In this document: positions 1 to 64,000 of the stretch, one piece after another | Numbering within the stretch: the stretch's first letter is position 1 | Layout of the letters: the number at the start of each line of letters is the position of its first letter | Origin: Methylobacter sp. | GTDB taxonomy: Bacteria; Pseudomonadota; Gammaproteobacteria; Methylococcales; Methylomonadaceae | Direction of reading: 5' to 3' | NCBI GenBank assembly: GCA_028712225.1 | Contig: JAQTQN010000001.1 | Location: forward strand, 1-64,000 | Length of the DNA stretch: 64,000 nt | Notes under the pieces: model-generated | The model's input: the letters and a program-made list of their open reading frames with translations, nothing else | Databases searched by the model: none | Told to the model about the DNA's origin: nothing | Position numbers and translations under genes: made by a program

Positions 1-52
1 CCTTAATCAAAACATTGTTTTACAACCTGGTGATACAGTTACAGTTAGATAA
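1..52 (+). CDS. Polysaccharide export protein, C-terminal end only (copy A)
   Basis: The window opens in the last 16 complete codons of a gene whose C-terminus (LNQNIVLQPGDTVTVR) is identical to that of the complete gene at 26747-27316. By that homology it is the end of a Wza-like exopolysaccharide export protein. The rest lies upstream of base 1, which shows that the duplicated segment extends to the left of the window. Confidence 0.85.
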   Translation, partial: LNQNIVLQPGDTVTVR

Positions 53-83
53 CGTCTGTAGACAACAGTTTTACTAAAAAGCA

Positions 84-1382
84 ATGATCAAACCAAGCCG
101 CTTATTCTCTTTGTGCGCACTCACAATGGCAACTTGCAACAGCATGGCCACTGAGTATTATTTGGAGCCTCGGTTTTCCTCAAACCAACGCTACGATACC
201 AATATCAATATGCGCCAAACTCCACCGCAAGCCAACTGGATCACGACAGTATCGCCAGCGGCAAATTTTGGCTTACGCTATGAAAATGGCGAATTAAATT
301 CGAATTTCACTTGGAACCAGCTGTTCTACACCAATCAATCGGAACTTAATATTGACGAGCAGTTGTTTGGCCTAGATTACAAGCATAAAACTGAACGCTT
401 TGATTGGTCTTTTAAAAATGCGTATAGCAACCGCTCATCGCTCAACACTGAAGATACTGGTAGCGGCATACTTTTTAGCCAGGTTATGAGAAAGCAGCTC
501 ACCCTGGCCCCGTCAGTTTCTTATGCGTTAGATGAATTAAATTCATTAGCATTTGATTATTCTTATGAAAATACTAAATACGAAAAAAATCAGAATGCCC
601 TTTTTCTTTCCGATTATGACTATCACCAATTGTCAGGCACCTTTAATCATATGTATTCGGAACGCGATAAACTTAACGCTACACTTAGCACCTCCAGGTA
701 TAAAACGCCCGTTCAAGATCAAACTACTTACAACACCGTTGCCCAATTAGGCTGGCAACATAGCTTTAGCGAGCAATTAGTCACCTATATATCAGCCGGT
801 TTAAATTATTCGCAGGCAGAGTCTGCTGTCCCCTCATTTTACTTGGATAACAACGGACAAATTAATTTTCTAGACCCTACAACAGGCACTCTTACTCCAC
901 AACCTGTAGGGCCACCTGTGTACTCTATCCCGAATACGGGAAGACTCACCCTAACCCCTCAATACAAAACCTTAGAAAGCAACAATTTTGGCCAAGTATA
1001 TCGGGCATCCATACAAAAATCCTTTGAGAAAGGCTCCGTTTCACTTATAGGCTCACAAAATCAAACCCCCACATCACAGGGTCTTCAAACACGCACTGAA
1101 GTTTCTCTCAACAACGCCTATACCATTAATGAGCGCTGGACATCAGGACTTACGAGCAGCTACTCAACCAGTGAAATAACCGGCCAGCAAAATAGCCGAT
1201 ACAACAGAACTTACTATTCAATTAGCCCTAACATAAACTGGAAATGGACACCTGAAATTAATCTAGGGCTTTCATATACCTATCGACAACAAGAATTCCA
1301 AGGCAGCACACAACCAAGCCAAGGTAATATTGTCCAGTTGCAATTTAATTATCAACCCCAAATCAATCGCCAGGTGAAATAG
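84..1382 (+). CDS. Beta-barrel outer membrane protein of the exopolysaccharide locus (copy A allele)
   Basis: A predicted secreted protein of 432 residues. A hydrophobic N-terminus ends in an Ala-X-Ala-like cleavage site near residue 22 (SMA/TEYY). The rest is rich in alternating polar and aromatic strands and ends in a strand-like tail, as expected of an outer-membrane beta-barrel. Similar proteins accompany Wza/Wzz genes in PEP-CTERM-associated polysaccharide loci, so a role in export or anchoring is inferred from context. The stop is one base before the GTG of the Wzz-like gene. It differs from copy B at about ten residues, all within roughly the first 145 (for example R6 versus H6), and is identical afterwards. 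The exact family name is uncertain. Confidence 0.8.
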   Translation: MIKPSRLFSLCALTMATCNSMATEYYLEPRFSSNQRYDTNINMRQTPPQANWITTVSPAANFGLRYENGELNSNFTWNQLFYTNQSELNIDEQLFGLDYKHKTERFDWSFKNAYSNRSSLNTEDTGSGILFSQVMRKQLTLAPSVSYALDELNSLAFDYSYENTKYEKNQNALFLSDYDYHQLSGTFNHMYSERDKLNATLSTSRYKTPVQDQTTYNTVAQLGWQHSFSEQLVTYISAGLNYSQAESAVPSFYLDNNGQINFLDPTTGTLTPQPVGPPVYSIPNTGRLTLTPQYKTLESNNFGQVYRASIQKSFEKGSVSLIGSQNQTPTSQGLQTRTEVSLNNAYTINERWTSGLTSSYSTSEITGQQNSRYNRTYYSISPNINWKWTPEINLGLSYTYRQQEFQGSTQPSQGNIVQLQFNYQPQINRQVK

Positions 1383-1383
1383 C

Positions 1384-3129
1384 GTGGAAAACCAAACCCT
1401 CGACATTAAAGATTACGTAAACATTCTCAAACGGCGAATTAGATACTTATTAATTCCAGCTGCCGTCATTACATTATTAAGCATAATGCTGGCGGTTTTA
1501 TTGCCACCTGTTTATAAATCTTCCGCCACTATTTTGATTGAAGAGCAGGAAGTTCCTAAAGAACTGGTTAAATCCACAGTCACCACATTTGCCGACCAGC
1601 GAATTCAAATGATCAGCCAACGGATCATGACTCGCACCAATTTGATGGAGATTATCGGTAAATTTGATTTATATGCTGGAGACAGAAAAAGTAAAACCCA
1701 GGAAGTCATACTGGAAAAAATGCGTAAAAGCATCAAAGTTGAAACCATCAGCGCCGATGTAATTGACCCCCGAAATGGCCAACCTACGCAAGCGACGATT
1801 GCTTTTACACTTTCGTTTGAATACGAATCACCAGATATAGCTCAAAAAGTAGCTAATGAACTGACAACGCTATTCTTAAATGAAAATATCAAAAACCGTA
1901 CCCAGTCGGCAGAAAGTACAACACTGTTTCTGAGCGAAGAAGCACGCCGTCTAAAAGATAAAATCCAACAAATCCAAGCTGATCTAGCCGCCTTCAAAGC
2001 AAAGAATCTGGATCAACTGCCGCAAATTAGCCAGCTTAACCAACAAGAACTCACTTCATTATCCAACCAGCTGATTGGCCTGGATAGCCAGGAACGCTCC
2101 CTTCAAGAACGCCGCTTTTATCTGGAAGGACAATTAGCGCAAATCGATCCCAATTCGATGGCAACAGGGTCTGACGGCCTTCGCGTACTGGACATGAAAG
2201 ACCGCCTGAAATTACTGCAATCACAATATCCTTCAATACAGGCAAGTTATTCTGCGACCCATCCTGATGTCATCAAGATGAAGCGAGAAATTGAGTCCCT
2301 GGAAAAGGAAATTGGCACTAATACTGATTTGAATGACCTTAATGCCGAACTTACCCGTAGAAAAACGGACTTGGCAAGTTTAAAAAAACAGTATTCAGAT
2401 AAACATCCCGACGTTTTAAAACTGCAAAAACAAATCGACACACTGCAGCAAACCATGCTGGAAACCAAAAAAAATGACAGCATTAAAAGTGGCATTGAGG
2501 CTGATAATCCAGCCTATATCACTCTGAAATCGCAGTTGGAATCCACCAATGCTGAATTCAAATCACTCCAGTACACACGGGAACAGGTCAACAATAAAAT
2601 CGAATCATTACGTGAAAGCCTGCGTCAGGCGCCATTGGTTGAAAAAGAATACATGGATCTTATTCAAGACCTAGACAATAGCAATCTTCGCTATCGAGAA
2701 GTAAGCGCACGAGAAATGGAAGCGCAAATTTCTCAACAGTTAGAAATGGAAAACAAGGGCGAACGCTTTGCATTAATTGACCCCGCCCTTGAACCAGAAA
2801 AACCAGTCAGCCCTAATCGAGTAGCTATTCTTTTCCTCGGCTTTGTGTTTGCGATTGCCATCGGCGTTGGCTGTATTGCCTTAGTTGAGATGACAGATTC
2901 GGCTATTTACAGTGAAAAAACTCTTATTTCAATCTTAGGTCAAACACCTCTTGCCATCATTCCCTACCTTGAAAGCAAAGATGAATTTGAACTACGTCGA
3001 CGCCAACAAAAAATGTTCTTAATCATCCTTGCCTGCGCATTTGTGTTAGCCATTGTCGGCTTCCATTTCATTGTCATGCCGCTGGATATATTTTGGTACA
3101 AACTAATGCGTTTATTAGGCTTTAACTAA
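1384..3129 (+). CDS. Wzz/GumC-like polysaccharide chain-length determinant (copy A)
   Basis: This 581-residue inner-membrane protein has a Wzz-type N-terminal domain with a transmembrane segment at about residues 21-45, a long periplasmic coiled coil (about 170-430) and a second transmembrane segment near residue 480. A third hydrophobic helix lies near the C-terminus. The coiled coil contains two tandem HPDV-bearing repeats, a feature of GumC/EpsC-like proteins that set exopolysaccharide chain length. The start is GTG, one base after the preceding stop, so the two genes are probably translationally coupled. The cytoplasmic kinase domain found in some Wzc proteins is absent and is supplied separately by the next gene. 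Confidence 0.9.
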   Translation: MENQTLDIKDYVNILKRRIRYLLIPAAVITLLSIMLAVLLPPVYKSSATILIEEQEVPKELVKSTVTTFADQRIQMISQRIMTRTNLMEIIGKFDLYAGDRKSKTQEVILEKMRKSIKVETISADVIDPRNGQPTQATIAFTLSFEYESPDIAQKVANELTTLFLNENIKNRTQSAESTTLFLSEEARRLKDKIQQIQADLAAFKAKNLDQLPQISQLNQQELTSLSNQLIGLDSQERSLQERRFYLEGQLAQIDPNSMATGSDGLRVLDMKDRLKLLQSQYPSIQASYSATHPDVIKMKREIESLEKEIGTNTDLNDLNAELTRRKTDLASLKKQYSDKHPDVLKLQKQIDTLQQTMLETKKNDSIKSGIEADNPAYITLKSQLESTNAEFKSLQYTREQVNNKIESLRESLRQAPLVEKEYMDLIQDLDNSNLRYREVSAREMEAQISQQLEMENKGERFALIDPALEPEKPVSPNRVAILFLGFVFAIAIGVGCIALVEMTDSAIYSEKTLISILGQTPLAIIPYLESKDEFELRRRQQKMFLIILACAFVLAIVGFHFIVMPLDIFWYKLMRLLGFN

Positions 3130-3151
3130 ACTAATACTGGAGTTTTATACG

Positions 3152-3934
3152 ATGGACCAAAATCAAACCGCTATAGAAAAAGATCAAGTCAAGCATGGTC
3201 AAGCCGTGATAGGCCAGATTGCAGACGCTGAAAACTTCACTTATACAGATACTAAGATACAAAAACCGGATCTTGGACAACTCCGTACCAACCGGATCGT
3301 GTCAGCATTAACGCATAATAATTGGCTTGAGTCTTATAAAATGCTGCGCACGCGCACTTTGCACATCATGGACGAAAAAGGCTGGAATACACTCGCAGTC
3401 ACCAGTCCAACTCGAGATAGCGGCAACAGCTTAACGGCAGTAAATTTGGCCATCAGCATGGCCATGGAACTGGACAGGACAGTATTGCTGGTTGATGGCA
3501 ACTTTCAAAATCCTTCCGTACATACATTACTGGGATTAAAAGCTGCAGCGGGACTTGGGGATTACTTACTTAACAGTACGCCGTTAAGTGAGCTAATGAT
3601 CAATCCCGGCATTCCCAGGCTGGTTGTACTTCCGGCAGGAAAACCCCTTATCAACTCGACTGAAATGTTACGCTCCCCTAGAATGATTAATTTTGTCAAT
3701 GAGGTGAAAACTCGCTACCCATCTCGAATCATTATCTTCGATATGCCGCCGTTACTTACCCAAGTAGATACTTTAAGCTTTTCACCTTATGTTGACTGTG
3801 TTTTGCTAGTAGCGGAAGAAGGCAACACCAAAACGGAAGATTTAAAAAATGCAGCCTCTTTATTACAAGATGTTAATCTAGTTGGCACCGTGTACAACAA
3901 ATCTTCTGACAAAAAAATAAAATATACTGGATAA
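3152..3934 (+). CDS. CpsD/CapB-like ParA-fold protein with an altered P-loop (copy A)
   Basis: This 260-residue protein has the order of a bacterial tyrosine kinase or MinD/ParA-like ATPase. It has an ESYKMLRT motif at about residue 60, a P-loop region at about 84-96, a Walker A' region (LLVDGNF, near D115) and a Walker B region (IIIFDMPP). The usual GKT/S of the P-loop reads GNS (residues 91-93), so the ATP-contacting lysine is missing. The C-terminal tyrosine cluster typical of autokinases is also poor (only YNK and KYTG). By position it partners the Wzz-like protein 22 bases upstream. It may be a catalytically impaired regulator; that is inference. Confidence 0.82.
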   Translation: MDQNQTAIEKDQVKHGQAVIGQIADAENFTYTDTKIQKPDLGQLRTNRIVSALTHNNWLESYKMLRTRTLHIMDEKGWNTLAVTSPTRDSGNSLTAVNLAISMAMELDRTVLLVDGNFQNPSVHTLLGLKAAAGLGDYLLNSTPLSELMINPGIPRLVVLPAGKPLINSTEMLRSPRMINFVNEVKTRYPSRIIIFDMPPLLTQVDTLSFSPYVDCVLLVAEEGNTKTEDLKNAASLLQDVNLVGTVYNKSSDKKIKYTG

Positions 3935-3971
3935 AAACACCTGAAGTCTATTGAACACTTGAATTAATCAG

Positions 3972-4001
3972 CAATCATCGACTAACAATCGCCGATGATT
4001 G
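3972..4001 (+). terminator. Hairpin between exopolysaccharide operon and hfq (copy A)
   Basis: A perfect 9-bp inverted repeat (CAATCATCG / CGATGATTG) with a 12-base loop lies between the kinase-like gene and hfq. The T-rich tail is weak (TGTTGCTTT), so it may be an inefficient terminator or an RNA-processing hairpin. Confidence 0.5.
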
Positions 4002-4062
4002 TGTTGCTTTCTAAAAGCAGTTATCTTAATAAACTGTTATAAAAATAATAAGGAGAAATCGG

Positions 4063-4305
4063 ATGTCAAAAGGCCAAAATTTACAGGACAACTTTCTAAA
4101 TGCACTTAGAAAAGAACATACCCCTGTGTCAATTTTTCTCGTTAACGGTATAAAGTTGCAAGGTAAAGTAGATTCGTTTGATCAATATGTCATTATGTTA
4201 AAAAACACTGTTAGTCAGATGGTCTACAAACATGCCATTTCAACTATCGTCCCCGGCAAGGCTGTTAGAATGACTCAAGATGTTGAGCCAACTAGTGACG
4301 AGTAA
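4063..4305 (+). CDS. hfq: RNA chaperone Hfq (copy A)
   Basis: The 80-residue protein carries the Sm1 motif around [16 protein letters not shown] and the Sm2 motif around YKHAIST, with the N-terminal [16 protein letters not shown] that lines the RNA-binding ring. It forms a hexamer that pairs small RNAs with mRNAs. AAGGAG lies just upstream of the ATG. The C-terminal tail is short (about ten residues after the Sm core), unlike the long tail of E. coli Hfq. hflX, hflK and hflC follow, which is the usual order. Confidence 0.97.
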
Positions 4306-4360
4306 TTTAAGAAGATCACTACCATCGCACGTATTTATTTTAATTTAATGGTGAACCTAG

Positions 4361-5626
4361 TTGTTTGACCGTCCAGATTCAGGTGAACGTGCCATACTCG
4401 TTCACCTGACATTTTATTGCGGGCAAGAAGACCTTCTCGAATTACAAGAATTAGCCAAATCAGCCGGCACTATTCCTGTACACGTCCTTACCGGAAGTCG
4501 TAAAAGTCCAGATCCCAAATTTTTTGTCGGCACAGGCAAACTTGAAGAGCTTAAATTAGCTATTGAAGCTTATTCAGCAGACATTGTCTTATTCAATCAC
4601 CCTCTATCCCCTAGCCAGGAAAGAAACCTTGAAAATGCTTTGGGGATTCGTGTAGTGGATAGAAACGGTTTAATTCTTGATATTTTTGCCCAACGAGCGC
4701 AAACATTTGAGGGAAAGCTTCAGGTTGAACTGGCTCAGTTAAAGCACCTTTCAACACGCCTGGTTCGAGGCTGGACGCATTTGGAGAGACAAAAAGGTGG
4801 AATTGGCCTACGTGGCCCTGGTGAAACCCAACTTGAAACAGATAGGCGACTACTCGGGCTACGTATTAAACAAATTCAGCAACGCCTAGATAAAGTCGAT
4901 AAGCAACGGCATCAAGGCCGTAGCAAAAGAAAGAAAGCCGAAATTCCATCGGTTTCCTTGGTCGGCTATACCAATGCAGGCAAATCTACATTATTTAACG
5001 CTTTAACTGGCGCTGATATTTATGTCGCAGATCAATTATTTGCGACATTAGACCCGACGCTTAGGCACTGCCAATTACCTAATAATAGCGAAGTCATTCT
5101 TGCCGACACCGTCGGTTTCATACGCCATCTACCTCATGAATTAGTAGCCGCATTCAAATCCACCTTGCAGGAAGCCAGTGAAGCAGATTTACTACTACAC
5201 GTTATCGATGCAAATGCAGAGGATCGCGATGAAACGATTAATCAAGTCAATAAAGTCCTCACAGACATTAACGCCCACGAAATCAGACAACTGGAAGTAT
5301 TTAATAAAATTGATTTACTGCCAAATATGTCGCCTAGAGTAGATCGCGACGCCTCTGGTTACCCAATCCGCATCTGGCTTTCTGCTGTAACAGGTGAAGG
5401 CATCGGGTTACTGCTAGAAGTTCTGACAGAAATATTTTCATCCAGTAAAGTAAAAAAACGCTGTTTTTTACGTCCTGATCAAGGCGACATTAGGGCTAAA
5501 TTATTCACTTGCGCAAAAATAATTGACGAGCATATTGATGATCTGGGTGCCAGTGAGTTGGTTATTGAAGTAGATACGAAACACCTAGGTTTATTGAAAT
5601 CGGTACATACCGAAGAAGTCTTTTAG
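4361..5626 (+). CDS. hflX: Ribosome-associated GTPase HflX (copy A)
   Basis: The 421-residue protein has the HflX N-terminal domain, the glycine-rich GGIGLRGPGETQLETDRR segment and a GTPase domain with G1 (GYTNAGKST), G3 (DTVGF) and G4 (NKID). HflX splits or rescues stalled 70S ribosomes. The start is TTG at 4361, giving MFDRPDSGERAILVHL, which matches the conserved family N-terminus. The only nearby upstream ATG (4348) is out of frame and stops at once. It sits 55 bases after hfq, probably in the same transcript. Confidence 0.96.
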   Translation: MFDRPDSGERAILVHLTFYCGQEDLLELQELAKSAGTIPVHVLTGSRKSPDPKFFVGTGKLEELKLAIEAYSADIVLFNHPLSPSQERNLENALGIRVVDRNGLILDIFAQRAQTFEGKLQVELAQLKHLSTRLVRGWTHLERQKGGIGLRGPGETQLETDRRLLGLRIKQIQQRLDKVDKQRHQGRSKRKKAEIPSVSLVGYTNAGKSTLFNALTGADIYVADQLFATLDPTLRHCQLPNNSEVILADTVGFIRHLPHELVAAFKSTLQEASEADLLLHVIDANAEDRDETINQVNKVLTDINAHEIRQLEVFNKIDLLPNMSPRVDRDASGYPIRIWLSAVTGEGIGLLLEVLTEIFSSSKVKKRCFLRPDQGDIRAKLFTCAKIIDEHIDDLGASELVIEVDTKHLGLLKSVHTEEVF

Positions 5627-5792
5627 CCTTGGTTTGTATTAGCTTGGTTTTTTTAGGATAATCCCTGACCAATACGAATATCGGATTATTTTGAATAATC
5701 ATAAGCTTGGCTGCGACTAATGAGAAACCACCGAGTAAATACAATCAAATTAAGATTAATAATTATAATGTTAAGTAACGTGGAGCAAAGGT

Positions 5793-7016
5793 ATGTCCTG
5801 GAATGAGCCTGATGGCGACAAAAAAGACCCTTGGAGTGGTGGTGACCAGAAAGGGCCACCTGATTTGGATGACGCCATTCGTTCATTACAAGAAAAATTG
5901 GGCAGTTTTTTTGGCGGAAGCAACAATCGTAATGAAGATTCTTCCGGCAATCCCATATCCCCAAGAACACTTGGTTTTATAGGTGTCGGCGCTGTTTTAC
6001 TATGGGGGGCAAGTGGCTTTTATATCGTTGACGAAGGTAATCACGGGGTTGAAACCAGATTTGGCAAGTATATTAATACAACCCAATCCGGATTAAATTG
6101 GCATTTACCTGCCCCTATTGAAAGCGTTGATATAGTTAACGTTAAACAACAGCGTTTTATTGAAGTCGGCTATCGTTCTGGCGGCACTGCACAATCCGCA
6201 GGTTCAGTACCTAAAGAAGCACTGATGTTGACCAAAGATGAAAATATTGTCGATGTTCGCCTAGCCGTGCAATATCAGGTTAAAGATGCTAAGCAATTCA
6301 TTTTCAATGTAGCAAATCCTACTGGGACATTAAAGCAAGTTACCGAAAGCACACAACGAGGTGTAATAGGAAGCAGTACGATGGATTTTGTGTTGACTGA
6401 AGGTCGTAGCGAGGTAGTAACCCAGATCAAAAAGGAAATTCAGGATATTATGGATAGCTACAAAACCGGCATTCAGATTACCAGTGTTAACCTTCAAGAC
6501 GCGCAGCCTCCCGAACAAGTTCAAAATGCATTTGAAGATGCAATAAAAGCAAGGGAAGACGAACAACGCTTAATCAATGAAGCAGAAGCCTACTCGAATG
6601 ACGTTGTACCTAAAGCCCGTGGTGCCGCGGCAAGAAAAATCCAAGAAGCCGAAGGTTACAAAGAACAAATAATTGCTCAAGCAGAAGGGGAAAGCAACCG
6701 TTTCTCCAAACTGTTAGCAGAATACGAAAAAGCCCCGGATGTCACCAGAAAACGGCTTTATCTTGAAACCATGGAGTCCGTGCTATCTCAAACCAGCACA
6801 GTACTAGTGGATGTTAAAGGCAGCAATAATATGCTTTACCTGCCCCTAGATAAAATGATGCAACAAAAGCAGTCAGTGCCGCCCGTAACTACTCCGCAAA
6901 ATAACGCAGAACAAGTTGCCCAACCACTGAGTGATATACAGACACAAGTACCGCCGCAACCACAAACTGTTTTGCGCAATTCACAACGTGGCCGTGACGC
7001 AAGGGGACGCCAATGA
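5793..7016 (+). CDS. hflK: FtsH protease modulator HflK (copy A)
   Basis: A membrane-anchored SPFH/prohibitin-domain protein of 407 residues. A Gly/Asp-rich N-terminus precedes one transmembrane helix (about residues 60-80) and the band-7 domain, followed by a coiled segment and a Gln/Pro-rich tail. With HflC it forms the HflKC cage around FtsH in the inner membrane. The stop overlaps the start of hflC by four bases (ATGA), implying translational coupling and equal dosage. Confidence 0.96.
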   Translation: MSWNEPDGDKKDPWSGGDQKGPPDLDDAIRSLQEKLGSFFGGSNNRNEDSSGNPISPRTLGFIGVGAVLLWGASGFYIVDEGNHGVETRFGKYINTTQSGLNWHLPAPIESVDIVNVKQQRFIEVGYRSGGTAQSAGSVPKEALMLTKDENIVDVRLAVQYQVKDAKQFIFNVANPTGTLKQVTESTQRGVIGSSTMDFVLTEGRSEVVTQIKKEIQDIMDSYKTGIQITSVNLQDAQPPEQVQNAFEDAIKAREDEQRLINEAEAYSNDVVPKARGAAARKIQEAEGYKEQIIAQAEGESNRFSKLLAEYEKAPDVTRKRLYLETMESVLSQTSTVLVDVKGSNNMLYLPLDKMMQQKQSVPPVTTPQNNAEQVAQPLSDIQTQVPPQPQTVLRNSQRGRDARGRQ

Positions 7017-7876
7017 CACAAAATAAACTACTGGTGAGCGTTGCTGCACTGTTACTGGTTGGCTCAATGTCCTTTTTTACTGTTAATGAAACAGAAAAAG
7101 CCATCAAATTCGCTTTAGGTGCCATTGTTAAATCAGACTACACACCTGGTATATATTTCAAAGTTCCGTTTTATAATAACGTCAAAAAATTTGATGCCAG
7201 AATTCAAACCATGGATTCAAAGCCCGAACGTTTTTTGACCGCAGAAAAAAAGAACGTAATTGTTGATTCATTCGTAAAGTGGCGTATTGGTGATGTAAAA
7301 ACTTTTTACACGGTGGTCGCTGGTGATATAGATCAAGCTAACTTGCGTCTGGATCAAATTATTAAAGATGCATTTCGGGGTGAATTTAGCAAACGCAACA
7401 TCAAACAGCTTGTTTCAACCGATCGGCAAATAATACGTGAAATCCTGATCAAAAACTCCAAGACACTAGCAGCAGATTTAGGCATGGAAATTATTGATGT
7501 TCAGGTAATGCGCATTGATTTACCGGAAGAAGTCAGCAGTTCTGTCTTTCGAAGAATGGAAGCAGAACGTGAGAGAGTTGCTCGCGAGTTTCGCTCTCAA
7601 GGTGCAGAGGCCGCTGAAAGAATACGAGCCGATGCAGACCGGCAGCGAGTTGTAACACTTGCTAATTCGTTTCGCGATGCCGAAAAACTTCGCGGCGAAG
7701 GAGATGCAAAGTCGGCTGAAATTTACGCAAAAGCCTACGGAGCCAATAGCGAGTTTTTTACCTTCTACCGTAGTTTGAATGCTTACAAGAAAACGTTTAC
7801 CGGATCAGATATGATGGTATTAGATCCTGAGTCTGATTTCTTTAAATACTTCAAAAACCAACAGATAGTTAAGTAA
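7013..7876 (+). CDS. hflC: FtsH protease modulator HflC (copy A)
   Basis: A 287-residue SPFH-domain protein with an N-terminal membrane anchor (about residues 5-22) and the family sequences around EKAIKFALG and RMEAERERVAREFRSQG. It partners HflK, whose gene it overlaps by four bases. A strong hairpin-T terminator follows 22 bases after the stop, so this is probably the end of the hfq-hflXKC transcript. Confidence 0.96.
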   Translation: MTQNKLLVSVAALLLVGSMSFFTVNETEKAIKFALGAIVKSDYTPGIYFKVPFYNNVKKFDARIQTMDSKPERFLTAEKKNVIVDSFVKWRIGDVKTFYTVVAGDIDQANLRLDQIIKDAFRGEFSKRNIKQLVSTDRQIIREILIKNSKTLAADLGMEIIDVQVMRIDLPEEVSSSVFRRMEAERERVAREFRSQGAEAAERIRADADRQRVVTLANSFRDAEKLRGEGDAKSAEIYAKAYGANSEFFTFYRSLNAYKKTFTGSDMMVLDPESDFFKYFKNQQIVK

Positions 7877-7898
7877 CATTTACTAACGTGTTAAACCC

Positions 7899-7928
7899 CA
7901 AAACGCTCCGCTCACGCGGGGCGTTTTG
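7899..7928 (+). terminator. Rho-independent terminator after hflC (copy A)
   Basis: CAAAACGC(T)CCGC pairs with GCGG(G)GCGTTTTG around a TCAC loop, followed by TTTG. This 13-bp GC-rich stem separates hflC from hisZ. Confidence 0.85.
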
Positions 7929-7948
7929 TTTGAGTGGACATATAAAAT

Positions 7949-9163
7949 ATGCAACAAAAAGACTCCTGGCTTTTGCCTGATGGTATTGAAGAACTGCTGC
8001 CGGAAGATGCCAAACACCTGGAAAGCTTACGTCGTAAAATATTAGATACCTTCGTTTGCTGGGGCTACGAACTGGTTATTCCGCCATTTATCGATTATCT
8101 GGATTCATTATTAACGGGCTCCGGTCATGATCTTGAACTGCAAACTTTTAAGCTGACCGACCAAATTAGTGGAGAAATGTTAGGAATAAGAGCAGACATG
8201 ACCCCTCAAGTAGCTCGAATAGATGCACACAACCTAAAGCATGCTTGGCCAACACGACTGTGTTATGTCGGAACAATTTTGCATACCCGTGGCGACCCAC
8301 TGGAAAAGACAAGAAGCCCAATGCAAATAGGCGCTGAACTTTATGGACACTCCGGCAAAGAAAGCGACCTCGAAGTCATCCGTTTACTCTTAGAAATGCT
8401 AGCAATGACGGGGTTACAAAATGTACATCTCGACTTGGGGCACGTGGGTATATACCGTGCTCTATCAAGACAGGCAGAACTATCCGATACCCAAGAAGCC
8501 TCATTGTTTGATGTGTTGCAACGTAAAGCCAGACCTGAGTTGCAAGAACTCCTAGACGGCTTCAACCTTGAGAGCAATATTAAAAATATGCTCTTAAAAT
8601 TACCCGAGCTCAACGGTGATAAAGAGATCTTGGATAAGGCTCTCGACTTATTCGCAACAGCGAATCAACATGTCAAACAAGCATTAGCGGAACTGAAGGC
8701 TATTGCAGATAGCTTAACCACGGTGTTTCCACACTTAGCCGTTAGTTTCGATTTGTCAGAACTCAGGGGTTATCATTATCATACTGGAGTAGTTTTCGCG
8801 GCATTTGTGCCGTCCATTGGTCGTGAAATTGCTCGAGGCGGACGCTATGATAATATTGGCGCAGTATTTGGTCGATCACGTCCTGCAACCGGTTTTAGCG
8901 CCGACTTAAAATTGTTGGCGACATTAAGCAAAACAACGTTAAGTGTAAAACAAGCAACCTTAATTTTTGCCCCTGCACTAAACGACCCTCAATTGACTGA
9001 AGCTATCAGAGCGTTACGTGCCCGCGGCCAAGCCGTTGTTCAACAGTTACCAGGTCAAATCGGCGGCGCCCAAGAGTTGGGATGCTCCGCCATTTTAGAG
9101 CAAGATAATCAACACTGGGTCGTTAAGCCCCTAATCACAGTAACTGCTCCATGTGCTGCATAA
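7949..9163 (+). CDS. hisZ: ATP phosphoribosyltransferase regulatory subunit HisZ (copy A)
   Basis: The 404-residue protein resembles histidyl-tRNA synthetase (motif-2-like GIRADMTPQVARIDA, and ARGGRYDNIG) but lacks the anticodon-binding domain, the pattern of HisZ. HisZ is the non-catalytic partner of short-form HisG and makes the first step of histidine synthesis feedback-sensitive. It lies directly upstream of purA, a common pairing in beta- and gammaproteobacteria. The short HisG it needs is not in the window. Confidence 0.93.
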   Translation: MQQKDSWLLPDGIEELLPEDAKHLESLRRKILDTFVCWGYELVIPPFIDYLDSLLTGSGHDLELQTFKLTDQISGEMLGIRADMTPQVARIDAHNLKHAWPTRLCYVGTILHTRGDPLEKTRSPMQIGAELYGHSGKESDLEVIRLLLEMLAMTGLQNVHLDLGHVGIYRALSRQAELSDTQEASLFDVLQRKARPELQELLDGFNLESNIKNMLLKLPELNGDKEILDKALDLFATANQHVKQALAELKAIADSLTTVFPHLAVSFDLSELRGYHYHTGVVFAAFVPSIGREIARGGRYDNIGAVFGRSRPATGFSADLKLLATLSKTTLSVKQATLIFAPALNDPQLTEAIRALRARGQAVVQQLPGQIGGAQELGCSAILEQDNQHWVVKPLITVTAPCAA

Positions 9164-9240
9164 GCACAGTGCTTAGTGTGTTGTATCCTGCATCCACACA
9201 GCCGTCGGCAATTGCTCCGTGCGTTGCCCTACATTCGTAA

Positions 9241-10554
<1,314 letters not shown>

Positions 10555-10608
10555 AAGCGGCATCGGACACACCCCAACAGACCATTATTACCCTAAGGCA
10601 GAATTGAC

Positions 10609-10896
10609 ATGGCAGAAACAGTAGAAGAATTAACGGTAACCTACGAAGATGGCGGTATTGAAACCGTTAAGGAACTTGATAAAAAGGTGCTGACCAAAGG
10701 CGCTTGGGCGACGGTAATGTATCGTTACCAGGATTGGGATAGAGCCAAAGAACAATATGGCCCCGATAAATACACTATTCGCCGCTATCAAAAGCGCAAT
10801 GGTGAGTATCAACAAAAATCAAAATTTAATATTTCCAGCAAGGACCAAGCGAAAAGCATTATCGCTGCGCTGGAAGACTGGACTAAAGAAGACTAA
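10609..10896 (+). CDS. Small conserved protein of unknown function (copy A)
   Basis: A 95-residue, highly charged protein with no signal peptide or membrane segment. The C-terminal half (YTIRRYQKRNGEYQQKSKFN..., then a helix ending in ALEDWTKED) loosely suggests a small nucleic-acid-binding fold of the PC4/YdbC kind, but that is only a resemblance. It follows purA by 54 bases on the same strand and may be cotranscribed. No function is assigned. Confidence 0.7.
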   Translation: MAETVEELTVTYEDGGIETVKELDKKVLTKGAWATVMYRYQDWDRAKEQYGPDKYTIRRYQKRNGEYQQKSKFNISSKDQAKSIIAALEDWTKED

Positions 10897-10917
10897 AACC
10901 ACTCAAGAATGGCTGCG

Positions 10918-11352
10918 TTACTCCAGCCATTCTATGATGTGATCCTCCAAATCATCGACCTCAGACTCTTTCATCGCATAACTCCTGATTGAAACACCTG
11001 CTTCATGCACACTATCAGGATTCCCCGACACCAACGGATGCCATGAAGGTAAATCTTTATCATCAGTCAGCAATCGGTAGGCACAGGTAGTCGGCAACCA
11101 ATTGAATTCAGAAAAATCATGCTGCTTTAAGTCTAAACATTCAGGAACCAGCCTAGTCCGCTCGGTATAGCGCGTGCATCGGCAAGTATCAAGATCGATA
11201 AGATCACAAACAACACTGGTGAAACAAATATCACCAGAGTCTTCATCTTCCAGCTTGTGCAAACAGCATTTACCGCAACCATCGCATAATGACTCCCATT
11301 CCTCGGTAGTCATTTCGGACAATTTTTTCTCTTTCCAAAAACTCATACTCAT
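10918..11352 (-). CDS. YcgN/YkgJ-type cysteine-cluster protein (copy A)
   Basis: This 144-residue protein contains the cysteine cluster LCDGCGKCCLHK and further cysteines (CRCTRYTERTRLVPEC, TTCAYR), the layout of the YcgN (UPF0260) family that probably binds a metal or Fe-S group. The biochemical role is unknown. Its start overlaps the stop of the universal stress gene by four bases, so the two are coupled on the minus strand. Confidence 0.88.
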   Translation of the reverse strand: MSMSFWKEKKLSEMTTEEWESLCDGCGKCCLHKLEDEDSGDICFTSVVCDLIDLDTCRCTRYTERTRLVPECLDLKQHDFSEFNWLPTTCAYRLLTDDKDLPSWHPLVSGNPDSVHEAGVSIRSYAMKESEVDDLEDHIIEWLE

Positions 11353-11792
11353 TCGTCCTGCAAGCGTACAGCCAGCACATCACAGCGGGCATGATGCAAT
11401 ACGGCATTGGCGGTTGAGCCCAGCACCAGTGCCAAGCCATGTCGCCCATGTGAGCCGACAACAATAAGATTTGCCTTGATTTTCTCCGCCACCTGGACAA
11501 TCTCCTGCTTGGGAACACCCCAAATCAACCACCGATTAGCCAGAGCAACACCAAGTCGATCAGCAATCTCGTTAAACTTGGCTTTTTCTGTTTCCAGCAA
11601 CTCATTATCTGAATCTTCAGTTAGTGAAATCACAGTGCCGTAACTAGTGTCTGGCATGGGGATATTATCCAGTACATGCACAATACTTAGCTCGGCTTGA
11701 CATGTTTTCGCCAAACCATAGGCCTTACTGGCAACATCGTTGCCATGCTCAGTAAAGTCTACTGTCAGTAATATGTGTTGGTATAAGCTCAT
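11349..11792 (-). CDS. Universal stress protein, UspA family (copy A)
   Basis: A 147-residue single-domain Usp protein. It has the N-terminal ILLTVDFTEHG strand-loop and the C-terminal ATP-binding glycine motif VVGSHGRHGLALVLGSTAN, suggesting the ATP-binding subgroup. It lies downstream of thiC on the same strand (36-base gap) and overlaps the ycgN-like gene. Confidence 0.92.
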   Translation of the reverse strand: MSLYQHILLTVDFTEHGNDVASKAYGLAKTCQAELSIVHVLDNIPMPDTSYGTVISLTEDSDNELLETEKAKFNEIADRLGVALANRWLIWGVPKQEIVQVAEKIKANLIVVGSHGRHGLALVLGSTANAVLHHARCDVLAVRLQDE

Positions 11793-11828
11793 TTATGCGA
11801 GTCCGACGGTATTGGGTATTTGAAGAGC

Positions 11829-13847
<2,019 letters not shown>

Positions 13848-14161
13848 TTTACGGATGTGGGCGTTAAGTTAAAGGATAATCCAGCTGAATGCAAGTTTGC
13901 CCGGGAACAAGCCGAACAAAATATCTTCAAAAAAACAGTTGGAATAATCGTCAAAAATTATCCAAACAAATGCAAATTAAAACTGAATATTGTGGCAAAA
14001 GCTCTACTGGATAAACGCTTAATTTTTCGGGCGTTTGTCAGAGAAATTCAAAAATAGATACGCCTAAAGAAAACACCACACCTGCGAAGCCTCCAGAAAA
14101 ATGATTTTTTACATCAGCAATGTTAGAATCAATGCAATTTCTGACTAGCCTGACTTAACGG
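13848..14161. other. Intergenic region between thiC leader and minC (copy A)
   Basis: This 314-base gap separates the divergent thiC leader and minC, so it must hold both promoters. I see no convincing -35/-10 pair. The 66-codon ORF at 13857-14057 has no recognisable features and is probably fortuitous. Confidence 0.5.
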
Positions 14162-14899
14162 ATGCCGACAGATTCTCAACACTCAAATTACCACCCCCCG
14201 GCTCTAGAATTCAAAAGCACTACTTTCTCAGTGCCCGTTTTGGTATTAGCTAACAATGATGTAATAATCATTGAACACCAATTACAGGAAAAAATTCAGC
14301 TGGCACCAGAGTTTTTTAAAAACTCTCCAGTGATAATCGACCTACAGGAACTAAATAAGCAAGATTTAAACATTGATATAAGCGAGCTCGTTAATATGCT
14401 GCGGAGCTTAGCTTTCTTACCTATAGGTATACGTGGCGCAACAACTCAGCAACTGAAAAAGGCCTTAGAGCTTGCCATTCCTGCACATACTGGACCAAAC
14501 CAAGCATCAGCAATTGATAGCGTAAAACCTCAAGCCTTACAGGCTACACCAGCAACTGAACCCGCTCCAATCTTAGAAAGCGCTACGCTAATTACCCAGC
14601 CAATTCGATCTGGTCAGCGCATTTATGCTCATGGCGACTTAATTATTCTGGCTCAAGTTAGTGCAGGTGCTGAAATTCTTGCTGAAGGCAACATACACGT
14701 ATACGGCTCATTAAGAGGCAGGGCCTTAGCAGGTGTTCAAGGCAACATCGAAGCACGAATTTTTTGCTCGGACTTACAGGCAGAACTCATCTCTATTGCC
14801 GGAACTTACAAAATCAGTGAAGATCTTACTGAAATCGTCCGCAACCGGCCTGTTCAGATATGCCTGCAAAACAACACATTAACCATTAAAAATCTTTAA
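14162..14899 (+). CDS. minC: Septum site-determining protein MinC (copy A)
   Basis: The 245-residue protein has an N-terminal FtsZ-inhibiting domain, a Pro/Ala-rich linker (about 115-145) and the C-terminal beta-helix domain with repeated glycine turns (SGQRIYAHGDL, LAEGNIHVYGSLRGRALAG). MinC blocks FtsZ ring formation away from midcell when recruited by MinD. It is the first gene of a minCDE operon. Confidence 0.96.
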   Translation: MPTDSQHSNYHPPALEFKSTTFSVPVLVLANNDVIIIEHQLQEKIQLAPEFFKNSPVIIDLQELNKQDLNIDISELVNMLRSLAFLPIGIRGATTQQLKKALELAIPAHTGPNQASAIDSVKPQALQATPATEPAPILESATLITQPIRSGQRIYAHGDLIILAQVSAGAEILAEGNIHVYGSLRGRALAGVQGNIEARIFCSDLQAELISIAGTYKISEDLTEIVRNRPVQICLQNNTLTIKNL

Positions 14900-14925
14900 A
14901 TACCCCATTACCACGGAGAAACCAA

Positions 14926-15735
14926 GTGGCGCGAATTATAGTTGTAACATCAGGCAAAGGCGGCGTTGGCAAAACCACCACAAGCGCAGCCATCGCCATG
15001 GGCCTTGCTAAAAGAGGGCATAAAACAGCCGTGATAGATTTCGATGTAGGCTTGCGAAATCTCGATTTAATCATGGGATGTGAACGCCGTGTTGTTTATG
15101 ACTTTGTAAACGTCATCAATGGAGAAGCTACGCTCAACCAAGCATTGATTCGCGATAAAAACTGCAATCAACTATACATCCTGCCTGCATCACAAACCCG
15201 AGACAAAGACGCACTCTCCCAAGAAGGCGTCGGTAGAATTCTGGATGAGCTAAAAAAAGACTTTAAATATATCGTATGCGACTCTCCAGCCGGCATTGAA
15301 AGAGGCGCATTTTTGGCAATGTATTATGCTGATGATGCGTTTATCGTGACCAATCCCGAAGTATCCTCTGTTAGAGATTCAGATCGAATGCTAGGCATTC
15401 TTTCCAGCAAGTCACGCCGAGCAGAAGAAAACGAAGAACCTATTAAAGAGTACTTATTACTGACTCGCTACTCTCCAGATAGAGTAAAATTAGGCGAAAT
15501 GTTAAGTGTCGATGACGTACAAGAAATATTGTCATTACACTTACTAGGCGTCATTCCAGAATCAAAATCGGTTTTGAACGCTTCAAATTCGGGCACCCCA
15601 GTTATTCTCGATGAAAAAAGTGATGCGGGACAAGCTTACGCTGATGTAATTGCACGCTATCTGGGCGAAGACCGACCCCACCGTTTTATTGATGAAAAAA
15701 AGGGCCTCTTCGGAAAACTTTTCGGGGGTAAGTAA
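14926..15735 (+). CDS. minD: Septum site-determining ATPase MinD (copy A)
   Basis: The 269-residue ATPase carries the deviant Walker A motif SGKGGVGKTTT near residue 10 and ends in the amphipathic membrane-targeting helix (KKGLFGKLFGGK). It binds the membrane as an ATP dimer, carries MinC and is cycled by MinE. The start is GTG at 14926, preceded by CGGAG and required by the conserved MARIIVVTSGKGG N-terminus. Its stop overlaps the minE start. Confidence 0.98.
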   Translation: MARIIVVTSGKGGVGKTTTSAAIAMGLAKRGHKTAVIDFDVGLRNLDLIMGCERRVVYDFVNVINGEATLNQALIRDKNCNQLYILPASQTRDKDALSQEGVGRILDELKKDFKYIVCDSPAGIERGAFLAMYYADDAFIVTNPEVSSVRDSDRMLGILSSKSRRAEENEEPIKEYLLLTRYSPDRVKLGEMLSVDDVQEILSLHLLGVIPESKSVLNASNSGTPVILDEKSDAGQAYADVIARYLGEDRPHRFIDEKKGLFGKLFGGK

Positions 15736-15995
15736 TGAGTTTACTTGATTATTTTAGGACGTCGAAAACAAGCTCAGCATCGCTTGCCAAAGAAAGGCTG
15801 CAAATCCTAGTTGCCCATGAGCGCACATCACGAAATCAGCCCTCATACTTGCCGCAATTACAAAAAGAGTTACTGGAAGTTATCCGTAAATATGTCAGTA
15901 TTGACCAAGACGCCATATCGGTAAACTTTGAACAAGACGATAACCAAGAGACACTTGAGCTAAATATTGTCTTACCCGATACCAACAAAAAATAG
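15735..15995 (+). CDS. minE: Cell division topological specificity factor MinE (copy A)
   Basis: An 86-residue protein with the N-terminal membrane-binding and anti-MinCD segment (MSLLDYFR... AKERLQILVAHERTSR) and the C-terminal dimerisation domain. It stimulates MinD ATPase to produce pole-to-pole oscillation. The start overlaps the minD stop (TAATG). Confidence 0.97.
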   Translation: MSLLDYFRTSKTSSASLAKERLQILVAHERTSRNQPSYLPQLQKELLEVIRKYVSIDQDAISVNFEQDDNQETLELNIVLPDTNKK

Positions 15996-16034
15996 TAACA
16001 ATTTTTCTTTCATTTAAATTAAAGGTCTTCAATT

Positions 16035-16232
16035 ATGACTAATACAATTGGCACAGCTGCTGGCAAAATATGGCATTACTTAGAAAAGAATGGCCCTTCT
16101 AGCGTGACTAAAATAACTAATGAGACAGGCTTAGGAAAAAACGATGTCCAACGAGCAATCGGCTGGCTAAGTAAAGAGAATAAACTGGTTATAGAGACCA
16201 CCGGGAGAACAGAAACCTTATCACTGAAATAA
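16035..16232 (+). CDS. Small winged-helix protein (DUF2582-like, copy A)
   Basis: This 65-residue protein fits a single winged helix-turn-helix: IGTAAGKIWHYLEKNGPSS, a recognition-helix region GLGKNDVQRAIGWLSKENK, and a short wing ending in TLSLK. It resembles small stand-alone winged-helix proteins of the DUF2582 group. It follows minE by 39 bases, has AAAGG upstream, and is the last intact gene before the IS remnants. DNA binding is inferred from the fold. Confidence 0.8.
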   Translation: MTNTIGTAAGKIWHYLEKNGPSSVTKITNETGLGKNDVQRAIGWLSKENKLVIETTGRTETLSLK

Positions 16233-16261
16233 TGCATTTTCATCCAATCGCTAAATCAGAT

Positions 16262-17185
16262 GATTCTTTAGGCAGCAGCAAGCACTTGGGAAGCGCTGAA
16301 CAAATCCCAAGTCAGCCACAGAGCGCCATTAGGCATGCTAATTTTTTCAAAAAGTCGACGAATGGCAACAGCAAGTTGACCTGCTGATGCATTTTCCTTC
16401 AATCCCCAATAGCGGGTCTTGTGAAAAACAAACTGTTGTTTGATTACGCTAAAAACGTTCTCCACCCGCGCTCGCACCGAGGAATGTTTGCGGTTGCGCT
16501 TTTTCTGGCTGGACGAGGGTTTTTACCGAGTTTACGCTTGTCATTGACGCACCAGCGCAGGACGTCACGCCGATATTCATCGCGGGCGTAACCGGCAACG
16601 ATAACGCAATCAATCTTGCGCAACAGCTTAGACAATTGCGACATTCGCCGCTGCGATGGTCACCGTGAGTGCCGCGCCAAAATTGACATCCGCGCCGATA
16701 TGGATTTTTATCCCAAAATACCATTGCAGACCTTTTCGGGTTTGGCGCATGCATGAATCACGCGCTTTTTCTTTGTTTTTGGTGGAACTGGGCGCATACA
16801 TGGCATCGCCCATTATGCCTTGAGACACCAAAACCTTGGTCTTTCAAGTGACGGTTCACGGTACTCAACAGGGCCTCTGTCAGCTTATGTTTTTCGAGCA
16901 AGTGGCGAAAATTCGAAAATAGTCGTTTCGTCTGGCAAGGCGCCGGTCACGCTGGCAAAGCAGCGGATGCTATCAATCTCATACAACGCATCTTCCACTT
17001 GTGCCCGGTGGGTATCTGCCGATCGGAGCAACTGAACCAGTGTTGCATGAAGTGGATGCGCGGCATGCTAGCTAAGGGCATCGGTTAACGACCACGTCGG
17101 CCGGTTTACGGATAGCATGTCGGATCCGTGCCAACAATAGTGACCAGGGAACCACTTGCTCTACCTCTGGAAATAATTTCCGACA
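16262..17185 (-). mobile_element. Degenerate IS5-family transposase gene (copy A)
   Basis: Translated pieces in several minus-strand frames follow the order of an IS5-subgroup transposase. They are VEQVVPWS and PRIHFMQHWFS (about 17165-17020), LPDETTIFEFRHLLEKHKL, then APSSTKNKEKARD and GLQWYFGIKIHIGADV (16628-16831), and VRARVENVFSVIKQQF (about 16470). Frameshifts and stops break the frame throughout, so no active enzyme is made. The N-terminal end abuts the second IS remnant, which suggests nesting. Confidence 0.85.
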
Positions 17186-17189
17186 GGAT

Positions 17190-17914
17190 GGTTAAGATAA
17201 AAGCACCGAGGCAAATGACAGCATCCCCATGTAATTTATAGCCTTTTTCTCATAACGCGTAGCAATTCTGCGGTAGTGTTTGAGCTTGCCAAACAGGCAT
17301 TCGATGGCATGTCGCTCTTTATAGTGGTGATAGTCACACACAATCTGTTCTTTTCGGTTCGATTTTGGCGGAATAACTGCTTTTATGCCTTGCTCTTTCA
17401 ACCACTCGCGCAAGGCATTGGTGTCATAGCCTTTGTCTGCCAAAACGGCCGTGGCCTTAACGTTTTCCAGTATAGGTATCGCTAAACAACACCCCGCCTC
17501 TTGACCGCCGCTTAATATGAATTTAATGGGTAGACCCAAGCCATCACAAAGTGCGTGAATGTTACAGCTAAACCCGCCTTTGGACCGCCCAAGCGCTTCA
17601 TTGTCAGCGCTACTGTATGCCGCGCAGGCATGCGCTCTAATCACTGAGCCATCAATAGAAACATCCTGTAAATCAGCTGGTTCCGTAAAATGAACCAGAA
17701 GCTTCTCCCAAGCACCACTGCGCCCCCGAACGTAATATTCACAAAGCGGCACTAATAAACCGTCTACAGGTGTCGGGTAAGCCGACTTGAATTCCCGGCA
17801 ATTTCTTTATCTTCGGCCATAGTCGGTCCCACTCGTCATCGCTTAACTCTATTCTGTTCATGCCTGCCAAAATGGCAAATTTTACCTCATCGGCAAAACG
17901 TCAACAGAACCTAG
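17190..17914 (-). mobile_element. Second IS5-family element (IS427-like), internally deleted (copy A)
   Basis: The 186-residue ORF at 17192-17752 is the DDE part of an IS5-family transposase (D in DGSVIRAH, D in ADKGYDT, E in the HAIECLFGKLKHYRR segment). A 40-codon N-terminal ORF starts at 17861 (MNRIELSDDEWDRLWPKIKK) and stops at a TGA at 17739-17741. About 30 conserved codons after the GAQW segment seem to be missing. The right end (ACGTCAACAGAACCTAG) is the exact edge of the 17.9-kb duplication. It is probably inactive, though frameshifting cannot be excluded. Confidence 0.85.
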
Positions 17915-18124
17915 TGGACGTTGTAAATAATCGTTATCAAAATTCACTCCGCCCCAGTGAAAGCCGTCAAGAATGGGAAACCGGAAACAAGTTGACGAAA
18001 TCTGCTTGTTACCCCGTCGGGCTATCCGGTTAAATTTAACTATATCATAAGCAATTGAAATGCATGGTTTTTGATAAAACCGGTTGGCATACTAAACAAC
18101 TTAACAATTTTAGGAGGTTTTTTA
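17915..18124. other. Non-coding sequence right of the IS end
   Basis: This stretch begins immediately after the IS end in copy A and is unrelated to the sequence following copy B. It contains a distant AACCGG / CCGGTT inverted pair and one GTTACCCC octamer like those in front of the integrase. I find no gene. Confidence 0.4.
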
Positions 18125-18319
18125 ATGCGCGTTAATTGTCCGCACTGTTCGACTAAAGCCATCATCACCGGAAGCAAAGATCTGGCAGTTAATAATATAG
18201 AGCTGTATTGCCAATGCATGAACACGCAAAGCTGCGGCGCAAGCTTTGTATTTGCTCTGGAATATAAACACACCACCCAGCTACCTAACCAAGCACCAAC
18301 ACCAGTGACCACCGAATAA
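18125..18319 (+). CDS. Ogr/Delta-type zinc-finger protein
   Basis: A 64-residue protein with the cysteine pattern CPHC...CQCMNTQSCG typical of the Ogr/Delta family, small late-gene activators of P2/P4-type phages. The track start at 18071 is too early: TAGGAGG sits just upstream of the ATG at 18125, giving MRVNCPHC, the family N-terminus. With the integrase it marks phage- or satellite-derived DNA. No phage structural genes are nearby, so it is probably an orphan. Confidence 0.85.
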   Translation: MRVNCPHCSTKAIITGSKDLAVNNIELYCQCMNTQSCGASFVFALEYKHTTQLPNQAPTPVTTE

Positions 18320-18527
18320 ATCAATCACCTGGCCAGCCGGACAGAATCCACCAAAAGGATGCAGTGGCACATTGAGAACATATGGAACTTAGAAAAAATC
18401 TTTTTCTCTCAGAAAAGAAAAATTTAACGGCCCTGGACTGTTTTTTACTACCACTATTTTTCTTTTTTACTGCTTCAAGAAATGCGCTTTCTGTTGCCGG
18501 ATGTTCCTTGCTTTCGGCAAATTCAGC

Positions 18528-19766
18528 TTACGCATGGCGTTGAAACGGTATGATTTGAGCTCCTATTTTGATTGCGTCTAGGTAGTCTGCCCATTGCTGC
18601 ATCATCTTATGACGTTCTGATAAGTGGGCGGTTCTGTTGTAGGCTCGCCCATTGGGATCTCTTACTGAGTGGGCTAATTGATGCTCTATAAAGTCAACTC
18701 TGATACCCAGCACTTCATCAAGTATAGTGCGCGCCATGGCTCTAAATCCGTGAGCAGTCATTATGTCTTTACCGTAACCAAGCCGTTTTAATGCAGCGTT
18801 AAGAGTGTTTTCACTCATACACCTATCGCCGGATGGTGTGCGTTCTGAGGGGAACACAAATCTTCCATGTCCGGTAAGTGGGTGCAGTTCTTTAAGTATT
18901 TTTATGGCTTGGGATGATAACGGGACAATATGCTGAACTTCTGTTTTAGTGACGAAGTAGCGCCATTCTTTAGTTTCAAGGTCGAAGTGTTCCCATTCGG
19001 CGGCGCGTAATTCGCCTGGGCGTACAAATACCATGGGTGCAATTTTTAACGCACATGTAGCGGGTAGGGACCCTTGGTATCCGTCTATTGCTCGCAGTAA
19101 TTCAGCTACTTGCTTGGGGTCAGTAATTGCTGCAAAGTGCCCACTATTTGCGTTTGCCAATGCGCCCCGTAAATCCGGTGTTATATCCCGATCAACACGA
19201 CCTGTTTGAACTCCATACCGGAGAACTTGCCCGCATATTTGCAAGGTTCTGTGGGCTGTCTCAATAGTTCCCCTGTCTTCAATTCGCCTTAAGCATTCAA
19301 GAATATCTTTTGGCAATATATCGGTTATAGGCTTGCTGCCCAACCAAGGGAAAATATTTCGCTCCAACATTCTTTTGGATCGGTTATTTTTTTCTTGCCA
19401 TGTATCAACTTTTCTTGCGCCCCATTCTCGGGCAATCACTTCAAAGCTGTTGGAGGCGCTTTCTTGTTTGGATGCTTTTAAGGCTTTTCTGTTCTCGCCT
19501 GGGTCAATACCATCGGCTAATAGCTTTCTGGCATCGTCTCTTTTTTCTCTGGCTCGTTGTAGGGTAGTGTCTGGATAAGTGCCAAAAGACAATGATTTCT
19601 CATTACCACCAAAACGATATTTGAACCGCCACCATTTGCCCCAGCCTTCAACTTGTGGCTTAAGTAAAAGATATAGTCCTTTTTCGTCAGTCAGCTTAAA
19701 AGGCTTACCTGTGCTGGTTTTCTCGTGTTTATGGGCATTCTTCAATGCGGCGTCTGATAGTGGCAT
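18528..19766 (-). CDS. P4-type tyrosine recombinase (integrase)
   Basis: The 412-residue protein has the N-terminal DUF4102-type arm-binding domain (PLSDAALKNAH...LLLKPQ), a SAM-like core-binding domain and a C-terminal catalytic domain. Its likely catalytic residues are R in VRPGELRAAEW, HxxR in HGFRAMAR, H in EHQLAH and Tyr in AYNRT. It appears full length. The gene faces away from tRNA-Cys, whose 3' end is 163 bases upstream, the usual layout when such enzymes integrate into tRNA 3' ends. The distal attachment site was not found. Confidence 0.93.
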   Translation of the reverse strand: MPLSDAALKNAHKHEKTSTGKPFKLTDEKGLYLLLKPQVEGWGKWWRFKYRFGGNEKSLSFGTYPDTTLQRAREKRDDARKLLADGIDPGENRKALKASKQESASNSFEVIAREWGARKVDTWQEKNNRSKRMLERNIFPWLGSKPITDILPKDILECLRRIEDRGTIETAHRTLQICGQVLRYGVQTGRVDRDITPDLRGALANANSGHFAAITDPKQVAELLRAIDGYQGSLPATCALKIAPMVFVRPGELRAAEWEHFDLETKEWRYFVTKTEVQHIVPLSSQAIKILKELHPLTGHGRFVFPSERTPSGDRCMSENTLNAALKRLGYGKDIMTAHGFRAMARTILDEVLGIRVDFIEHQLAHSVRDPNGRAYNRTAHLSERHKMMQQWADYLDAIKIGAQIIPFQRHA

Positions 19767-19814
19767 GGGGGTAACTCCATTCAGGGGTAACTGTGCTGCC
19801 CCCGATGTTACCCC
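19767..19814. promoter_or_regulatory. Clustered GGGGTAAC octamers at the integrase start
   Basis: GGGGTAAC occurs at 19768-19775 and 19784-19791, with its reverse complement GTTACCCC at 19807-19814, all within 48 bases upstream of the integrase ATG. Such spaced repeats suit a repressor/excisionase operator or integrase arm sites. The function is inferred. Confidence 0.5.
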
Positions 19815-19866
19815 TACTTATGCCTGAATGTCACTAACCGTTGTTGTATCTCGTTGGACAATAAAA

Positions 19867-19895
19867 AACCCGCTAAGTCAGATAACTTGCGGGGT
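19867..19895 (-). terminator. Terminator downstream of tRNA-Cys
   Basis: On the minus strand, AACCCCGC pairs with GCGGGTT (one G bulged), with further AAGTT/AGCTTA-type pairing inside, and is followed by a run of six T. It lies 35 bases past the tRNA-Cys 3' end, between the tRNA and the integrase. Confidence 0.7.
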
Positions 19896-19929
19896 TTAGT
19901 ATTTCTTTGAGCGTCTTTGAGTGTACTCA

Positions 19930-20003
19930 TGGAGGCTGCGGGCGGAATCGAACCGCCGTAGATGGCTTTGCAGGCCACTGCATAACCATTTTGCTACGCA
20001 GCC
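19930..20003 (-). tRNA. tRNA-Cys (GCA)
   Basis: The minus-strand sequence GGCTGCGTAGCAAAATGGTTATGCAG... folds as a cloverleaf with acceptor GGCTGCG / CGCAGCC, anticodon loop CTGCAAA (anticodon GCA), T arm GGCGGTTCGATTCCGCC and an encoded CCA end. Its 3' end adjoins the integrase region, so it is the likely integration target. Confidence 0.95.
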
Positions 20004-20021
20004 AATATTCATACTAAATAA

Positions 20022-20048
20022 AAAAGCCGCGATATATTCGCGGCTTTT
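20022..20048 (-). terminator. Perfect hairpin-T between tRNA-Gly and tRNA-Cys
   Basis: An uninterrupted 11-bp stem (AAAAGCCGCGA / TCGCGGCTTTT) with a 5-base loop starts 8 bases after tRNA-Gly and is followed by T residues on the minus strand. It has the form of a strong intrinsic terminator, so the two tRNAs may not share a full-length transcript. Confidence 0.8.
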
Positions 20049-20055
20049 AAAATTT

Positions 20056-20130
20056 TGGAGCGGGAAACGAGATTCGAACTCGCGACCCCAACCTTGGCAA
20101 GGTTGTGCTCTACCACTGAGCTATTCCCGC
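20056..20130 (-). tRNA. tRNA-Gly (GCC)
   Basis: The minus-strand sequence GCGGGAATAGCTCAGTGGTA... forms a full cloverleaf of 75 bases with acceptor GCGGGAA / TTCCCGC, anticodon loop TTGCCAA (anticodon GCC), T loop TTCGAAT and an encoded CCA. Confidence 0.95.
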
Positions 20131-20191
20131 GTCTTAACTTGTTTGGCTATTATAGTTTTTTTTTTGATTTCGTCAATCTTTATTTTCTAAA

Positions 20192-20668
20192 CTATTGAAC
20201 ATCAATAGATAAAACCCATCCTTCACTACCGTTGCACTCACCTTCTTCAATTTTAACTTTGCTGAAAACATTTTTCTTGCCGTAAGCATCTTGCAATTCC
20301 GTAAGTAATACGGCAGTTCCTTGTTGGATTTGTCTACATGCTTCTTTTTTTGTTTCGTCTTCGCTGTCATCATAAGCTGCTATTGCTCCAGGCACCGAAA
20401 CTAGTCTTATCGGAGAAGCCACTTCATAAGCATTAGGATTTTTTAACGAGTACTTTTGCCCAATCACAAGATTTTTAGGTGCTGCGCTGGGTATAGGATT
20501 GGAGCCGCCGCTAAATACAACTATTACAATTAAAATTAAAATCCCACCAATTGCACCAAAAAAGACTTTCGGATTGCTTTCTTTCAGTGCTAATAACGAA
20601 GATGTTAGTCCATTTGAGCTAGTACTTGCTGTATCTGGATCTTGGTTAGTGTTTTGTTCATCACTCAT
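20192..20668 (-). CDS. Single-pass membrane protein of unknown function
   Basis: A 158-residue protein with a Ser/Thr/Asp-rich cytoplasmic N-terminus (about 1-33), one hydrophobic helix at about 36-54 (FFGAIGGILILIVIVVF) and a soluble C-terminal domain with two cysteines. It lies upstream of tRNA-Gly on the same strand, with 61 bases between its stop and the tRNA. I do not recognise a family. Confidence 0.7.
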   Translation of the reverse strand: MSDEQNTNQDPDTASTSSNGLTSSLLALKESNPKVFFGAIGGILILIVIVVFSGGSNPIPSAAPKNLVIGQKYSLKNPNAYEVASPIRLVSVPGAIAAYDDSEDETKKEACRQIQQGTAVLLTELQDAYGKKNVFSKVKIEEGECNGSEGWVLSIDVQ

Positions 20669-20900
20669 CTCTTATCCTCATAAGGTTATAGTTTTTATTA
20701 TATTTGACAACTTAATATAAATTAAGCCGACACCAACAAAGTAAGCCTATCCATTTCAAACCAGAAAAATACATAACCGAACATACAATTTGTGATTATG
20801 GATAAATATACTCACAGGCGGTCCAACTTACCACGATGAAAAAACATTTCAAGTGGAATATGAACAACAACGGCTTTTTTGGGGAATTTAGTCAAGGCGC

Positions 20901-22676
20901 CTATTTTCGAAATTCCACCGCCACTAATTCGGCCAAGTTACGCAACAACCCTTCATGCTCTGAAACAGCCAATTCTGCAATAACATCAGCCCGCTGCTGG
21001 CTATCCGCAACCGCATATAATCTAAGCTCATCGGCGTTGCCTGAAGGACGAATATGCGCCGTATCGCCATTGTCAAAGAAAATGCGCACACCATCTGTGT
21101 AGTTGATCCGCTCTATCTTTCCAAAGCCAAGTACAGTAGTAAAAGTCTGAGTTAATTGCTGCTTAATTATTTTTAACGCCTCCCCATCTTCATTTGCCGA
21201 GTTTATTTTTTGTTCGTTTTTATCCAAAAAAACGATTTTATCAGCTAAAAAAATAACTGTTTCTATTGCCGCATTTGCTGGCGACAATTGCTTAACGATA
21301 CTCAGACCCAGCGTCCTTGGAAATTGTTTGATAAGCCCAGCCCGACTGAATCGCTTGGGCAAGCGGCTAAACAGCTGGGATAAGGCCACGTCTTCGCGTT
21401 TGGCCATATATAACACCGCCAGAATGGGCAACACGGCGTCACGCGTAGGCAGAGCTGTCAGCAAGCGATTTTCCCAGAGAATATCAGAGCCGGTAAGAAA
21501 GCCCCCATTAGCTTCCCACCCACATACCGCCTGCTTACCTCGCACCAGAGCCTGCTCCATGCCAGCAATCACATATGGTGAACCGATACGGGTTTTCGGC
21601 TCGACAATGTCTTTCAGACCGCCTCTATCAATGCCGTCATTACTGCTAATCGGCACAACCACTGCATCGGCGCCCAGCAACTCAGCCGTGAGCATACCAA
21701 CTAGATCACCACCGAAAAAACGCACAGCTGCCGTTTGCTCATCGACACCCAATAGCAAAGGTCTGTCACTATCTCCATCGGTGGAAACGATAGCATCAAA
21801 CTGCCCGTGATCGGATGAAGCTTGCTGATACAAGCTCTGGATAACCGCCAGCTGTCCAGCATCCATATTTTCGGTGTCTATAGGTACAAACGTTTCGCTA
21901 CGTCCTACAGCAACGACCACTGCGCCCAATGCGCGAAGAATTTCAACGACAAGATCACGGCCGACTGCCGAATGCTGATAAACCAACAAGCGCATACCTG
22001 ACAGCGCATTGCCGCCAAAAAAATTCACGTAGCGTTGCCGGTAAATTTCTGCAGCCTCTGGATATTCGACTGATAACTGTTTTGAACCCGATTTGAAGCA
22101 CCCATCCTCATCAAATAAAGAATCGGCAAATGCTTGTTGATAAAAGCGCTGCCTGACCTGGTTAACTTTTTCGTTAATCGGCTGCTCGTGTTGCTTAAGT
22201 AGCTCTCCTTTTGATGTATTGGTTTTGTAACCGTTACGATCAAATGGAATATGACTGCCAGTAATCATTATGCTGCCTTTACCTTGCAACAAAGCGTAAT
22301 GAGTAAGTGCCGGCGTAGGAATTTTTCCGAGATTGACCGGCTGCATCCCTGCATAGTGAATGGCTTGCTCAATGGTTTGCGCCAACTCGCCACGGCCTTG
22401 CTGTTCCTGCACATATGTACAGGAACTGGGGCGTAAGTCACGGGCATAGAAAAAATCATCGCCTTTGACAATACCGCCTTCCGACTTAGGTAGTGATTGC
22501 AAAAATTCCAGCTCGGCAACAGCGTTAATAAACACTTCCAATTGTGTCAGATGAACAACCTGACCTCTTCTACCGCTGGTGCCAAATTGCAATGCTTGCG
22601 GCTCATGATTGAGACGCTGGCGTAGTGAGTTTTGTGGGAATGTGGTCATTCTGATGTAATTGCCTAGAGGAGACAT
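20901..22676 (-). CDS. Phosphohexomutase (phosphoglucomutase/phosphomannomutase family)
   Basis: The 591-residue protein shows the four signatures of alpha-D-phosphohexomutases: phosphoserine loop ITGSHIPFDRNGYK, metal site STDGDSDRP, sugar-binding loop GWEANGG and phosphate-binding loop RPSGNADELR. These enzymes shift phosphate between C6 and C1 of glucose or mannose. It is longer than usual (about 450-550), with an extended C-terminal half. Its place after gmd and fcl suggests a role in mannose-1-phosphate supply for GDP-mannose, but specificity cannot be read here. An internal ATG at 22649 (MTTFPQNSLRQ) is an alternative start; neither has a strong ribosome-binding site. Confidence 0.87.
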   Translation of the reverse strand: MSPLGNYIRMTTFPQNSLRQRLNHEPQALQFGTSGRRGQVVHLTQLEVFINAVAELEFLQSLPKSEGGIVKGDDFFYARDLRPSSCTYVQEQQGRGELAQTIEQAIHYAGMQPVNLGKIPTPALTHYALLQGKGSIMITGSHIPFDRNGYKTNTSKGELLKQHEQPINEKVNQVRQRFYQQAFADSLFDEDGCFKSGSKQLSVEYPEAAEIYRQRYVNFFGGNALSGMRLLVYQHSAVGRDLVVEILRALGAVVVAVGRSETFVPIDTENMDAGQLAVIQSLYQQASSDHGQFDAIVSTDGDSDRPLLLGVDEQTAAVRFFGGDLVGMLTAELLGADAVVVPISSNDGIDRGGLKDIVEPKTRIGSPYVIAGMEQALVRGKQAVCGWEANGGFLTGSDILWENRLLTALPTRDAVLPILAVLYMAKREDVALSQLFSRLPKRFSRAGLIKQFPRTLGLSIVKQLSPANAAIETVIFLADKIVFLDKNEQKINSANEDGEALKIIKQQLTQTFTTVLGFGKIERINYTDGVRIFFDNGDTAHIRPSGNADELRLYAVADSQQRADVIAELAVSEHEGLLRNLAELVAVEFRK

Positions 22677-22744
22677 TTCGATTTATATTTCACTCGCTTC
22701 CAGGCTGGAGCTTAAAAACGAGCGATAGGGCTTACATTTGCTGC

Positions 22745-23719
22745 TTACTGCGCCTTAAATTCGCCTTGATGATCACTAAACCAGCGATAAGTGCTGACCA
22801 GCCCTTCGGCCAATTTTATGCGTGGCTGCCAGCCCAATGATTTGAGTTTATCGACATTCATCAGCTTTCTAGGTGTGCCATCGGGCTTGGTACTGTCCCA
22901 ATTAATTTCACCTTGAAAACCCACTACTTTTTGAATAATTTCCGCCAATTCGCGAATGGTTACGTCTTCGCCAGTACCCACATTAAGGTGGGACAGCATA
23001 GGTTCGGTACTGGATTGATAGCGCTGCTTACTCAACCCCAAAACATGCAAACAAGCGGCAGCCATATCATTAACATGCAAAAATTCTCGCATGGCATTGC
23101 CCGTACCCCATAAAGTAACGGTGGGCAAGTTTGCTGCTTTAGCGTCATGAAATTTTCTGATCATGGCCGGAATCACATGGCTGTTTTCCAGATGAAAATT
23201 ATCATTCGGGCCGTATAGATTAGTCGGCATCACAGAGCGGTAATCGGTACCATACTGACGATTGTATGACTCACAAAGTTTGATCCCCGCAATTTTAGCT
23301 ATCGCATAAGGCTCGTTGGTAGCTTCCAGAGTGCCGGTCAGCAAGGCATTTTCAGCCATTGGTTGCGCAACCAGCTTAGGGTAGATACAGGAACTACCTA
23401 AAAACAATAAAGACAAACAACCTGATGCCCAGGCCTGATGAATGACATTGGCCTCCATCATCAGGTTTTGATAAATGAATTCGGCTGGATATTCATTATT
23501 GGCATGTATACCCCCCACTTTAGCGGCGGCTAAAATTACATAATCAGGCTTTTCCTGCTGCATAAATTCACGCACAGCCGCCTGGTCTGTTAAATCAAGC
23601 TCTGCATGAGTGCGTACAACTACATTTTTATAGCCGTCACCATGCAATTGCGAAAGGATAGCGGCTCCCACCATTCCGCGATGTCCAGCTAAATAAATTT
23701 TCTTATTGATCTCCGACAT
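22745..23719 (-). CDS. fcl: GDP-L-fucose synthase
   Basis: The 324-residue extended short-chain dehydrogenase starts with the NADP-binding [11 protein letters not shown] motif and has the catalytic Y-X3-K as YAIAK and the conserved [19 protein letters not shown] segment. It epimerises and reduces GDP-4-keto-6-deoxymannose, the gmd product, to GDP-L-fucose. It starts two bases after the gmd stop, so the two form an operon. Confidence 0.96.
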
Positions 23720-23721
23720 TG

Positions 23722-24843
23722 CTACTCCCTGGTTATCGCAACGTTGTAGCCTTGCTCTTTAAGCAGCGCGTGTTTGCGGGATTGCTCAAGATCATATGCA
23801 ACCATTTCGGCAACCATTTCTTGCAAAGTTATTTGTGGTACCCAGCCGAGTTTTTCTTTAGCTCGAGTCGGATCACCCAGCAAAGTTTCAACTTCTGCAG
23901 GCCTAAAGTAACGGGGGTCAATGGCGACGATGTTTTGACCCACTTTTAAACCTGGTGCATTACTGCCTTCGACAGATGCGACATAGCCTTTCTCCTCAAC
24001 GCCCTCACCGTCCCAACGCAATGTCACACCAAGCTCTTTGGCAGACATTTCAATAAATTGCCGTACCGAATATTGCACGCCTGTAGCAATAACAAAATCT
24101 TCAGGCTGCTCTTGTTGCAACATCATCCATTGCATGCGGACATAATCCTTAGCATGCCCCCAATCTCTAAGCGAATCCATGTTACCCATGAACAAACATT
24201 GCTCAAGACCCATGGCGATATTGCTAAGAGCACGAGTAATTTTACGCGTAACAAAAGTTTCGCCGCGACGCGGTGATTCGTGATTAAAAAGAATACCGTT
24301 ACAGGCATACATACCATAGGCTTCACGATAATTAACCGTAATCCAATAAGCATAGAGCTTAGCTACAGCGTAAGGGGATCGTGGATAGAACGGTGTGGTT
24401 TCCTTTTGCGGTATTTCTTGTACCAAGCCGTAAAGTTCTGAAGTTGATGCTTGATAAAAACGGGTTTTCTTTTCCAGTTTTAAAAACCTGATTGCTTCAA
24501 GTAAGCGTAGCGTGCCAATACCATCAACATCAGCCGTGTATTCTGGAGACTCAAATGACACGGCAACATGACTCATCGCACCCAAATTGTAAACTTCATC
24601 CGGCTGAGTTTCACTTAAGATTCGGGTCAAATTGGAACTATCTGACAAATCACCATAATGCAGATAGAACTTAGGATTAGTCGCATGAGGATCTTGATAG
24701 ATATGATCAACCCTCTCGGTATTAAATAACGACGAGCGCCGTTTTATGCCGTGGACTTCGTATCCTTTAGCCAACAACAACTCGGCTAAATAAGATCCAT
24801 CCTGTCCGGTTATTCCGGTTATTAATGCTCTTTTATTACTCAC
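23722..24843 (-). CDS. gmd: GDP-mannose 4,6-dehydratase
   Basis: A 373-residue enzyme with the N-terminal NADP motif [13 protein letters not shown], the STSELYG segment, catalytic YAVAK, and the [15 protein letters not shown] region specific to Gmd. It converts GDP-mannose to GDP-4-keto-6-deoxy-D-mannose, first step to GDP-L-fucose. It is the first gene of the gmd-fcl-phosphohexomutase operon. Length and ends match the family. Confidence 0.97.
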
Positions 24844-25164
24844 TCTAACTCCTTTAGTTAGTTATAAGGGTTGAAGAAACGACGAATTACCTAGTGTTAA
24901 TTTAGGTAATTGCAACTTAAAGCTTAGATTTTTTCGCTGATCAACTTTTTACAAATTTTGGCCGAACTTGAAAAGTTAAATACTGGAGATTGGCGGTGCG
25001 TCTAAAGATTTATTTTAACAGCTGAAATATTACCTTAGCGAATCTTATATGGGCTTATATTGCGTGAATTTTTTATTAAATGCTGGGAATAGGCCGCAAT
25101 TATGTTTCTTAAGCAAAAATAAGCCATTTAGAAATTGCAAATTCACCCTTATCTTTTTCAAAAA
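24844..25164. other. AT-rich intergenic region upstream of gmd
   Basis: About 320 bases between the gmd start and the terminator of the PEP-CTERM gene. It must hold the gmd promoter on the minus strand. I see no ORF, tRNA or repeat. Confidence 0.5.
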
Positions 25165-25191
25165 AAACGGGAGTGTTATGTACTCCCGTTT
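25165..25191 (-). terminator. Terminator of the PEP-CTERM gene
   Basis: A perfect 10-bp stem, AAACGGGAGT / ACTCCCGTTT, with a 7-base loop, followed on the minus strand by a run of T (the A-tract at 25158-25167). It lies 12 bases past the stop of the gene at 25204. Confidence 0.9.
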
Positions 25192-25203
25192 CATCTAACA
25201 AAT

Positions 25204-26052
25204 TTAAGCAATTAATGCTTTGCGGCGAGCAATTGAAGTCAAGCCAACCAACGCACTACTGAACAACCAAACAGCAGCCGGAACAGGAACCGCTGTCAGC
25301 GTCAAAGTACCCGTCGTTGTTGCAACAAAACCTCCAGCAACAGAATGCCCCTGAACACTTGGAACCGCAGCAATTAATGGAGATGAGTTTGCATTCAAGG
25401 AAAATAATGCATTAGCACCACCAATGCCAGGATTATAAACGGCTGAGTTATAAGCCCCAAAAGCACCTGACAAATTAAGGCTGTATTGTCCCGCACCAAT
25501 ACCAAAGCTAGTCAATACACCATTGCCACCACTTATAACTCCAGTCAGTAACAAATTACCGTTATTGAAACCACTATCTGCAGCAAAGCTGTAATCAGGC
25601 GTAGTGTCAAAATACAACGAACTAGTTCCCGAAGCATTATCAAAACTTACATTGCCAAAAGTATCAATGTTGGTCACTTTGAATGAAAAATTGGAAACCA
25701 GCGTTAACTCATAACCATTACCCGAACCAGAGGTATTTAGATTAGGCGCTGACACCGTTTGTCCGGAACTTTGTAACTTATGACTATCAACACTTGACTG
25801 AAACCAGCCGGAAATAGTGTCCCCGACAGTTGGGTTTGTAAGCGGAGAAGTCAGAATAACACCTGAGCCAAAATGATATTGGTTAAAAGGACCAACGGTA
25901 TCTTCATCGCCATCAACCGTACCTGCATTGCCATAACTAGCAGTACCCGTCCACAATGTAGATGCCTGAGCATTTTCAATTGGCACTAAAACTGCGGCTG
26001 AAATAGCAAGGGATAAACAGCCCTGCAATATTTTTTTATACTTTAGATTCAT
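25204..26052 (-). CDS. Secreted VPVPA-CTERM (PEP-CTERM type) surface protein
   Basis: A 282-residue exported protein with a signal peptide (positive NLKYKK, hydrophobic core, cleavage near AQA/STLW at about 30). A Gly/Ser/Asn-rich low-cysteine middle follows. The C-terminus is a sorting signal of the PEP-CTERM class: VPVPAAVWLF, a hydrophobic helix, then the basic ARRK. Exosortase probably removes this tail and passes the protein to the surface, often in bacteria that make exopolysaccharide. It lies divergently next to the export operon. No exosortase gene is in the window. The body is not a known enzyme. Confidence 0.9.
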   Translation of the reverse strand: MNLKYKKILQGCLSLAISAAVLVPIENAQASTLWTGTASYGNAGTVDGDEDTVGPFNQYHFGSGVILTSPLTNPTVGDTISGWFQSSVDSHKLQSSGQTVSAPNLNTSGSGNGYELTLVSNFSFKVTNIDTFGNVSFDNASGTSSLYFDTTPDYSFAADSGFNNGNLLLTGVISGGNGVLTSFGIGAGQYSLNLSGAFGAYNSAVYNPGIGGANALFSLNANSSPLIAAVPSVQGHSVAGGFVATTTGTLTLTAVPVPAAVWLFSSALVGLTSIARRKALIA

Positions 26053-26746
26053 AAATACAACTCCTAACCATTTAAATCAGATAAAAAGAATGAGATAACT
26101 CGCCCCCCCCTTGACTGATTGTTATAGTCAAGGGGCAAAACATATTAAGCAAAAAACAAACCATTCAATAAAATGCAACGATCGACTCAATATTTAATGC
26201 CTTATAAACACGAAAACCATGTCATATAACCATCAATAATACGTTAAATAACACAGTTCAATTAAAGCCACTGCGCGCGCAACTCTTAGCAGAGGCTAGA
26301 GCATACCCAAATTTTGCCCCGTACATTGTTACATTTGCATTAAATGCTAAACCAAACTTATCGAAAAACTCCGGCAATACAATCCATAAGATCATTACCA
26401 ACAGATAATGCCCCCCCACAGAACACATTTATCTAGCAGCAAACAGCCAAACTTCTTTTTAAACTCACGATCTATTTAAATAGAGCTCTGCAAAATTAAC
26501 ACTTGAATGCTTACCCAATTAATCGGCATAATCATTGCTTAAAATCCTAATTGTGCCACACCATACAACATGGCCTGAGGCACCTTAAGCATTGAGTAAC
26601 TGAGATTTACACTAAATCATATTTTCGGAAGTGATTCTCCTTTATCACACAATAACGCCCAACTTGTCATATTCTTTAGTTATAATCGCTAAAGTTTAAT
26701 TCATGAAATGTGAGCGCGCCTCACAAACTAATTAAAGGTAATTCCC
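26053..26746. other. Divergent intergenic region between the PEP-CTERM gene and the export operon
   Basis: A 694-base, AT-rich non-coding stretch that separates two divergent genes and must hold both promoters. It contains the hairpin at 26107-26135, a TATAAT at about 26681-26686 without a properly spaced -35, and two poly-C runs (26103-26110 and around 26409). I see no ORF or sigma-54 site that fits. Confidence 0.5.
26107..26135 (-). promoter_or_regulatory. Leader hairpin upstream of the PEP-CTERM gene
   Basis: A perfect 10-bp stem CCCCTTGACT / AGTCAAGGGG with a 9-base loop lies 55-83 bases upstream of the start codon. On the minus strand it is followed by a G run, not a T run, so a terminator is unlikely. 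It could be a 5'-UTR structure or an operator dyad. Confidence 0.5.
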
Positions 26747-27316
26747 TTGAAATATTTTCTATTTTTGATCACTTTATTTCTTGCGACCATGAGTTTATCG
26801 TTCGCCGAAGATCAACCAAAGCTCTCAGCCGATGCGCATTACAAACTATCCCCTGGCGATGTTTTGGAAGTATCTGTTTGGAAAGAAGCCGATTTACTAA
26901 AACAAGTTATTATTGCCCCGGACGGCACTATTTCTCTGCCGCTAGTTGAAACCATTATGGCTGCAGGCAAAACAGTCACCGAACTTAAAAAAATCATTAC
27001 CGAAAAGCTGAATAGTTATATTGCCGACCCCGCTGTAAACGTGGCCCTCATTAAAAATGACGGCAACATCTTTTTTGTTATCGGCAAAGTTAACAAACCA
27101 GGTCCGATTGTTGCCAATCGCCATATTGATGTCTTGCAAGCATTAAGCTTGGCCGGTGGTTTAACAGTATTTGCCAAAGAAAGCTCTATTTACGTTCAGC
27201 GCCGCGTGGGTAACGAAATAAAATTATTCCCATTTGATTACGACGACGTATTGGACGGCGACAACCTTAATCAAAACATTGTTTTACAACCTGGTGATAC
27301 AGTTACAGTTAGATAA
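26747..27316 (+). CDS. Wza-like polysaccharide export protein
   Basis: A 189-residue periplasmic/outer-membrane protein. A signal peptide (MKYFLFLITLFLATMSLSFA) is followed by a Poly_export domain (YKLSPGDVLEVSVWKE...PDGTISLPL) and an SLBB-like domain (FFVIGKVNKPGPI...LQALSLAGGL). It is short, as in the PEP-CTERM-linked and EpsE-type exporters. The start is TTG with AAAGG upstream, and no in-frame ATG gives a signal peptide. It opens the operon with the beta-barrel, Wzz-like and kinase-like genes. Its last 52 bases are repeated at the left edge of the window. Confidence 0.9.
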   Translation: MKYFLFLITLFLATMSLSFAEDQPKLSADAHYKLSPGDVLEVSVWKEADLLKQVIIAPDGTISLPLVETIMAAGKTVTELKKIITEKLNSYIADPAVNVALIKNDGNIFFVIGKVNKPGPIVANRHIDVLQALSLAGGLTVFAKESSIYVQRRVGNEIKLFPFDYDDVLDGDNLNQNIVLQPGDTVTVR

Positions 27317-27347
27317 CGTCTGTAGACAACAGTTTTACTAAAAAGCA

Positions 27348-28646
27348 ATGATCAAACCAAGCCACTTGTTTTCTTTATGCGCACTCATAATGGCAACTTG
27401 CAACAGCATGGCCACTGAGTATTATTTGGAGCCTCGGTTTTCTTCAAGCCAACGCTACGATACCAATATCAATATGCGCCAAACGCCACCGCAAGCTAAC
27501 TGGATCACGACAGTGTCACCAGCGGCAAATTTTGGCTTGCGCTATGAAAACGGCGAATTAAATTCGAACTTCACTTGGAATCAGTTGTTCTATACCAATC
27601 AATCAGAGCTTAATATTGACGAGCAATTGTTTGGCTTGGATTTCAAGCATAAAACTGAACGCTTTGATTGGGCTTTTAAAAACTCGTACAACAACCGCTC
27701 ATCGCTCAACACTGAAGATACAGGTAGTGGCATACTTTTTTTTCAAACCATGAGAAAACAACTCACCCTGGCACCGTCTGTTACTTATGCCTTAGATGAA
27801 CTTAACTCACTGGCATTTGATTATTCTTATGAAAACACCAAATACGAAAAAAATCAGAATGCCCTTTTTCTTTCCGATTATGACTATCACCAATTATCAG
27901 GCACCTTTAATCATATGTATTCGGAACGCGATAAGCTTAACGCTACTCTTAGCACCTCCAGGTATAAAACGCCCGTTCAAGATCAAACCACTTACAACAC
28001 CGTTGCCCAATTAGGCTGGCAACATAGCTTTAGCGAGCAATTAGTAACCTATATATCCGCCGGTTTAAATTATTCACAGGCAGAGTCCGCTGTCCCCTCA
28101 TTTTACTTGGATAACAACGGACAAATTAATTTTCTAGACCCTACAACAGGCACTCTTACTCCACAACCTGTAGGGCCACCTGTGTACTCTATCCCGAATA
28201 CGGGAAGACTCACCCTAACCCCTCAATACAAAACCTTAGAAAGCAACAATTTTGGCCAAGTATATCGGGCATCCATACAAAAATCCTTTGAGAAAGGCTC
28301 CGTTTCACTTATAGGCTCACAAAATCAAACCCCCACATCACAGGGTCTTCAAACACGCACTGAAGTTTCTCTCAACAACGCCTATACCATTAATGAGCGC
28401 TGGACATCAGGACTTACGAGCAGCTACTCAACCAGTGAAATAACCGGCCAGCAAAATAGCCGATACAACAGAACTTACTATTCAATTAGCCCTAACATAA
28501 ACTGGAAATGGACACCTGAAATTAATCTAGGGCTTTCATATACCTATCGACAACAAGAATTCCAAGGCAGCACACAACCAAGCCAAGGTAATATTGTCCA
28601 GTTGCAATTTAATTATCAACCCCAAATCAATCGCCAGGTGAAATAG
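27348..28646 (+). CDS. Beta-barrel outer membrane protein of the exopolysaccharide locus (copy B allele)
   Basis: This is the same protein as at 84-1382 but a different allele over about residues 1-145 (H6, I14, F in place of Y near residue 99, LFFQT for LFSQV). The downstream part is identical at the DNA level from about base 28089. Many of the differences are silent, as expected of two functional alleles that diverged under selection. It follows the complete export gene by 31 bases. Confidence 0.8.
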   Translation: MIKPSHLFSLCALIMATCNSMATEYYLEPRFSSSQRYDTNINMRQTPPQANWITTVSPAANFGLRYENGELNSNFTWNQLFYTNQSELNIDEQLFGLDFKHKTERFDWAFKNSYNNRSSLNTEDTGSGILFFQTMRKQLTLAPSVTYALDELNSLAFDYSYENTKYEKNQNALFLSDYDYHQLSGTFNHMYSERDKLNATLSTSRYKTPVQDQTTYNTVAQLGWQHSFSEQLVTYISAGLNYSQAESAVPSFYLDNNGQINFLDPTTGTLTPQPVGPPVYSIPNTGRLTLTPQYKTLESNNFGQVYRASIQKSFEKGSVSLIGSQNQTPTSQGLQTRTEVSLNNAYTINERWTSGLTSSYSTSEITGQQNSRYNRTYYSISPNINWKWTPEINLGLSYTYRQQEFQGSTQPSQGNIVQLQFNYQPQINRQVK

Positions 28647-28647
28647 C

Positions 28648-30393
28648 GTGGAAAACCAAACCCTCGACATTAAAGATTACGTAAACATTCTCAAACGGCG
28701 AATTAGATACTTATTAATTCCAGCTGCCGTCATTACATTATTAAGCATAATGCTGGCGGTTTTATTGCCACCTGTTTATAAATCTTCCGCCACTATTTTG
28801 ATTGAAGAGCAGGAAGTTCCTAAAGAACTGGTTAAATCCACAGTCACCACATTTGCCGACCAGCGAATTCAAATGATCAGCCAACGGATCATGACTCGCA
28901 CCAATTTGATGGAGATTATCGGTAAATTTGATTTATATGCTGGAGACAGAAAAAGTAAAACCCAGGAAGTCATACTGGAAAAAATGCGTAAAAGCATCAA
29001 AGTTGAAACCATCAGCGCCGATGTAATTGACCCCCGAAATGGCCAACCTACGCAAGCGACGATTGCTTTTACACTTTCGTTTGAATACGAATCACCAGAT
29101 ATAGCTCAAAAAGTAGCTAATGAACTGACAACGCTATTCTTAAATGAAAATATCAAAAACCGTACCCAGTCGGCAGAAAGTACAACACTGTTTCTGAGCG
29201 AAGAAGCACGCCGTCTAAAAGATAAAATCCAACAAATCCAAGCTGATCTAGCCGCCTTCAAAGCAAAGAATCTGGATCAACTGCCGCAAATTAGCCAGCT
29301 TAACCAACAAGAACTCACTTCATTATCCAACCAGCTGATTGGCCTGGATAGCCAGGAACGCTCCCTTCAAGAACGCCGCTTTTATCTGGAAGGACAATTA
29401 GCGCAAATCGATCCCAATTCGATGGCAACAGGGTCTGACGGCCTTCGCGTACTGGACATGAAAGACCGCCTGAAATTACTGCAATCACAATATCCTTCAA
29501 TACAGGCAAGTTATTCTGCGACCCATCCTGATGTCATCAAGATGAAGCGAGAAATTGAGTCCCTGGAAAAGGAAATTGGCACTAATACTGATTTGAATGA
29601 CCTTAATGCCGAACTTACCCGTAGAAAAACGGACTTGGCAAGTTTAAAAAAACAGTATTCAGATAAACATCCCGACGTTTTAAAACTGCAAAAACAAATC
29701 GACACACTGCAGCAAACCATGCTGGAAACCAAAAAAAATGACAGCATTAAAAGTGGCATTGAGGCTGATAATCCAGCCTATATCACTCTGAAATCGCAGT
29801 TGGAATCCACCAATGCTGAATTCAAATCACTCCAGTACACACGGGAACAGGTCAACAATAAAATCGAATCATTACGTGAAAGCCTGCGTCAGGCGCCATT
29901 GGTTGAAAAAGAATACATGGATCTTATTCAAGACCTAGACAATAGCAATCTTCGCTATCGAGAAGTAAGCGCACGAGAAATGGAAGCGCAAATTTCTCAA
30001 CAGTTAGAAATGGAAAACAAGGGCGAACGCTTTGCATTAATTGACCCCGCCCTTGAACCAGAAAAACCAGTCAGCCCTAATCGAGTAGCTATTCTTTTCC
30101 TCGGCTTTGTGTTTGCGATTGCCATCGGCGTTGGCTGTATTGCCTTAGTTGAGATGACAGATTCGGCTATTTACAGTGAAAAAACTCTTATTTCAATCTT
30201 AGGTCAAACACCTCTTGCCATCATTCCCTACCTTGAAAGCAAAGATGAATTTGAACTACGTCGACGCCAACAAAAAATGTTCTTAATCATCCTTGCCTGC
30301 GCATTTGTGTTAGCCATTGTCGGCTTCCATTTCATTGTCATGCCGCTGGATATATTTTGGTACAAACTAATGCGTTTATTAGGCTTTAACTAA
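28648..30393 (+). CDS. Wzz/GumC-like polysaccharide chain-length determinant (copy B)
   Basis: Its translation is identical to the copy at 1384-3129: N-terminal and distal membrane helices around a long coiled coil with two HPDV repeats, GTG start. In this copy the whole operon from 26747 is visible, so it can be expressed from its native promoter region. Confidence 0.9.
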   Translation: MENQTLDIKDYVNILKRRIRYLLIPAAVITLLSIMLAVLLPPVYKSSATILIEEQEVPKELVKSTVTTFADQRIQMISQRIMTRTNLMEIIGKFDLYAGDRKSKTQEVILEKMRKSIKVETISADVIDPRNGQPTQATIAFTLSFEYESPDIAQKVANELTTLFLNENIKNRTQSAESTTLFLSEEARRLKDKIQQIQADLAAFKAKNLDQLPQISQLNQQELTSLSNQLIGLDSQERSLQERRFYLEGQLAQIDPNSMATGSDGLRVLDMKDRLKLLQSQYPSIQASYSATHPDVIKMKREIESLEKEIGTNTDLNDLNAELTRRKTDLASLKKQYSDKHPDVLKLQKQIDTLQQTMLETKKNDSIKSGIEADNPAYITLKSQLESTNAEFKSLQYTREQVNNKIESLRESLRQAPLVEKEYMDLIQDLDNSNLRYREVSAREMEAQISQQLEMENKGERFALIDPALEPEKPVSPNRVAILFLGFVFAIAIGVGCIALVEMTDSAIYSEKTLISILGQTPLAIIPYLESKDEFELRRRQQKMFLIILACAFVLAIVGFHFIVMPLDIFWYKLMRLLGFN

Positions 30394-30415
30394 ACTAATA
30401 CTGGAGTTTTATACG

Positions 30416-31198
30416 ATGGACCAAAATCAAACCGCTATAGAAAAAGATCAAGTCAAGCATGGTCAAGCCGTGATAGGCCAGATTGCAGACGCTGAAAACT
30501 TCACTTATACAGATACTAAGATACAAAAACCGGATCTTGGACAACTCCGTACCAACCGGATCGTGTCAGCATTAACGCATAATAATTGGCTTGAGTCTTA
30601 TAAAATGCTGCGCACGCGCACTTTGCACATCATGGACGAAAAAGGCTGGAATACACTCGCAGTCACCAGTCCAACTCGAGATAGCGGCAACAGCTTAACG
30701 GCAGTAAATTTGGCCATCAGCATGGCCATGGAACTGGACAGGACAGTATTGCTGGTTGATGGCAACTTTCAAAATCCTTCCGTACATACATTACTGGGAT
30801 TAAAAGCTGCAGCGGGACTTGGGGATTACTTACTTAACAGTACGCCGTTAAGTGAGCTAATGATCAATCCCGGCATTCCCAGGCTGGTTGTACTTCCGGC
30901 AGGAAAACCCCTTATCAACTCGACTGAAATGTTACGCTCCCCTAGAATGATTAATTTTGTCAATGAGGTGAAAACTCGCTACCCATCTCGAATCATTATC
31001 TTCGATATGCCGCCGTTACTTACCCAAGTAGATACTTTAAGCTTTTCACCTTATGTTGACTGTGTTTTGCTAGTAGCGGAAGAAGGCAACACCAAAACGG
31101 AAGATTTAAAAAATGCAGCCTCTTTATTACAAGATGTTAATCTAGTTGGCACCGTGTACAACAAATCTTCTGACAAAAAAATAAAATATACTGGATAA
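30416..31198 (+). CDS. CpsD/CapB-like ParA-fold protein with an altered P-loop (copy B)
   Basis: Identical in translation to 3152-3934, including the GNS in place of GKT/S in the P-loop, so the alteration is not an isolated base error in one copy. It is the last gene of the export operon that starts at 26747. Confidence 0.82.
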   Translation: MDQNQTAIEKDQVKHGQAVIGQIADAENFTYTDTKIQKPDLGQLRTNRIVSALTHNNWLESYKMLRTRTLHIMDEKGWNTLAVTSPTRDSGNSLTAVNLAISMAMELDRTVLLVDGNFQNPSVHTLLGLKAAAGLGDYLLNSTPLSELMINPGIPRLVVLPAGKPLINSTEMLRSPRMINFVNEVKTRYPSRIIIFDMPPLLTQVDTLSFSPYVDCVLLVAEEGNTKTEDLKNAASLLQDVNLVGTVYNKSSDKKIKYTG

Positions 31199-31235
31199 AA
31201 ACACCTGAAGTCTATTGAACACTTGAATTAATCAG

Positions 31236-31265
31236 CAATCATCGACTAACAATCGCCGATGATTG
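31236..31265 (+). terminator. Hairpin between exopolysaccharide operon and hfq (copy B)
   Basis: The same 9-bp CAATCATCG / CGATGATTG inverted repeat as at 3972-4001, with a weak T-tail. Confidence 0.5.
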
Positions 31266-31326
31266 TGTTGCTTTCTAAAAGCAGTTATCTTAATAAACTG
31301 TTATAAAAATAATAAGGAGAAATCGG

Positions 31327-31569
31327 ATGTCAAAAGGCCAAAATTTACAGGACAACTTTCTAAATGCACTTAGAAAAGAACATACCCCTGTGTCAATTTT
31401 TCTCGTTAACGGTATAAAGTTGCAAGGTAAAGTAGATTCGTTTGATCAATATGTCATTATGTTAAAAAACACTGTTAGTCAGATGGTCTACAAACATGCC
31501 ATTTCAACTATCGTCCCCGGCAAGGCTGTTAGAATGACTCAAGATGTTGAGCCAACTAGTGACGAGTAA
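31327..31569 (+). CDS. hfq: RNA chaperone Hfq (copy B)
   Basis: Identical to the Hfq at 4063-4305 (80 residues, Sm1 and Sm2 motifs). Since Hfq limits many small-RNA responses, a real second copy would be expected to alter its level unless autoregulated. Confidence 0.97.
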
Positions 31570-31624
31570 TTTAAGAAGATCACTACCATCGCACGTATTT
31601 ATTTTAATTTAATGGTGAACCTAG

Positions 31625-32890
31625 TTGTTTGACCGTCCAGATTCAGGTGAACGTGCCATACTCGTTCACCTGACATTTTATTGCGGGCAAGAAGACCTTC
31701 TCGAATTACAAGAATTAGCCAAATCAGCCGGCACTATTCCTGTACACGTCCTTACCGGAAGTCGTAAAAGTCCAGATCCCAAATTTTTTGTCGGCACAGG
31801 CAAACTTGAAGAGCTTAAATTAGCTATTGAAGCTTATTCAGCAGACATTGTCTTATTCAATCACCCTCTATCCCCTAGCCAGGAAAGAAACCTTGAAAAT
31901 GCTTTGGGGATTCGTGTAGTGGATAGAAACGGTTTAATTCTTGATATTTTTGCCCAACGAGCGCAAACATTTGAGGGAAAGCTTCAGGTTGAACTGGCTC
32001 AGTTAAAGCACCTTTCAACACGCCTGGTTCGAGGCTGGACGCATTTGGAGAGACAAAAAGGTGGAATTGGCCTACGTGGCCCTGGTGAAACCCAACTTGA
32101 AACAGATAGGCGACTACTCGGGCTACGTATTAAACAAATTCAGCAACGCCTAGATAAAGTCGATAAGCAACGGCATCAAGGCCGTAGCAAAAGAAAGAAA
32201 GCCGAAATTCCATCGGTTTCCTTGGTCGGCTATACCAATGCAGGCAAATCTACATTATTTAACGCTTTAACTGGCGCTGATATTTATGTCGCAGATCAAT
32301 TATTTGCGACATTAGACCCGACGCTTAGGCACTGCCAATTACCTAATAATAGCGAAGTCATTCTTGCCGACACCGTCGGTTTCATACGCCATCTACCTCA
32401 TGAATTAGTAGCCGCATTCAAATCCACCTTGCAGGAAGCCAGTGAAGCAGATTTACTACTACACGTTATCGATGCAAATGCAGAGGATCGCGATGAAACG
32501 ATTAATCAAGTCAATAAAGTCCTCACAGACATTAACGCCCACGAAATCAGACAACTGGAAGTATTTAATAAAATTGATTTACTGCCAAATATGTCGCCTA
32601 GAGTAGATCGCGACGCCTCTGGTTACCCAATCCGCATCTGGCTTTCTGCTGTAACAGGTGAAGGCATCGGGTTACTGCTAGAAGTTCTGACAGAAATATT
32701 TTCATCCAGTAAAGTAAAAAAACGCTGTTTTTTACGTCCTGATCAAGGCGACATTAGGGCTAAATTATTCACTTGCGCAAAAATAATTGACGAGCATATT
32801 GATGATCTGGGTGCCAGTGAGTTGGTTATTGAAGTAGATACGAAACACCTAGGTTTATTGAAATCGGTACATACCGAAGAAGTCTTTTAG
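31625..32890 (+). CDS. hflX: Ribosome-associated GTPase HflX (copy B)
   Basis: Identical to 4361-5626: TTG start, HflX domain, GTPase motifs GYTNAGKST, DTVGF and NKID. Confidence 0.96.
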   Translation: MFDRPDSGERAILVHLTFYCGQEDLLELQELAKSAGTIPVHVLTGSRKSPDPKFFVGTGKLEELKLAIEAYSADIVLFNHPLSPSQERNLENALGIRVVDRNGLILDIFAQRAQTFEGKLQVELAQLKHLSTRLVRGWTHLERQKGGIGLRGPGETQLETDRRLLGLRIKQIQQRLDKVDKQRHQGRSKRKKAEIPSVSLVGYTNAGKSTLFNALTGADIYVADQLFATLDPTLRHCQLPNNSEVILADTVGFIRHLPHELVAAFKSTLQEASEADLLLHVIDANAEDRDETINQVNKVLTDINAHEIRQLEVFNKIDLLPNMSPRVDRDASGYPIRIWLSAVTGEGIGLLLEVLTEIFSSSKVKKRCFLRPDQGDIRAKLFTCAKIIDEHIDDLGASELVIEVDTKHLGLLKSVHTEEVF

Positions 32891-33056
32891 CCTTGGTTTG
32901 TATTAGCTTGGTTTTTTTAGGATAATCCCTGACCAATACGAATATCGGATTATTTTGAATAATCATAAGCTTGGCTGCGACTAATGAGAAACCACCGAGT
33001 AAATACAATCAAATTAAGATTAATAATTATAATGTTAAGTAACGTGGAGCAAAGGT

Positions 33057-34280
33057 ATGTCCTGGAATGAGCCTGATGGCGACAAAAAAGACCCTTGGAG
33101 TGGTGGTGACCAGAAAGGGCCACCTGATTTGGATGACGCCATTCGTTCATTACAAGAAAAATTGGGCAGTTTTTTTGGCGGAAGCAACAATCGTAATGAA
33201 GATTCTTCCGGCAATCCCATATCCCCAAGAACACTTGGTTTTATAGGTGTCGGCGCTGTTTTACTATGGGGGGCAAGTGGCTTTTATATCGTTGACGAAG
33301 GTAATCACGGGGTTGAAACCAGATTTGGCAAGTATATTAATACAACCCAATCCGGATTAAATTGGCATTTACCTGCCCCTATTGAAAGCGTTGATATAGT
33401 TAACGTTAAACAACAGCGTTTTATTGAAGTCGGCTATCGTTCTGGCGGCACTGCACAATCCGCAGGTTCAGTACCTAAAGAAGCACTGATGTTGACCAAA
33501 GATGAAAATATTGTCGATGTTCGCCTAGCCGTGCAATATCAGGTTAAAGATGCTAAGCAATTCATTTTCAATGTAGCAAATCCTACTGGGACATTAAAGC
33601 AAGTTACCGAAAGCACACAACGAGGTGTAATAGGAAGCAGTACGATGGATTTTGTGTTGACTGAAGGTCGTAGCGAGGTAGTAACCCAGATCAAAAAGGA
33701 AATTCAGGATATTATGGATAGCTACAAAACCGGCATTCAGATTACCAGTGTTAACCTTCAAGACGCGCAGCCTCCCGAACAAGTTCAAAATGCATTTGAA
33801 GATGCAATAAAAGCAAGGGAAGACGAACAACGCTTAATCAATGAAGCAGAAGCCTACTCGAATGACGTTGTACCTAAAGCCCGTGGTGCCGCGGCAAGAA
33901 AAATCCAAGAAGCCGAAGGTTACAAAGAACAAATAATTGCTCAAGCAGAAGGGGAAAGCAACCGTTTCTCCAAACTGTTAGCAGAATACGAAAAAGCCCC
34001 GGATGTCACCAGAAAACGGCTTTATCTTGAAACCATGGAGTCCGTGCTATCTCAAACCAGCACAGTACTAGTGGATGTTAAAGGCAGCAATAATATGCTT
34101 TACCTGCCCCTAGATAAAATGATGCAACAAAAGCAGTCAGTGCCGCCCGTAACTACTCCGCAAAATAACGCAGAACAAGTTGCCCAACCACTGAGTGATA
34201 TACAGACACAAGTACCGCCGCAACCACAAACTGTTTTGCGCAATTCACAACGTGGCCGTGACGCAAGGGGACGCCAATGA
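33057..34280 (+). CDS. hflK: FtsH protease modulator HflK (copy B)
   Basis: Identical to 5793-7016: one membrane helix, SPFH domain, Gln/Pro-rich tail, four-base overlap with hflC. Confidence 0.96.
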   Translation: MSWNEPDGDKKDPWSGGDQKGPPDLDDAIRSLQEKLGSFFGGSNNRNEDSSGNPISPRTLGFIGVGAVLLWGASGFYIVDEGNHGVETRFGKYINTTQSGLNWHLPAPIESVDIVNVKQQRFIEVGYRSGGTAQSAGSVPKEALMLTKDENIVDVRLAVQYQVKDAKQFIFNVANPTGTLKQVTESTQRGVIGSSTMDFVLTEGRSEVVTQIKKEIQDIMDSYKTGIQITSVNLQDAQPPEQVQNAFEDAIKAREDEQRLINEAEAYSNDVVPKARGAAARKIQEAEGYKEQIIAQAEGESNRFSKLLAEYEKAPDVTRKRLYLETMESVLSQTSTVLVDVKGSNNMLYLPLDKMMQQKQSVPPVTTPQNNAEQVAQPLSDIQTQVPPQPQTVLRNSQRGRDARGRQ

Positions 34281-35140
34281 CACAAAATAAACTACTGGTG
34301 AGCGTTGCTGCACTGTTACTGGTTGGCTCAATGTCCTTTTTTACTGTTAATGAAACAGAAAAAGCCATCAAATTCGCTTTAGGTGCCATTGTTAAATCAG
34401 ACTACACACCTGGTATATATTTCAAAGTTCCGTTTTATAATAACGTCAAAAAATTTGATGCCAGAATTCAAACCATGGATTCAAAGCCCGAACGTTTTTT
34501 GACCGCAGAAAAAAAGAACGTAATTGTTGATTCATTCGTAAAGTGGCGTATTGGTGATGTAAAAACTTTTTACACGGTGGTCGCTGGTGATATAGATCAA
34601 GCTAACTTGCGTCTGGATCAAATTATTAAAGATGCATTTCGGGGTGAATTTAGCAAACGCAACATCAAACAGCTTGTTTCAACCGATCGGCAAATAATAC
34701 GTGAAATCCTGATCAAAAACTCCAAGACACTAGCAGCAGATTTAGGCATGGAAATTATTGATGTTCAGGTAATGCGCATTGATTTACCGGAAGAAGTCAG
34801 CAGTTCTGTCTTTCGAAGAATGGAAGCAGAACGTGAGAGAGTTGCTCGCGAGTTTCGCTCTCAAGGTGCAGAGGCCGCTGAAAGAATACGAGCCGATGCA
34901 GACCGGCAGCGAGTTGTAACACTTGCTAATTCGTTTCGCGATGCCGAAAAACTTCGCGGCGAAGGAGATGCAAAGTCGGCTGAAATTTACGCAAAAGCCT
35001 ACGGAGCCAATAGCGAGTTTTTTACCTTCTACCGTAGTTTGAATGCTTACAAGAAAACGTTTACCGGATCAGATATGATGGTATTAGATCCTGAGTCTGA
35101 TTTCTTTAAATACTTCAAAAACCAACAGATAGTTAAGTAA
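34277..35140 (+). CDS. hflC: FtsH protease modulator HflC (copy B)
   Basis: Identical to 7013-7876: N-terminal anchor and SPFH domain, followed by the same terminator. Confidence 0.96.
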   Translation: MTQNKLLVSVAALLLVGSMSFFTVNETEKAIKFALGAIVKSDYTPGIYFKVPFYNNVKKFDARIQTMDSKPERFLTAEKKNVIVDSFVKWRIGDVKTFYTVVAGDIDQANLRLDQIIKDAFRGEFSKRNIKQLVSTDRQIIREILIKNSKTLAADLGMEIIDVQVMRIDLPEEVSSSVFRRMEAERERVAREFRSQGAEAAERIRADADRQRVVTLANSFRDAEKLRGEGDAKSAEIYAKAYGANSEFFTFYRSLNAYKKTFTGSDMMVLDPESDFFKYFKNQQIVK

Positions 35141-35162
35141 CATTTACTAACGTGTTAAACCC

Positions 35163-35192
35163 CAAAACGCTCCGCTCACGCGGGGCGTTTTG
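35163..35192 (+). terminator. Rho-independent terminator after hflC (copy B)
   Basis: The same 13-bp GC-rich hairpin with a T-tail as at 7899-7928. Confidence 0.85.
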
Positions 35193-35212
35193 TTTGAGTG
35201 GACATATAAAAT

Positions 35213-36427
35213 ATGCAACAAAAAGACTCCTGGCTTTTGCCTGATGGTATTGAAGAACTGCTGCCGGAAGATGCCAAACACCTGGAAAGCTTACGTCGTA
35301 AAATATTAGATACCTTCGTTTGCTGGGGCTACGAACTGGTTATTCCGCCATTTATCGATTATCTGGATTCATTATTAACGGGCTCCGGTCATGATCTTGA
35401 ACTGCAAACTTTTAAGCTGACCGACCAAATTAGTGGAGAAATGTTAGGAATAAGAGCAGACATGACCCCTCAAGTAGCTCGAATAGATGCACACAACCTA
35501 AAGCATGCTTGGCCAACACGACTGTGTTATGTCGGAACAATTTTGCATACCCGTGGCGACCCACTGGAAAAGACAAGAAGCCCAATGCAAATAGGCGCTG
35601 AACTTTATGGACACTCCGGCAAAGAAAGCGACCTCGAAGTCATCCGTTTACTCTTAGAAATGCTAGCAATGACGGGGTTACAAAATGTACATCTCGACTT
35701 GGGGCACGTGGGTATATACCGTGCTCTATCAAGACAGGCAGAACTATCCGATACCCAAGAAGCCTCATTGTTTGATGTGTTGCAACGTAAAGCCAGACCT
35801 GAGTTGCAAGAACTCCTAGACGGCTTCAACCTTGAGAGCAATATTAAAAATATGCTCTTAAAATTACCCGAGCTCAACGGTGATAAAGAGATCTTGGATA
35901 AGGCTCTCGACTTATTCGCAACAGCGAATCAACATGTCAAACAAGCATTAGCGGAACTGAAGGCTATTGCAGATAGCTTAACCACGGTGTTTCCACACTT
36001 AGCCGTTAGTTTCGATTTGTCAGAACTCAGGGGTTATCATTATCATACTGGAGTAGTTTTCGCGGCATTTGTGCCGTCCATTGGTCGTGAAATTGCTCGA
36101 GGCGGACGCTATGATAATATTGGCGCAGTATTTGGTCGATCACGTCCTGCAACCGGTTTTAGCGCCGACTTAAAATTGTTGGCGACATTAAGCAAAACAA
36201 CGTTAAGTGTAAAACAAGCAACCTTAATTTTTGCCCCTGCACTAAACGACCCTCAATTGACTGAAGCTATCAGAGCGTTACGTGCCCGCGGCCAAGCCGT
36301 TGTTCAACAGTTACCAGGTCAAATCGGCGGCGCCCAAGAGTTGGGATGCTCCGCCATTTTAGAGCAAGATAATCAACACTGGGTCGTTAAGCCCCTAATC
36401 ACAGTAACTGCTCCATGTGCTGCATAA
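35213..36427 (+). CDS. hisZ: ATP phosphoribosyltransferase regulatory subunit HisZ (copy B)
   Basis: Identical to 7949-9163: a histidyl-tRNA-synthetase-like protein without anticodon domain, paired with purA. Confidence 0.93.
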   Translation: MQQKDSWLLPDGIEELLPEDAKHLESLRRKILDTFVCWGYELVIPPFIDYLDSLLTGSGHDLELQTFKLTDQISGEMLGIRADMTPQVARIDAHNLKHAWPTRLCYVGTILHTRGDPLEKTRSPMQIGAELYGHSGKESDLEVIRLLLEMLAMTGLQNVHLDLGHVGIYRALSRQAELSDTQEASLFDVLQRKARPELQELLDGFNLESNIKNMLLKLPELNGDKEILDKALDLFATANQHVKQALAELKAIADSLTTVFPHLAVSFDLSELRGYHYHTGVVFAAFVPSIGREIARGGRYDNIGAVFGRSRPATGFSADLKLLATLSKTTLSVKQATLIFAPALNDPQLTEAIRALRARGQAVVQQLPGQIGGAQELGCSAILEQDNQHWVVKPLITVTAPCAA

Positions 36428-36504
36428 GCACAGTGCTTAGTGTGTTGTATCCTGCATCCACACAGCCGTCGGCAATTGCTCCGTGCGTTGCCCTACATTC
36501 GTAA

Positions 36505-37818
<1,314 letters not shown>

Positions 37819-37872
37819 AAGCGGCATCGGACACACCCCAACAGACCATTATTACCCTAAGGCAGAATTGAC

Positions 37873-38160
37873 ATGGCAGAAACAGTAGAAGAATTAACGG
37901 TAACCTACGAAGATGGCGGTATTGAAACCGTTAAGGAACTTGATAAAAAGGTGCTGACCAAAGGCGCTTGGGCGACGGTAATGTATCGTTACCAGGATTG
38001 GGATAGAGCCAAAGAACAATATGGCCCCGATAAATACACTATTCGCCGCTATCAAAAGCGCAATGGTGAGTATCAACAAAAATCAAAATTTAATATTTCC
38101 AGCAAGGACCAAGCGAAAAGCATTATCGCTGCGCTGGAAGACTGGACTAAAGAAGACTAA
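37873..38160 (+). CDS. Small conserved protein of unknown function (copy B)
   Basis: Identical to the 95-residue charged protein at 10609-10896, again 54 bases after purA. Confidence 0.7.
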   Translation: MAETVEELTVTYEDGGIETVKELDKKVLTKGAWATVMYRYQDWDRAKEQYGPDKYTIRRYQKRNGEYQQKSKFNISSKDQAKSIIAALEDWTKED

Positions 38161-38181
38161 AACCACTCAAGAATGGCTGCG

Positions 38182-38616
38182 TTACTCCAGCCATTCTATG
38201 ATGTGATCCTCCAAATCATCGACCTCAGACTCTTTCATCGCATAACTCCTGATTGAAACACCTGCTTCATGCACACTATCAGGATTCCCCGACACCAACG
38301 GATGCCATGAAGGTAAATCTTTATCATCAGTCAGCAATCGGTAGGCACAGGTAGTCGGCAACCAATTGAATTCAGAAAAATCATGCTGCTTTAAGTCTAA
38401 ACATTCAGGAACCAGCCTAGTCCGCTCGGTATAGCGCGTGCATCGGCAAGTATCAAGATCGATAAGATCACAAACAACACTGGTGAAACAAATATCACCA
38501 GAGTCTTCATCTTCCAGCTTGTGCAAACAGCATTTACCGCAACCATCGCATAATGACTCCCATTCCTCGGTAGTCATTTCGGACAATTTTTTCTCTTTCC
38601 AAAAACTCATACTCAT
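38182..38616 (-). CDS. YcgN/YkgJ-type cysteine-cluster protein (copy B)
   Basis: Identical to 10918-11352: cysteine cluster CDGCGKCC, overlapping the universal stress gene by four bases. Confidence 0.88.
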   Translation of the reverse strand: MSMSFWKEKKLSEMTTEEWESLCDGCGKCCLHKLEDEDSGDICFTSVVCDLIDLDTCRCTRYTERTRLVPECLDLKQHDFSEFNWLPTTCAYRLLTDDKDLPSWHPLVSGNPDSVHEAGVSIRSYAMKESEVDDLEDHIIEWLE

Positions 38617-39056
38617 TCGTCCTGCAAGCGTACAGCCAGCACATCACAGCGGGCATGATGCAATACGGCATTGGCGGTTGAGCCCAGCACCAGTGCCAAG
38701 CCATGTCGCCCATGTGAGCCGACAACAATAAGATTTGCCTTGATTTTCTCCGCCACCTGGACAATCTCCTGCTTGGGAACACCCCAAATCAACCACCGAT
38801 TAGCCAGAGCAACACCAAGTCGATCAGCAATCTCGTTAAACTTGGCTTTTTCTGTTTCCAGCAACTCATTATCTGAATCTTCAGTTAGTGAAATCACAGT
38901 GCCGTAACTAGTGTCTGGCATGGGGATATTATCCAGTACATGCACAATACTTAGCTCGGCTTGACATGTTTTCGCCAAACCATAGGCCTTACTGGCAACA
39001 TCGTTGCCATGCTCAGTAAAGTCTACTGTCAGTAATATGTGTTGGTATAAGCTCAT
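38613..39056 (-). CDS. Universal stress protein, UspA family (copy B)
   Basis: Identical to 11349-11792, with the GSHGRHGLALVLGS nucleotide-binding motif. Confidence 0.92.
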   Translation of the reverse strand: MSLYQHILLTVDFTEHGNDVASKAYGLAKTCQAELSIVHVLDNIPMPDTSYGTVISLTEDSDNELLETEKAKFNEIADRLGVALANRWLIWGVPKQEIVQVAEKIKANLIVVGSHGRHGLALVLGSTANAVLHHARCDVLAVRLQDE

Positions 39057-39092
39057 TTATGCGAGTCCGACGGTATTGGGTATTTGAAGAGC

Positions 39093-41111
<2,019 letters not shown>

Positions 41112-41425
41112 TTTACGGATGTGGGCGTTAAGTTAAAGGATAATCCAGCTGAATGCAAGTTTGCCCGGGAACAAGCCGAACAAAATATCTTCAAAAAAAC
41201 AGTTGGAATAATCGTCAAAAATTATCCAAACAAATGCAAATTAAAACTGAATATTGTGGCAAAAGCTCTACTGGATAAACGCTTAATTTTTCGGGCGTTT
41301 GTCAGAGAAATTCAAAAATAGATACGCCTAAAGAAAACACCACACCTGCGAAGCCTCCAGAAAAATGATTTTTTACATCAGCAATGTTAGAATCAATGCA
41401 ATTTCTGACTAGCCTGACTTAACGG
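41112..41425. other. Intergenic region between thiC leader and minC (copy B)
   Basis: The same 314-base promoter-bearing gap as in copy A; no further feature seen. Confidence 0.5.
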
Positions 41426-42163
41426 ATGCCGACAGATTCTCAACACTCAAATTACCACCCCCCGGCTCTAGAATTCAAAAGCACTACTTTCTCAGTGCCC
41501 GTTTTGGTATTAGCTAACAATGATGTAATAATCATTGAACACCAATTACAGGAAAAAATTCAGCTGGCACCAGAGTTTTTTAAAAACTCTCCAGTGATAA
41601 TCGACCTACAGGAACTAAATAAGCAAGATTTAAACATTGATATAAGCGAGCTCGTTAATATGCTGCGGAGCTTAGCTTTCTTACCTATAGGTATACGTGG
41701 CGCAACAACTCAGCAACTGAAAAAGGCCTTAGAGCTTGCCATTCCTGCACATACTGGACCAAACCAAGCATCAGCAATTGATAGCGTAAAACCTCAAGCC
41801 TTACAGGCTACACCAGCAACTGAACCCGCTCCAATCTTAGAAAGCGCTACGCTAATTACCCAGCCAATTCGATCTGGTCAGCGCATTTATGCTCATGGCG
41901 ACTTAATTATTCTGGCTCAAGTTAGTGCAGGTGCTGAAATTCTTGCTGAAGGCAACATACACGTATACGGCTCATTAAGAGGCAGGGCCTTAGCAGGTGT
42001 TCAAGGCAACATCGAAGCACGAATTTTTTGCTCGGACTTACAGGCAGAACTCATCTCTATTGCCGGAACTTACAAAATCAGTGAAGATCTTACTGAAATC
42101 GTCCGCAACCGGCCTGTTCAGATATGCCTGCAAAACAACACATTAACCATTAAAAATCTTTAA
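41426..42163 (+). CDS. minC: Septum site-determining protein MinC (copy B)
   Basis: Identical to 14162-14899: FtsZ-inhibiting N-domain, linker and C-terminal beta-helix. Confidence 0.96.
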   Translation: MPTDSQHSNYHPPALEFKSTTFSVPVLVLANNDVIIIEHQLQEKIQLAPEFFKNSPVIIDLQELNKQDLNIDISELVNMLRSLAFLPIGIRGATTQQLKKALELAIPAHTGPNQASAIDSVKPQALQATPATEPAPILESATLITQPIRSGQRIYAHGDLIILAQVSAGAEILAEGNIHVYGSLRGRALAGVQGNIEARIFCSDLQAELISIAGTYKISEDLTEIVRNRPVQICLQNNTLTIKNL

Positions 42164-42189
42164 ATACCCCATTACCACGGAGAAACCAA

Positions 42190-42999
42190 GTGGCGCGAAT
42201 TATAGTTGTAACATCAGGCAAAGGCGGCGTTGGCAAAACCACCACAAGCGCAGCCATCGCCATGGGCCTTGCTAAAAGAGGGCATAAAACAGCCGTGATA
42301 GATTTCGATGTAGGCTTGCGAAATCTCGATTTAATCATGGGATGTGAACGCCGTGTTGTTTATGACTTTGTAAACGTCATCAATGGAGAAGCTACGCTCA
42401 ACCAAGCATTGATTCGCGATAAAAACTGCAATCAACTATACATCCTGCCTGCATCACAAACCCGAGACAAAGACGCACTCTCCCAAGAAGGCGTCGGTAG
42501 AATTCTGGATGAGCTAAAAAAAGACTTTAAATATATCGTATGCGACTCTCCAGCCGGCATTGAAAGAGGCGCATTTTTGGCAATGTATTATGCTGATGAT
42601 GCGTTTATCGTGACCAATCCCGAAGTATCCTCTGTTAGAGATTCAGATCGAATGCTAGGCATTCTTTCCAGCAAGTCACGCCGAGCAGAAGAAAACGAAG
42701 AACCTATTAAAGAGTACTTATTACTGACTCGCTACTCTCCAGATAGAGTAAAATTAGGCGAAATGTTAAGTGTCGATGACGTACAAGAAATATTGTCATT
42801 ACACTTACTAGGCGTCATTCCAGAATCAAAATCGGTTTTGAACGCTTCAAATTCGGGCACCCCAGTTATTCTCGATGAAAAAAGTGATGCGGGACAAGCT
42901 TACGCTGATGTAATTGCACGCTATCTGGGCGAAGACCGACCCCACCGTTTTATTGATGAAAAAAAGGGCCTCTTCGGAAAACTTTTCGGGGGTAAGTAA
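42190..42999 (+). CDS. minD: Septum site-determining ATPase MinD (copy B)
   Basis: Identical to 14926-15735: GTG start, deviant Walker A KGGVGKT, C-terminal membrane helix. Confidence 0.98.
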   Translation: MARIIVVTSGKGGVGKTTTSAAIAMGLAKRGHKTAVIDFDVGLRNLDLIMGCERRVVYDFVNVINGEATLNQALIRDKNCNQLYILPASQTRDKDALSQEGVGRILDELKKDFKYIVCDSPAGIERGAFLAMYYADDAFIVTNPEVSSVRDSDRMLGILSSKSRRAEENEEPIKEYLLLTRYSPDRVKLGEMLSVDDVQEILSLHLLGVIPESKSVLNASNSGTPVILDEKSDAGQAYADVIARYLGEDRPHRFIDEKKGLFGKLFGGK

Positions 43000-43259
43000 T
43001 GAGTTTACTTGATTATTTTAGGACGTCGAAAACAAGCTCAGCATCGCTTGCCAAAGAAAGGCTGCAAATCCTAGTTGCCCATGAGCGCACATCACGAAAT
43101 CAGCCCTCATACTTGCCGCAATTACAAAAAGAGTTACTGGAAGTTATCCGTAAATATGTCAGTATTGACCAAGACGCCATATCGGTAAACTTTGAACAAG
43201 ACGATAACCAAGAGACACTTGAGCTAAATATTGTCTTACCCGATACCAACAAAAAATAG
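42999..43259 (+). CDS. minE: Cell division topological specificity factor MinE (copy B)
   Basis: Identical to 15735-15995 and overlapping minD. Because the whole operon is doubled, the MinD:MinE ratio would be kept even if dosage rises. Confidence 0.97.
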   Translation: MSLLDYFRTSKTSSASLAKERLQILVAHERTSRNQPSYLPQLQKELLEVIRKYVSIDQDAISVNFEQDDNQETLELNIVLPDTNKK

Positions 43260-43298
43260 TAACAATTTTTCTTTCATTTAAATTAAAGGTCTTCAATT

Positions 43299-43496
43299 AT
43301 GACTAATACAATTGGCACAGCTGCTGGCAAAATATGGCATTACTTAGAAAAGAATGGCCCTTCTAGCGTGACTAAAATAACTAATGAGACAGGCTTAGGA
43401 AAAAACGATGTCCAACGAGCAATCGGCTGGCTAAGTAAAGAGAATAAACTGGTTATAGAGACCACCGGGAGAACAGAAACCTTATCACTGAAATAA
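43299..43496 (+). CDS. Small winged-helix protein (DUF2582-like, copy B)
   Basis: Identical to 16035-16232: single winged-helix protein of 65 residues after minE. Confidence 0.8.
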   Translation: MTNTIGTAAGKIWHYLEKNGPSSVTKITNETGLGKNDVQRAIGWLSKENKLVIETTGRTETLSLK

Positions 43497-43525
43497 TGCA
43501 TTTTCATCCAATCGCTAAATCAGAT

Positions 43526-44449
43526 GATTCTTTAGGCAGCAGCAAGCACTTGGGAAGCGCTGAACAAATCCCAAGTCAGCCACAGAGCGCCATTAGGCAT
43601 GCTAATTTTTTCAAAAAGTCGACGAATGGCAACAGCAAGTTGACCTGCTGATGCATTTTCCTTCAATCCCCAATAGCGGGTCTTGTGAAAAACAAACTGT
43701 TGTTTGATTACGCTAAAAACGTTCTCCACCCGCGCTCGCACCGAGGAATGTTTGCGGTTGCGCTTTTTCTGGCTGGACGAGGGTTTTTACCGAGTTTACG
43801 CTTGTCATTGACGCACCAGCGCAGGACGTCACGCCGATATTCATCGCGGGCGTAACCGGCAACGATAACGCAATCAATCTTGCGCAACAGCTTAGACAAT
43901 TGCGACATTCGCCGCTGCGATGGTCACCGTGAGTGCCGCGCCAAAATTGACATCCGCGCCGATATGGATTTTTATCCCAAAATACCATTGCAGACCTTTT
44001 CGGGTTTGGCGCATGCATGAATCACGCGCTTTTTCTTTGTTTTTGGTGGAACTGGGCGCATACATGGCATCGCCCATTATGCCTTGAGACACCAAAACCT
44101 TGGTCTTTCAAGTGACGGTTCACGGTACTCAACAGGGCCTCTGTCAGCTTATGTTTTTCGAGCAAGTGGCGAAAATTCGAAAATAGTCGTTTCGTCTGGC
44201 AAGGCGCCGGTCACGCTGGCAAAGCAGCGGATGCTATCAATCTCATACAACGCATCTTCCACTTGTGCCCGGTGGGTATCTGCCGATCGGAGCAACTGAA
44301 CCAGTGTTGCATGAAGTGGATGCGCGGCATGCTAGCTAAGGGCATCGGTTAACGACCACGTCGGCCGGTTTACGGATAGCATGTCGGATCCGTGCCAACA
44401 ATAGTGACCAGGGAACCACTTGCTCTACCTCTGGAAATAATTTCCGACA
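43526..44449 (-). mobile_element. Degenerate IS5-family transposase gene (copy B)
   Basis: The same frameshifted IS5-subgroup remnant as at 16262-17185. The identical lesions show that decay preceded the duplication. Confidence 0.85.
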
Positions 44450-44453
44450 GGAT

Positions 44454-45178
44454 GGTTAAGATAAAAGCACCGAGGCAAATGACAGCATCCCCATGTAATT
44501 TATAGCCTTTTTCTCATAACGCGTAGCAATTCTGCGGTAGTGTTTGAGCTTGCCAAACAGGCATTCGATGGCATGTCGCTCTTTATAGTGGTGATAGTCA
44601 CACACAATCTGTTCTTTTCGGTTCGATTTTGGCGGAATAACTGCTTTTATGCCTTGCTCTTTCAACCACTCGCGCAAGGCATTGGTGTCATAGCCTTTGT
44701 CTGCCAAAACGGCCGTGGCCTTAACGTTTTCCAGTATAGGTATCGCTAAACAACACCCCGCCTCTTGACCGCCGCTTAATATGAATTTAATGGGTAGACC
44801 CAAGCCATCACAAAGTGCGTGAATGTTACAGCTAAACCCGCCTTTGGACCGCCCAAGCGCTTCATTGTCAGCGCTACTGTATGCCGCGCAGGCATGCGCT
44901 CTAATCACTGAGCCATCAATAGAAACATCCTGTAAATCAGCTGGTTCCGTAAAATGAACCAGAAGCTTCTCCCAAGCACCACTGCGCCCCCGAACGTAAT
45001 ATTCACAAAGCGGCACTAATAAACCGTCTACAGGTGTCGGGTAAGCCGACTTGAATTCCCGGCAATTTCTTTATCTTCGGCCATAGTCGGTCCCACTCGT
45101 CATCGCTTAACTCTATTCTGTTCATGCCTGCCAAAATGGCAAATTCTACCTCATCGGCAAAACGTCAACAGAACCTAG
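44454..45178 (-). mobile_element. Second IS5-family element, internally deleted (copy B)
   Basis: Matches 17190-17914 with the same internal stop and deletion. One base near the outer end differs (C at 45146, T at 17882). The element ends in CCTAG at 45178, after which the flanks of the two copies are unrelated. Confidence 0.85.
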
Positions 45179-45287
45179 CATGAATTTAAACTAGCGACAC
45201 TATACTTTTGACTGCCTAAAATAAAAAATATCACAAACTTAACCGCCAGAACTACAGCAAGATGATTAAATCAGCAAGACCACATAT

Positions 45288-45551
45288 TTATTCACAGAAT
45301 TCCACAGCAAAACCCGCTTCATCTGCACGTATAACAACAACCCTCCTAGACAAAGCATTTTCAATGTCTAAAAGCATAACTTCCAGAATATCCCCTGGCA
45401 ACAGAGTATGATTAAATCCACCTAAGACGTACAGTCCACTTTCAGACAAGTCCCTGGTATAGGCAACAATAACTTCATCATTACTACACAATTCCACTTT
45501 TGCCCGATGCATCAATCGCAAATGACGACGAACGTCTACTGTAATTTTCAT
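45288..45551 (-). CDS. PilZ-domain protein
   Basis: An 87-residue single-domain protein with an N-terminal RRHLRLMHR (the RxxxR c-di-GMP contact) and the second motif DLSESGLYV (D/NxSxxG). PilZ domains bind cyclic di-GMP and control motility or polysaccharide output. No enzyme or second domain is fused. It lies 110 bases from the IS end and reads toward it. The target is unknown. Confidence 0.85.
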   Translation of the reverse strand: MKITVDVRRHLRLMHRAKVELCSNDEVIVAYTRDLSESGLYVLGGFNHTLLPGDILEVMLLDIENALSRRVVVIRADEAGFAVEFCE

Positions 45552-45794
45552 GAATATTTAAAGTTTTTTGTTAAAAATTACTCAATTATCACTATGCTGA
45601 CAAAACCAACAAATAAGGCTGGATAATAATAGATTAATCATAGCACTGCAAAAATCAAAAGCCCCTGTATAATTAATAAATAAAATTGCATGTGTATTAT
45701 AAGCTTTTGAAACAACATTAGGATTCTAAGCCAAGCATTGTTATAAGCATCACACACATCTTTTATACCTCAATATTATTTTTAAGGAATCTCT

Positions 45795-46703
45795 ATGGAA
45801 AAGCCATTCATCCTTCACATGCTAACAACCGCTAAAAACCTTAGCCCTTTTGATGTCAATATGGCTATGGATGCTGGGTGGGTTTCTGCAATCCCTTATA
45901 TAAACGTAGAGCCAAGTGAAGTTCAGGGCTTAGTTCAGGATGCTATTTTTTCTCGTAGCTCAAAAAACCTAAAACGGACAGGTATTTTTATTGGCGGTCG
46001 TGATACAAAACAAGCTATGGACATGCTTAAGATGGCAAAACGTGCAATGGTCCCCCCTTTTGAAGTGTCAGTATTTGCAGACCCGAGCGGAGCGTTTACT
46101 ACCGCAGCTGGAATGGTAGCTGCTGTTGAGCGAGAACTACTTAAAAAGTTCAATACAACCCTGGCTGGAAAAAACGTTCTTGCATTGGGAGGAACAGGAC
46201 CGGTTGGACAAGCAGCTGCCGTAATTGCTGCTCAAGCTGGCGCCAACGTAAGAATTATTGGCAGACAACTAGAAAAAGCTCAGCATGTAGCCGATGTTTG
46301 CAGCCATGAATTTGGCGATGGAAAGATTAAAATATTGGCTGGCGCTGATGCTGATAAAGCCGAATATATCAAAACAACTGATGTTGTATTTGCAACTGGA
46401 GCGGCCGGGATTGAACTATTGAGCGCAGAGCTTATTGCAACAGCGGAACAATTAAAAGTTGCCGCCGATGTTAACGCAGTGCCACCTGCCGGCATTGCTG
46501 GAGTTGATGCATTTCACGACGGCTCGACAATTGAGAGCTCCATCAGTGGTGCTGTCGGTGTCGGTGCATTAGCAATTGGTAATGTAAAATATCAAGCGCA
46601 AAATCGCCTTCTCAAAAAAATGATTGAGAGCGATAAGCCCGTCTATTTACATTTTGAGCATGCCTTTGAAGTAGCAAGGGATTATGTAAAGTCAAAAGCT
46701 TAA
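45795..46703 (+). CDS. mtdB: Methylene-tetrahydromethanopterin dehydrogenase MtdB
   Basis: The 302-residue protein has the MtdB N-terminal substrate domain (FDVNMAMDAGW, DAIFSRSSKNLKRTGIFIGGRD, MVPPFEVSVFADPSGAFTTAA) and a Rossmann domain with GGTGPVGQAAA. It oxidises methylene-H4MPT to methenyl-H4MPT in the tetrahydromethanopterin route for formaldehyde oxidation. This is a pathway shared by aerobic methylotrophs and methanogens. At the end of the second Rossmann strand it has RIIGRQ, compatible with NADP. AAGGAA precedes the ATG. A paralogue follows 37 bases later. Confidence 0.93.
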   Translation: MEKPFILHMLTTAKNLSPFDVNMAMDAGWVSAIPYINVEPSEVQGLVQDAIFSRSSKNLKRTGIFIGGRDTKQAMDMLKMAKRAMVPPFEVSVFADPSGAFTTAAGMVAAVERELLKKFNTTLAGKNVLALGGTGPVGQAAAVIAAQAGANVRIIGRQLEKAQHVADVCSHEFGDGKIKILAGADADKAEYIKTTDVVFATGAAGIELLSAELIATAEQLKVAADVNAVPPAGIAGVDAFHDGSTIESSISGAVGVGALAIGNVKYQAQNRLLKKMIESDKPVYLHFEHAFEVARDYVKSKA

Positions 46704-46740
46704 GTCATTATTACTCGAAATATTCTTCAGGATAAATTCA

Positions 46741-47652
46741 ATGGAAAAACGTAGTATTCTTCATATGCTAGACCCAATGCCCCACAACAGCCCATTCGAT
46801 ATAAACATGGCAATGGATGCTGGTTTTGATGTATTAATGCCTTATAGCAATGTTAAATTAGAAAATGTATATGGATTGACACAAGATGCAATTTTCTCAC
46901 GCAGCGCTGCTGGCATTAAACGCACAGCCATTTTTGTTGGCGGGCGTGATTTTGCCCTTGCTATGGACATGCTAAATGCTAGCCAAAAAGCGATGGTCCC
47001 ACCTTTTGAAATATCGGTATTTGCAGATCCCAGCGGCGCCTTTACAACAGCGGCTGCACTGGTAGCTTGCGTTGCAAAACAACTTAAAGAAAAACATAAC
47101 AAAGAGCTAAAAGACTGTAGAGCCTTGATTTTTGGTGGTACAGGCCCAGTGGGAATTGCAACTGGTGTAATTTCATCATTAGCAGGCGCTGAAACTACAT
47201 TAATAGATCACTTGTCCATTGAGACTGCGAAAGATATTGCCCATGAATACAACCGCCGCTTTACTTGTTCATTAAAAGGCGGATATGCGGGTACTGATAT
47301 TGAAAAAGCCAAATTAATAACAACTACAGACATAATTTTTTGCACCGCAAAAGCTGGAATTCAGGTTTTGAATGCCAGCGTACTTAATTCGGCTAATAAT
47401 CTAAAAGTCGTTGGTGATGTAAATGCAGTCCCTCCTTTAGGTATAGAAGGAATAAAACGGGGAGACAATGGAGCACCATTACAATTTGCAAAAAACTCCA
47501 AGGAAGCCGTAGGCGTAGGGGCATTGGCAATTGGCGATGTTAAATATCAATTACAACATTGCTTAATAAAAGAGATGTTAACGACCAACACCCCTCTCTA
47601 TTTAGATTTTAGACACGCCTTTACAAAAGCTCAAGAAATACTAAATATTTAA
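46741..47652 (+). CDS. Second MtdB-like dehydrogenase paralogue
   Basis: A 303-residue homologue of the preceding gene with the same order: FDINMAMDAGF, DAIFSRSAAGIKRTAIFVGGRD, MVPPFEISVFADPSGAFTTAA, then GGTGPVGIATG and GDVNAVPPLGIEGI. It is clearly divergent, not a recent copy. At the end of the second Rossmann strand it has TLIDHL, an acidic residue that usually favours NAD over NADP (inference). It may be a second MtdB or a related pterin dehydrogenase. The 37-base spacing suggests one transcript. Confidence 0.85.
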   Translation: MEKRSILHMLDPMPHNSPFDINMAMDAGFDVLMPYSNVKLENVYGLTQDAIFSRSAAGIKRTAIFVGGRDFALAMDMLNASQKAMVPPFEISVFADPSGAFTTAAALVACVAKQLKEKHNKELKDCRALIFGGTGPVGIATGVISSLAGAETTLIDHLSIETAKDIAHEYNRRFTCSLKGGYAGTDIEKAKLITTTDIIFCTAKAGIQVLNASVLNSANNLKVVGDVNAVPPLGIEGIKRGDNGAPLQFAKNSKEAVGVGALAIGDVKYQLQHCLIKEMLTTNTPLYLDFRHAFTKAQEILNI

Positions 47653-47676
47653 CTTCATTAGACTTTTACTTTGAAT

Positions 47677-48321
47677 TCAAATCAACGACATGTCAATATA
47701 TCCGAATTTCACTGCCAACCGGGTTAACTCAACATCGTTTTTTATTTGCAATTTCTCATATAGGCGATATCTATAAGTATTTATTGTTTTATCACTTAAG
47801 CCAAGCAAATTAGCCATTTCCTTGATAGCCCGGCCTTGTAATATTAACGTTACAATTTCTGATTCTCTGGGCGACAGCTTAATAAATGGCGAATCGCTGC
47901 CACCTGGCAATGCATTAAATGCCAAATTACTGGCGACTTCAGAGCATAAATAACGCTCCCCTGCAATTACTTTTTTAATAGCTTTAAGCATTTCATCAAC
48001 AGGCGAGCCTTTAGAAATAAAACCCAACACACCTAGCTTTAACAATTGATGAGGAATAGGACCGTCATTATGAATAGACAATGCGATTATTTTAACGCTA
48101 GGATTCAGCTGCAATATTCTCCTACAGGCCTCGACACCACCTATCCCAGGCATATTAACATCCATCACCAAAACATCGATTGAAATAGTTTTCACCGCAT
48201 CAATAGCCTCCTCACCGGACTTGGCCACACCTACAACCACTATATCGTCAGCGCTATTTAATAAAACTTCAATCCCTGTTCTAACGAGTTCATGATCATC
48301 TACAAGTAAAACACTAATCAT
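47677..48321 (-). CDS. NarL/LuxR-type response regulator, GacA/UvrY-like
   Basis: The 214-residue protein has a receiver domain with acidic pocket (VDDHE), phospho-acceptor Asp in VLVMDVNMPG (about residue 54) and Lys in FISKGS. A LuxR-type HTH follows (LSPRESEIVTLILQGRAIKEMANLLGLSDKTINTYR). The N-terminus MISVLLVDDHELVRTGI and the length match GacA/UvrY, which switches on CsrA-titrating small RNAs. It is convergent with the mtdB pair. A GacA-box-like sequence lies just upstream (48349-48366). The partner kinase is not in the window. Confidence 0.88.
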   Translation of the reverse strand: MISVLLVDDHELVRTGIEVLLNSADDIVVVGVAKSGEEAIDAVKTISIDVLVMDVNMPGIGGVEACRRILQLNPSVKIIALSIHNDGPIPHQLLKLGVLGFISKGSPVDEMLKAIKKVIAGERYLCSEVASNLAFNALPGGSDSPFIKLSPRESEIVTLILQGRAIKEMANLLGLSDKTINTYRYRLYEKLQIKNDVELTRLAVKFGYIDMSLI

Positions 48322-48348
48322 TTGATATTTTAATATTAAATTACAACT

Positions 48349-48366
48349 TGTAAGAAGTATCTAACA
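48349..48366. promoter_or_regulatory. GacA-box-like site TGTAAG-N6-CTAACA
   Basis: The sequence TGTAAGAAGTATCTAACA differs by one base from the described GacA upstream activating sequence TGTAAG-N6-CTTACA. It overlaps a TTACAA-C-TTGTAA palindrome (48341-48353) and lies 28 bases before the start of the GacA-like gene. Function is inferred. Confidence 0.45.
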
Positions 48367-48917
48367 GAGAGGCATAAATCTTGTCAGAAATAGAAAATTA
48401 ATAATTAAGTAAAAAACACACACTTCATAATATAAGCATTAAGCAAATTCGAACATCAGAATGATTTAGATATATTAAACTATACTGCAATCATAGACTG
48501 CCCTATAGCTAGCAGTCAATTATAGATATAGCTCGATGTTATTTATGTCCCGCATATCCAAATAATATGCATTCAATTACATGATCATTACCCCCTCCGA
48601 CTTACATTTCATGAACTAGGAGGAGCCATATCCAATAATAGCTAGAAAATGGTCATTGAAGCGCAAAATCTACTTATAAGAAATATTGCCAATATAATCT
48701 TATACTCAAAGCTCAATACTTACTAATATTTCAACTTTACAGAGCAAATAATATCGAACTTATAATGGGAATATGAAATACCTTTAAAACGAAAATAGGC
48801 TTCATTTAAAAAATAAAGAAACAGAAAAATGCAGATGTTTTGAGAAAAGTCCCAGAATAAAAAGAACATCAAACTGGAGGGGATTCATCTTACTACTGAT
48901 AAAACAAACATATCAAC

Positions 48918-48975
48918 ACCCACTTCGTCTTAAGTCTGGGTGGGTCCGTATGTGGACTGAAAGCCCGGACATACG
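48918..48975 (+). other. Pair of adjacent hairpins, possible structured RNA
   Basis: Hairpin 1: ACCCACTT pairs with AAGT-GGGT (2-base bulge, 6-base loop), 48918-48941. Hairpin 2: CGTATGT pairs with ACATACG (48947-48953 / 48969-48975) around a 15-base loop containing GGACTGAAAG. They are separated by five bases in otherwise AT-rich sequence. I do not recognise an RNA family, and the strand is a guess. Confidence 0.4.
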
Positions 48976-49173
48976 TCACTAAGCAATGCACCTATCTGGG
49001 CCATCTAAAATTGTCGTTAGAATTGGCTCAAAATGGTGTTCTAAATACTGCGGAACCATTTGTTCAGATCTGTCCAACTGTGGCACAAAAATGCCCCCCC
49101 AATAACGCTTTTTCAAATAGGAAACTTGCTGCTCTTCCTTTAATTCACCTCATAATTTCAGTGGCGCGATAGA

Positions 49174-49560
49174 ATGAAGCGCACACCAAAATATGGGCAT
49201 AACTCTTTATTACAGCACCACAGACCATGCGAATTCCAATCGATTCAAGCCTTGCCTGGCCAATTTTCTAACACGCCAAGCAACATCACATCTCAAGACT
49301 TTATAGAATACTTAAGCAAGTCGCTATTTTTCTGGGTGTTCTACCCAAAAATCCTCAAAAATTTAGCGACGATTAAATTGCTACGCAAGCCTGAGCCGTC
49401 CTGCTCCAATATCGTTTTCACCCAGCAAGAAGATTTAAACATCGCGCAATAACTCTACGACCTCGGCATCGACCAATTGCATTTTCCCTTCCAAACAGTA
49501 TGCTCGATAAAACGCCGACAGACAGGGCTACTCGCGACTAAAATTCGAGCCATTCCTGAC
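49174..49560 (+). pseudogene. Possible decayed coding sequence
   Basis: A 92-codon ORF (MKRTPKYGHNSLLQHHRP...) ends at a TAA at 49450-49452. The same frame then stays open for about 35 more codons (LYDLGIDQLHFPFQTVC...). No ribosome-binding site is evident and no family is recognised. The call rests on reading-frame continuity only. Confidence 0.25.
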
Positions 49561-49819
49561 TCCAGCTCGCTGCTTCCATGAATTTTAAGCTTGAACAAAC
49601 AAAATAGTGCTCAATTTGATGGGTTTAGATTCCACATCAACTCGTTAGCACTCATTACCTCAGCTGAAACCAGCGATTTAAAGCTTATGATAGAAAACTT
49701 ATCTTAAGAAAAATAAATTGCATGCTAACTATAAGCTTAAAAAATTCGCCAGCCATCTCAACCGCATTGAAATTTTTAAAAAAAATATTGGCAAGACAAA
49801 GTAACTTATAAAATAAAAA

Positions 49820-50191
49820 TCAACCAACCCTATCAACAAACTCTACATAAGCCATAGGAGCTTGATCACCCGTACGATATCCACACTTCATAATACGCAA
49901 ATAACCTCCCTGCCTATCCTTGAATCGCGGACCTAGTTCGTCGAACAACTTAGAAACTACATTTCTATCTCGTAATTTAGAAAAGGCCAACCTTCTCTTA
50001 GAGACTTCGTCAACTTTCGATAACGTAATTAAGGGCTCAGCATATGCTCTAAGTTCTTTTGCCTTGGGCAATGTCGTCTTAATTAACTCATGAGTTATTA
50101 AAGAAGAAACCATATTGCTAAAAAGAGCTTTTCGGTGACTGCTATTTATATTAAATTTTCTACCAGATTTACGATGTCTCATACAAATCAA
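49820..50191 (-). CDS. rplQ: Ribosomal protein bL17
   Basis: A 123-residue L17 with the family N-terminus [11 protein letters not shown] preceded by two extra codons (MIC-), so the true start may be the ATG three codons in, at 50182. It is the last gene of the alpha operon, just after rpoA. No clear terminator follows. Confidence 0.95.
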
Positions 50192-50198
50192 CCTTTAA

Positions 50199-51212
50199 TT
50201 AATTATTTATTACAATAGAATGATCTATTATATTATCAGGTGGCCATTTCTCAAGCTTCATCCCTAACGACAATCCTTTGAGTGCCAATATATCCTTGAT
50301 CTCAGTTAACGACTTTTTTCCTAAATTTGGTGTTTTTAATAACTCAACTTCAGTTCGCTGAATTAGGTCACCAATATAGAATATATTTTCAGCTTTCAAA
50401 CAATTTGCAGATCGGACAGTGAGCTCAAGATCATCGACAGGCCTTAGTAAGACGGGGTCGAATCTATCTTCAACGATACTAGCTTCATCCGCAACCTGAG
50501 GAGCAACTCTCTCGAAATCTACAAATACAGACAGTTGATCATGTAATATAGTTGCAGCTAATCTAATAGTCTGCTCAGGATCAACAGTTCCATTCGTTTC
50601 AAGCTCAATTATTAACTTATCCAAATCAGTACGCTGCTCAACACGCGTTGTCTCTATATGATAAGCAACTTTCAGAATTGGACTATAAGCGGCATCTAGC
50701 TTTAAATTACCTACAGACAAACTAGATTCATTAACAAATTTACGCTGAGATACTGGCTCATAGCCCCTACCACGCCTTACGGTTAAACGCATACCTAAAG
50801 TCCCTGCTTGAGTTAAATTAGCAATCACTAGGCTAGGATTAACTATTTCAACATCGTGAGGTAAACTTATATCCGAGGCAAACACTGGACCTGGGCCAGA
50901 TTTATTTAAAGTTAATTGTATTTCGTCCTTTGAATGAACTATCAAAGCTAATCTTTTCAAATTCAACAAAATATCAATAACGTCTTCTTGGACGCCTTCG
51001 ATTGTAGTGTACTCATGCTGAACACCATCGATCTCAACATCAGTTACAGCACAACCAGGAATAGCTGAAAGTAGTACTCTACGTAAAGCATTACCTATAG
51101 AGTGCCCAAACCCCCTTTCTAGTGGCTCTATAACAACCCTGGCATGATTAGGACTCTTAGTCACTACCTCTACCAATCGGGGCTTTAATAAACTAGAAAT
51201 AGTATTCAACAT
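50199..51212 (-). CDS. rpoA: RNA polymerase alpha subunit
   Basis: The 337-residue protein has the N-terminal dimerisation/assembly domain ([19 protein letters not shown]) and, after a linker near 235-250, the C-terminal domain with [12 protein letters not shown]-type and [12 protein letters not shown] motifs that bind UP elements and activators. Note TVRSANCLK where many have [11 protein letters not shown]. Length is close to the usual 329-338. Its place between rpsD and rplQ is canonical. Confidence 0.98.
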
Positions 51213-51233
51213 TAATATACCTGTACACCTGAA

Positions 51234-51854
51234 TTATTTAGAGTAAAGCTCAACAACCAATTGTTCGTTAATATCTGAACCCAGATCAACCCTATCAGGA
51301 TAATTTAAATATTGCCCTGACATTTCTTTAGAGTTAACCGATAACCATGACGGAAAACCATATTGCTCAGCAACGACAAGTGAATCTATAATTCTTTGCT
51401 GCTTTTTAGATTTATCTCTAATTGATAAATTATCACCAATAGATACTTGGTAAGAAGGGAGGTTTATTATAACGTTGTTAACTTTTATAGACTTATGGGA
51501 AACAAGTTGTCTAGCCTCAGCTCTAGTGGAAGCAAACCCCATTCTATAAACAACATTATCTAATCTGGATTCTAAAATAAGCAACAAGTTTTCACCTGTC
51601 GCACCCTTTTTCATATCTGCAATTTTATAATAATTACGAAACTGTTTTTCAAGAATACCATAAATCCTTCTTAATCTTTGCTTTGCTCTTAACTGAAGTG
51701 CATAATCAGAACTGCGACCTCGTTTAGCTCCATGCTGACCAGGCTTTTGATCTAACTTACATTTACCCTCAAGGGACTTCCCGCGACTTTTCAAAAAAAG
51801 GTCTGTACCTTCTCTACGACTTAATTTACAAGTTGGACCAGTATAACGTGCCAT
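51234..51854 (-). CDS. rpsD: Ribosomal protein uS4
   Basis: A 206-residue S4 with N-terminal [16 protein letters not shown] and the S4 RNA-binding domain ([29 protein letters not shown]). It lacks the zinc cysteines of the C+ form. In E. coli S4 represses translation of the alpha operon; the same here is an inference. It lies upstream of rpoA. Confidence 0.98.
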
Positions 51855-51887
51855 ATAAATATTCTCTTAATTCAATTATTAACGACC

Positions 51888-52274
51888 TTAAACACGACGT
51901 TTTTTGGGTGGCCGACAACCATTATGAGGAATCGGAGTCACATCAAAAATATTGTGAATTTTTAATCCTAAATTGCTAAGTGACCTAACAGCAGACTCTC
52001 TCCCTGGACCAGGCCCCTTAATCATAACATCAAGATTTTTCATTCCGTATTCAAGAGCAATTAAGCCAGCTTTTTCAGCTGCAACCTGAGCAGCAAAAGG
52101 AGTACTTTTACGAGAACCTCTAAAACCGGACCCGCCAGATGTTGCCCATGATAAAGTATTACCCTTCCTATCAGTAATAGTCACTATTGTGTTATTAAAT
52201 GAAGCATGAACATGAACTATCCCATCTGCCACTTCTTTTTTAATACGTTTTCTTGACCTATTTTGAATTGCCAT
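51888..52274 (-). CDS. rpsK: Ribosomal protein uS11
   Basis: A 128-residue S11 with the conserved [22 protein letters not shown] and the C-terminal [13 protein letters not shown]. It forms the platform of the 30S subunit near S6/S18. Canonical place between rpsM and rpsD. Confidence 0.98.
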
Positions 52275-52299
52275 TACTTAAAATCTCATAAAATATAAC

Positions 52300-52656
52300 T
52301 TATTTCCTAATTGGTTTGCGCGGCCCTTTCCGAGTTCGCGCGTTTGTTCTTGTTCTTTGACCTCTCAGAGGCAGACCCCGACGGTGTCTTATGCCTCTAT
52401 AGCAACCTAAATCCATTAGTCTCTTGATATTCATTGAGACTTCACGCCTTAGATCGCCTTCTACGGTCATTTTAGATATCAAAGACCTTATTGACTCTAA
52501 CTCGACTTCAGAAAGCTCCTTAATCTTTACAGAAGGACTTATGCCGACTTCATTGCAAATGTCTGCAGCTGTTTTCCTGCCTATACCATAAATAGCAGTT
52601 AATGCTATCACAGAATGCTTATGATCTGATACGTTTATCCCGGCAATTCGTGCCAT
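52300..52656 (-). CDS. rpsM: Ribosomal protein uS13
   Basis: A 118-residue S13 with [26 protein letters not shown] and a basic C-terminal tail ([21 protein letters not shown]) that contacts the P-site tRNA. First gene of the alpha operon, after rpmJ. Confidence 0.98.
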
Positions 52657-52708
52657 CTAAAAATCCTCTATTTAAACTATATGTAACGGAGAAAGAGTTA
52701 TAAGTTTT

Positions 52709-52822
52709 TTAACCTTGTCTTTGCTTGTGCCTACCGTCATCACAAATTACACGGACAATACCATTTCTTTTGACAATCTTACACTTTCTACAAATTTTTT
52801 TTACTGACGCTCTAACTTTCAA
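52709..52822 (-). CDS. rpmJ: Ribosomal protein bL36 (not in the ORF track)
   Basis: The minus strand encodes a 37-residue L36 ([14 protein letters not shown]...GRHKQRQG) with the zinc ligands CX2C...CX4H (CRKC and CDDGRH). It is missing from the track because it is short and starts with TTG (52820-52822). GGAG lies nine bases upstream, and the conserved KVRASVKK N-terminus leaves no other start. Its place between secY and rpsM is canonical. Confidence 0.96.
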
Positions 52823-52854
52823 AATATTTACTCCAGATATATTCTAATAAATAA

Positions 52855-54174
52855 TTATTTTTTAAGATTGGCTTTTTTCATTAATCCATCATACTGCTGA
52901 GTCATAATATGAGTTTGCATTTGAGAAATGAAATCCATAACGACAACAACTATAATTAGCAAAGAAGTACCACCAAAATAAAAAGGGACGTTCCAATAAA
53001 CTATTAAAAACTCCGGCAAAAGACAAACCAGTGTAATATAAAAAGCCCCGACCAATGTAAGCCTTGTAAGCACCCTATCAATGTAAACACTTGTTTGAAT
53101 GCCCGGCCTAATACCGGCTAAAAAAGCACCAGACTTTTTAAGATTTTCTGCTGTTTCTCTAGAATTAAAAACCAAAGCAGTATAAAAGAAACAAAAGAAA
53201 ACAATGGCTAATGCATAAAATAAAACATATACAGGTTGCCCAGGCGATAACAAAGTTGCCAAGTCCTGCAACCATAAAAGACCATCTGAATTAGCAAACC
53301 ACCCGGCAATAGTAGCAGGAAACAAAATAATACTAGAAGCAAAGATTGGAGGAATAACACCAGCCATATTTAATTTCAACGGCAAAAAACTAGTTTGCCC
53401 CCCGTAAAGTTTTTTACCTTGTTGACGCTTGGGGTAATTTATTGTAATTCTTCGCTGAGCTCTTTCGACAAAAACCACTAACGCAGTAACCGAAATTGAC
53501 AATAAAAACAATAAAATTATCAAACCAGCACTCATCTCGCCTGTTCTGGCTAGCTCTAAAGTACCGCCAACAGCTTTAGGCAATCCTGAAACAATACCTG
53601 CAAATATTATTAATGATATTCCATTACCAATACCCCGCTCAGTAACCTGCTCACCAAGCCACATTAGAAACACAGTACCTGTTACCAAAGTTATCGTAGT
53701 AATTGCTATAAAAGACAGCCCCGGATTCAAAACAACGGACAACCCACCGGCAGTCTGATTTTGCAATGCAATAGAAATCCCTAACCCTTGAAACGAAGCG
53801 AGAACAACAGTACCAAACCGTGTGTACTGAGAAATCTTTTTTCGCCCCGCTTCACCCTCTTTTTTAATTTGCTCCATAAAAGGAATAACGACAGTCATTA
53901 GCTGCATAATAATAGAAGCCGATATGTATGGCATTATACCTAGGGCAAAAATACTTAACCGCATTAATGCGCCACCTGAAAACATATTAAACATATCAAG
54001 TATGGAGCCACTTTGCTGCTCAAACATTATTGCGAGTGCTTTTGGATCAATGCCTGGAACTGGTATATGGGAACCAACCCTATAAACAACAAGAGCACCT
54101 AAAACAAAAAATAATTTTGCTTTAAGATCAGTAAAAGAATCTGATTTCACTGCATTTCTCTTTGCTGTATTCAC
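52855..54174 (-). CDS. secY: Protein translocase subunit SecY
   Basis: A 439-residue polytopic inner-membrane protein with ten predicted helices and the family segments [14 protein letters not shown] and [11 protein letters not shown]. It forms the SecYEG channel for export and membrane insertion. It follows rplO directly: its ATG is one base from the rplO stop, the usual end of the spc operon before rpmJ. Confidence 0.98.
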
Positions 54175-54609
54175 TTAAACCTCTATAACGCCACCGAGAG
54201 CGACAATTTTAGCTTTTGCACCTGCTGTACATTTCAACCCAGCCAGCCTAACCGCCCTTGTCAAAATACCAGAATCAATGATTTTAACAGATTTTGTAAA
54301 TATAGGAATAATCGATAAGGCTTTCAAAGTATTTAAGTCTATAAGCTCAACATTAATTTTTTCTAAATCTGACAGACGAACTTCTGAACTAAATCTTGAT
54401 AATGCTGATTTGAATCCTATCTTTGGCAGCCTTCTCTGCAAAGGCATCTGCCCCCCTTCAAAACCAACTTTATGAAAACCACCAGATCGTGCTTTTTGAC
54501 CCTTATGACCACGACCACAAGTCTTCCCTAGCGTTGATCCAATACCCCTACCAACACGAGTAGATTTCTTTCTTGAGCCATATGTTGACTGTATAGTGTT
54601 CAAAAACAT
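54175..54609 (-). CDS. rplO: Ribosomal protein uL15
   Basis: A 144-residue L15 with the Gly/Arg-rich N-terminal extension ([26 protein letters not shown], shown here in part) that threads into 23S rRNA. The start overlaps the rpmD stop by one base. Confidence 0.97.
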
Positions 54610-54794
54610 TATAACTCCCTCACTTTCAACATATAAGATACTTTATTAATCATACCTCGATTTTCCAAAGTATCAGCGAGCAAAACCGTTTGATTTATTT
54701 TTTTTAAACCCAAGCCAATGATACAAGCCTTATGAGAAGGCAGTCTTCCATTTTTGCTTTTAATCATAGTCACACTTAATGTAGAACTAGTCAT
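54609..54794 (-). CDS. rpmD: Ribosomal protein uL30
   Basis: A 61-residue L30 with [27 protein letters not shown] and the [16 protein letters not shown]-terminal part. Normal length; between rpsE and rplO. Confidence 0.96.
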
Positions 54795-54799
54795 TGCTA

Positions 54800-55306
54800 C
54801 TACCCAATTACCTTATCAACTGAAAGTCCACGTTTAGCAGCAATTTGATCGACACTTCTCATTTCTGCCAAGCCATTTATAGTAGCCCTCACAACGTTAA
54901 TGGGATTACTTGTCCCAATGCATTTAGCCAAAACATTATGAACACCAACCACTTCAAATACCGCCCTCATCGCACCACCTGCAATAATACCCGTACCTTC
55001 CGAGGCGGGCTGCATATAAACTTTTGCCGCACCAGTTACATTCATAACTGGATATTGCAGAGTATCGCCTTTTAACGCGACCTTCTTCATGTTCTTTCGA
55101 GCCTGTTCAAGGGATTTCTGAATCGCAATAGGAACTTCTCTAGCCTTACTTACACCATAACCTACACGACCATCACCATCGCCAACAACTGTTAAAGCCG
55201 TAAAACCAAATACACGCCCCCCCTTAACAACTTTTGCGACACGCCTTACATTGACCAACTTCTCTTGCAAACCATCTACGCTACCTTGTGCAGGTGCAAT
55301 AGCCAT
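54800..55306 (-). CDS. rpsE: Ribosomal protein uS5
   Basis: A 168-residue S5 with the double-stranded-RNA-binding-like N-domain ([19 protein letters not shown]) and the C-domain ([26 protein letters not shown]). It affects decoding fidelity and mRNA unwinding at the entry channel. Confidence 0.98.
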
Positions 55307-55315
55307 AATATTCTC

Positions 55316-55669
55316 CTAAAAAATTAAACCTGCTTCACGCGCCGCTTCTGCTAGGGCCTTTACACGCCCGTGGTATTTGAATCCAGAACGATCAAATGCA
55401 ACCTTAGAGACACCCACAGCTAAAGCTTTTTCAGCGATTAACCGACCGACATGGGCCGCCGCATCACTATTACTAGTATTTGACAATACAGATTTTATTT
55501 CAGACTGCACAGTAGATGCACTAGCCAAAGTTAATTTACCATCACCTGAAATAATTTGAGCATAAATATGCTGAGAAGTTCTATGTACTGAAAGACGATT
55601 AATTGCTTGGCTTTTTATTTTACTACGTAATTTTAATGCTCGCTTCAATCGAGACAATTTTTTATCCAT
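55316..55669 (-). CDS. rplR: Ribosomal protein uL18
   Basis: A 117-residue L18 with a basic N-terminus, [16 protein letters not shown] and the C-terminal [24 protein letters not shown]. It binds 5S rRNA. Confidence 0.98.
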
Positions 55670-55678
55670 TACAAATTC

Positions 55679-56212
55679 CTATTTCTTTTTAGCTTCTTTT
55701 CTCACCACATTCTCATTAGAATACCTAACACCTTTACCTTTATATGGCTCAGGCGGTCTATACTTTCTAATGTTTGCGGCAACCTGACCAACCAACTGTT
55801 TATCAATGCCTTTTACTATAATTTCAATCTGAGTAGGAGTTTCAACACTAACACCATCGGGAACTACAAAATCAACCGGATGTGAAAATCCGAGTGACAA
55901 ACTCAGAACATTCTCCTTAATCTGAGCTCTATAACCAACCCCAACAAGTGACAACTTTGATTCAAAACCTTCTGAAACCCCAGTTACCATATTATTTATT
56001 ATAGCTCTCGCAGTTCCAGCTTGAGCTGTAGCAGACTTGCTTGTCGAATCCCATTCTAAAACAACTGATTCATCAATGATTTGAAAGCCGACAAATTCAT
56101 TTAAAGTATACTGAATTTCGCCTTTAGAACCTTTAACAAAAATATTTTTACCATCTATATTTACATTTACGCTTTTCGGTATTATTACCGGAGCTTTAGC
56201 AATTCTTGACAT
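55679..56212 (-). CDS. rplF: Ribosomal protein uL6
   Basis: A 177-residue L6 with two repeated alpha/beta domains and the conserved ANIRKYRPPEPYKGKGVRY near the C-terminus, close to the factor-binding site of the 50S subunit. Confidence 0.98.
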   Translation of the reverse strand: MSRIAKAPVIIPKSVNVNIDGKNIFVKGSKGEIQYTLNEFVGFQIIDESVVLEWDSTSKSATAQAGTARAIINNMVTGVSEGFESKLSLVGVGYRAQIKENVLSLSLGFSHPVDFVVPDGVSVETPTQIEIIVKGIDKQLVGQVAANIRKYRPPEPYKGKGVRYSNENVVRKEAKKK

Positions 56213-56224
56213 AAAGTATCCTAA

Positions 56225-56620
56225 TTAACAAACAGTACAAATAACTTCACCACCGCGACCACTTGCACGCGCAGCCTTATCTGTCATGACACCGTTCGAT
56301 GTCGATACAATAGCTATACCAAGACCACCAAGAACAACAGGTAAGCGATCTTTTGAACGATAGATTCTTAAACCAGGGCGACTTATTCTTTTAATATTCT
56401 CAATAACGGGGGCCCCCTTGTAGTATTTTAACTCTATCAAGATCTCCTCATGAACACCCACACTTTCAACAGAATACCCAGAAATGTAACCCTCGTCTTT
56501 TAAAACCTTAGCTATAGAAAGCTTTAATTTAGAAGTTTGCATTTTAACAATTTTTTTTCCCGCAGACTGCCCATTTCTTATTCGGGTCAACATATCTGCT
56601 ACAGGATCAGTCATACTCAT
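56225..56620 (-). CDS. rpsH: Ribosomal protein uS8
   Basis: A 131-residue S8 with [16 protein letters not shown] and the C-terminal [26 protein letters not shown]-type end. In E. coli S8 represses the spc operon at the rplE start; a similar target was not searched for structurally here. Confidence 0.98.
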
Positions 56621-56650
56621 TTAAATTCTCCAAACATTAGATTAATACCA

Positions 56651-56956
56651 CTACCAACTTGCTTTTACAAGCCCAGGTACATCGCCTCGCATAGTGGCTT
56701 CTCTAAGTTTGTTTCTACTTAAGCCGAATTTCCGGTAATAGCCATGTGGACGCCCTGTAAGATTGCATCGGTTCCTAACTCTAGAAACACTTGAGTCTCT
56801 CGGCATTTTCTGAAGCTGGAGTTGTGCTATTTCTTTTTGATCATAAGAAGAATTAGGATCTCTAATAATCTCTTTTATTTTTAAACGCTTATTAGATAAC
56901 TTTTTTACTAAATTTTTACGCTTAACTTCTCGCGCAATCATTGATTTTTTTGCCAT
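56651..56956 (-). CDS. rpsN: Ribosomal protein uS14, zinc-free form
   Basis: A 101-residue S14 with the C-terminal [20 protein letters not shown]. The long form with only one cysteine in this region is the zinc-independent C- type. Confidence 0.97.
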
Positions 56957-56970
56957 AAGTAAGTTACTCT

Positions 56971-57510
56971 TTAACTTTTAAATGGAAAATTAAAAAGTTT
57001 TAGCAAAGCTAACCCTTCGTCATTTGTTTGAGCTGTTGTAGTAATGGTAATATCCATTCCTCTCAACACGTCGATTTTGTCATAATCAATTTCAGGGAAA
57101 ATTATTTGCTCTTTAACACCTAAAGAATAATTTCCACGACCATCAAAACTTTTTGGACTCAAACCTCTAAAATCTCGAATACGAGGTATAGAAATATTAA
57201 TTAATCTATCGAGAAATTCGTACATTCTATCACTGCGCAAAGTTACTTTGCAGCCTATTGGCATATCATCTCGAATCTTAAATCCCGCAATTGACTTTCT
57301 AGCGAGAGTAACAACCGGCTTCTGCCCAGATATTTTCTCCATATCGTTAAGCGCTGATTGCAAGGATTTTTTGTCGGCAACAGCCTCCCCTACTCCCATA
57401 TTCAATGTTATCTTCGAAATGCGCGGGGCTTGCATAATTGACTTGTATGAGTATTGCTCCAATAATACAGGCAATATCTTTTCTCTATATTCTTTTTTTA
57501 ATCTAGCCAT
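56971..57510 (-). CDS. rplE: Ribosomal protein uL5
   Basis: A 179-residue L5 with [18 protein letters not shown] and [23 protein letters not shown]. It binds 5S rRNA and contacts the P-site tRNA. Confidence 0.98.
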
Positions 57511-57524
57511 GATTTCATATAACC

Positions 57525-57842
57525 TTAAACATCAACAACTTCATTAGTTGACTTAAAAAATCTTACCTTATTACCATTTTCGAGAAGCTTAAAACCAACA
57601 CGATCTGGTCTTTTTGTAACTGGATTATACAAACCAACATTAGATATATCGATAGGCAATTCTATAGTAACTATACCTCCAGAAACGCCTGAGTTTGGGT
57701 TTGATTTTTGAGTTTTTTTATACTGATTTATCCCATCGACCAAAATCTTTCGAGAAGACAAAACCTTAGAAACTCTCCCTGACTTCCCTTTATCTTTGCC
57801 AGCTATAATAACTACATCATCGCCTTTTTTTATTTTTTGCAT
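57525..57842 (-). CDS. rplX: Ribosomal protein uL24
   Basis: A 105-residue L24 with the KOW motif [20 protein letters not shown]. It is an assembly initiator of the 50S subunit near the exit tunnel. Confidence 0.98.
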
Positions 57843-57852
57843 AAGTAGTTAC

Positions 57853-58221
57853 CTATAGAACCTCTGGGGCCAAAGAAATTATTTTCATGAATTTTTCCCC
57901 TCTTAATTCACGCGTAACCGGACCAAAAATACGAGTACCAATTGGCTGTAGATTGTTGTTTAAAATAACAGCGGCATTACCATCAAACCGAATAACTGAA
58001 CCATCAGCTCTTCTCACCCCTTTTCGAGTCCTCACAACTAATGCGTTGTAAACATCTCCTTTCTTTACCCTTCCCCTAGGTATTGCATCTTTTATACTAA
58101 CTTTAATTATGTCCCCAATACCAGCATAACGCCTATGGGATCCACCTAATACTTTGATACACATTACCTTTTTTGCGCCGCTATTATCAGCAACTTCAAG
58201 ATTAGTTTGCATCTGAATCAT
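57853..58221 (-). CDS. rplN: Ribosomal protein uL14
   Basis: A 122-residue L14 starting [27 protein letters not shown], with the conserved [13 protein letters not shown]. It is the first gene of the spc part of the cluster. Confidence 0.98.
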
Positions 58222-58254
58222 GATTAATTCCTAAATATATTCTTTGAAGTTACT

Positions 58255-58518
58255 CTATCTACCAGCATTAACCAAAACCTCTACTAACTTAAAGGTTTTG
58301 TTTTTAGACAAAGGTCTGCATGAAGTAATTGACACCAAATCGCCTTCTTTACATACATTATGCTCATCATGAGCCAACAACTTCGAAGATCGTTTTATGT
58401 ACTTACCATACACAGGATGTTTTGTTACGCGACTAACAAGAACTGTGATTGTCTTTTCCATTTTATTACTTACAACAGTACCTGTAACAGTCCTTATATT
58501 TACAACATTCTCAACCAT
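58255..58518 (-). CDS. rpsQ: Ribosomal protein uS17
   Basis: An 87-residue S17 with the OB-fold motif [18 protein letters not shown] and the [18 protein letters not shown] end. Its start overlaps the rpmC stop by one base. Confidence 0.97.
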
Positions 58519-58709
58519 TACACCCTCGCTTTTTCGGTTAAAACAGTTAAAACTCTTGCGACATCGCGCTTAGTTTTCTTTATTAAATCTGTTTTTGTTA
58601 ACTGTGCAGTTGCTTTCTGCACGCGTAAATTAAAATGCTCACGAGAAAGATCAACTAAAATTGATTTAAGCTCTTCGCTTGATTTATTACGTAGTTCGTT
58701 CACATTCAT
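58518..58709 (-). CDS. rpmC: Ribosomal protein uL29
   Basis: A 63-residue L29 with [18 protein letters not shown] and the [15 protein letters not shown] helix. It touches the exit-tunnel rim where trigger factor and SRP dock. One-base overlaps at both ends. Confidence 0.97.
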
Positions 58710-59122
58710 TACATTATTGTCCGCGCAGTAAAGAGTGTTTTTAATGGTAGCTTTGCAGCCGCTAAGGCAAAGGCTTCTCTTGCCAAGTCCTCTGAAACAC
58801 CTTGTATTTCATACAGCATTGTACCAGGTCGTATCTGAGCAACCCAATATTCAACACTACCCTTACCTTTACCCATACGAACTTCTAATGGTTTTTTCGT
58901 AATCGGCTTATCAGGAAAAATCCTAATCCATATTTTCCCACCACGCTTAACATGCCTTGTAATAGCGCGCCTAGCTGACTCAATTTGACGAGCCGTCAAA
59001 CGCCCTCTACTTATTGATTTTAAACCATACTCGCCAAAACTAACTGACGAGCCCTTTACAGCAGTTCCGTTATTTCTGCCTTTGTGCTGCTTACGGAATT
59101 TTGTTCTCTTTGGTTGAAGCAT
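58709..59122 (-). CDS. rplP: Ribosomal protein uL16
   Basis: A 137-residue L16 with [17 protein letters not shown] and the conserved [14 protein letters not shown] loop near the A-site tRNA elbow. Confidence 0.98.
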
Positions 59123-59138
59123 TTTTTATTCCCTTCAA

Positions 59139-59810
59139 CTATTTCTTTGATTCAGAATTAACAGACGCAGCATGCGCATCAATATCAAACACTTCACCTT
59201 TAAATATCCACACTTTAATACCTATAATTCCGTAGGTTGTATTTGCTTCTGCGGTCGCATAATCAATATCTGCCCTCAATGTATGCAAAGGAACGCGCCC
59301 CTCTCTATACCATTCACTCCTAGCAATCTCAGCTCCATTCAAGCGACCACCGACGTTTATTTTTACACCTTCAGCACCTAAGCGCATTGTATTTGTAACA
59401 GCACGCTTCATTGCACGCCTATACATTATTCGCTTTTCAAGTTGCTGAGCAATACTTTCAGCAACCAGCTGAGCATCCAACTCAGGCTTTCTTATTTCTT
59501 CAATATTAAGCTGGACAGGAATCCCCATAATTTTGGAAATTTCCTGTCTTAATCCATCAATATCCTCGCCTTTTTTTCCAATTACAATACCTGGACGCGC
59601 CGTATGTATTGTAATATGGGCATTATTAGCCGGGCGATTAATTTGAATTCTACTTACAGAAGCATGAGATAGTTTCTTTTTAATGAAAGATCTTACTAGC
59701 AAATCTTGATGTAAAAAAGTTGAGTAATCTTGTGAACTTGCATACCATCTAGAATTCCAATCTTTAACAATTCCTAGTCGTATACCAATTGGATGAACTT
59801 TTTGACCCAT
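59139..59810 (-). CDS. rpsC: Ribosomal protein uS3
   Basis: A 223-residue S3 with [21 protein letters not shown], the KH domain [11 protein letters not shown], and the C-terminal [17 protein letters not shown]. It lines the mRNA entry tunnel. Confidence 0.98.
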
Positions 59811-59820
59811 TTTCTAACTC

Positions 59821-60159
59821 CTACTGGACTTCTGATACTGTAATTGTTATGTGGCAGGTTCTTTTAAGAATATGGTTCGCACGTCCTTTAGCTCTTGCCT
59901 TAAATCTTTTCATAGTCACACCTTCATTAACAAAAACAGTGGACACTTTTAAATCATCAATATCTAAACCGTCGTTATGCTCGGCATTTGCAACTGCAGA
60001 CTCAAGAAGTTTTTTTATTATTGCAGAGGCCTTTTTAGTACTAAAAGTTAAAGTATTTAAAGCTTTCTCAACAGTTAAATTACGTATTTGATCACCAACA
60101 AGTCGTGCTTTTTGAGCAGAAAGTGGGGCATTATTTAATTTCGCAGAAACACTCGCCAT
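59821..60159 (-). CDS. rplV: Ribosomal protein uL22
   Basis: A 112-residue L22 with [15 protein letters not shown] and the tunnel-hairpin region [19 protein letters not shown]. It narrows the peptide exit tunnel with L4. Confidence 0.98.
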
Positions 60160-60161
60160 AC

Positions 60162-60437
60162 TTACCTTCCAGATTTTTTATCAGCAACATGGCCTTTATA
60201 GGTCCTTGTTGGCGCAAACTCACCTAACTTATGCCCGACCATATTCTCAGAAACAAGAACAGGAATATGCAACCTACCATTATGCACTGCTATTGTAAGT
60301 CCTAACATGTCGGGTATGATCATTGATCGTCTAGACCAAGTCTTGATAGGTTTTTTACTTTTATTAGCTAAAGCATCTTCGATTTTTTTTAACAAATGAT
60401 GATCAATAAAAGGACCTTTTTTAATTGAACGCGGCAC
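60162..60437 (-). CDS. rpsS: Ribosomal protein uS19
   Basis: A 91-residue S19 starting [15 protein letters not shown], with [22 protein letters not shown] and [17 protein letters not shown]. It forms the head of the 30S subunit with S13. Confidence 0.98.
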
Positions 60438-60450
60438 AATAACTCCTTAA

Positions 60451-61275
60451 CTATTTTTGCTTACGACGCCTAACAATCATATTGTCAGTTCGTTTATTTT
60501 TTCTAGTTTTATAACCTTTTGTTGGAACGCCCCAAGGTGAAACCGGATGTCTACCACCAGATGTTCTACCTTCCCCTCCGCCATGAGGATGATCCACAGG
60601 ATTCATTACCACACCACGCACCGTTGGCCGCACACCACGCCATCTTTTTGCGCCAGCCTTACCAAGAGATATTAGATTGTGCTCAGAATTAGATACCTCA
60701 CCTATAACAGCCCGACACTCAGACAATACCTTGCGCATTTCGCCTGATCTTAATCGCAAAGTAGCATGCGCACCATCTCTTGCTACCAACTGAACAGAAG
60801 TTCCAGCGCTTCTTGCTATTTGCGCACCCTTACCTGGCTTAAGCTCAACGCAATGCAATACAGTACCCATTGGAATGTTTCTAAGAGGCATGCAATTTCC
60901 AACTTTTACTGGAACCGTATCAGATGAAAAAATCTCTTGTCCGGCAACAAGTCCCTTTGGAGCTATTATATATCTTCGCTCACCATCCTTAAAGAGTATC
61001 AGCGCTATATTAGCGGTTCTATTTGGATCATATTCCAAACGCTCAACTATAGCCGGAATATCCTTGTCTCTTTTAAAATCGATAACACGATAGCTTTGTT
61101 TGTGACCACCACCAACATGCCTTGTAGTGATTCTACCGTTGTTATTTCTACCTCCGCTTTTACTGAGCTTACTTAATAAAGGAGAATACGGTTTTCCTTT
61201 ATATAACTCTTCAGTTTTAATACGAACAACAAATCTCGAGCCTGGAGATGTTGGTTTAGACTTTACAATAGTCAT
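60451..61275 (-). CDS. rplB: Ribosomal protein uL2
   Basis: A 274-residue L2 with [42 protein letters not shown]-type segment (the conserved catalytic-centre-proximal histidine) and the basic C-terminus MIVRRRKQK. It is needed for subunit joining and peptidyl transfer. Confidence 0.98.
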
Positions 61276-61309
61276 TTTTACCGTTTCCTATTGATTTCAA
61301 TTTATCACA

Positions 61310-61609
61310 TTAAGCAAATGTGAACTCTATATCATAACCAGACTTTAGCTTAACGTAAGCCTTTTTCCAATCTGATCTTGTACCGAAAGAACGACCAACT
61401 TTCTTTTTCTTTCCAGAAACATTAAGCACCCTTACTGAATCAACCTCAACTTTAAACATTAATTCAACAGATGCCTTTACTTGTTTTTTGGTAGCCGATC
61501 GATGAATTTTAAATGCAAAACATTTGTTCTTCTCTGCATTTATTGTACTCTTTTCTGAGATTATTGGCGCCTCAATTACACCTGCCAACCTATATAAATT
61601 TGTGCTCAT
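61310..61609 (-). CDS. rplW: Ribosomal protein uL23
   Basis: A 99-residue L23 with APIISEKSTINAEKNKCFAFKI and a C-terminal strand ending in DIEFTFA. It docks trigger factor and SRP at the tunnel exit. It overlaps the rplD stop by four bases. Confidence 0.97.
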   Translation of the reverse strand: MSTNLYRLAGVIEAPIISEKSTINAEKNKCFAFKIHRSATKKQVKASVELMFKVEVDSVRVLNVSGKKKKVGRSFGTRSDWKKAYVKLKSGYDIEFTFA

Positions 61610-62232
61610 GCTAAACGCTCTTCTAATTGTTGCAAAGCAACTTTAGTCATTATAACTTTATCAGCTCCGACCAATAATACCGGGTTTAAATTATTAACCT
61701 CAAGGACATCCAAACTAGAAATATTTCTTGAAGCGAGCGCGAGATTATCACTCATATGATCAACAACCAAAACACACCTACTAGCCTCAAACTTTTTTAT
61801 TTTCAAACTTAACTCTTTTGTCTTTGCAGACTCCAGATCTAGCGCATCAATTAACACCAGTCGATCCTGCCTAAACAATTCAGAAAGTATAGAGACCAAC
61901 CCAGATCGAAACATTTTTCTATTTAATTTTTGATCATAGTTTCTTGGGCGAGCAGCAAAAGCAACCCCCCCCGTTCTCCACACTGGACTTCTTGTTGTCC
62001 CTGATCTTGCGCGCCCAGTGCCTTTTTGACGCCAAGGCTTAGAACCACCACCGCTTACATCGGATCTGGTTTTCTGCGCTTTCGTACCCGCCCGACTACC
62101 TGCCAAATACTTCGTAACCAATTGATGCACCAACGTCTCATTAAATGGCTTACCAAAAATAACCTCTGAAGCAACAACACTACTCGACACACTTAAATCT
62201 TTTATATTTAAAGCTGGTATTTGTAAAGCCAT
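61606..62232 (-). CDS. rplD: Ribosomal protein uL4
   Basis: A 208-residue L4 with the tunnel loop KTRSDVSGGGSKPWRQKGTG and the C-terminal Rossmann-like domain. In E. coli L4 represses its own operon; no equivalent leader can be judged because the operon start is off the window. Confidence 0.97.
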   Translation of the reverse strand: MALQIPALNIKDLSVSSSVVASEVIFGKPFNETLVHQLVTKYLAGSRAGTKAQKTRSDVSGGGSKPWRQKGTGRARSGTTRSPVWRTGGVAFAARPRNYDQKLNRKMFRSGLVSILSELFRQDRLVLIDALDLESAKTKELSLKIKKFEASRCVLVVDHMSDNLALASRNISSLDVLEVNNLNPVLLVGADKVIMTKVALQQLEERLA

Positions 62233-62235
62233 AGC

Positions 62236-62886
62236 TTAACCTTTGTTTTTTAGTTTTATTGCTGGAGTAATAATCAAATCCCCACCTTTTGCTCCAGGAA
62301 CCGCCCCCTTTACCAAAATGAGATTCCTCTCCAAATCAATTGATTGTATTGTTAAATTTTGAACCGTTCTTTTAACTGAACCTAAATGCCCTGCCATTTT
62401 CTTTCCCTTGAAAACCCGCCCCGGAGTCTGACACATACCAATTGACCCCAACACCCGATGAGAGAGTGAATTTCCATGCGTAGCATCCTGCATACTAAAG
62501 TGATGCTTCTTCACACCGCCAGCAAACCCCTTACCAATACTCCTCCCTGACACATCTACACGCTGACCCACAAAGAATAAATCCAACTCCAATTTAGCGC
62601 CCGCCTCCTTATCAAATGCATCGGACGCATCCATCCTAAACTCCCAGAGCCCCCTACCAGCAGATACATTGGCAGAGATATAATGACCTGCGATTGCTTT
62701 ATTTAATGCACTTGGCTTTCTTTCCCCGACAGTTACCTGAATCGAACTATATCCATCATTTTCCAAGGTTTTAATCTGGGTTATTCTATTTGATTCTACT
62801 TCAATAACTGTCACTGGAACTGACGCTCCATCCTCAGTAAAAATCCTAGTCATGCCTGACTTACGACCTATAAGACCTATTGACAT
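62236..62886 (-). CDS. rplC: Ribosomal protein uL3
   Basis: A 216-residue L3 with the N-terminal [17 protein letters not shown] and the central extension [22 protein letters not shown]-type loop that reaches the peptidyl transferase centre. It carries the glutamine in the FSMQDATHG loop that PrmB methylates in E. coli. Confidence 0.98.
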
Positions 62887-62904
62887 CTGCCAATTCCTCT
62901 ATAT

Positions 62905-63216
62905 TTAATTTAACTTTATTTGAACATCAACGCCAGCCGCAAGATCCAGCTTCATCAAAGCATCAACAGTCTTCTCAGTTGGTTCTACTATATCTAACAA
63001 CCGCTTGTATGTCCGAAGCTCGTACTGATCACGAGCATCTTTATTCACATGCGGCGAAATTAATATAGTAAATCGTTCTATTTTTGTTGGCAAAGGTATT
63101 GGACCTTTTATTTGAGCACCCGTTCTTCTAGCTGTTTCAACAATCTCACCAGCAGACTGATCAATTAATTTATGATCAAATGACTTCAAACGAATTCTTA
63201 TAGTTTGATTGGACAT
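62905..63216 (-). CDS. rpsJ: Ribosomal protein uS10
   Basis: A 103-residue S10 (NusE) starting [19 protein letters not shown], with [16 protein letters not shown]. It is part of the 30S head and also links NusG to ribosomes. Just downstream of tuf. Confidence 0.98.
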
Positions 63217-63221
63217 ATTAT

Positions 63222-64000
63222 TTACTCAATTATTGAAGCAACAACGCCAGCACCGACTGTACGGCCACCCTCGCGAATGGCAAAACGCAATCCATCTTCC
63301 ATCGCAATCGGCGAGATAAGCTTCACTTTTACAGAAATATTATCGCCAGGCATTACCATTTCTACACCTTCAGGCAATTCAACAGCGCCCGTTACATCAG
63401 TGGTACGGAAGTAAAACTGCGGGCGATAACCATTGAAAAATGGAGTATGCCTACCACCTTCATCTTTTGATAAGACATATATTTCAGCATTAAAATGCGA
63501 ATGCGGCTTTATGGTTCCTTTATGAGCAAGAACTTGCCCGCGCTCAACATCATCTCTTTTTGTGCCTCTTAATAGCAACCCAACGTTATCACCGGCTTGA
63601 CCTTGATCAAGCAGCTTGCGAAACATTTCAACACCCGTAACAGTTGTTGTTACAGTTGGCCTAATGCCGACAATCTCTACTTCTTGCCCAACTTTAATAA
63701 TGCCTCTTTCTATACGACCCGTTACAACAGTTCCGCGCCCAGATATTGAAAATACGTCTTCAATAGGCATTAAAAAAGCACCATCAACTGCCCGCTCTGG
63801 CTCAGGAATGTAACTATCCAGTGCCTCAACCAGCTTAACAACTGACGGCACACCAATTTCACTGGTATCACCCTCAAGCGCTTTTAATGCAGAGCCTACT
63901 ATAATTGGCGTATCATCCCCAGGAAACTCATAAAGATCAAGTAATTCACGAATTTCCATTTCAACCAACTCAATCAACTCGGCATCATCAACCATATCGG
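63222..64000 (-). CDS. tuf: Elongation factor Tu, C-terminal two thirds (runs off the window)
   Basis: The frame stays open to base 64000. The sequence begins inside the GTPase domain, after the NKxD motif (the DMVDDAEL segment), and continues through domains 2 and 3 to the normal C-terminus ([15 protein letters not shown]). EF-Tu brings aminoacyl-tRNA to the ribosome. The ATG at 63995 shown in the track is internal. The stop lies five bases before rpsJ, so tuf and the S10 operon are probably transcribed together. Confidence 0.97.

Follow-up and report, generated by a model that had tools for sequence, protein, structure and literature searches.

Organization of the locus

The window analysed here is a stretch of 64,000 nucleotides that forms the first part of an 88,306-bp contig (C245:1-64000) in a Methylococcaceae MAG. 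It contains a long direct repeat, designated R, together with the segments U1 and U2. R encodes a chain length determinant and a tyrosine kinase as well as hfq, hflX, hflK, hflC, hisZ, purA, thiC and minCDE, and these last genes, which a preliminary description of this DNA had listed as duplicated, all lie inside the repeat. In addition to the genes listed below, U1 carries tRNA-Cys, tRNA-Gly, a phosphohexomutase-like gene, genes for GDP-fucose synthase and a PEP-CTERM-type protein, and gmd. U2 holds two Mpt_N-domain dehydrogenase genes, a response regulator gene, rpoA, rpsD, secY, rpsE, tuf and others. The features are as follows, with the strand given where one applies.

1-99: contig start, identical to 27265-27363
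100-824: divergent allele, start of a gene for a TIGR03016-like PEP-CTERM-associated outer membrane protein (58/725 differences)
825-17881: R, first occurrence, exact copy of 28089-45145 (17,057 bp)
4063-4305: hfq
17190-17914, minus strand: IS5-family element, first copy (transposase 17192-17752; T at 17882)
17914-17915: foreign join between the IS and the terminus of an integrative element, lacking in relatives
17915-27264: U1
18071-18319: Ogr/Delta-like (zinc finger) gene in U1
18528-19766: tyrosine integrase gene in U1
26747-27316: exopolysaccharide export gene at the end of U1
27265-45145: R, second occurrence, beginning with the major allele; this is the native locus and is collinear with G003 C15
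44454-45178, minus strand: IS5-family element, second copy, between R and U2 at the native locus (C at 45146)
45179-64000: U2, native right flank of R

Extent and boundaries of the repeat

Comparison of the window with itself bore out the offset of 27264 given in the preliminary description. Bases 1-99 were identical to their counterparts, 58 of the 725 sites in 100-824 were mismatched (8.0%), and 825-17881 then matched exactly over the full 17,057 bp. A single mismatch followed at 17882 (T in the first copy, C at 45146), after which the copies agreed again up to 17914 and 45178 and were unrelated beyond. The earlier statement that 1-17914 matches 27265-45178 is therefore exact for 825-17881, and 59 mismatches, namely the 58 in 100-824 and the one at 17882, fall within the remainder. 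Similarly, the statement that all open reading frames translate identically was not quite right, because the two proteins of the first ORF differ at 10 residues. An exact match of 17 kb is far beyond chance, which leaves a choice between biology and assembly.

The right boundary (17914/45178) had been placed correctly, and it coincides with the exact terminus of the IS5-family element, whose right end, TCAACAGAACC, lies at 17901-17911. The element is preceded by an apparent decayed IS remnant. Because the first base of the window is also the first base of the contig, the left boundary of the repeat is merely a contig end. Its counterpart at 27265 sits 52 bases short of the end of the export gene, a position that makes no obvious biological sense as a boundary. 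The idea that two old copies had been homogenised was rejected, since the identity is total over 17 kb and yet stops at the contig end and at the IS. A plasmid or phage repeat was likewise rejected: the gene content is chromosomal and collinear with that of a relative.

A single copy in relatives and a foreign join at the IS

The relative G003, a 99%-complete genome of the same genus, carries the locus on one contig of 103.9 kb (C15). Homologues of 19855-24912, 24987-26345, 26492-43500, 45285-48346 and 49830-63362 were found there in order and once each, with 82-88% identity across these stretches of U1, R and U2. This single-copy collinearity indicates that U1-R-U2 is the ancestral order, and that the second copy with both of its flanks is the native locus. 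At this native locus, an IS lies between minCDE and the Mpt_N-domain dehydrogenase genes.

By the same comparison, the only foreign join is that of the first copy's IS to 17915. Position 17915 is the end of an integrative element, represented by the Ogr/Delta-like gene and the integrase gene, beside tRNA-Cys. This element was not present at the corresponding tRNA-Cys in G003 or G001. A related end to 17915-19855 was observed in another G003 contig (C34; 88% over 570 bp), and the body of that G003 element, which has a similar ogr/int module, was absent among the examined contigs of this MAG. No contig with the expected left neighbour of 17915 (element body-IS) was found in this incomplete genome with contigs <3 kb masked, and the 24 bases that follow the IS on its right side were not matched exactly in viral contigs.

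An IS copy at the novel junction, with IS5-family elements ending at both 17914 and 45178, raises the alternative that a 27,264-bp unit (U1+R, 17915-45178) is truly duplicated in tandem, the contig beginning inside the first unit. Such a duplication could arise if two direct IS5-family copies recombined unequally, or if one IS transposed replicatively. The direct repetition of the unit and the IS exactly at its junction are consistent with this alternative, and such events are well documented (PMC9946442; PMC13423834). However, its left boundary is a contig end rather than an IS. On the outer left side the contig starts inside the unit; the sole other IS copy found (97% identical over 533 bp) is at an unrelated locus, where contig C70 terminates within the IS. 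One copy of the polysaccharide gene must also have taken in foreign DNA later at 100-824, an extra recombination at the very start of the contig that left the next 17 kb unchanged. Relatives have one copy of the locus, which further argues against a duplication. We consider this alternative improbable.

Contig ends carry the mark of a K=127 assembly

The assembly consists of 326 contigs with a total of 3.10 Mb (completeness estimated at 84%, contamination at 2.5%), and some of the contigs are scaffolds with 100-N gaps. When 188 ends of contigs or scaffold pieces were compared, overlaps of exactly 127 bp were found at seven junctions (six end pairs and one self-overlap within a scaffold), and none was longer. 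Such overlaps are the signature of de Bruijn assembly at K=127, and this K together with the fragmentation points to a short-read origin. Across 0.81 Mb of the assembly, exact repeats >127 bp were limited to two tuf copies (467 bp) and the 17,057 bp repeat; read pairs can bridge the former but not the latter. Two identical copies of 17 kb cannot be demonstrated with short reads, and a tandem duplication of this kind is beyond the resolving power of a K=127 short-read assembly.

The first mismatch with the second copy comes exactly 99 bases after the contig start. We had at first expected K=99 for the assembly from this prefix, a value rejected on the evidence of the contig ends. Because those ends show K=127, the prefix is read as an edge from a K=99 step that was probably carried to K=127, or else as a coincidence. 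The series 21, 33, 55, 77, 99, 127 is a canonical choice of k, and it is reported that this series can produce illusory contiguity where the larger k lacks coverage support (PMC8172020).

A model with one copy of R accounts for the window

Of the 128-mers that start in the first copy (17,914 positions), 984 did not occur in the rest of the window, and all of these start within 1-824 or 17755-17914. Independent evidence for a second copy is therefore limited to the divergent allele and the IS join. A single-copy model, consisting of R once, an IS copy beside 17915 and a 951 bp minor-strain fragment, contained every 128-mer of the window. In this model, the IS copy beside 17915 has ~160 bp in common with the IS after minCDE. 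All 128-mers are explained in this way, and nothing in the contig supports a tandem duplication beyond what an assembly artefact itself predicts.

A second strain would explain the divergent allele. Third codon positions of the first ORF account for 42 of the 58 differences in 100-824, and the named relatives that encode a protein of this kind are Methylococcaceae and Methylobacter MAGs. The divergent allele differs from the second copy by 8.0%, a value similar to the 6.6% between the second copy and G003 and the 6.5% between the second copy and G001. At the differing sites, the relatives agree sometimes with one copy and sometimes with the other, a pattern in keeping with recombination of this gene within a mixed population. 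The stretch 100-824 would then be a branch from a minor strain. When the two alleles and two relatives were compared along the whole TIGR03016-like gene (84-1382 and 27348-28646), similarity was patchy, with differences of 1.5% to 20% in neighbouring stretches. This sequence pattern suggests that recombination is frequent at the exopolysaccharide locus.

A mixture of strains could also have acted in a different way, if the join of R and the IS to 17915 were real in a rearranged minor strain, for example after two IS copies close to the tRNA-Cys element had given rise to a deletion or inversion. The contig would then string two strains together, each with a single copy of R. The divergent allele at the start of the first copy is consistent with this possibility, as is the break in synteny between this MAG and G003 left of tRNA-Cys: the G003 tRNA-Cys flank maps to contig C43, but C43 runs on into other genes. 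However, in the second part of the contig U1 and R are joined as in relatives, which would require both strains to share R with zero differences over 17 kb, and no direct sign of a rearranged strain was seen. We therefore regard this possibility as highly improbable.

An assembly loop as the best explanation

The apparent 17.9-kb duplication is best explained as a single stretch that a short-read metagenome assembler wrote out twice by looping through a repeated transposable element, a reading to which we assign a probability of about 0.92. Based on general knowledge of how such programs work, the contig would be a walk through a de Bruijn graph in which a single R edge (825-17881) was traversed twice. 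The walk would start in a minor-strain tip (1-824) that leads into R. R would terminate inside a repeated IS, from which the branch with T at 17882 leads to the end of the tRNA-Cys element and U1. From U1, the walk would re-enter R by way of the major allele and, on this second pass, exit by the IS branch with C, which leads into U2. In the real chromosome, the order is most likely (element body)-IS-int-tRNA-U1-R-IS-U2, with R present once and an IS to the left of 17915.

The preliminary description had put forward the duplication of single-copy genes as its main observation. This is unsupported, given a K=127 short-read MAG and a 99%-complete relative in which the genes are single-copy, and the duplication is most likely not a real feature. 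The same description had named an assembly product as one of three readings. That reading is favoured by the contig-end start with its divergent allele, the IS end, the value of K and the arrangement in G003.

Misassembly and illusory contiguity are known from k-mer based metagenome assemblies (PMC8172020; PMC7111523; PMC8021871). The present case resembles them in its non-unique contig end, its strain variants, its join at a mobile element and a repeat longer than read pairs. It differs in that the exact repeat (17 kb) is unusually long, since a single contig contains an entire single-copy stretch two times. In Burkholderia thailandensis E264, an IS-mediated tandem duplication spans a 208.6-kb region (PMC9946442), with a directly repeated unit and an IS at the junction as in our window. 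There, however, PCR demonstrated the junction and pulsed-field gels confirmed that the units lie in tandem, whereas here the left boundary is a contig end. Similarly, non-canonical IS amplifications (PMC13423834) share with this locus a repeated unit at whose junction a single IS connects two loci that lie far apart, but they are backed by read depth, junction reads and long reads.

There is a slim chance that this methanotroph carries an IS-bounded 27.3-kb tandem duplication in which one polysaccharide gene copy was diversified by recombination. If true, the duplication would double minCDE, hfq, purA, thiC and the start of the exopolysaccharide operon, and a methanotroph with twice the dosage of minCDE and hfq would then merit a test. 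One MAG contig is insufficient for calling core genes duplicated. A check that needs no reads is to obtain K from exact overlaps of contig ends, and then to ask if every (K+1)-mer is already present in a single copy.

Additional observations

On contig C43, synteny with the G003 tRNA-Cys flank ends at 18983, followed at 19207 by 12 consecutive C. Contig C70 likewise has 12 consecutive C within its terminal IS, 7 bases from the contig end. C43:18983-19218 and the C70 end are possible further joining errors of the assembly. In the scaffold L113 (C56), two pieces overlap and 127 bp are repeated at a spacing of 273; this looks like a further small loop made in this assembly. In U2, the two Mpt_N-domain (methylene-tetrahydromethanopterin dehydrogenase-like) genes at 45795-47652 are neighbours in direct orientation with proteins that are 50% identical, and they are an old tandem pair.
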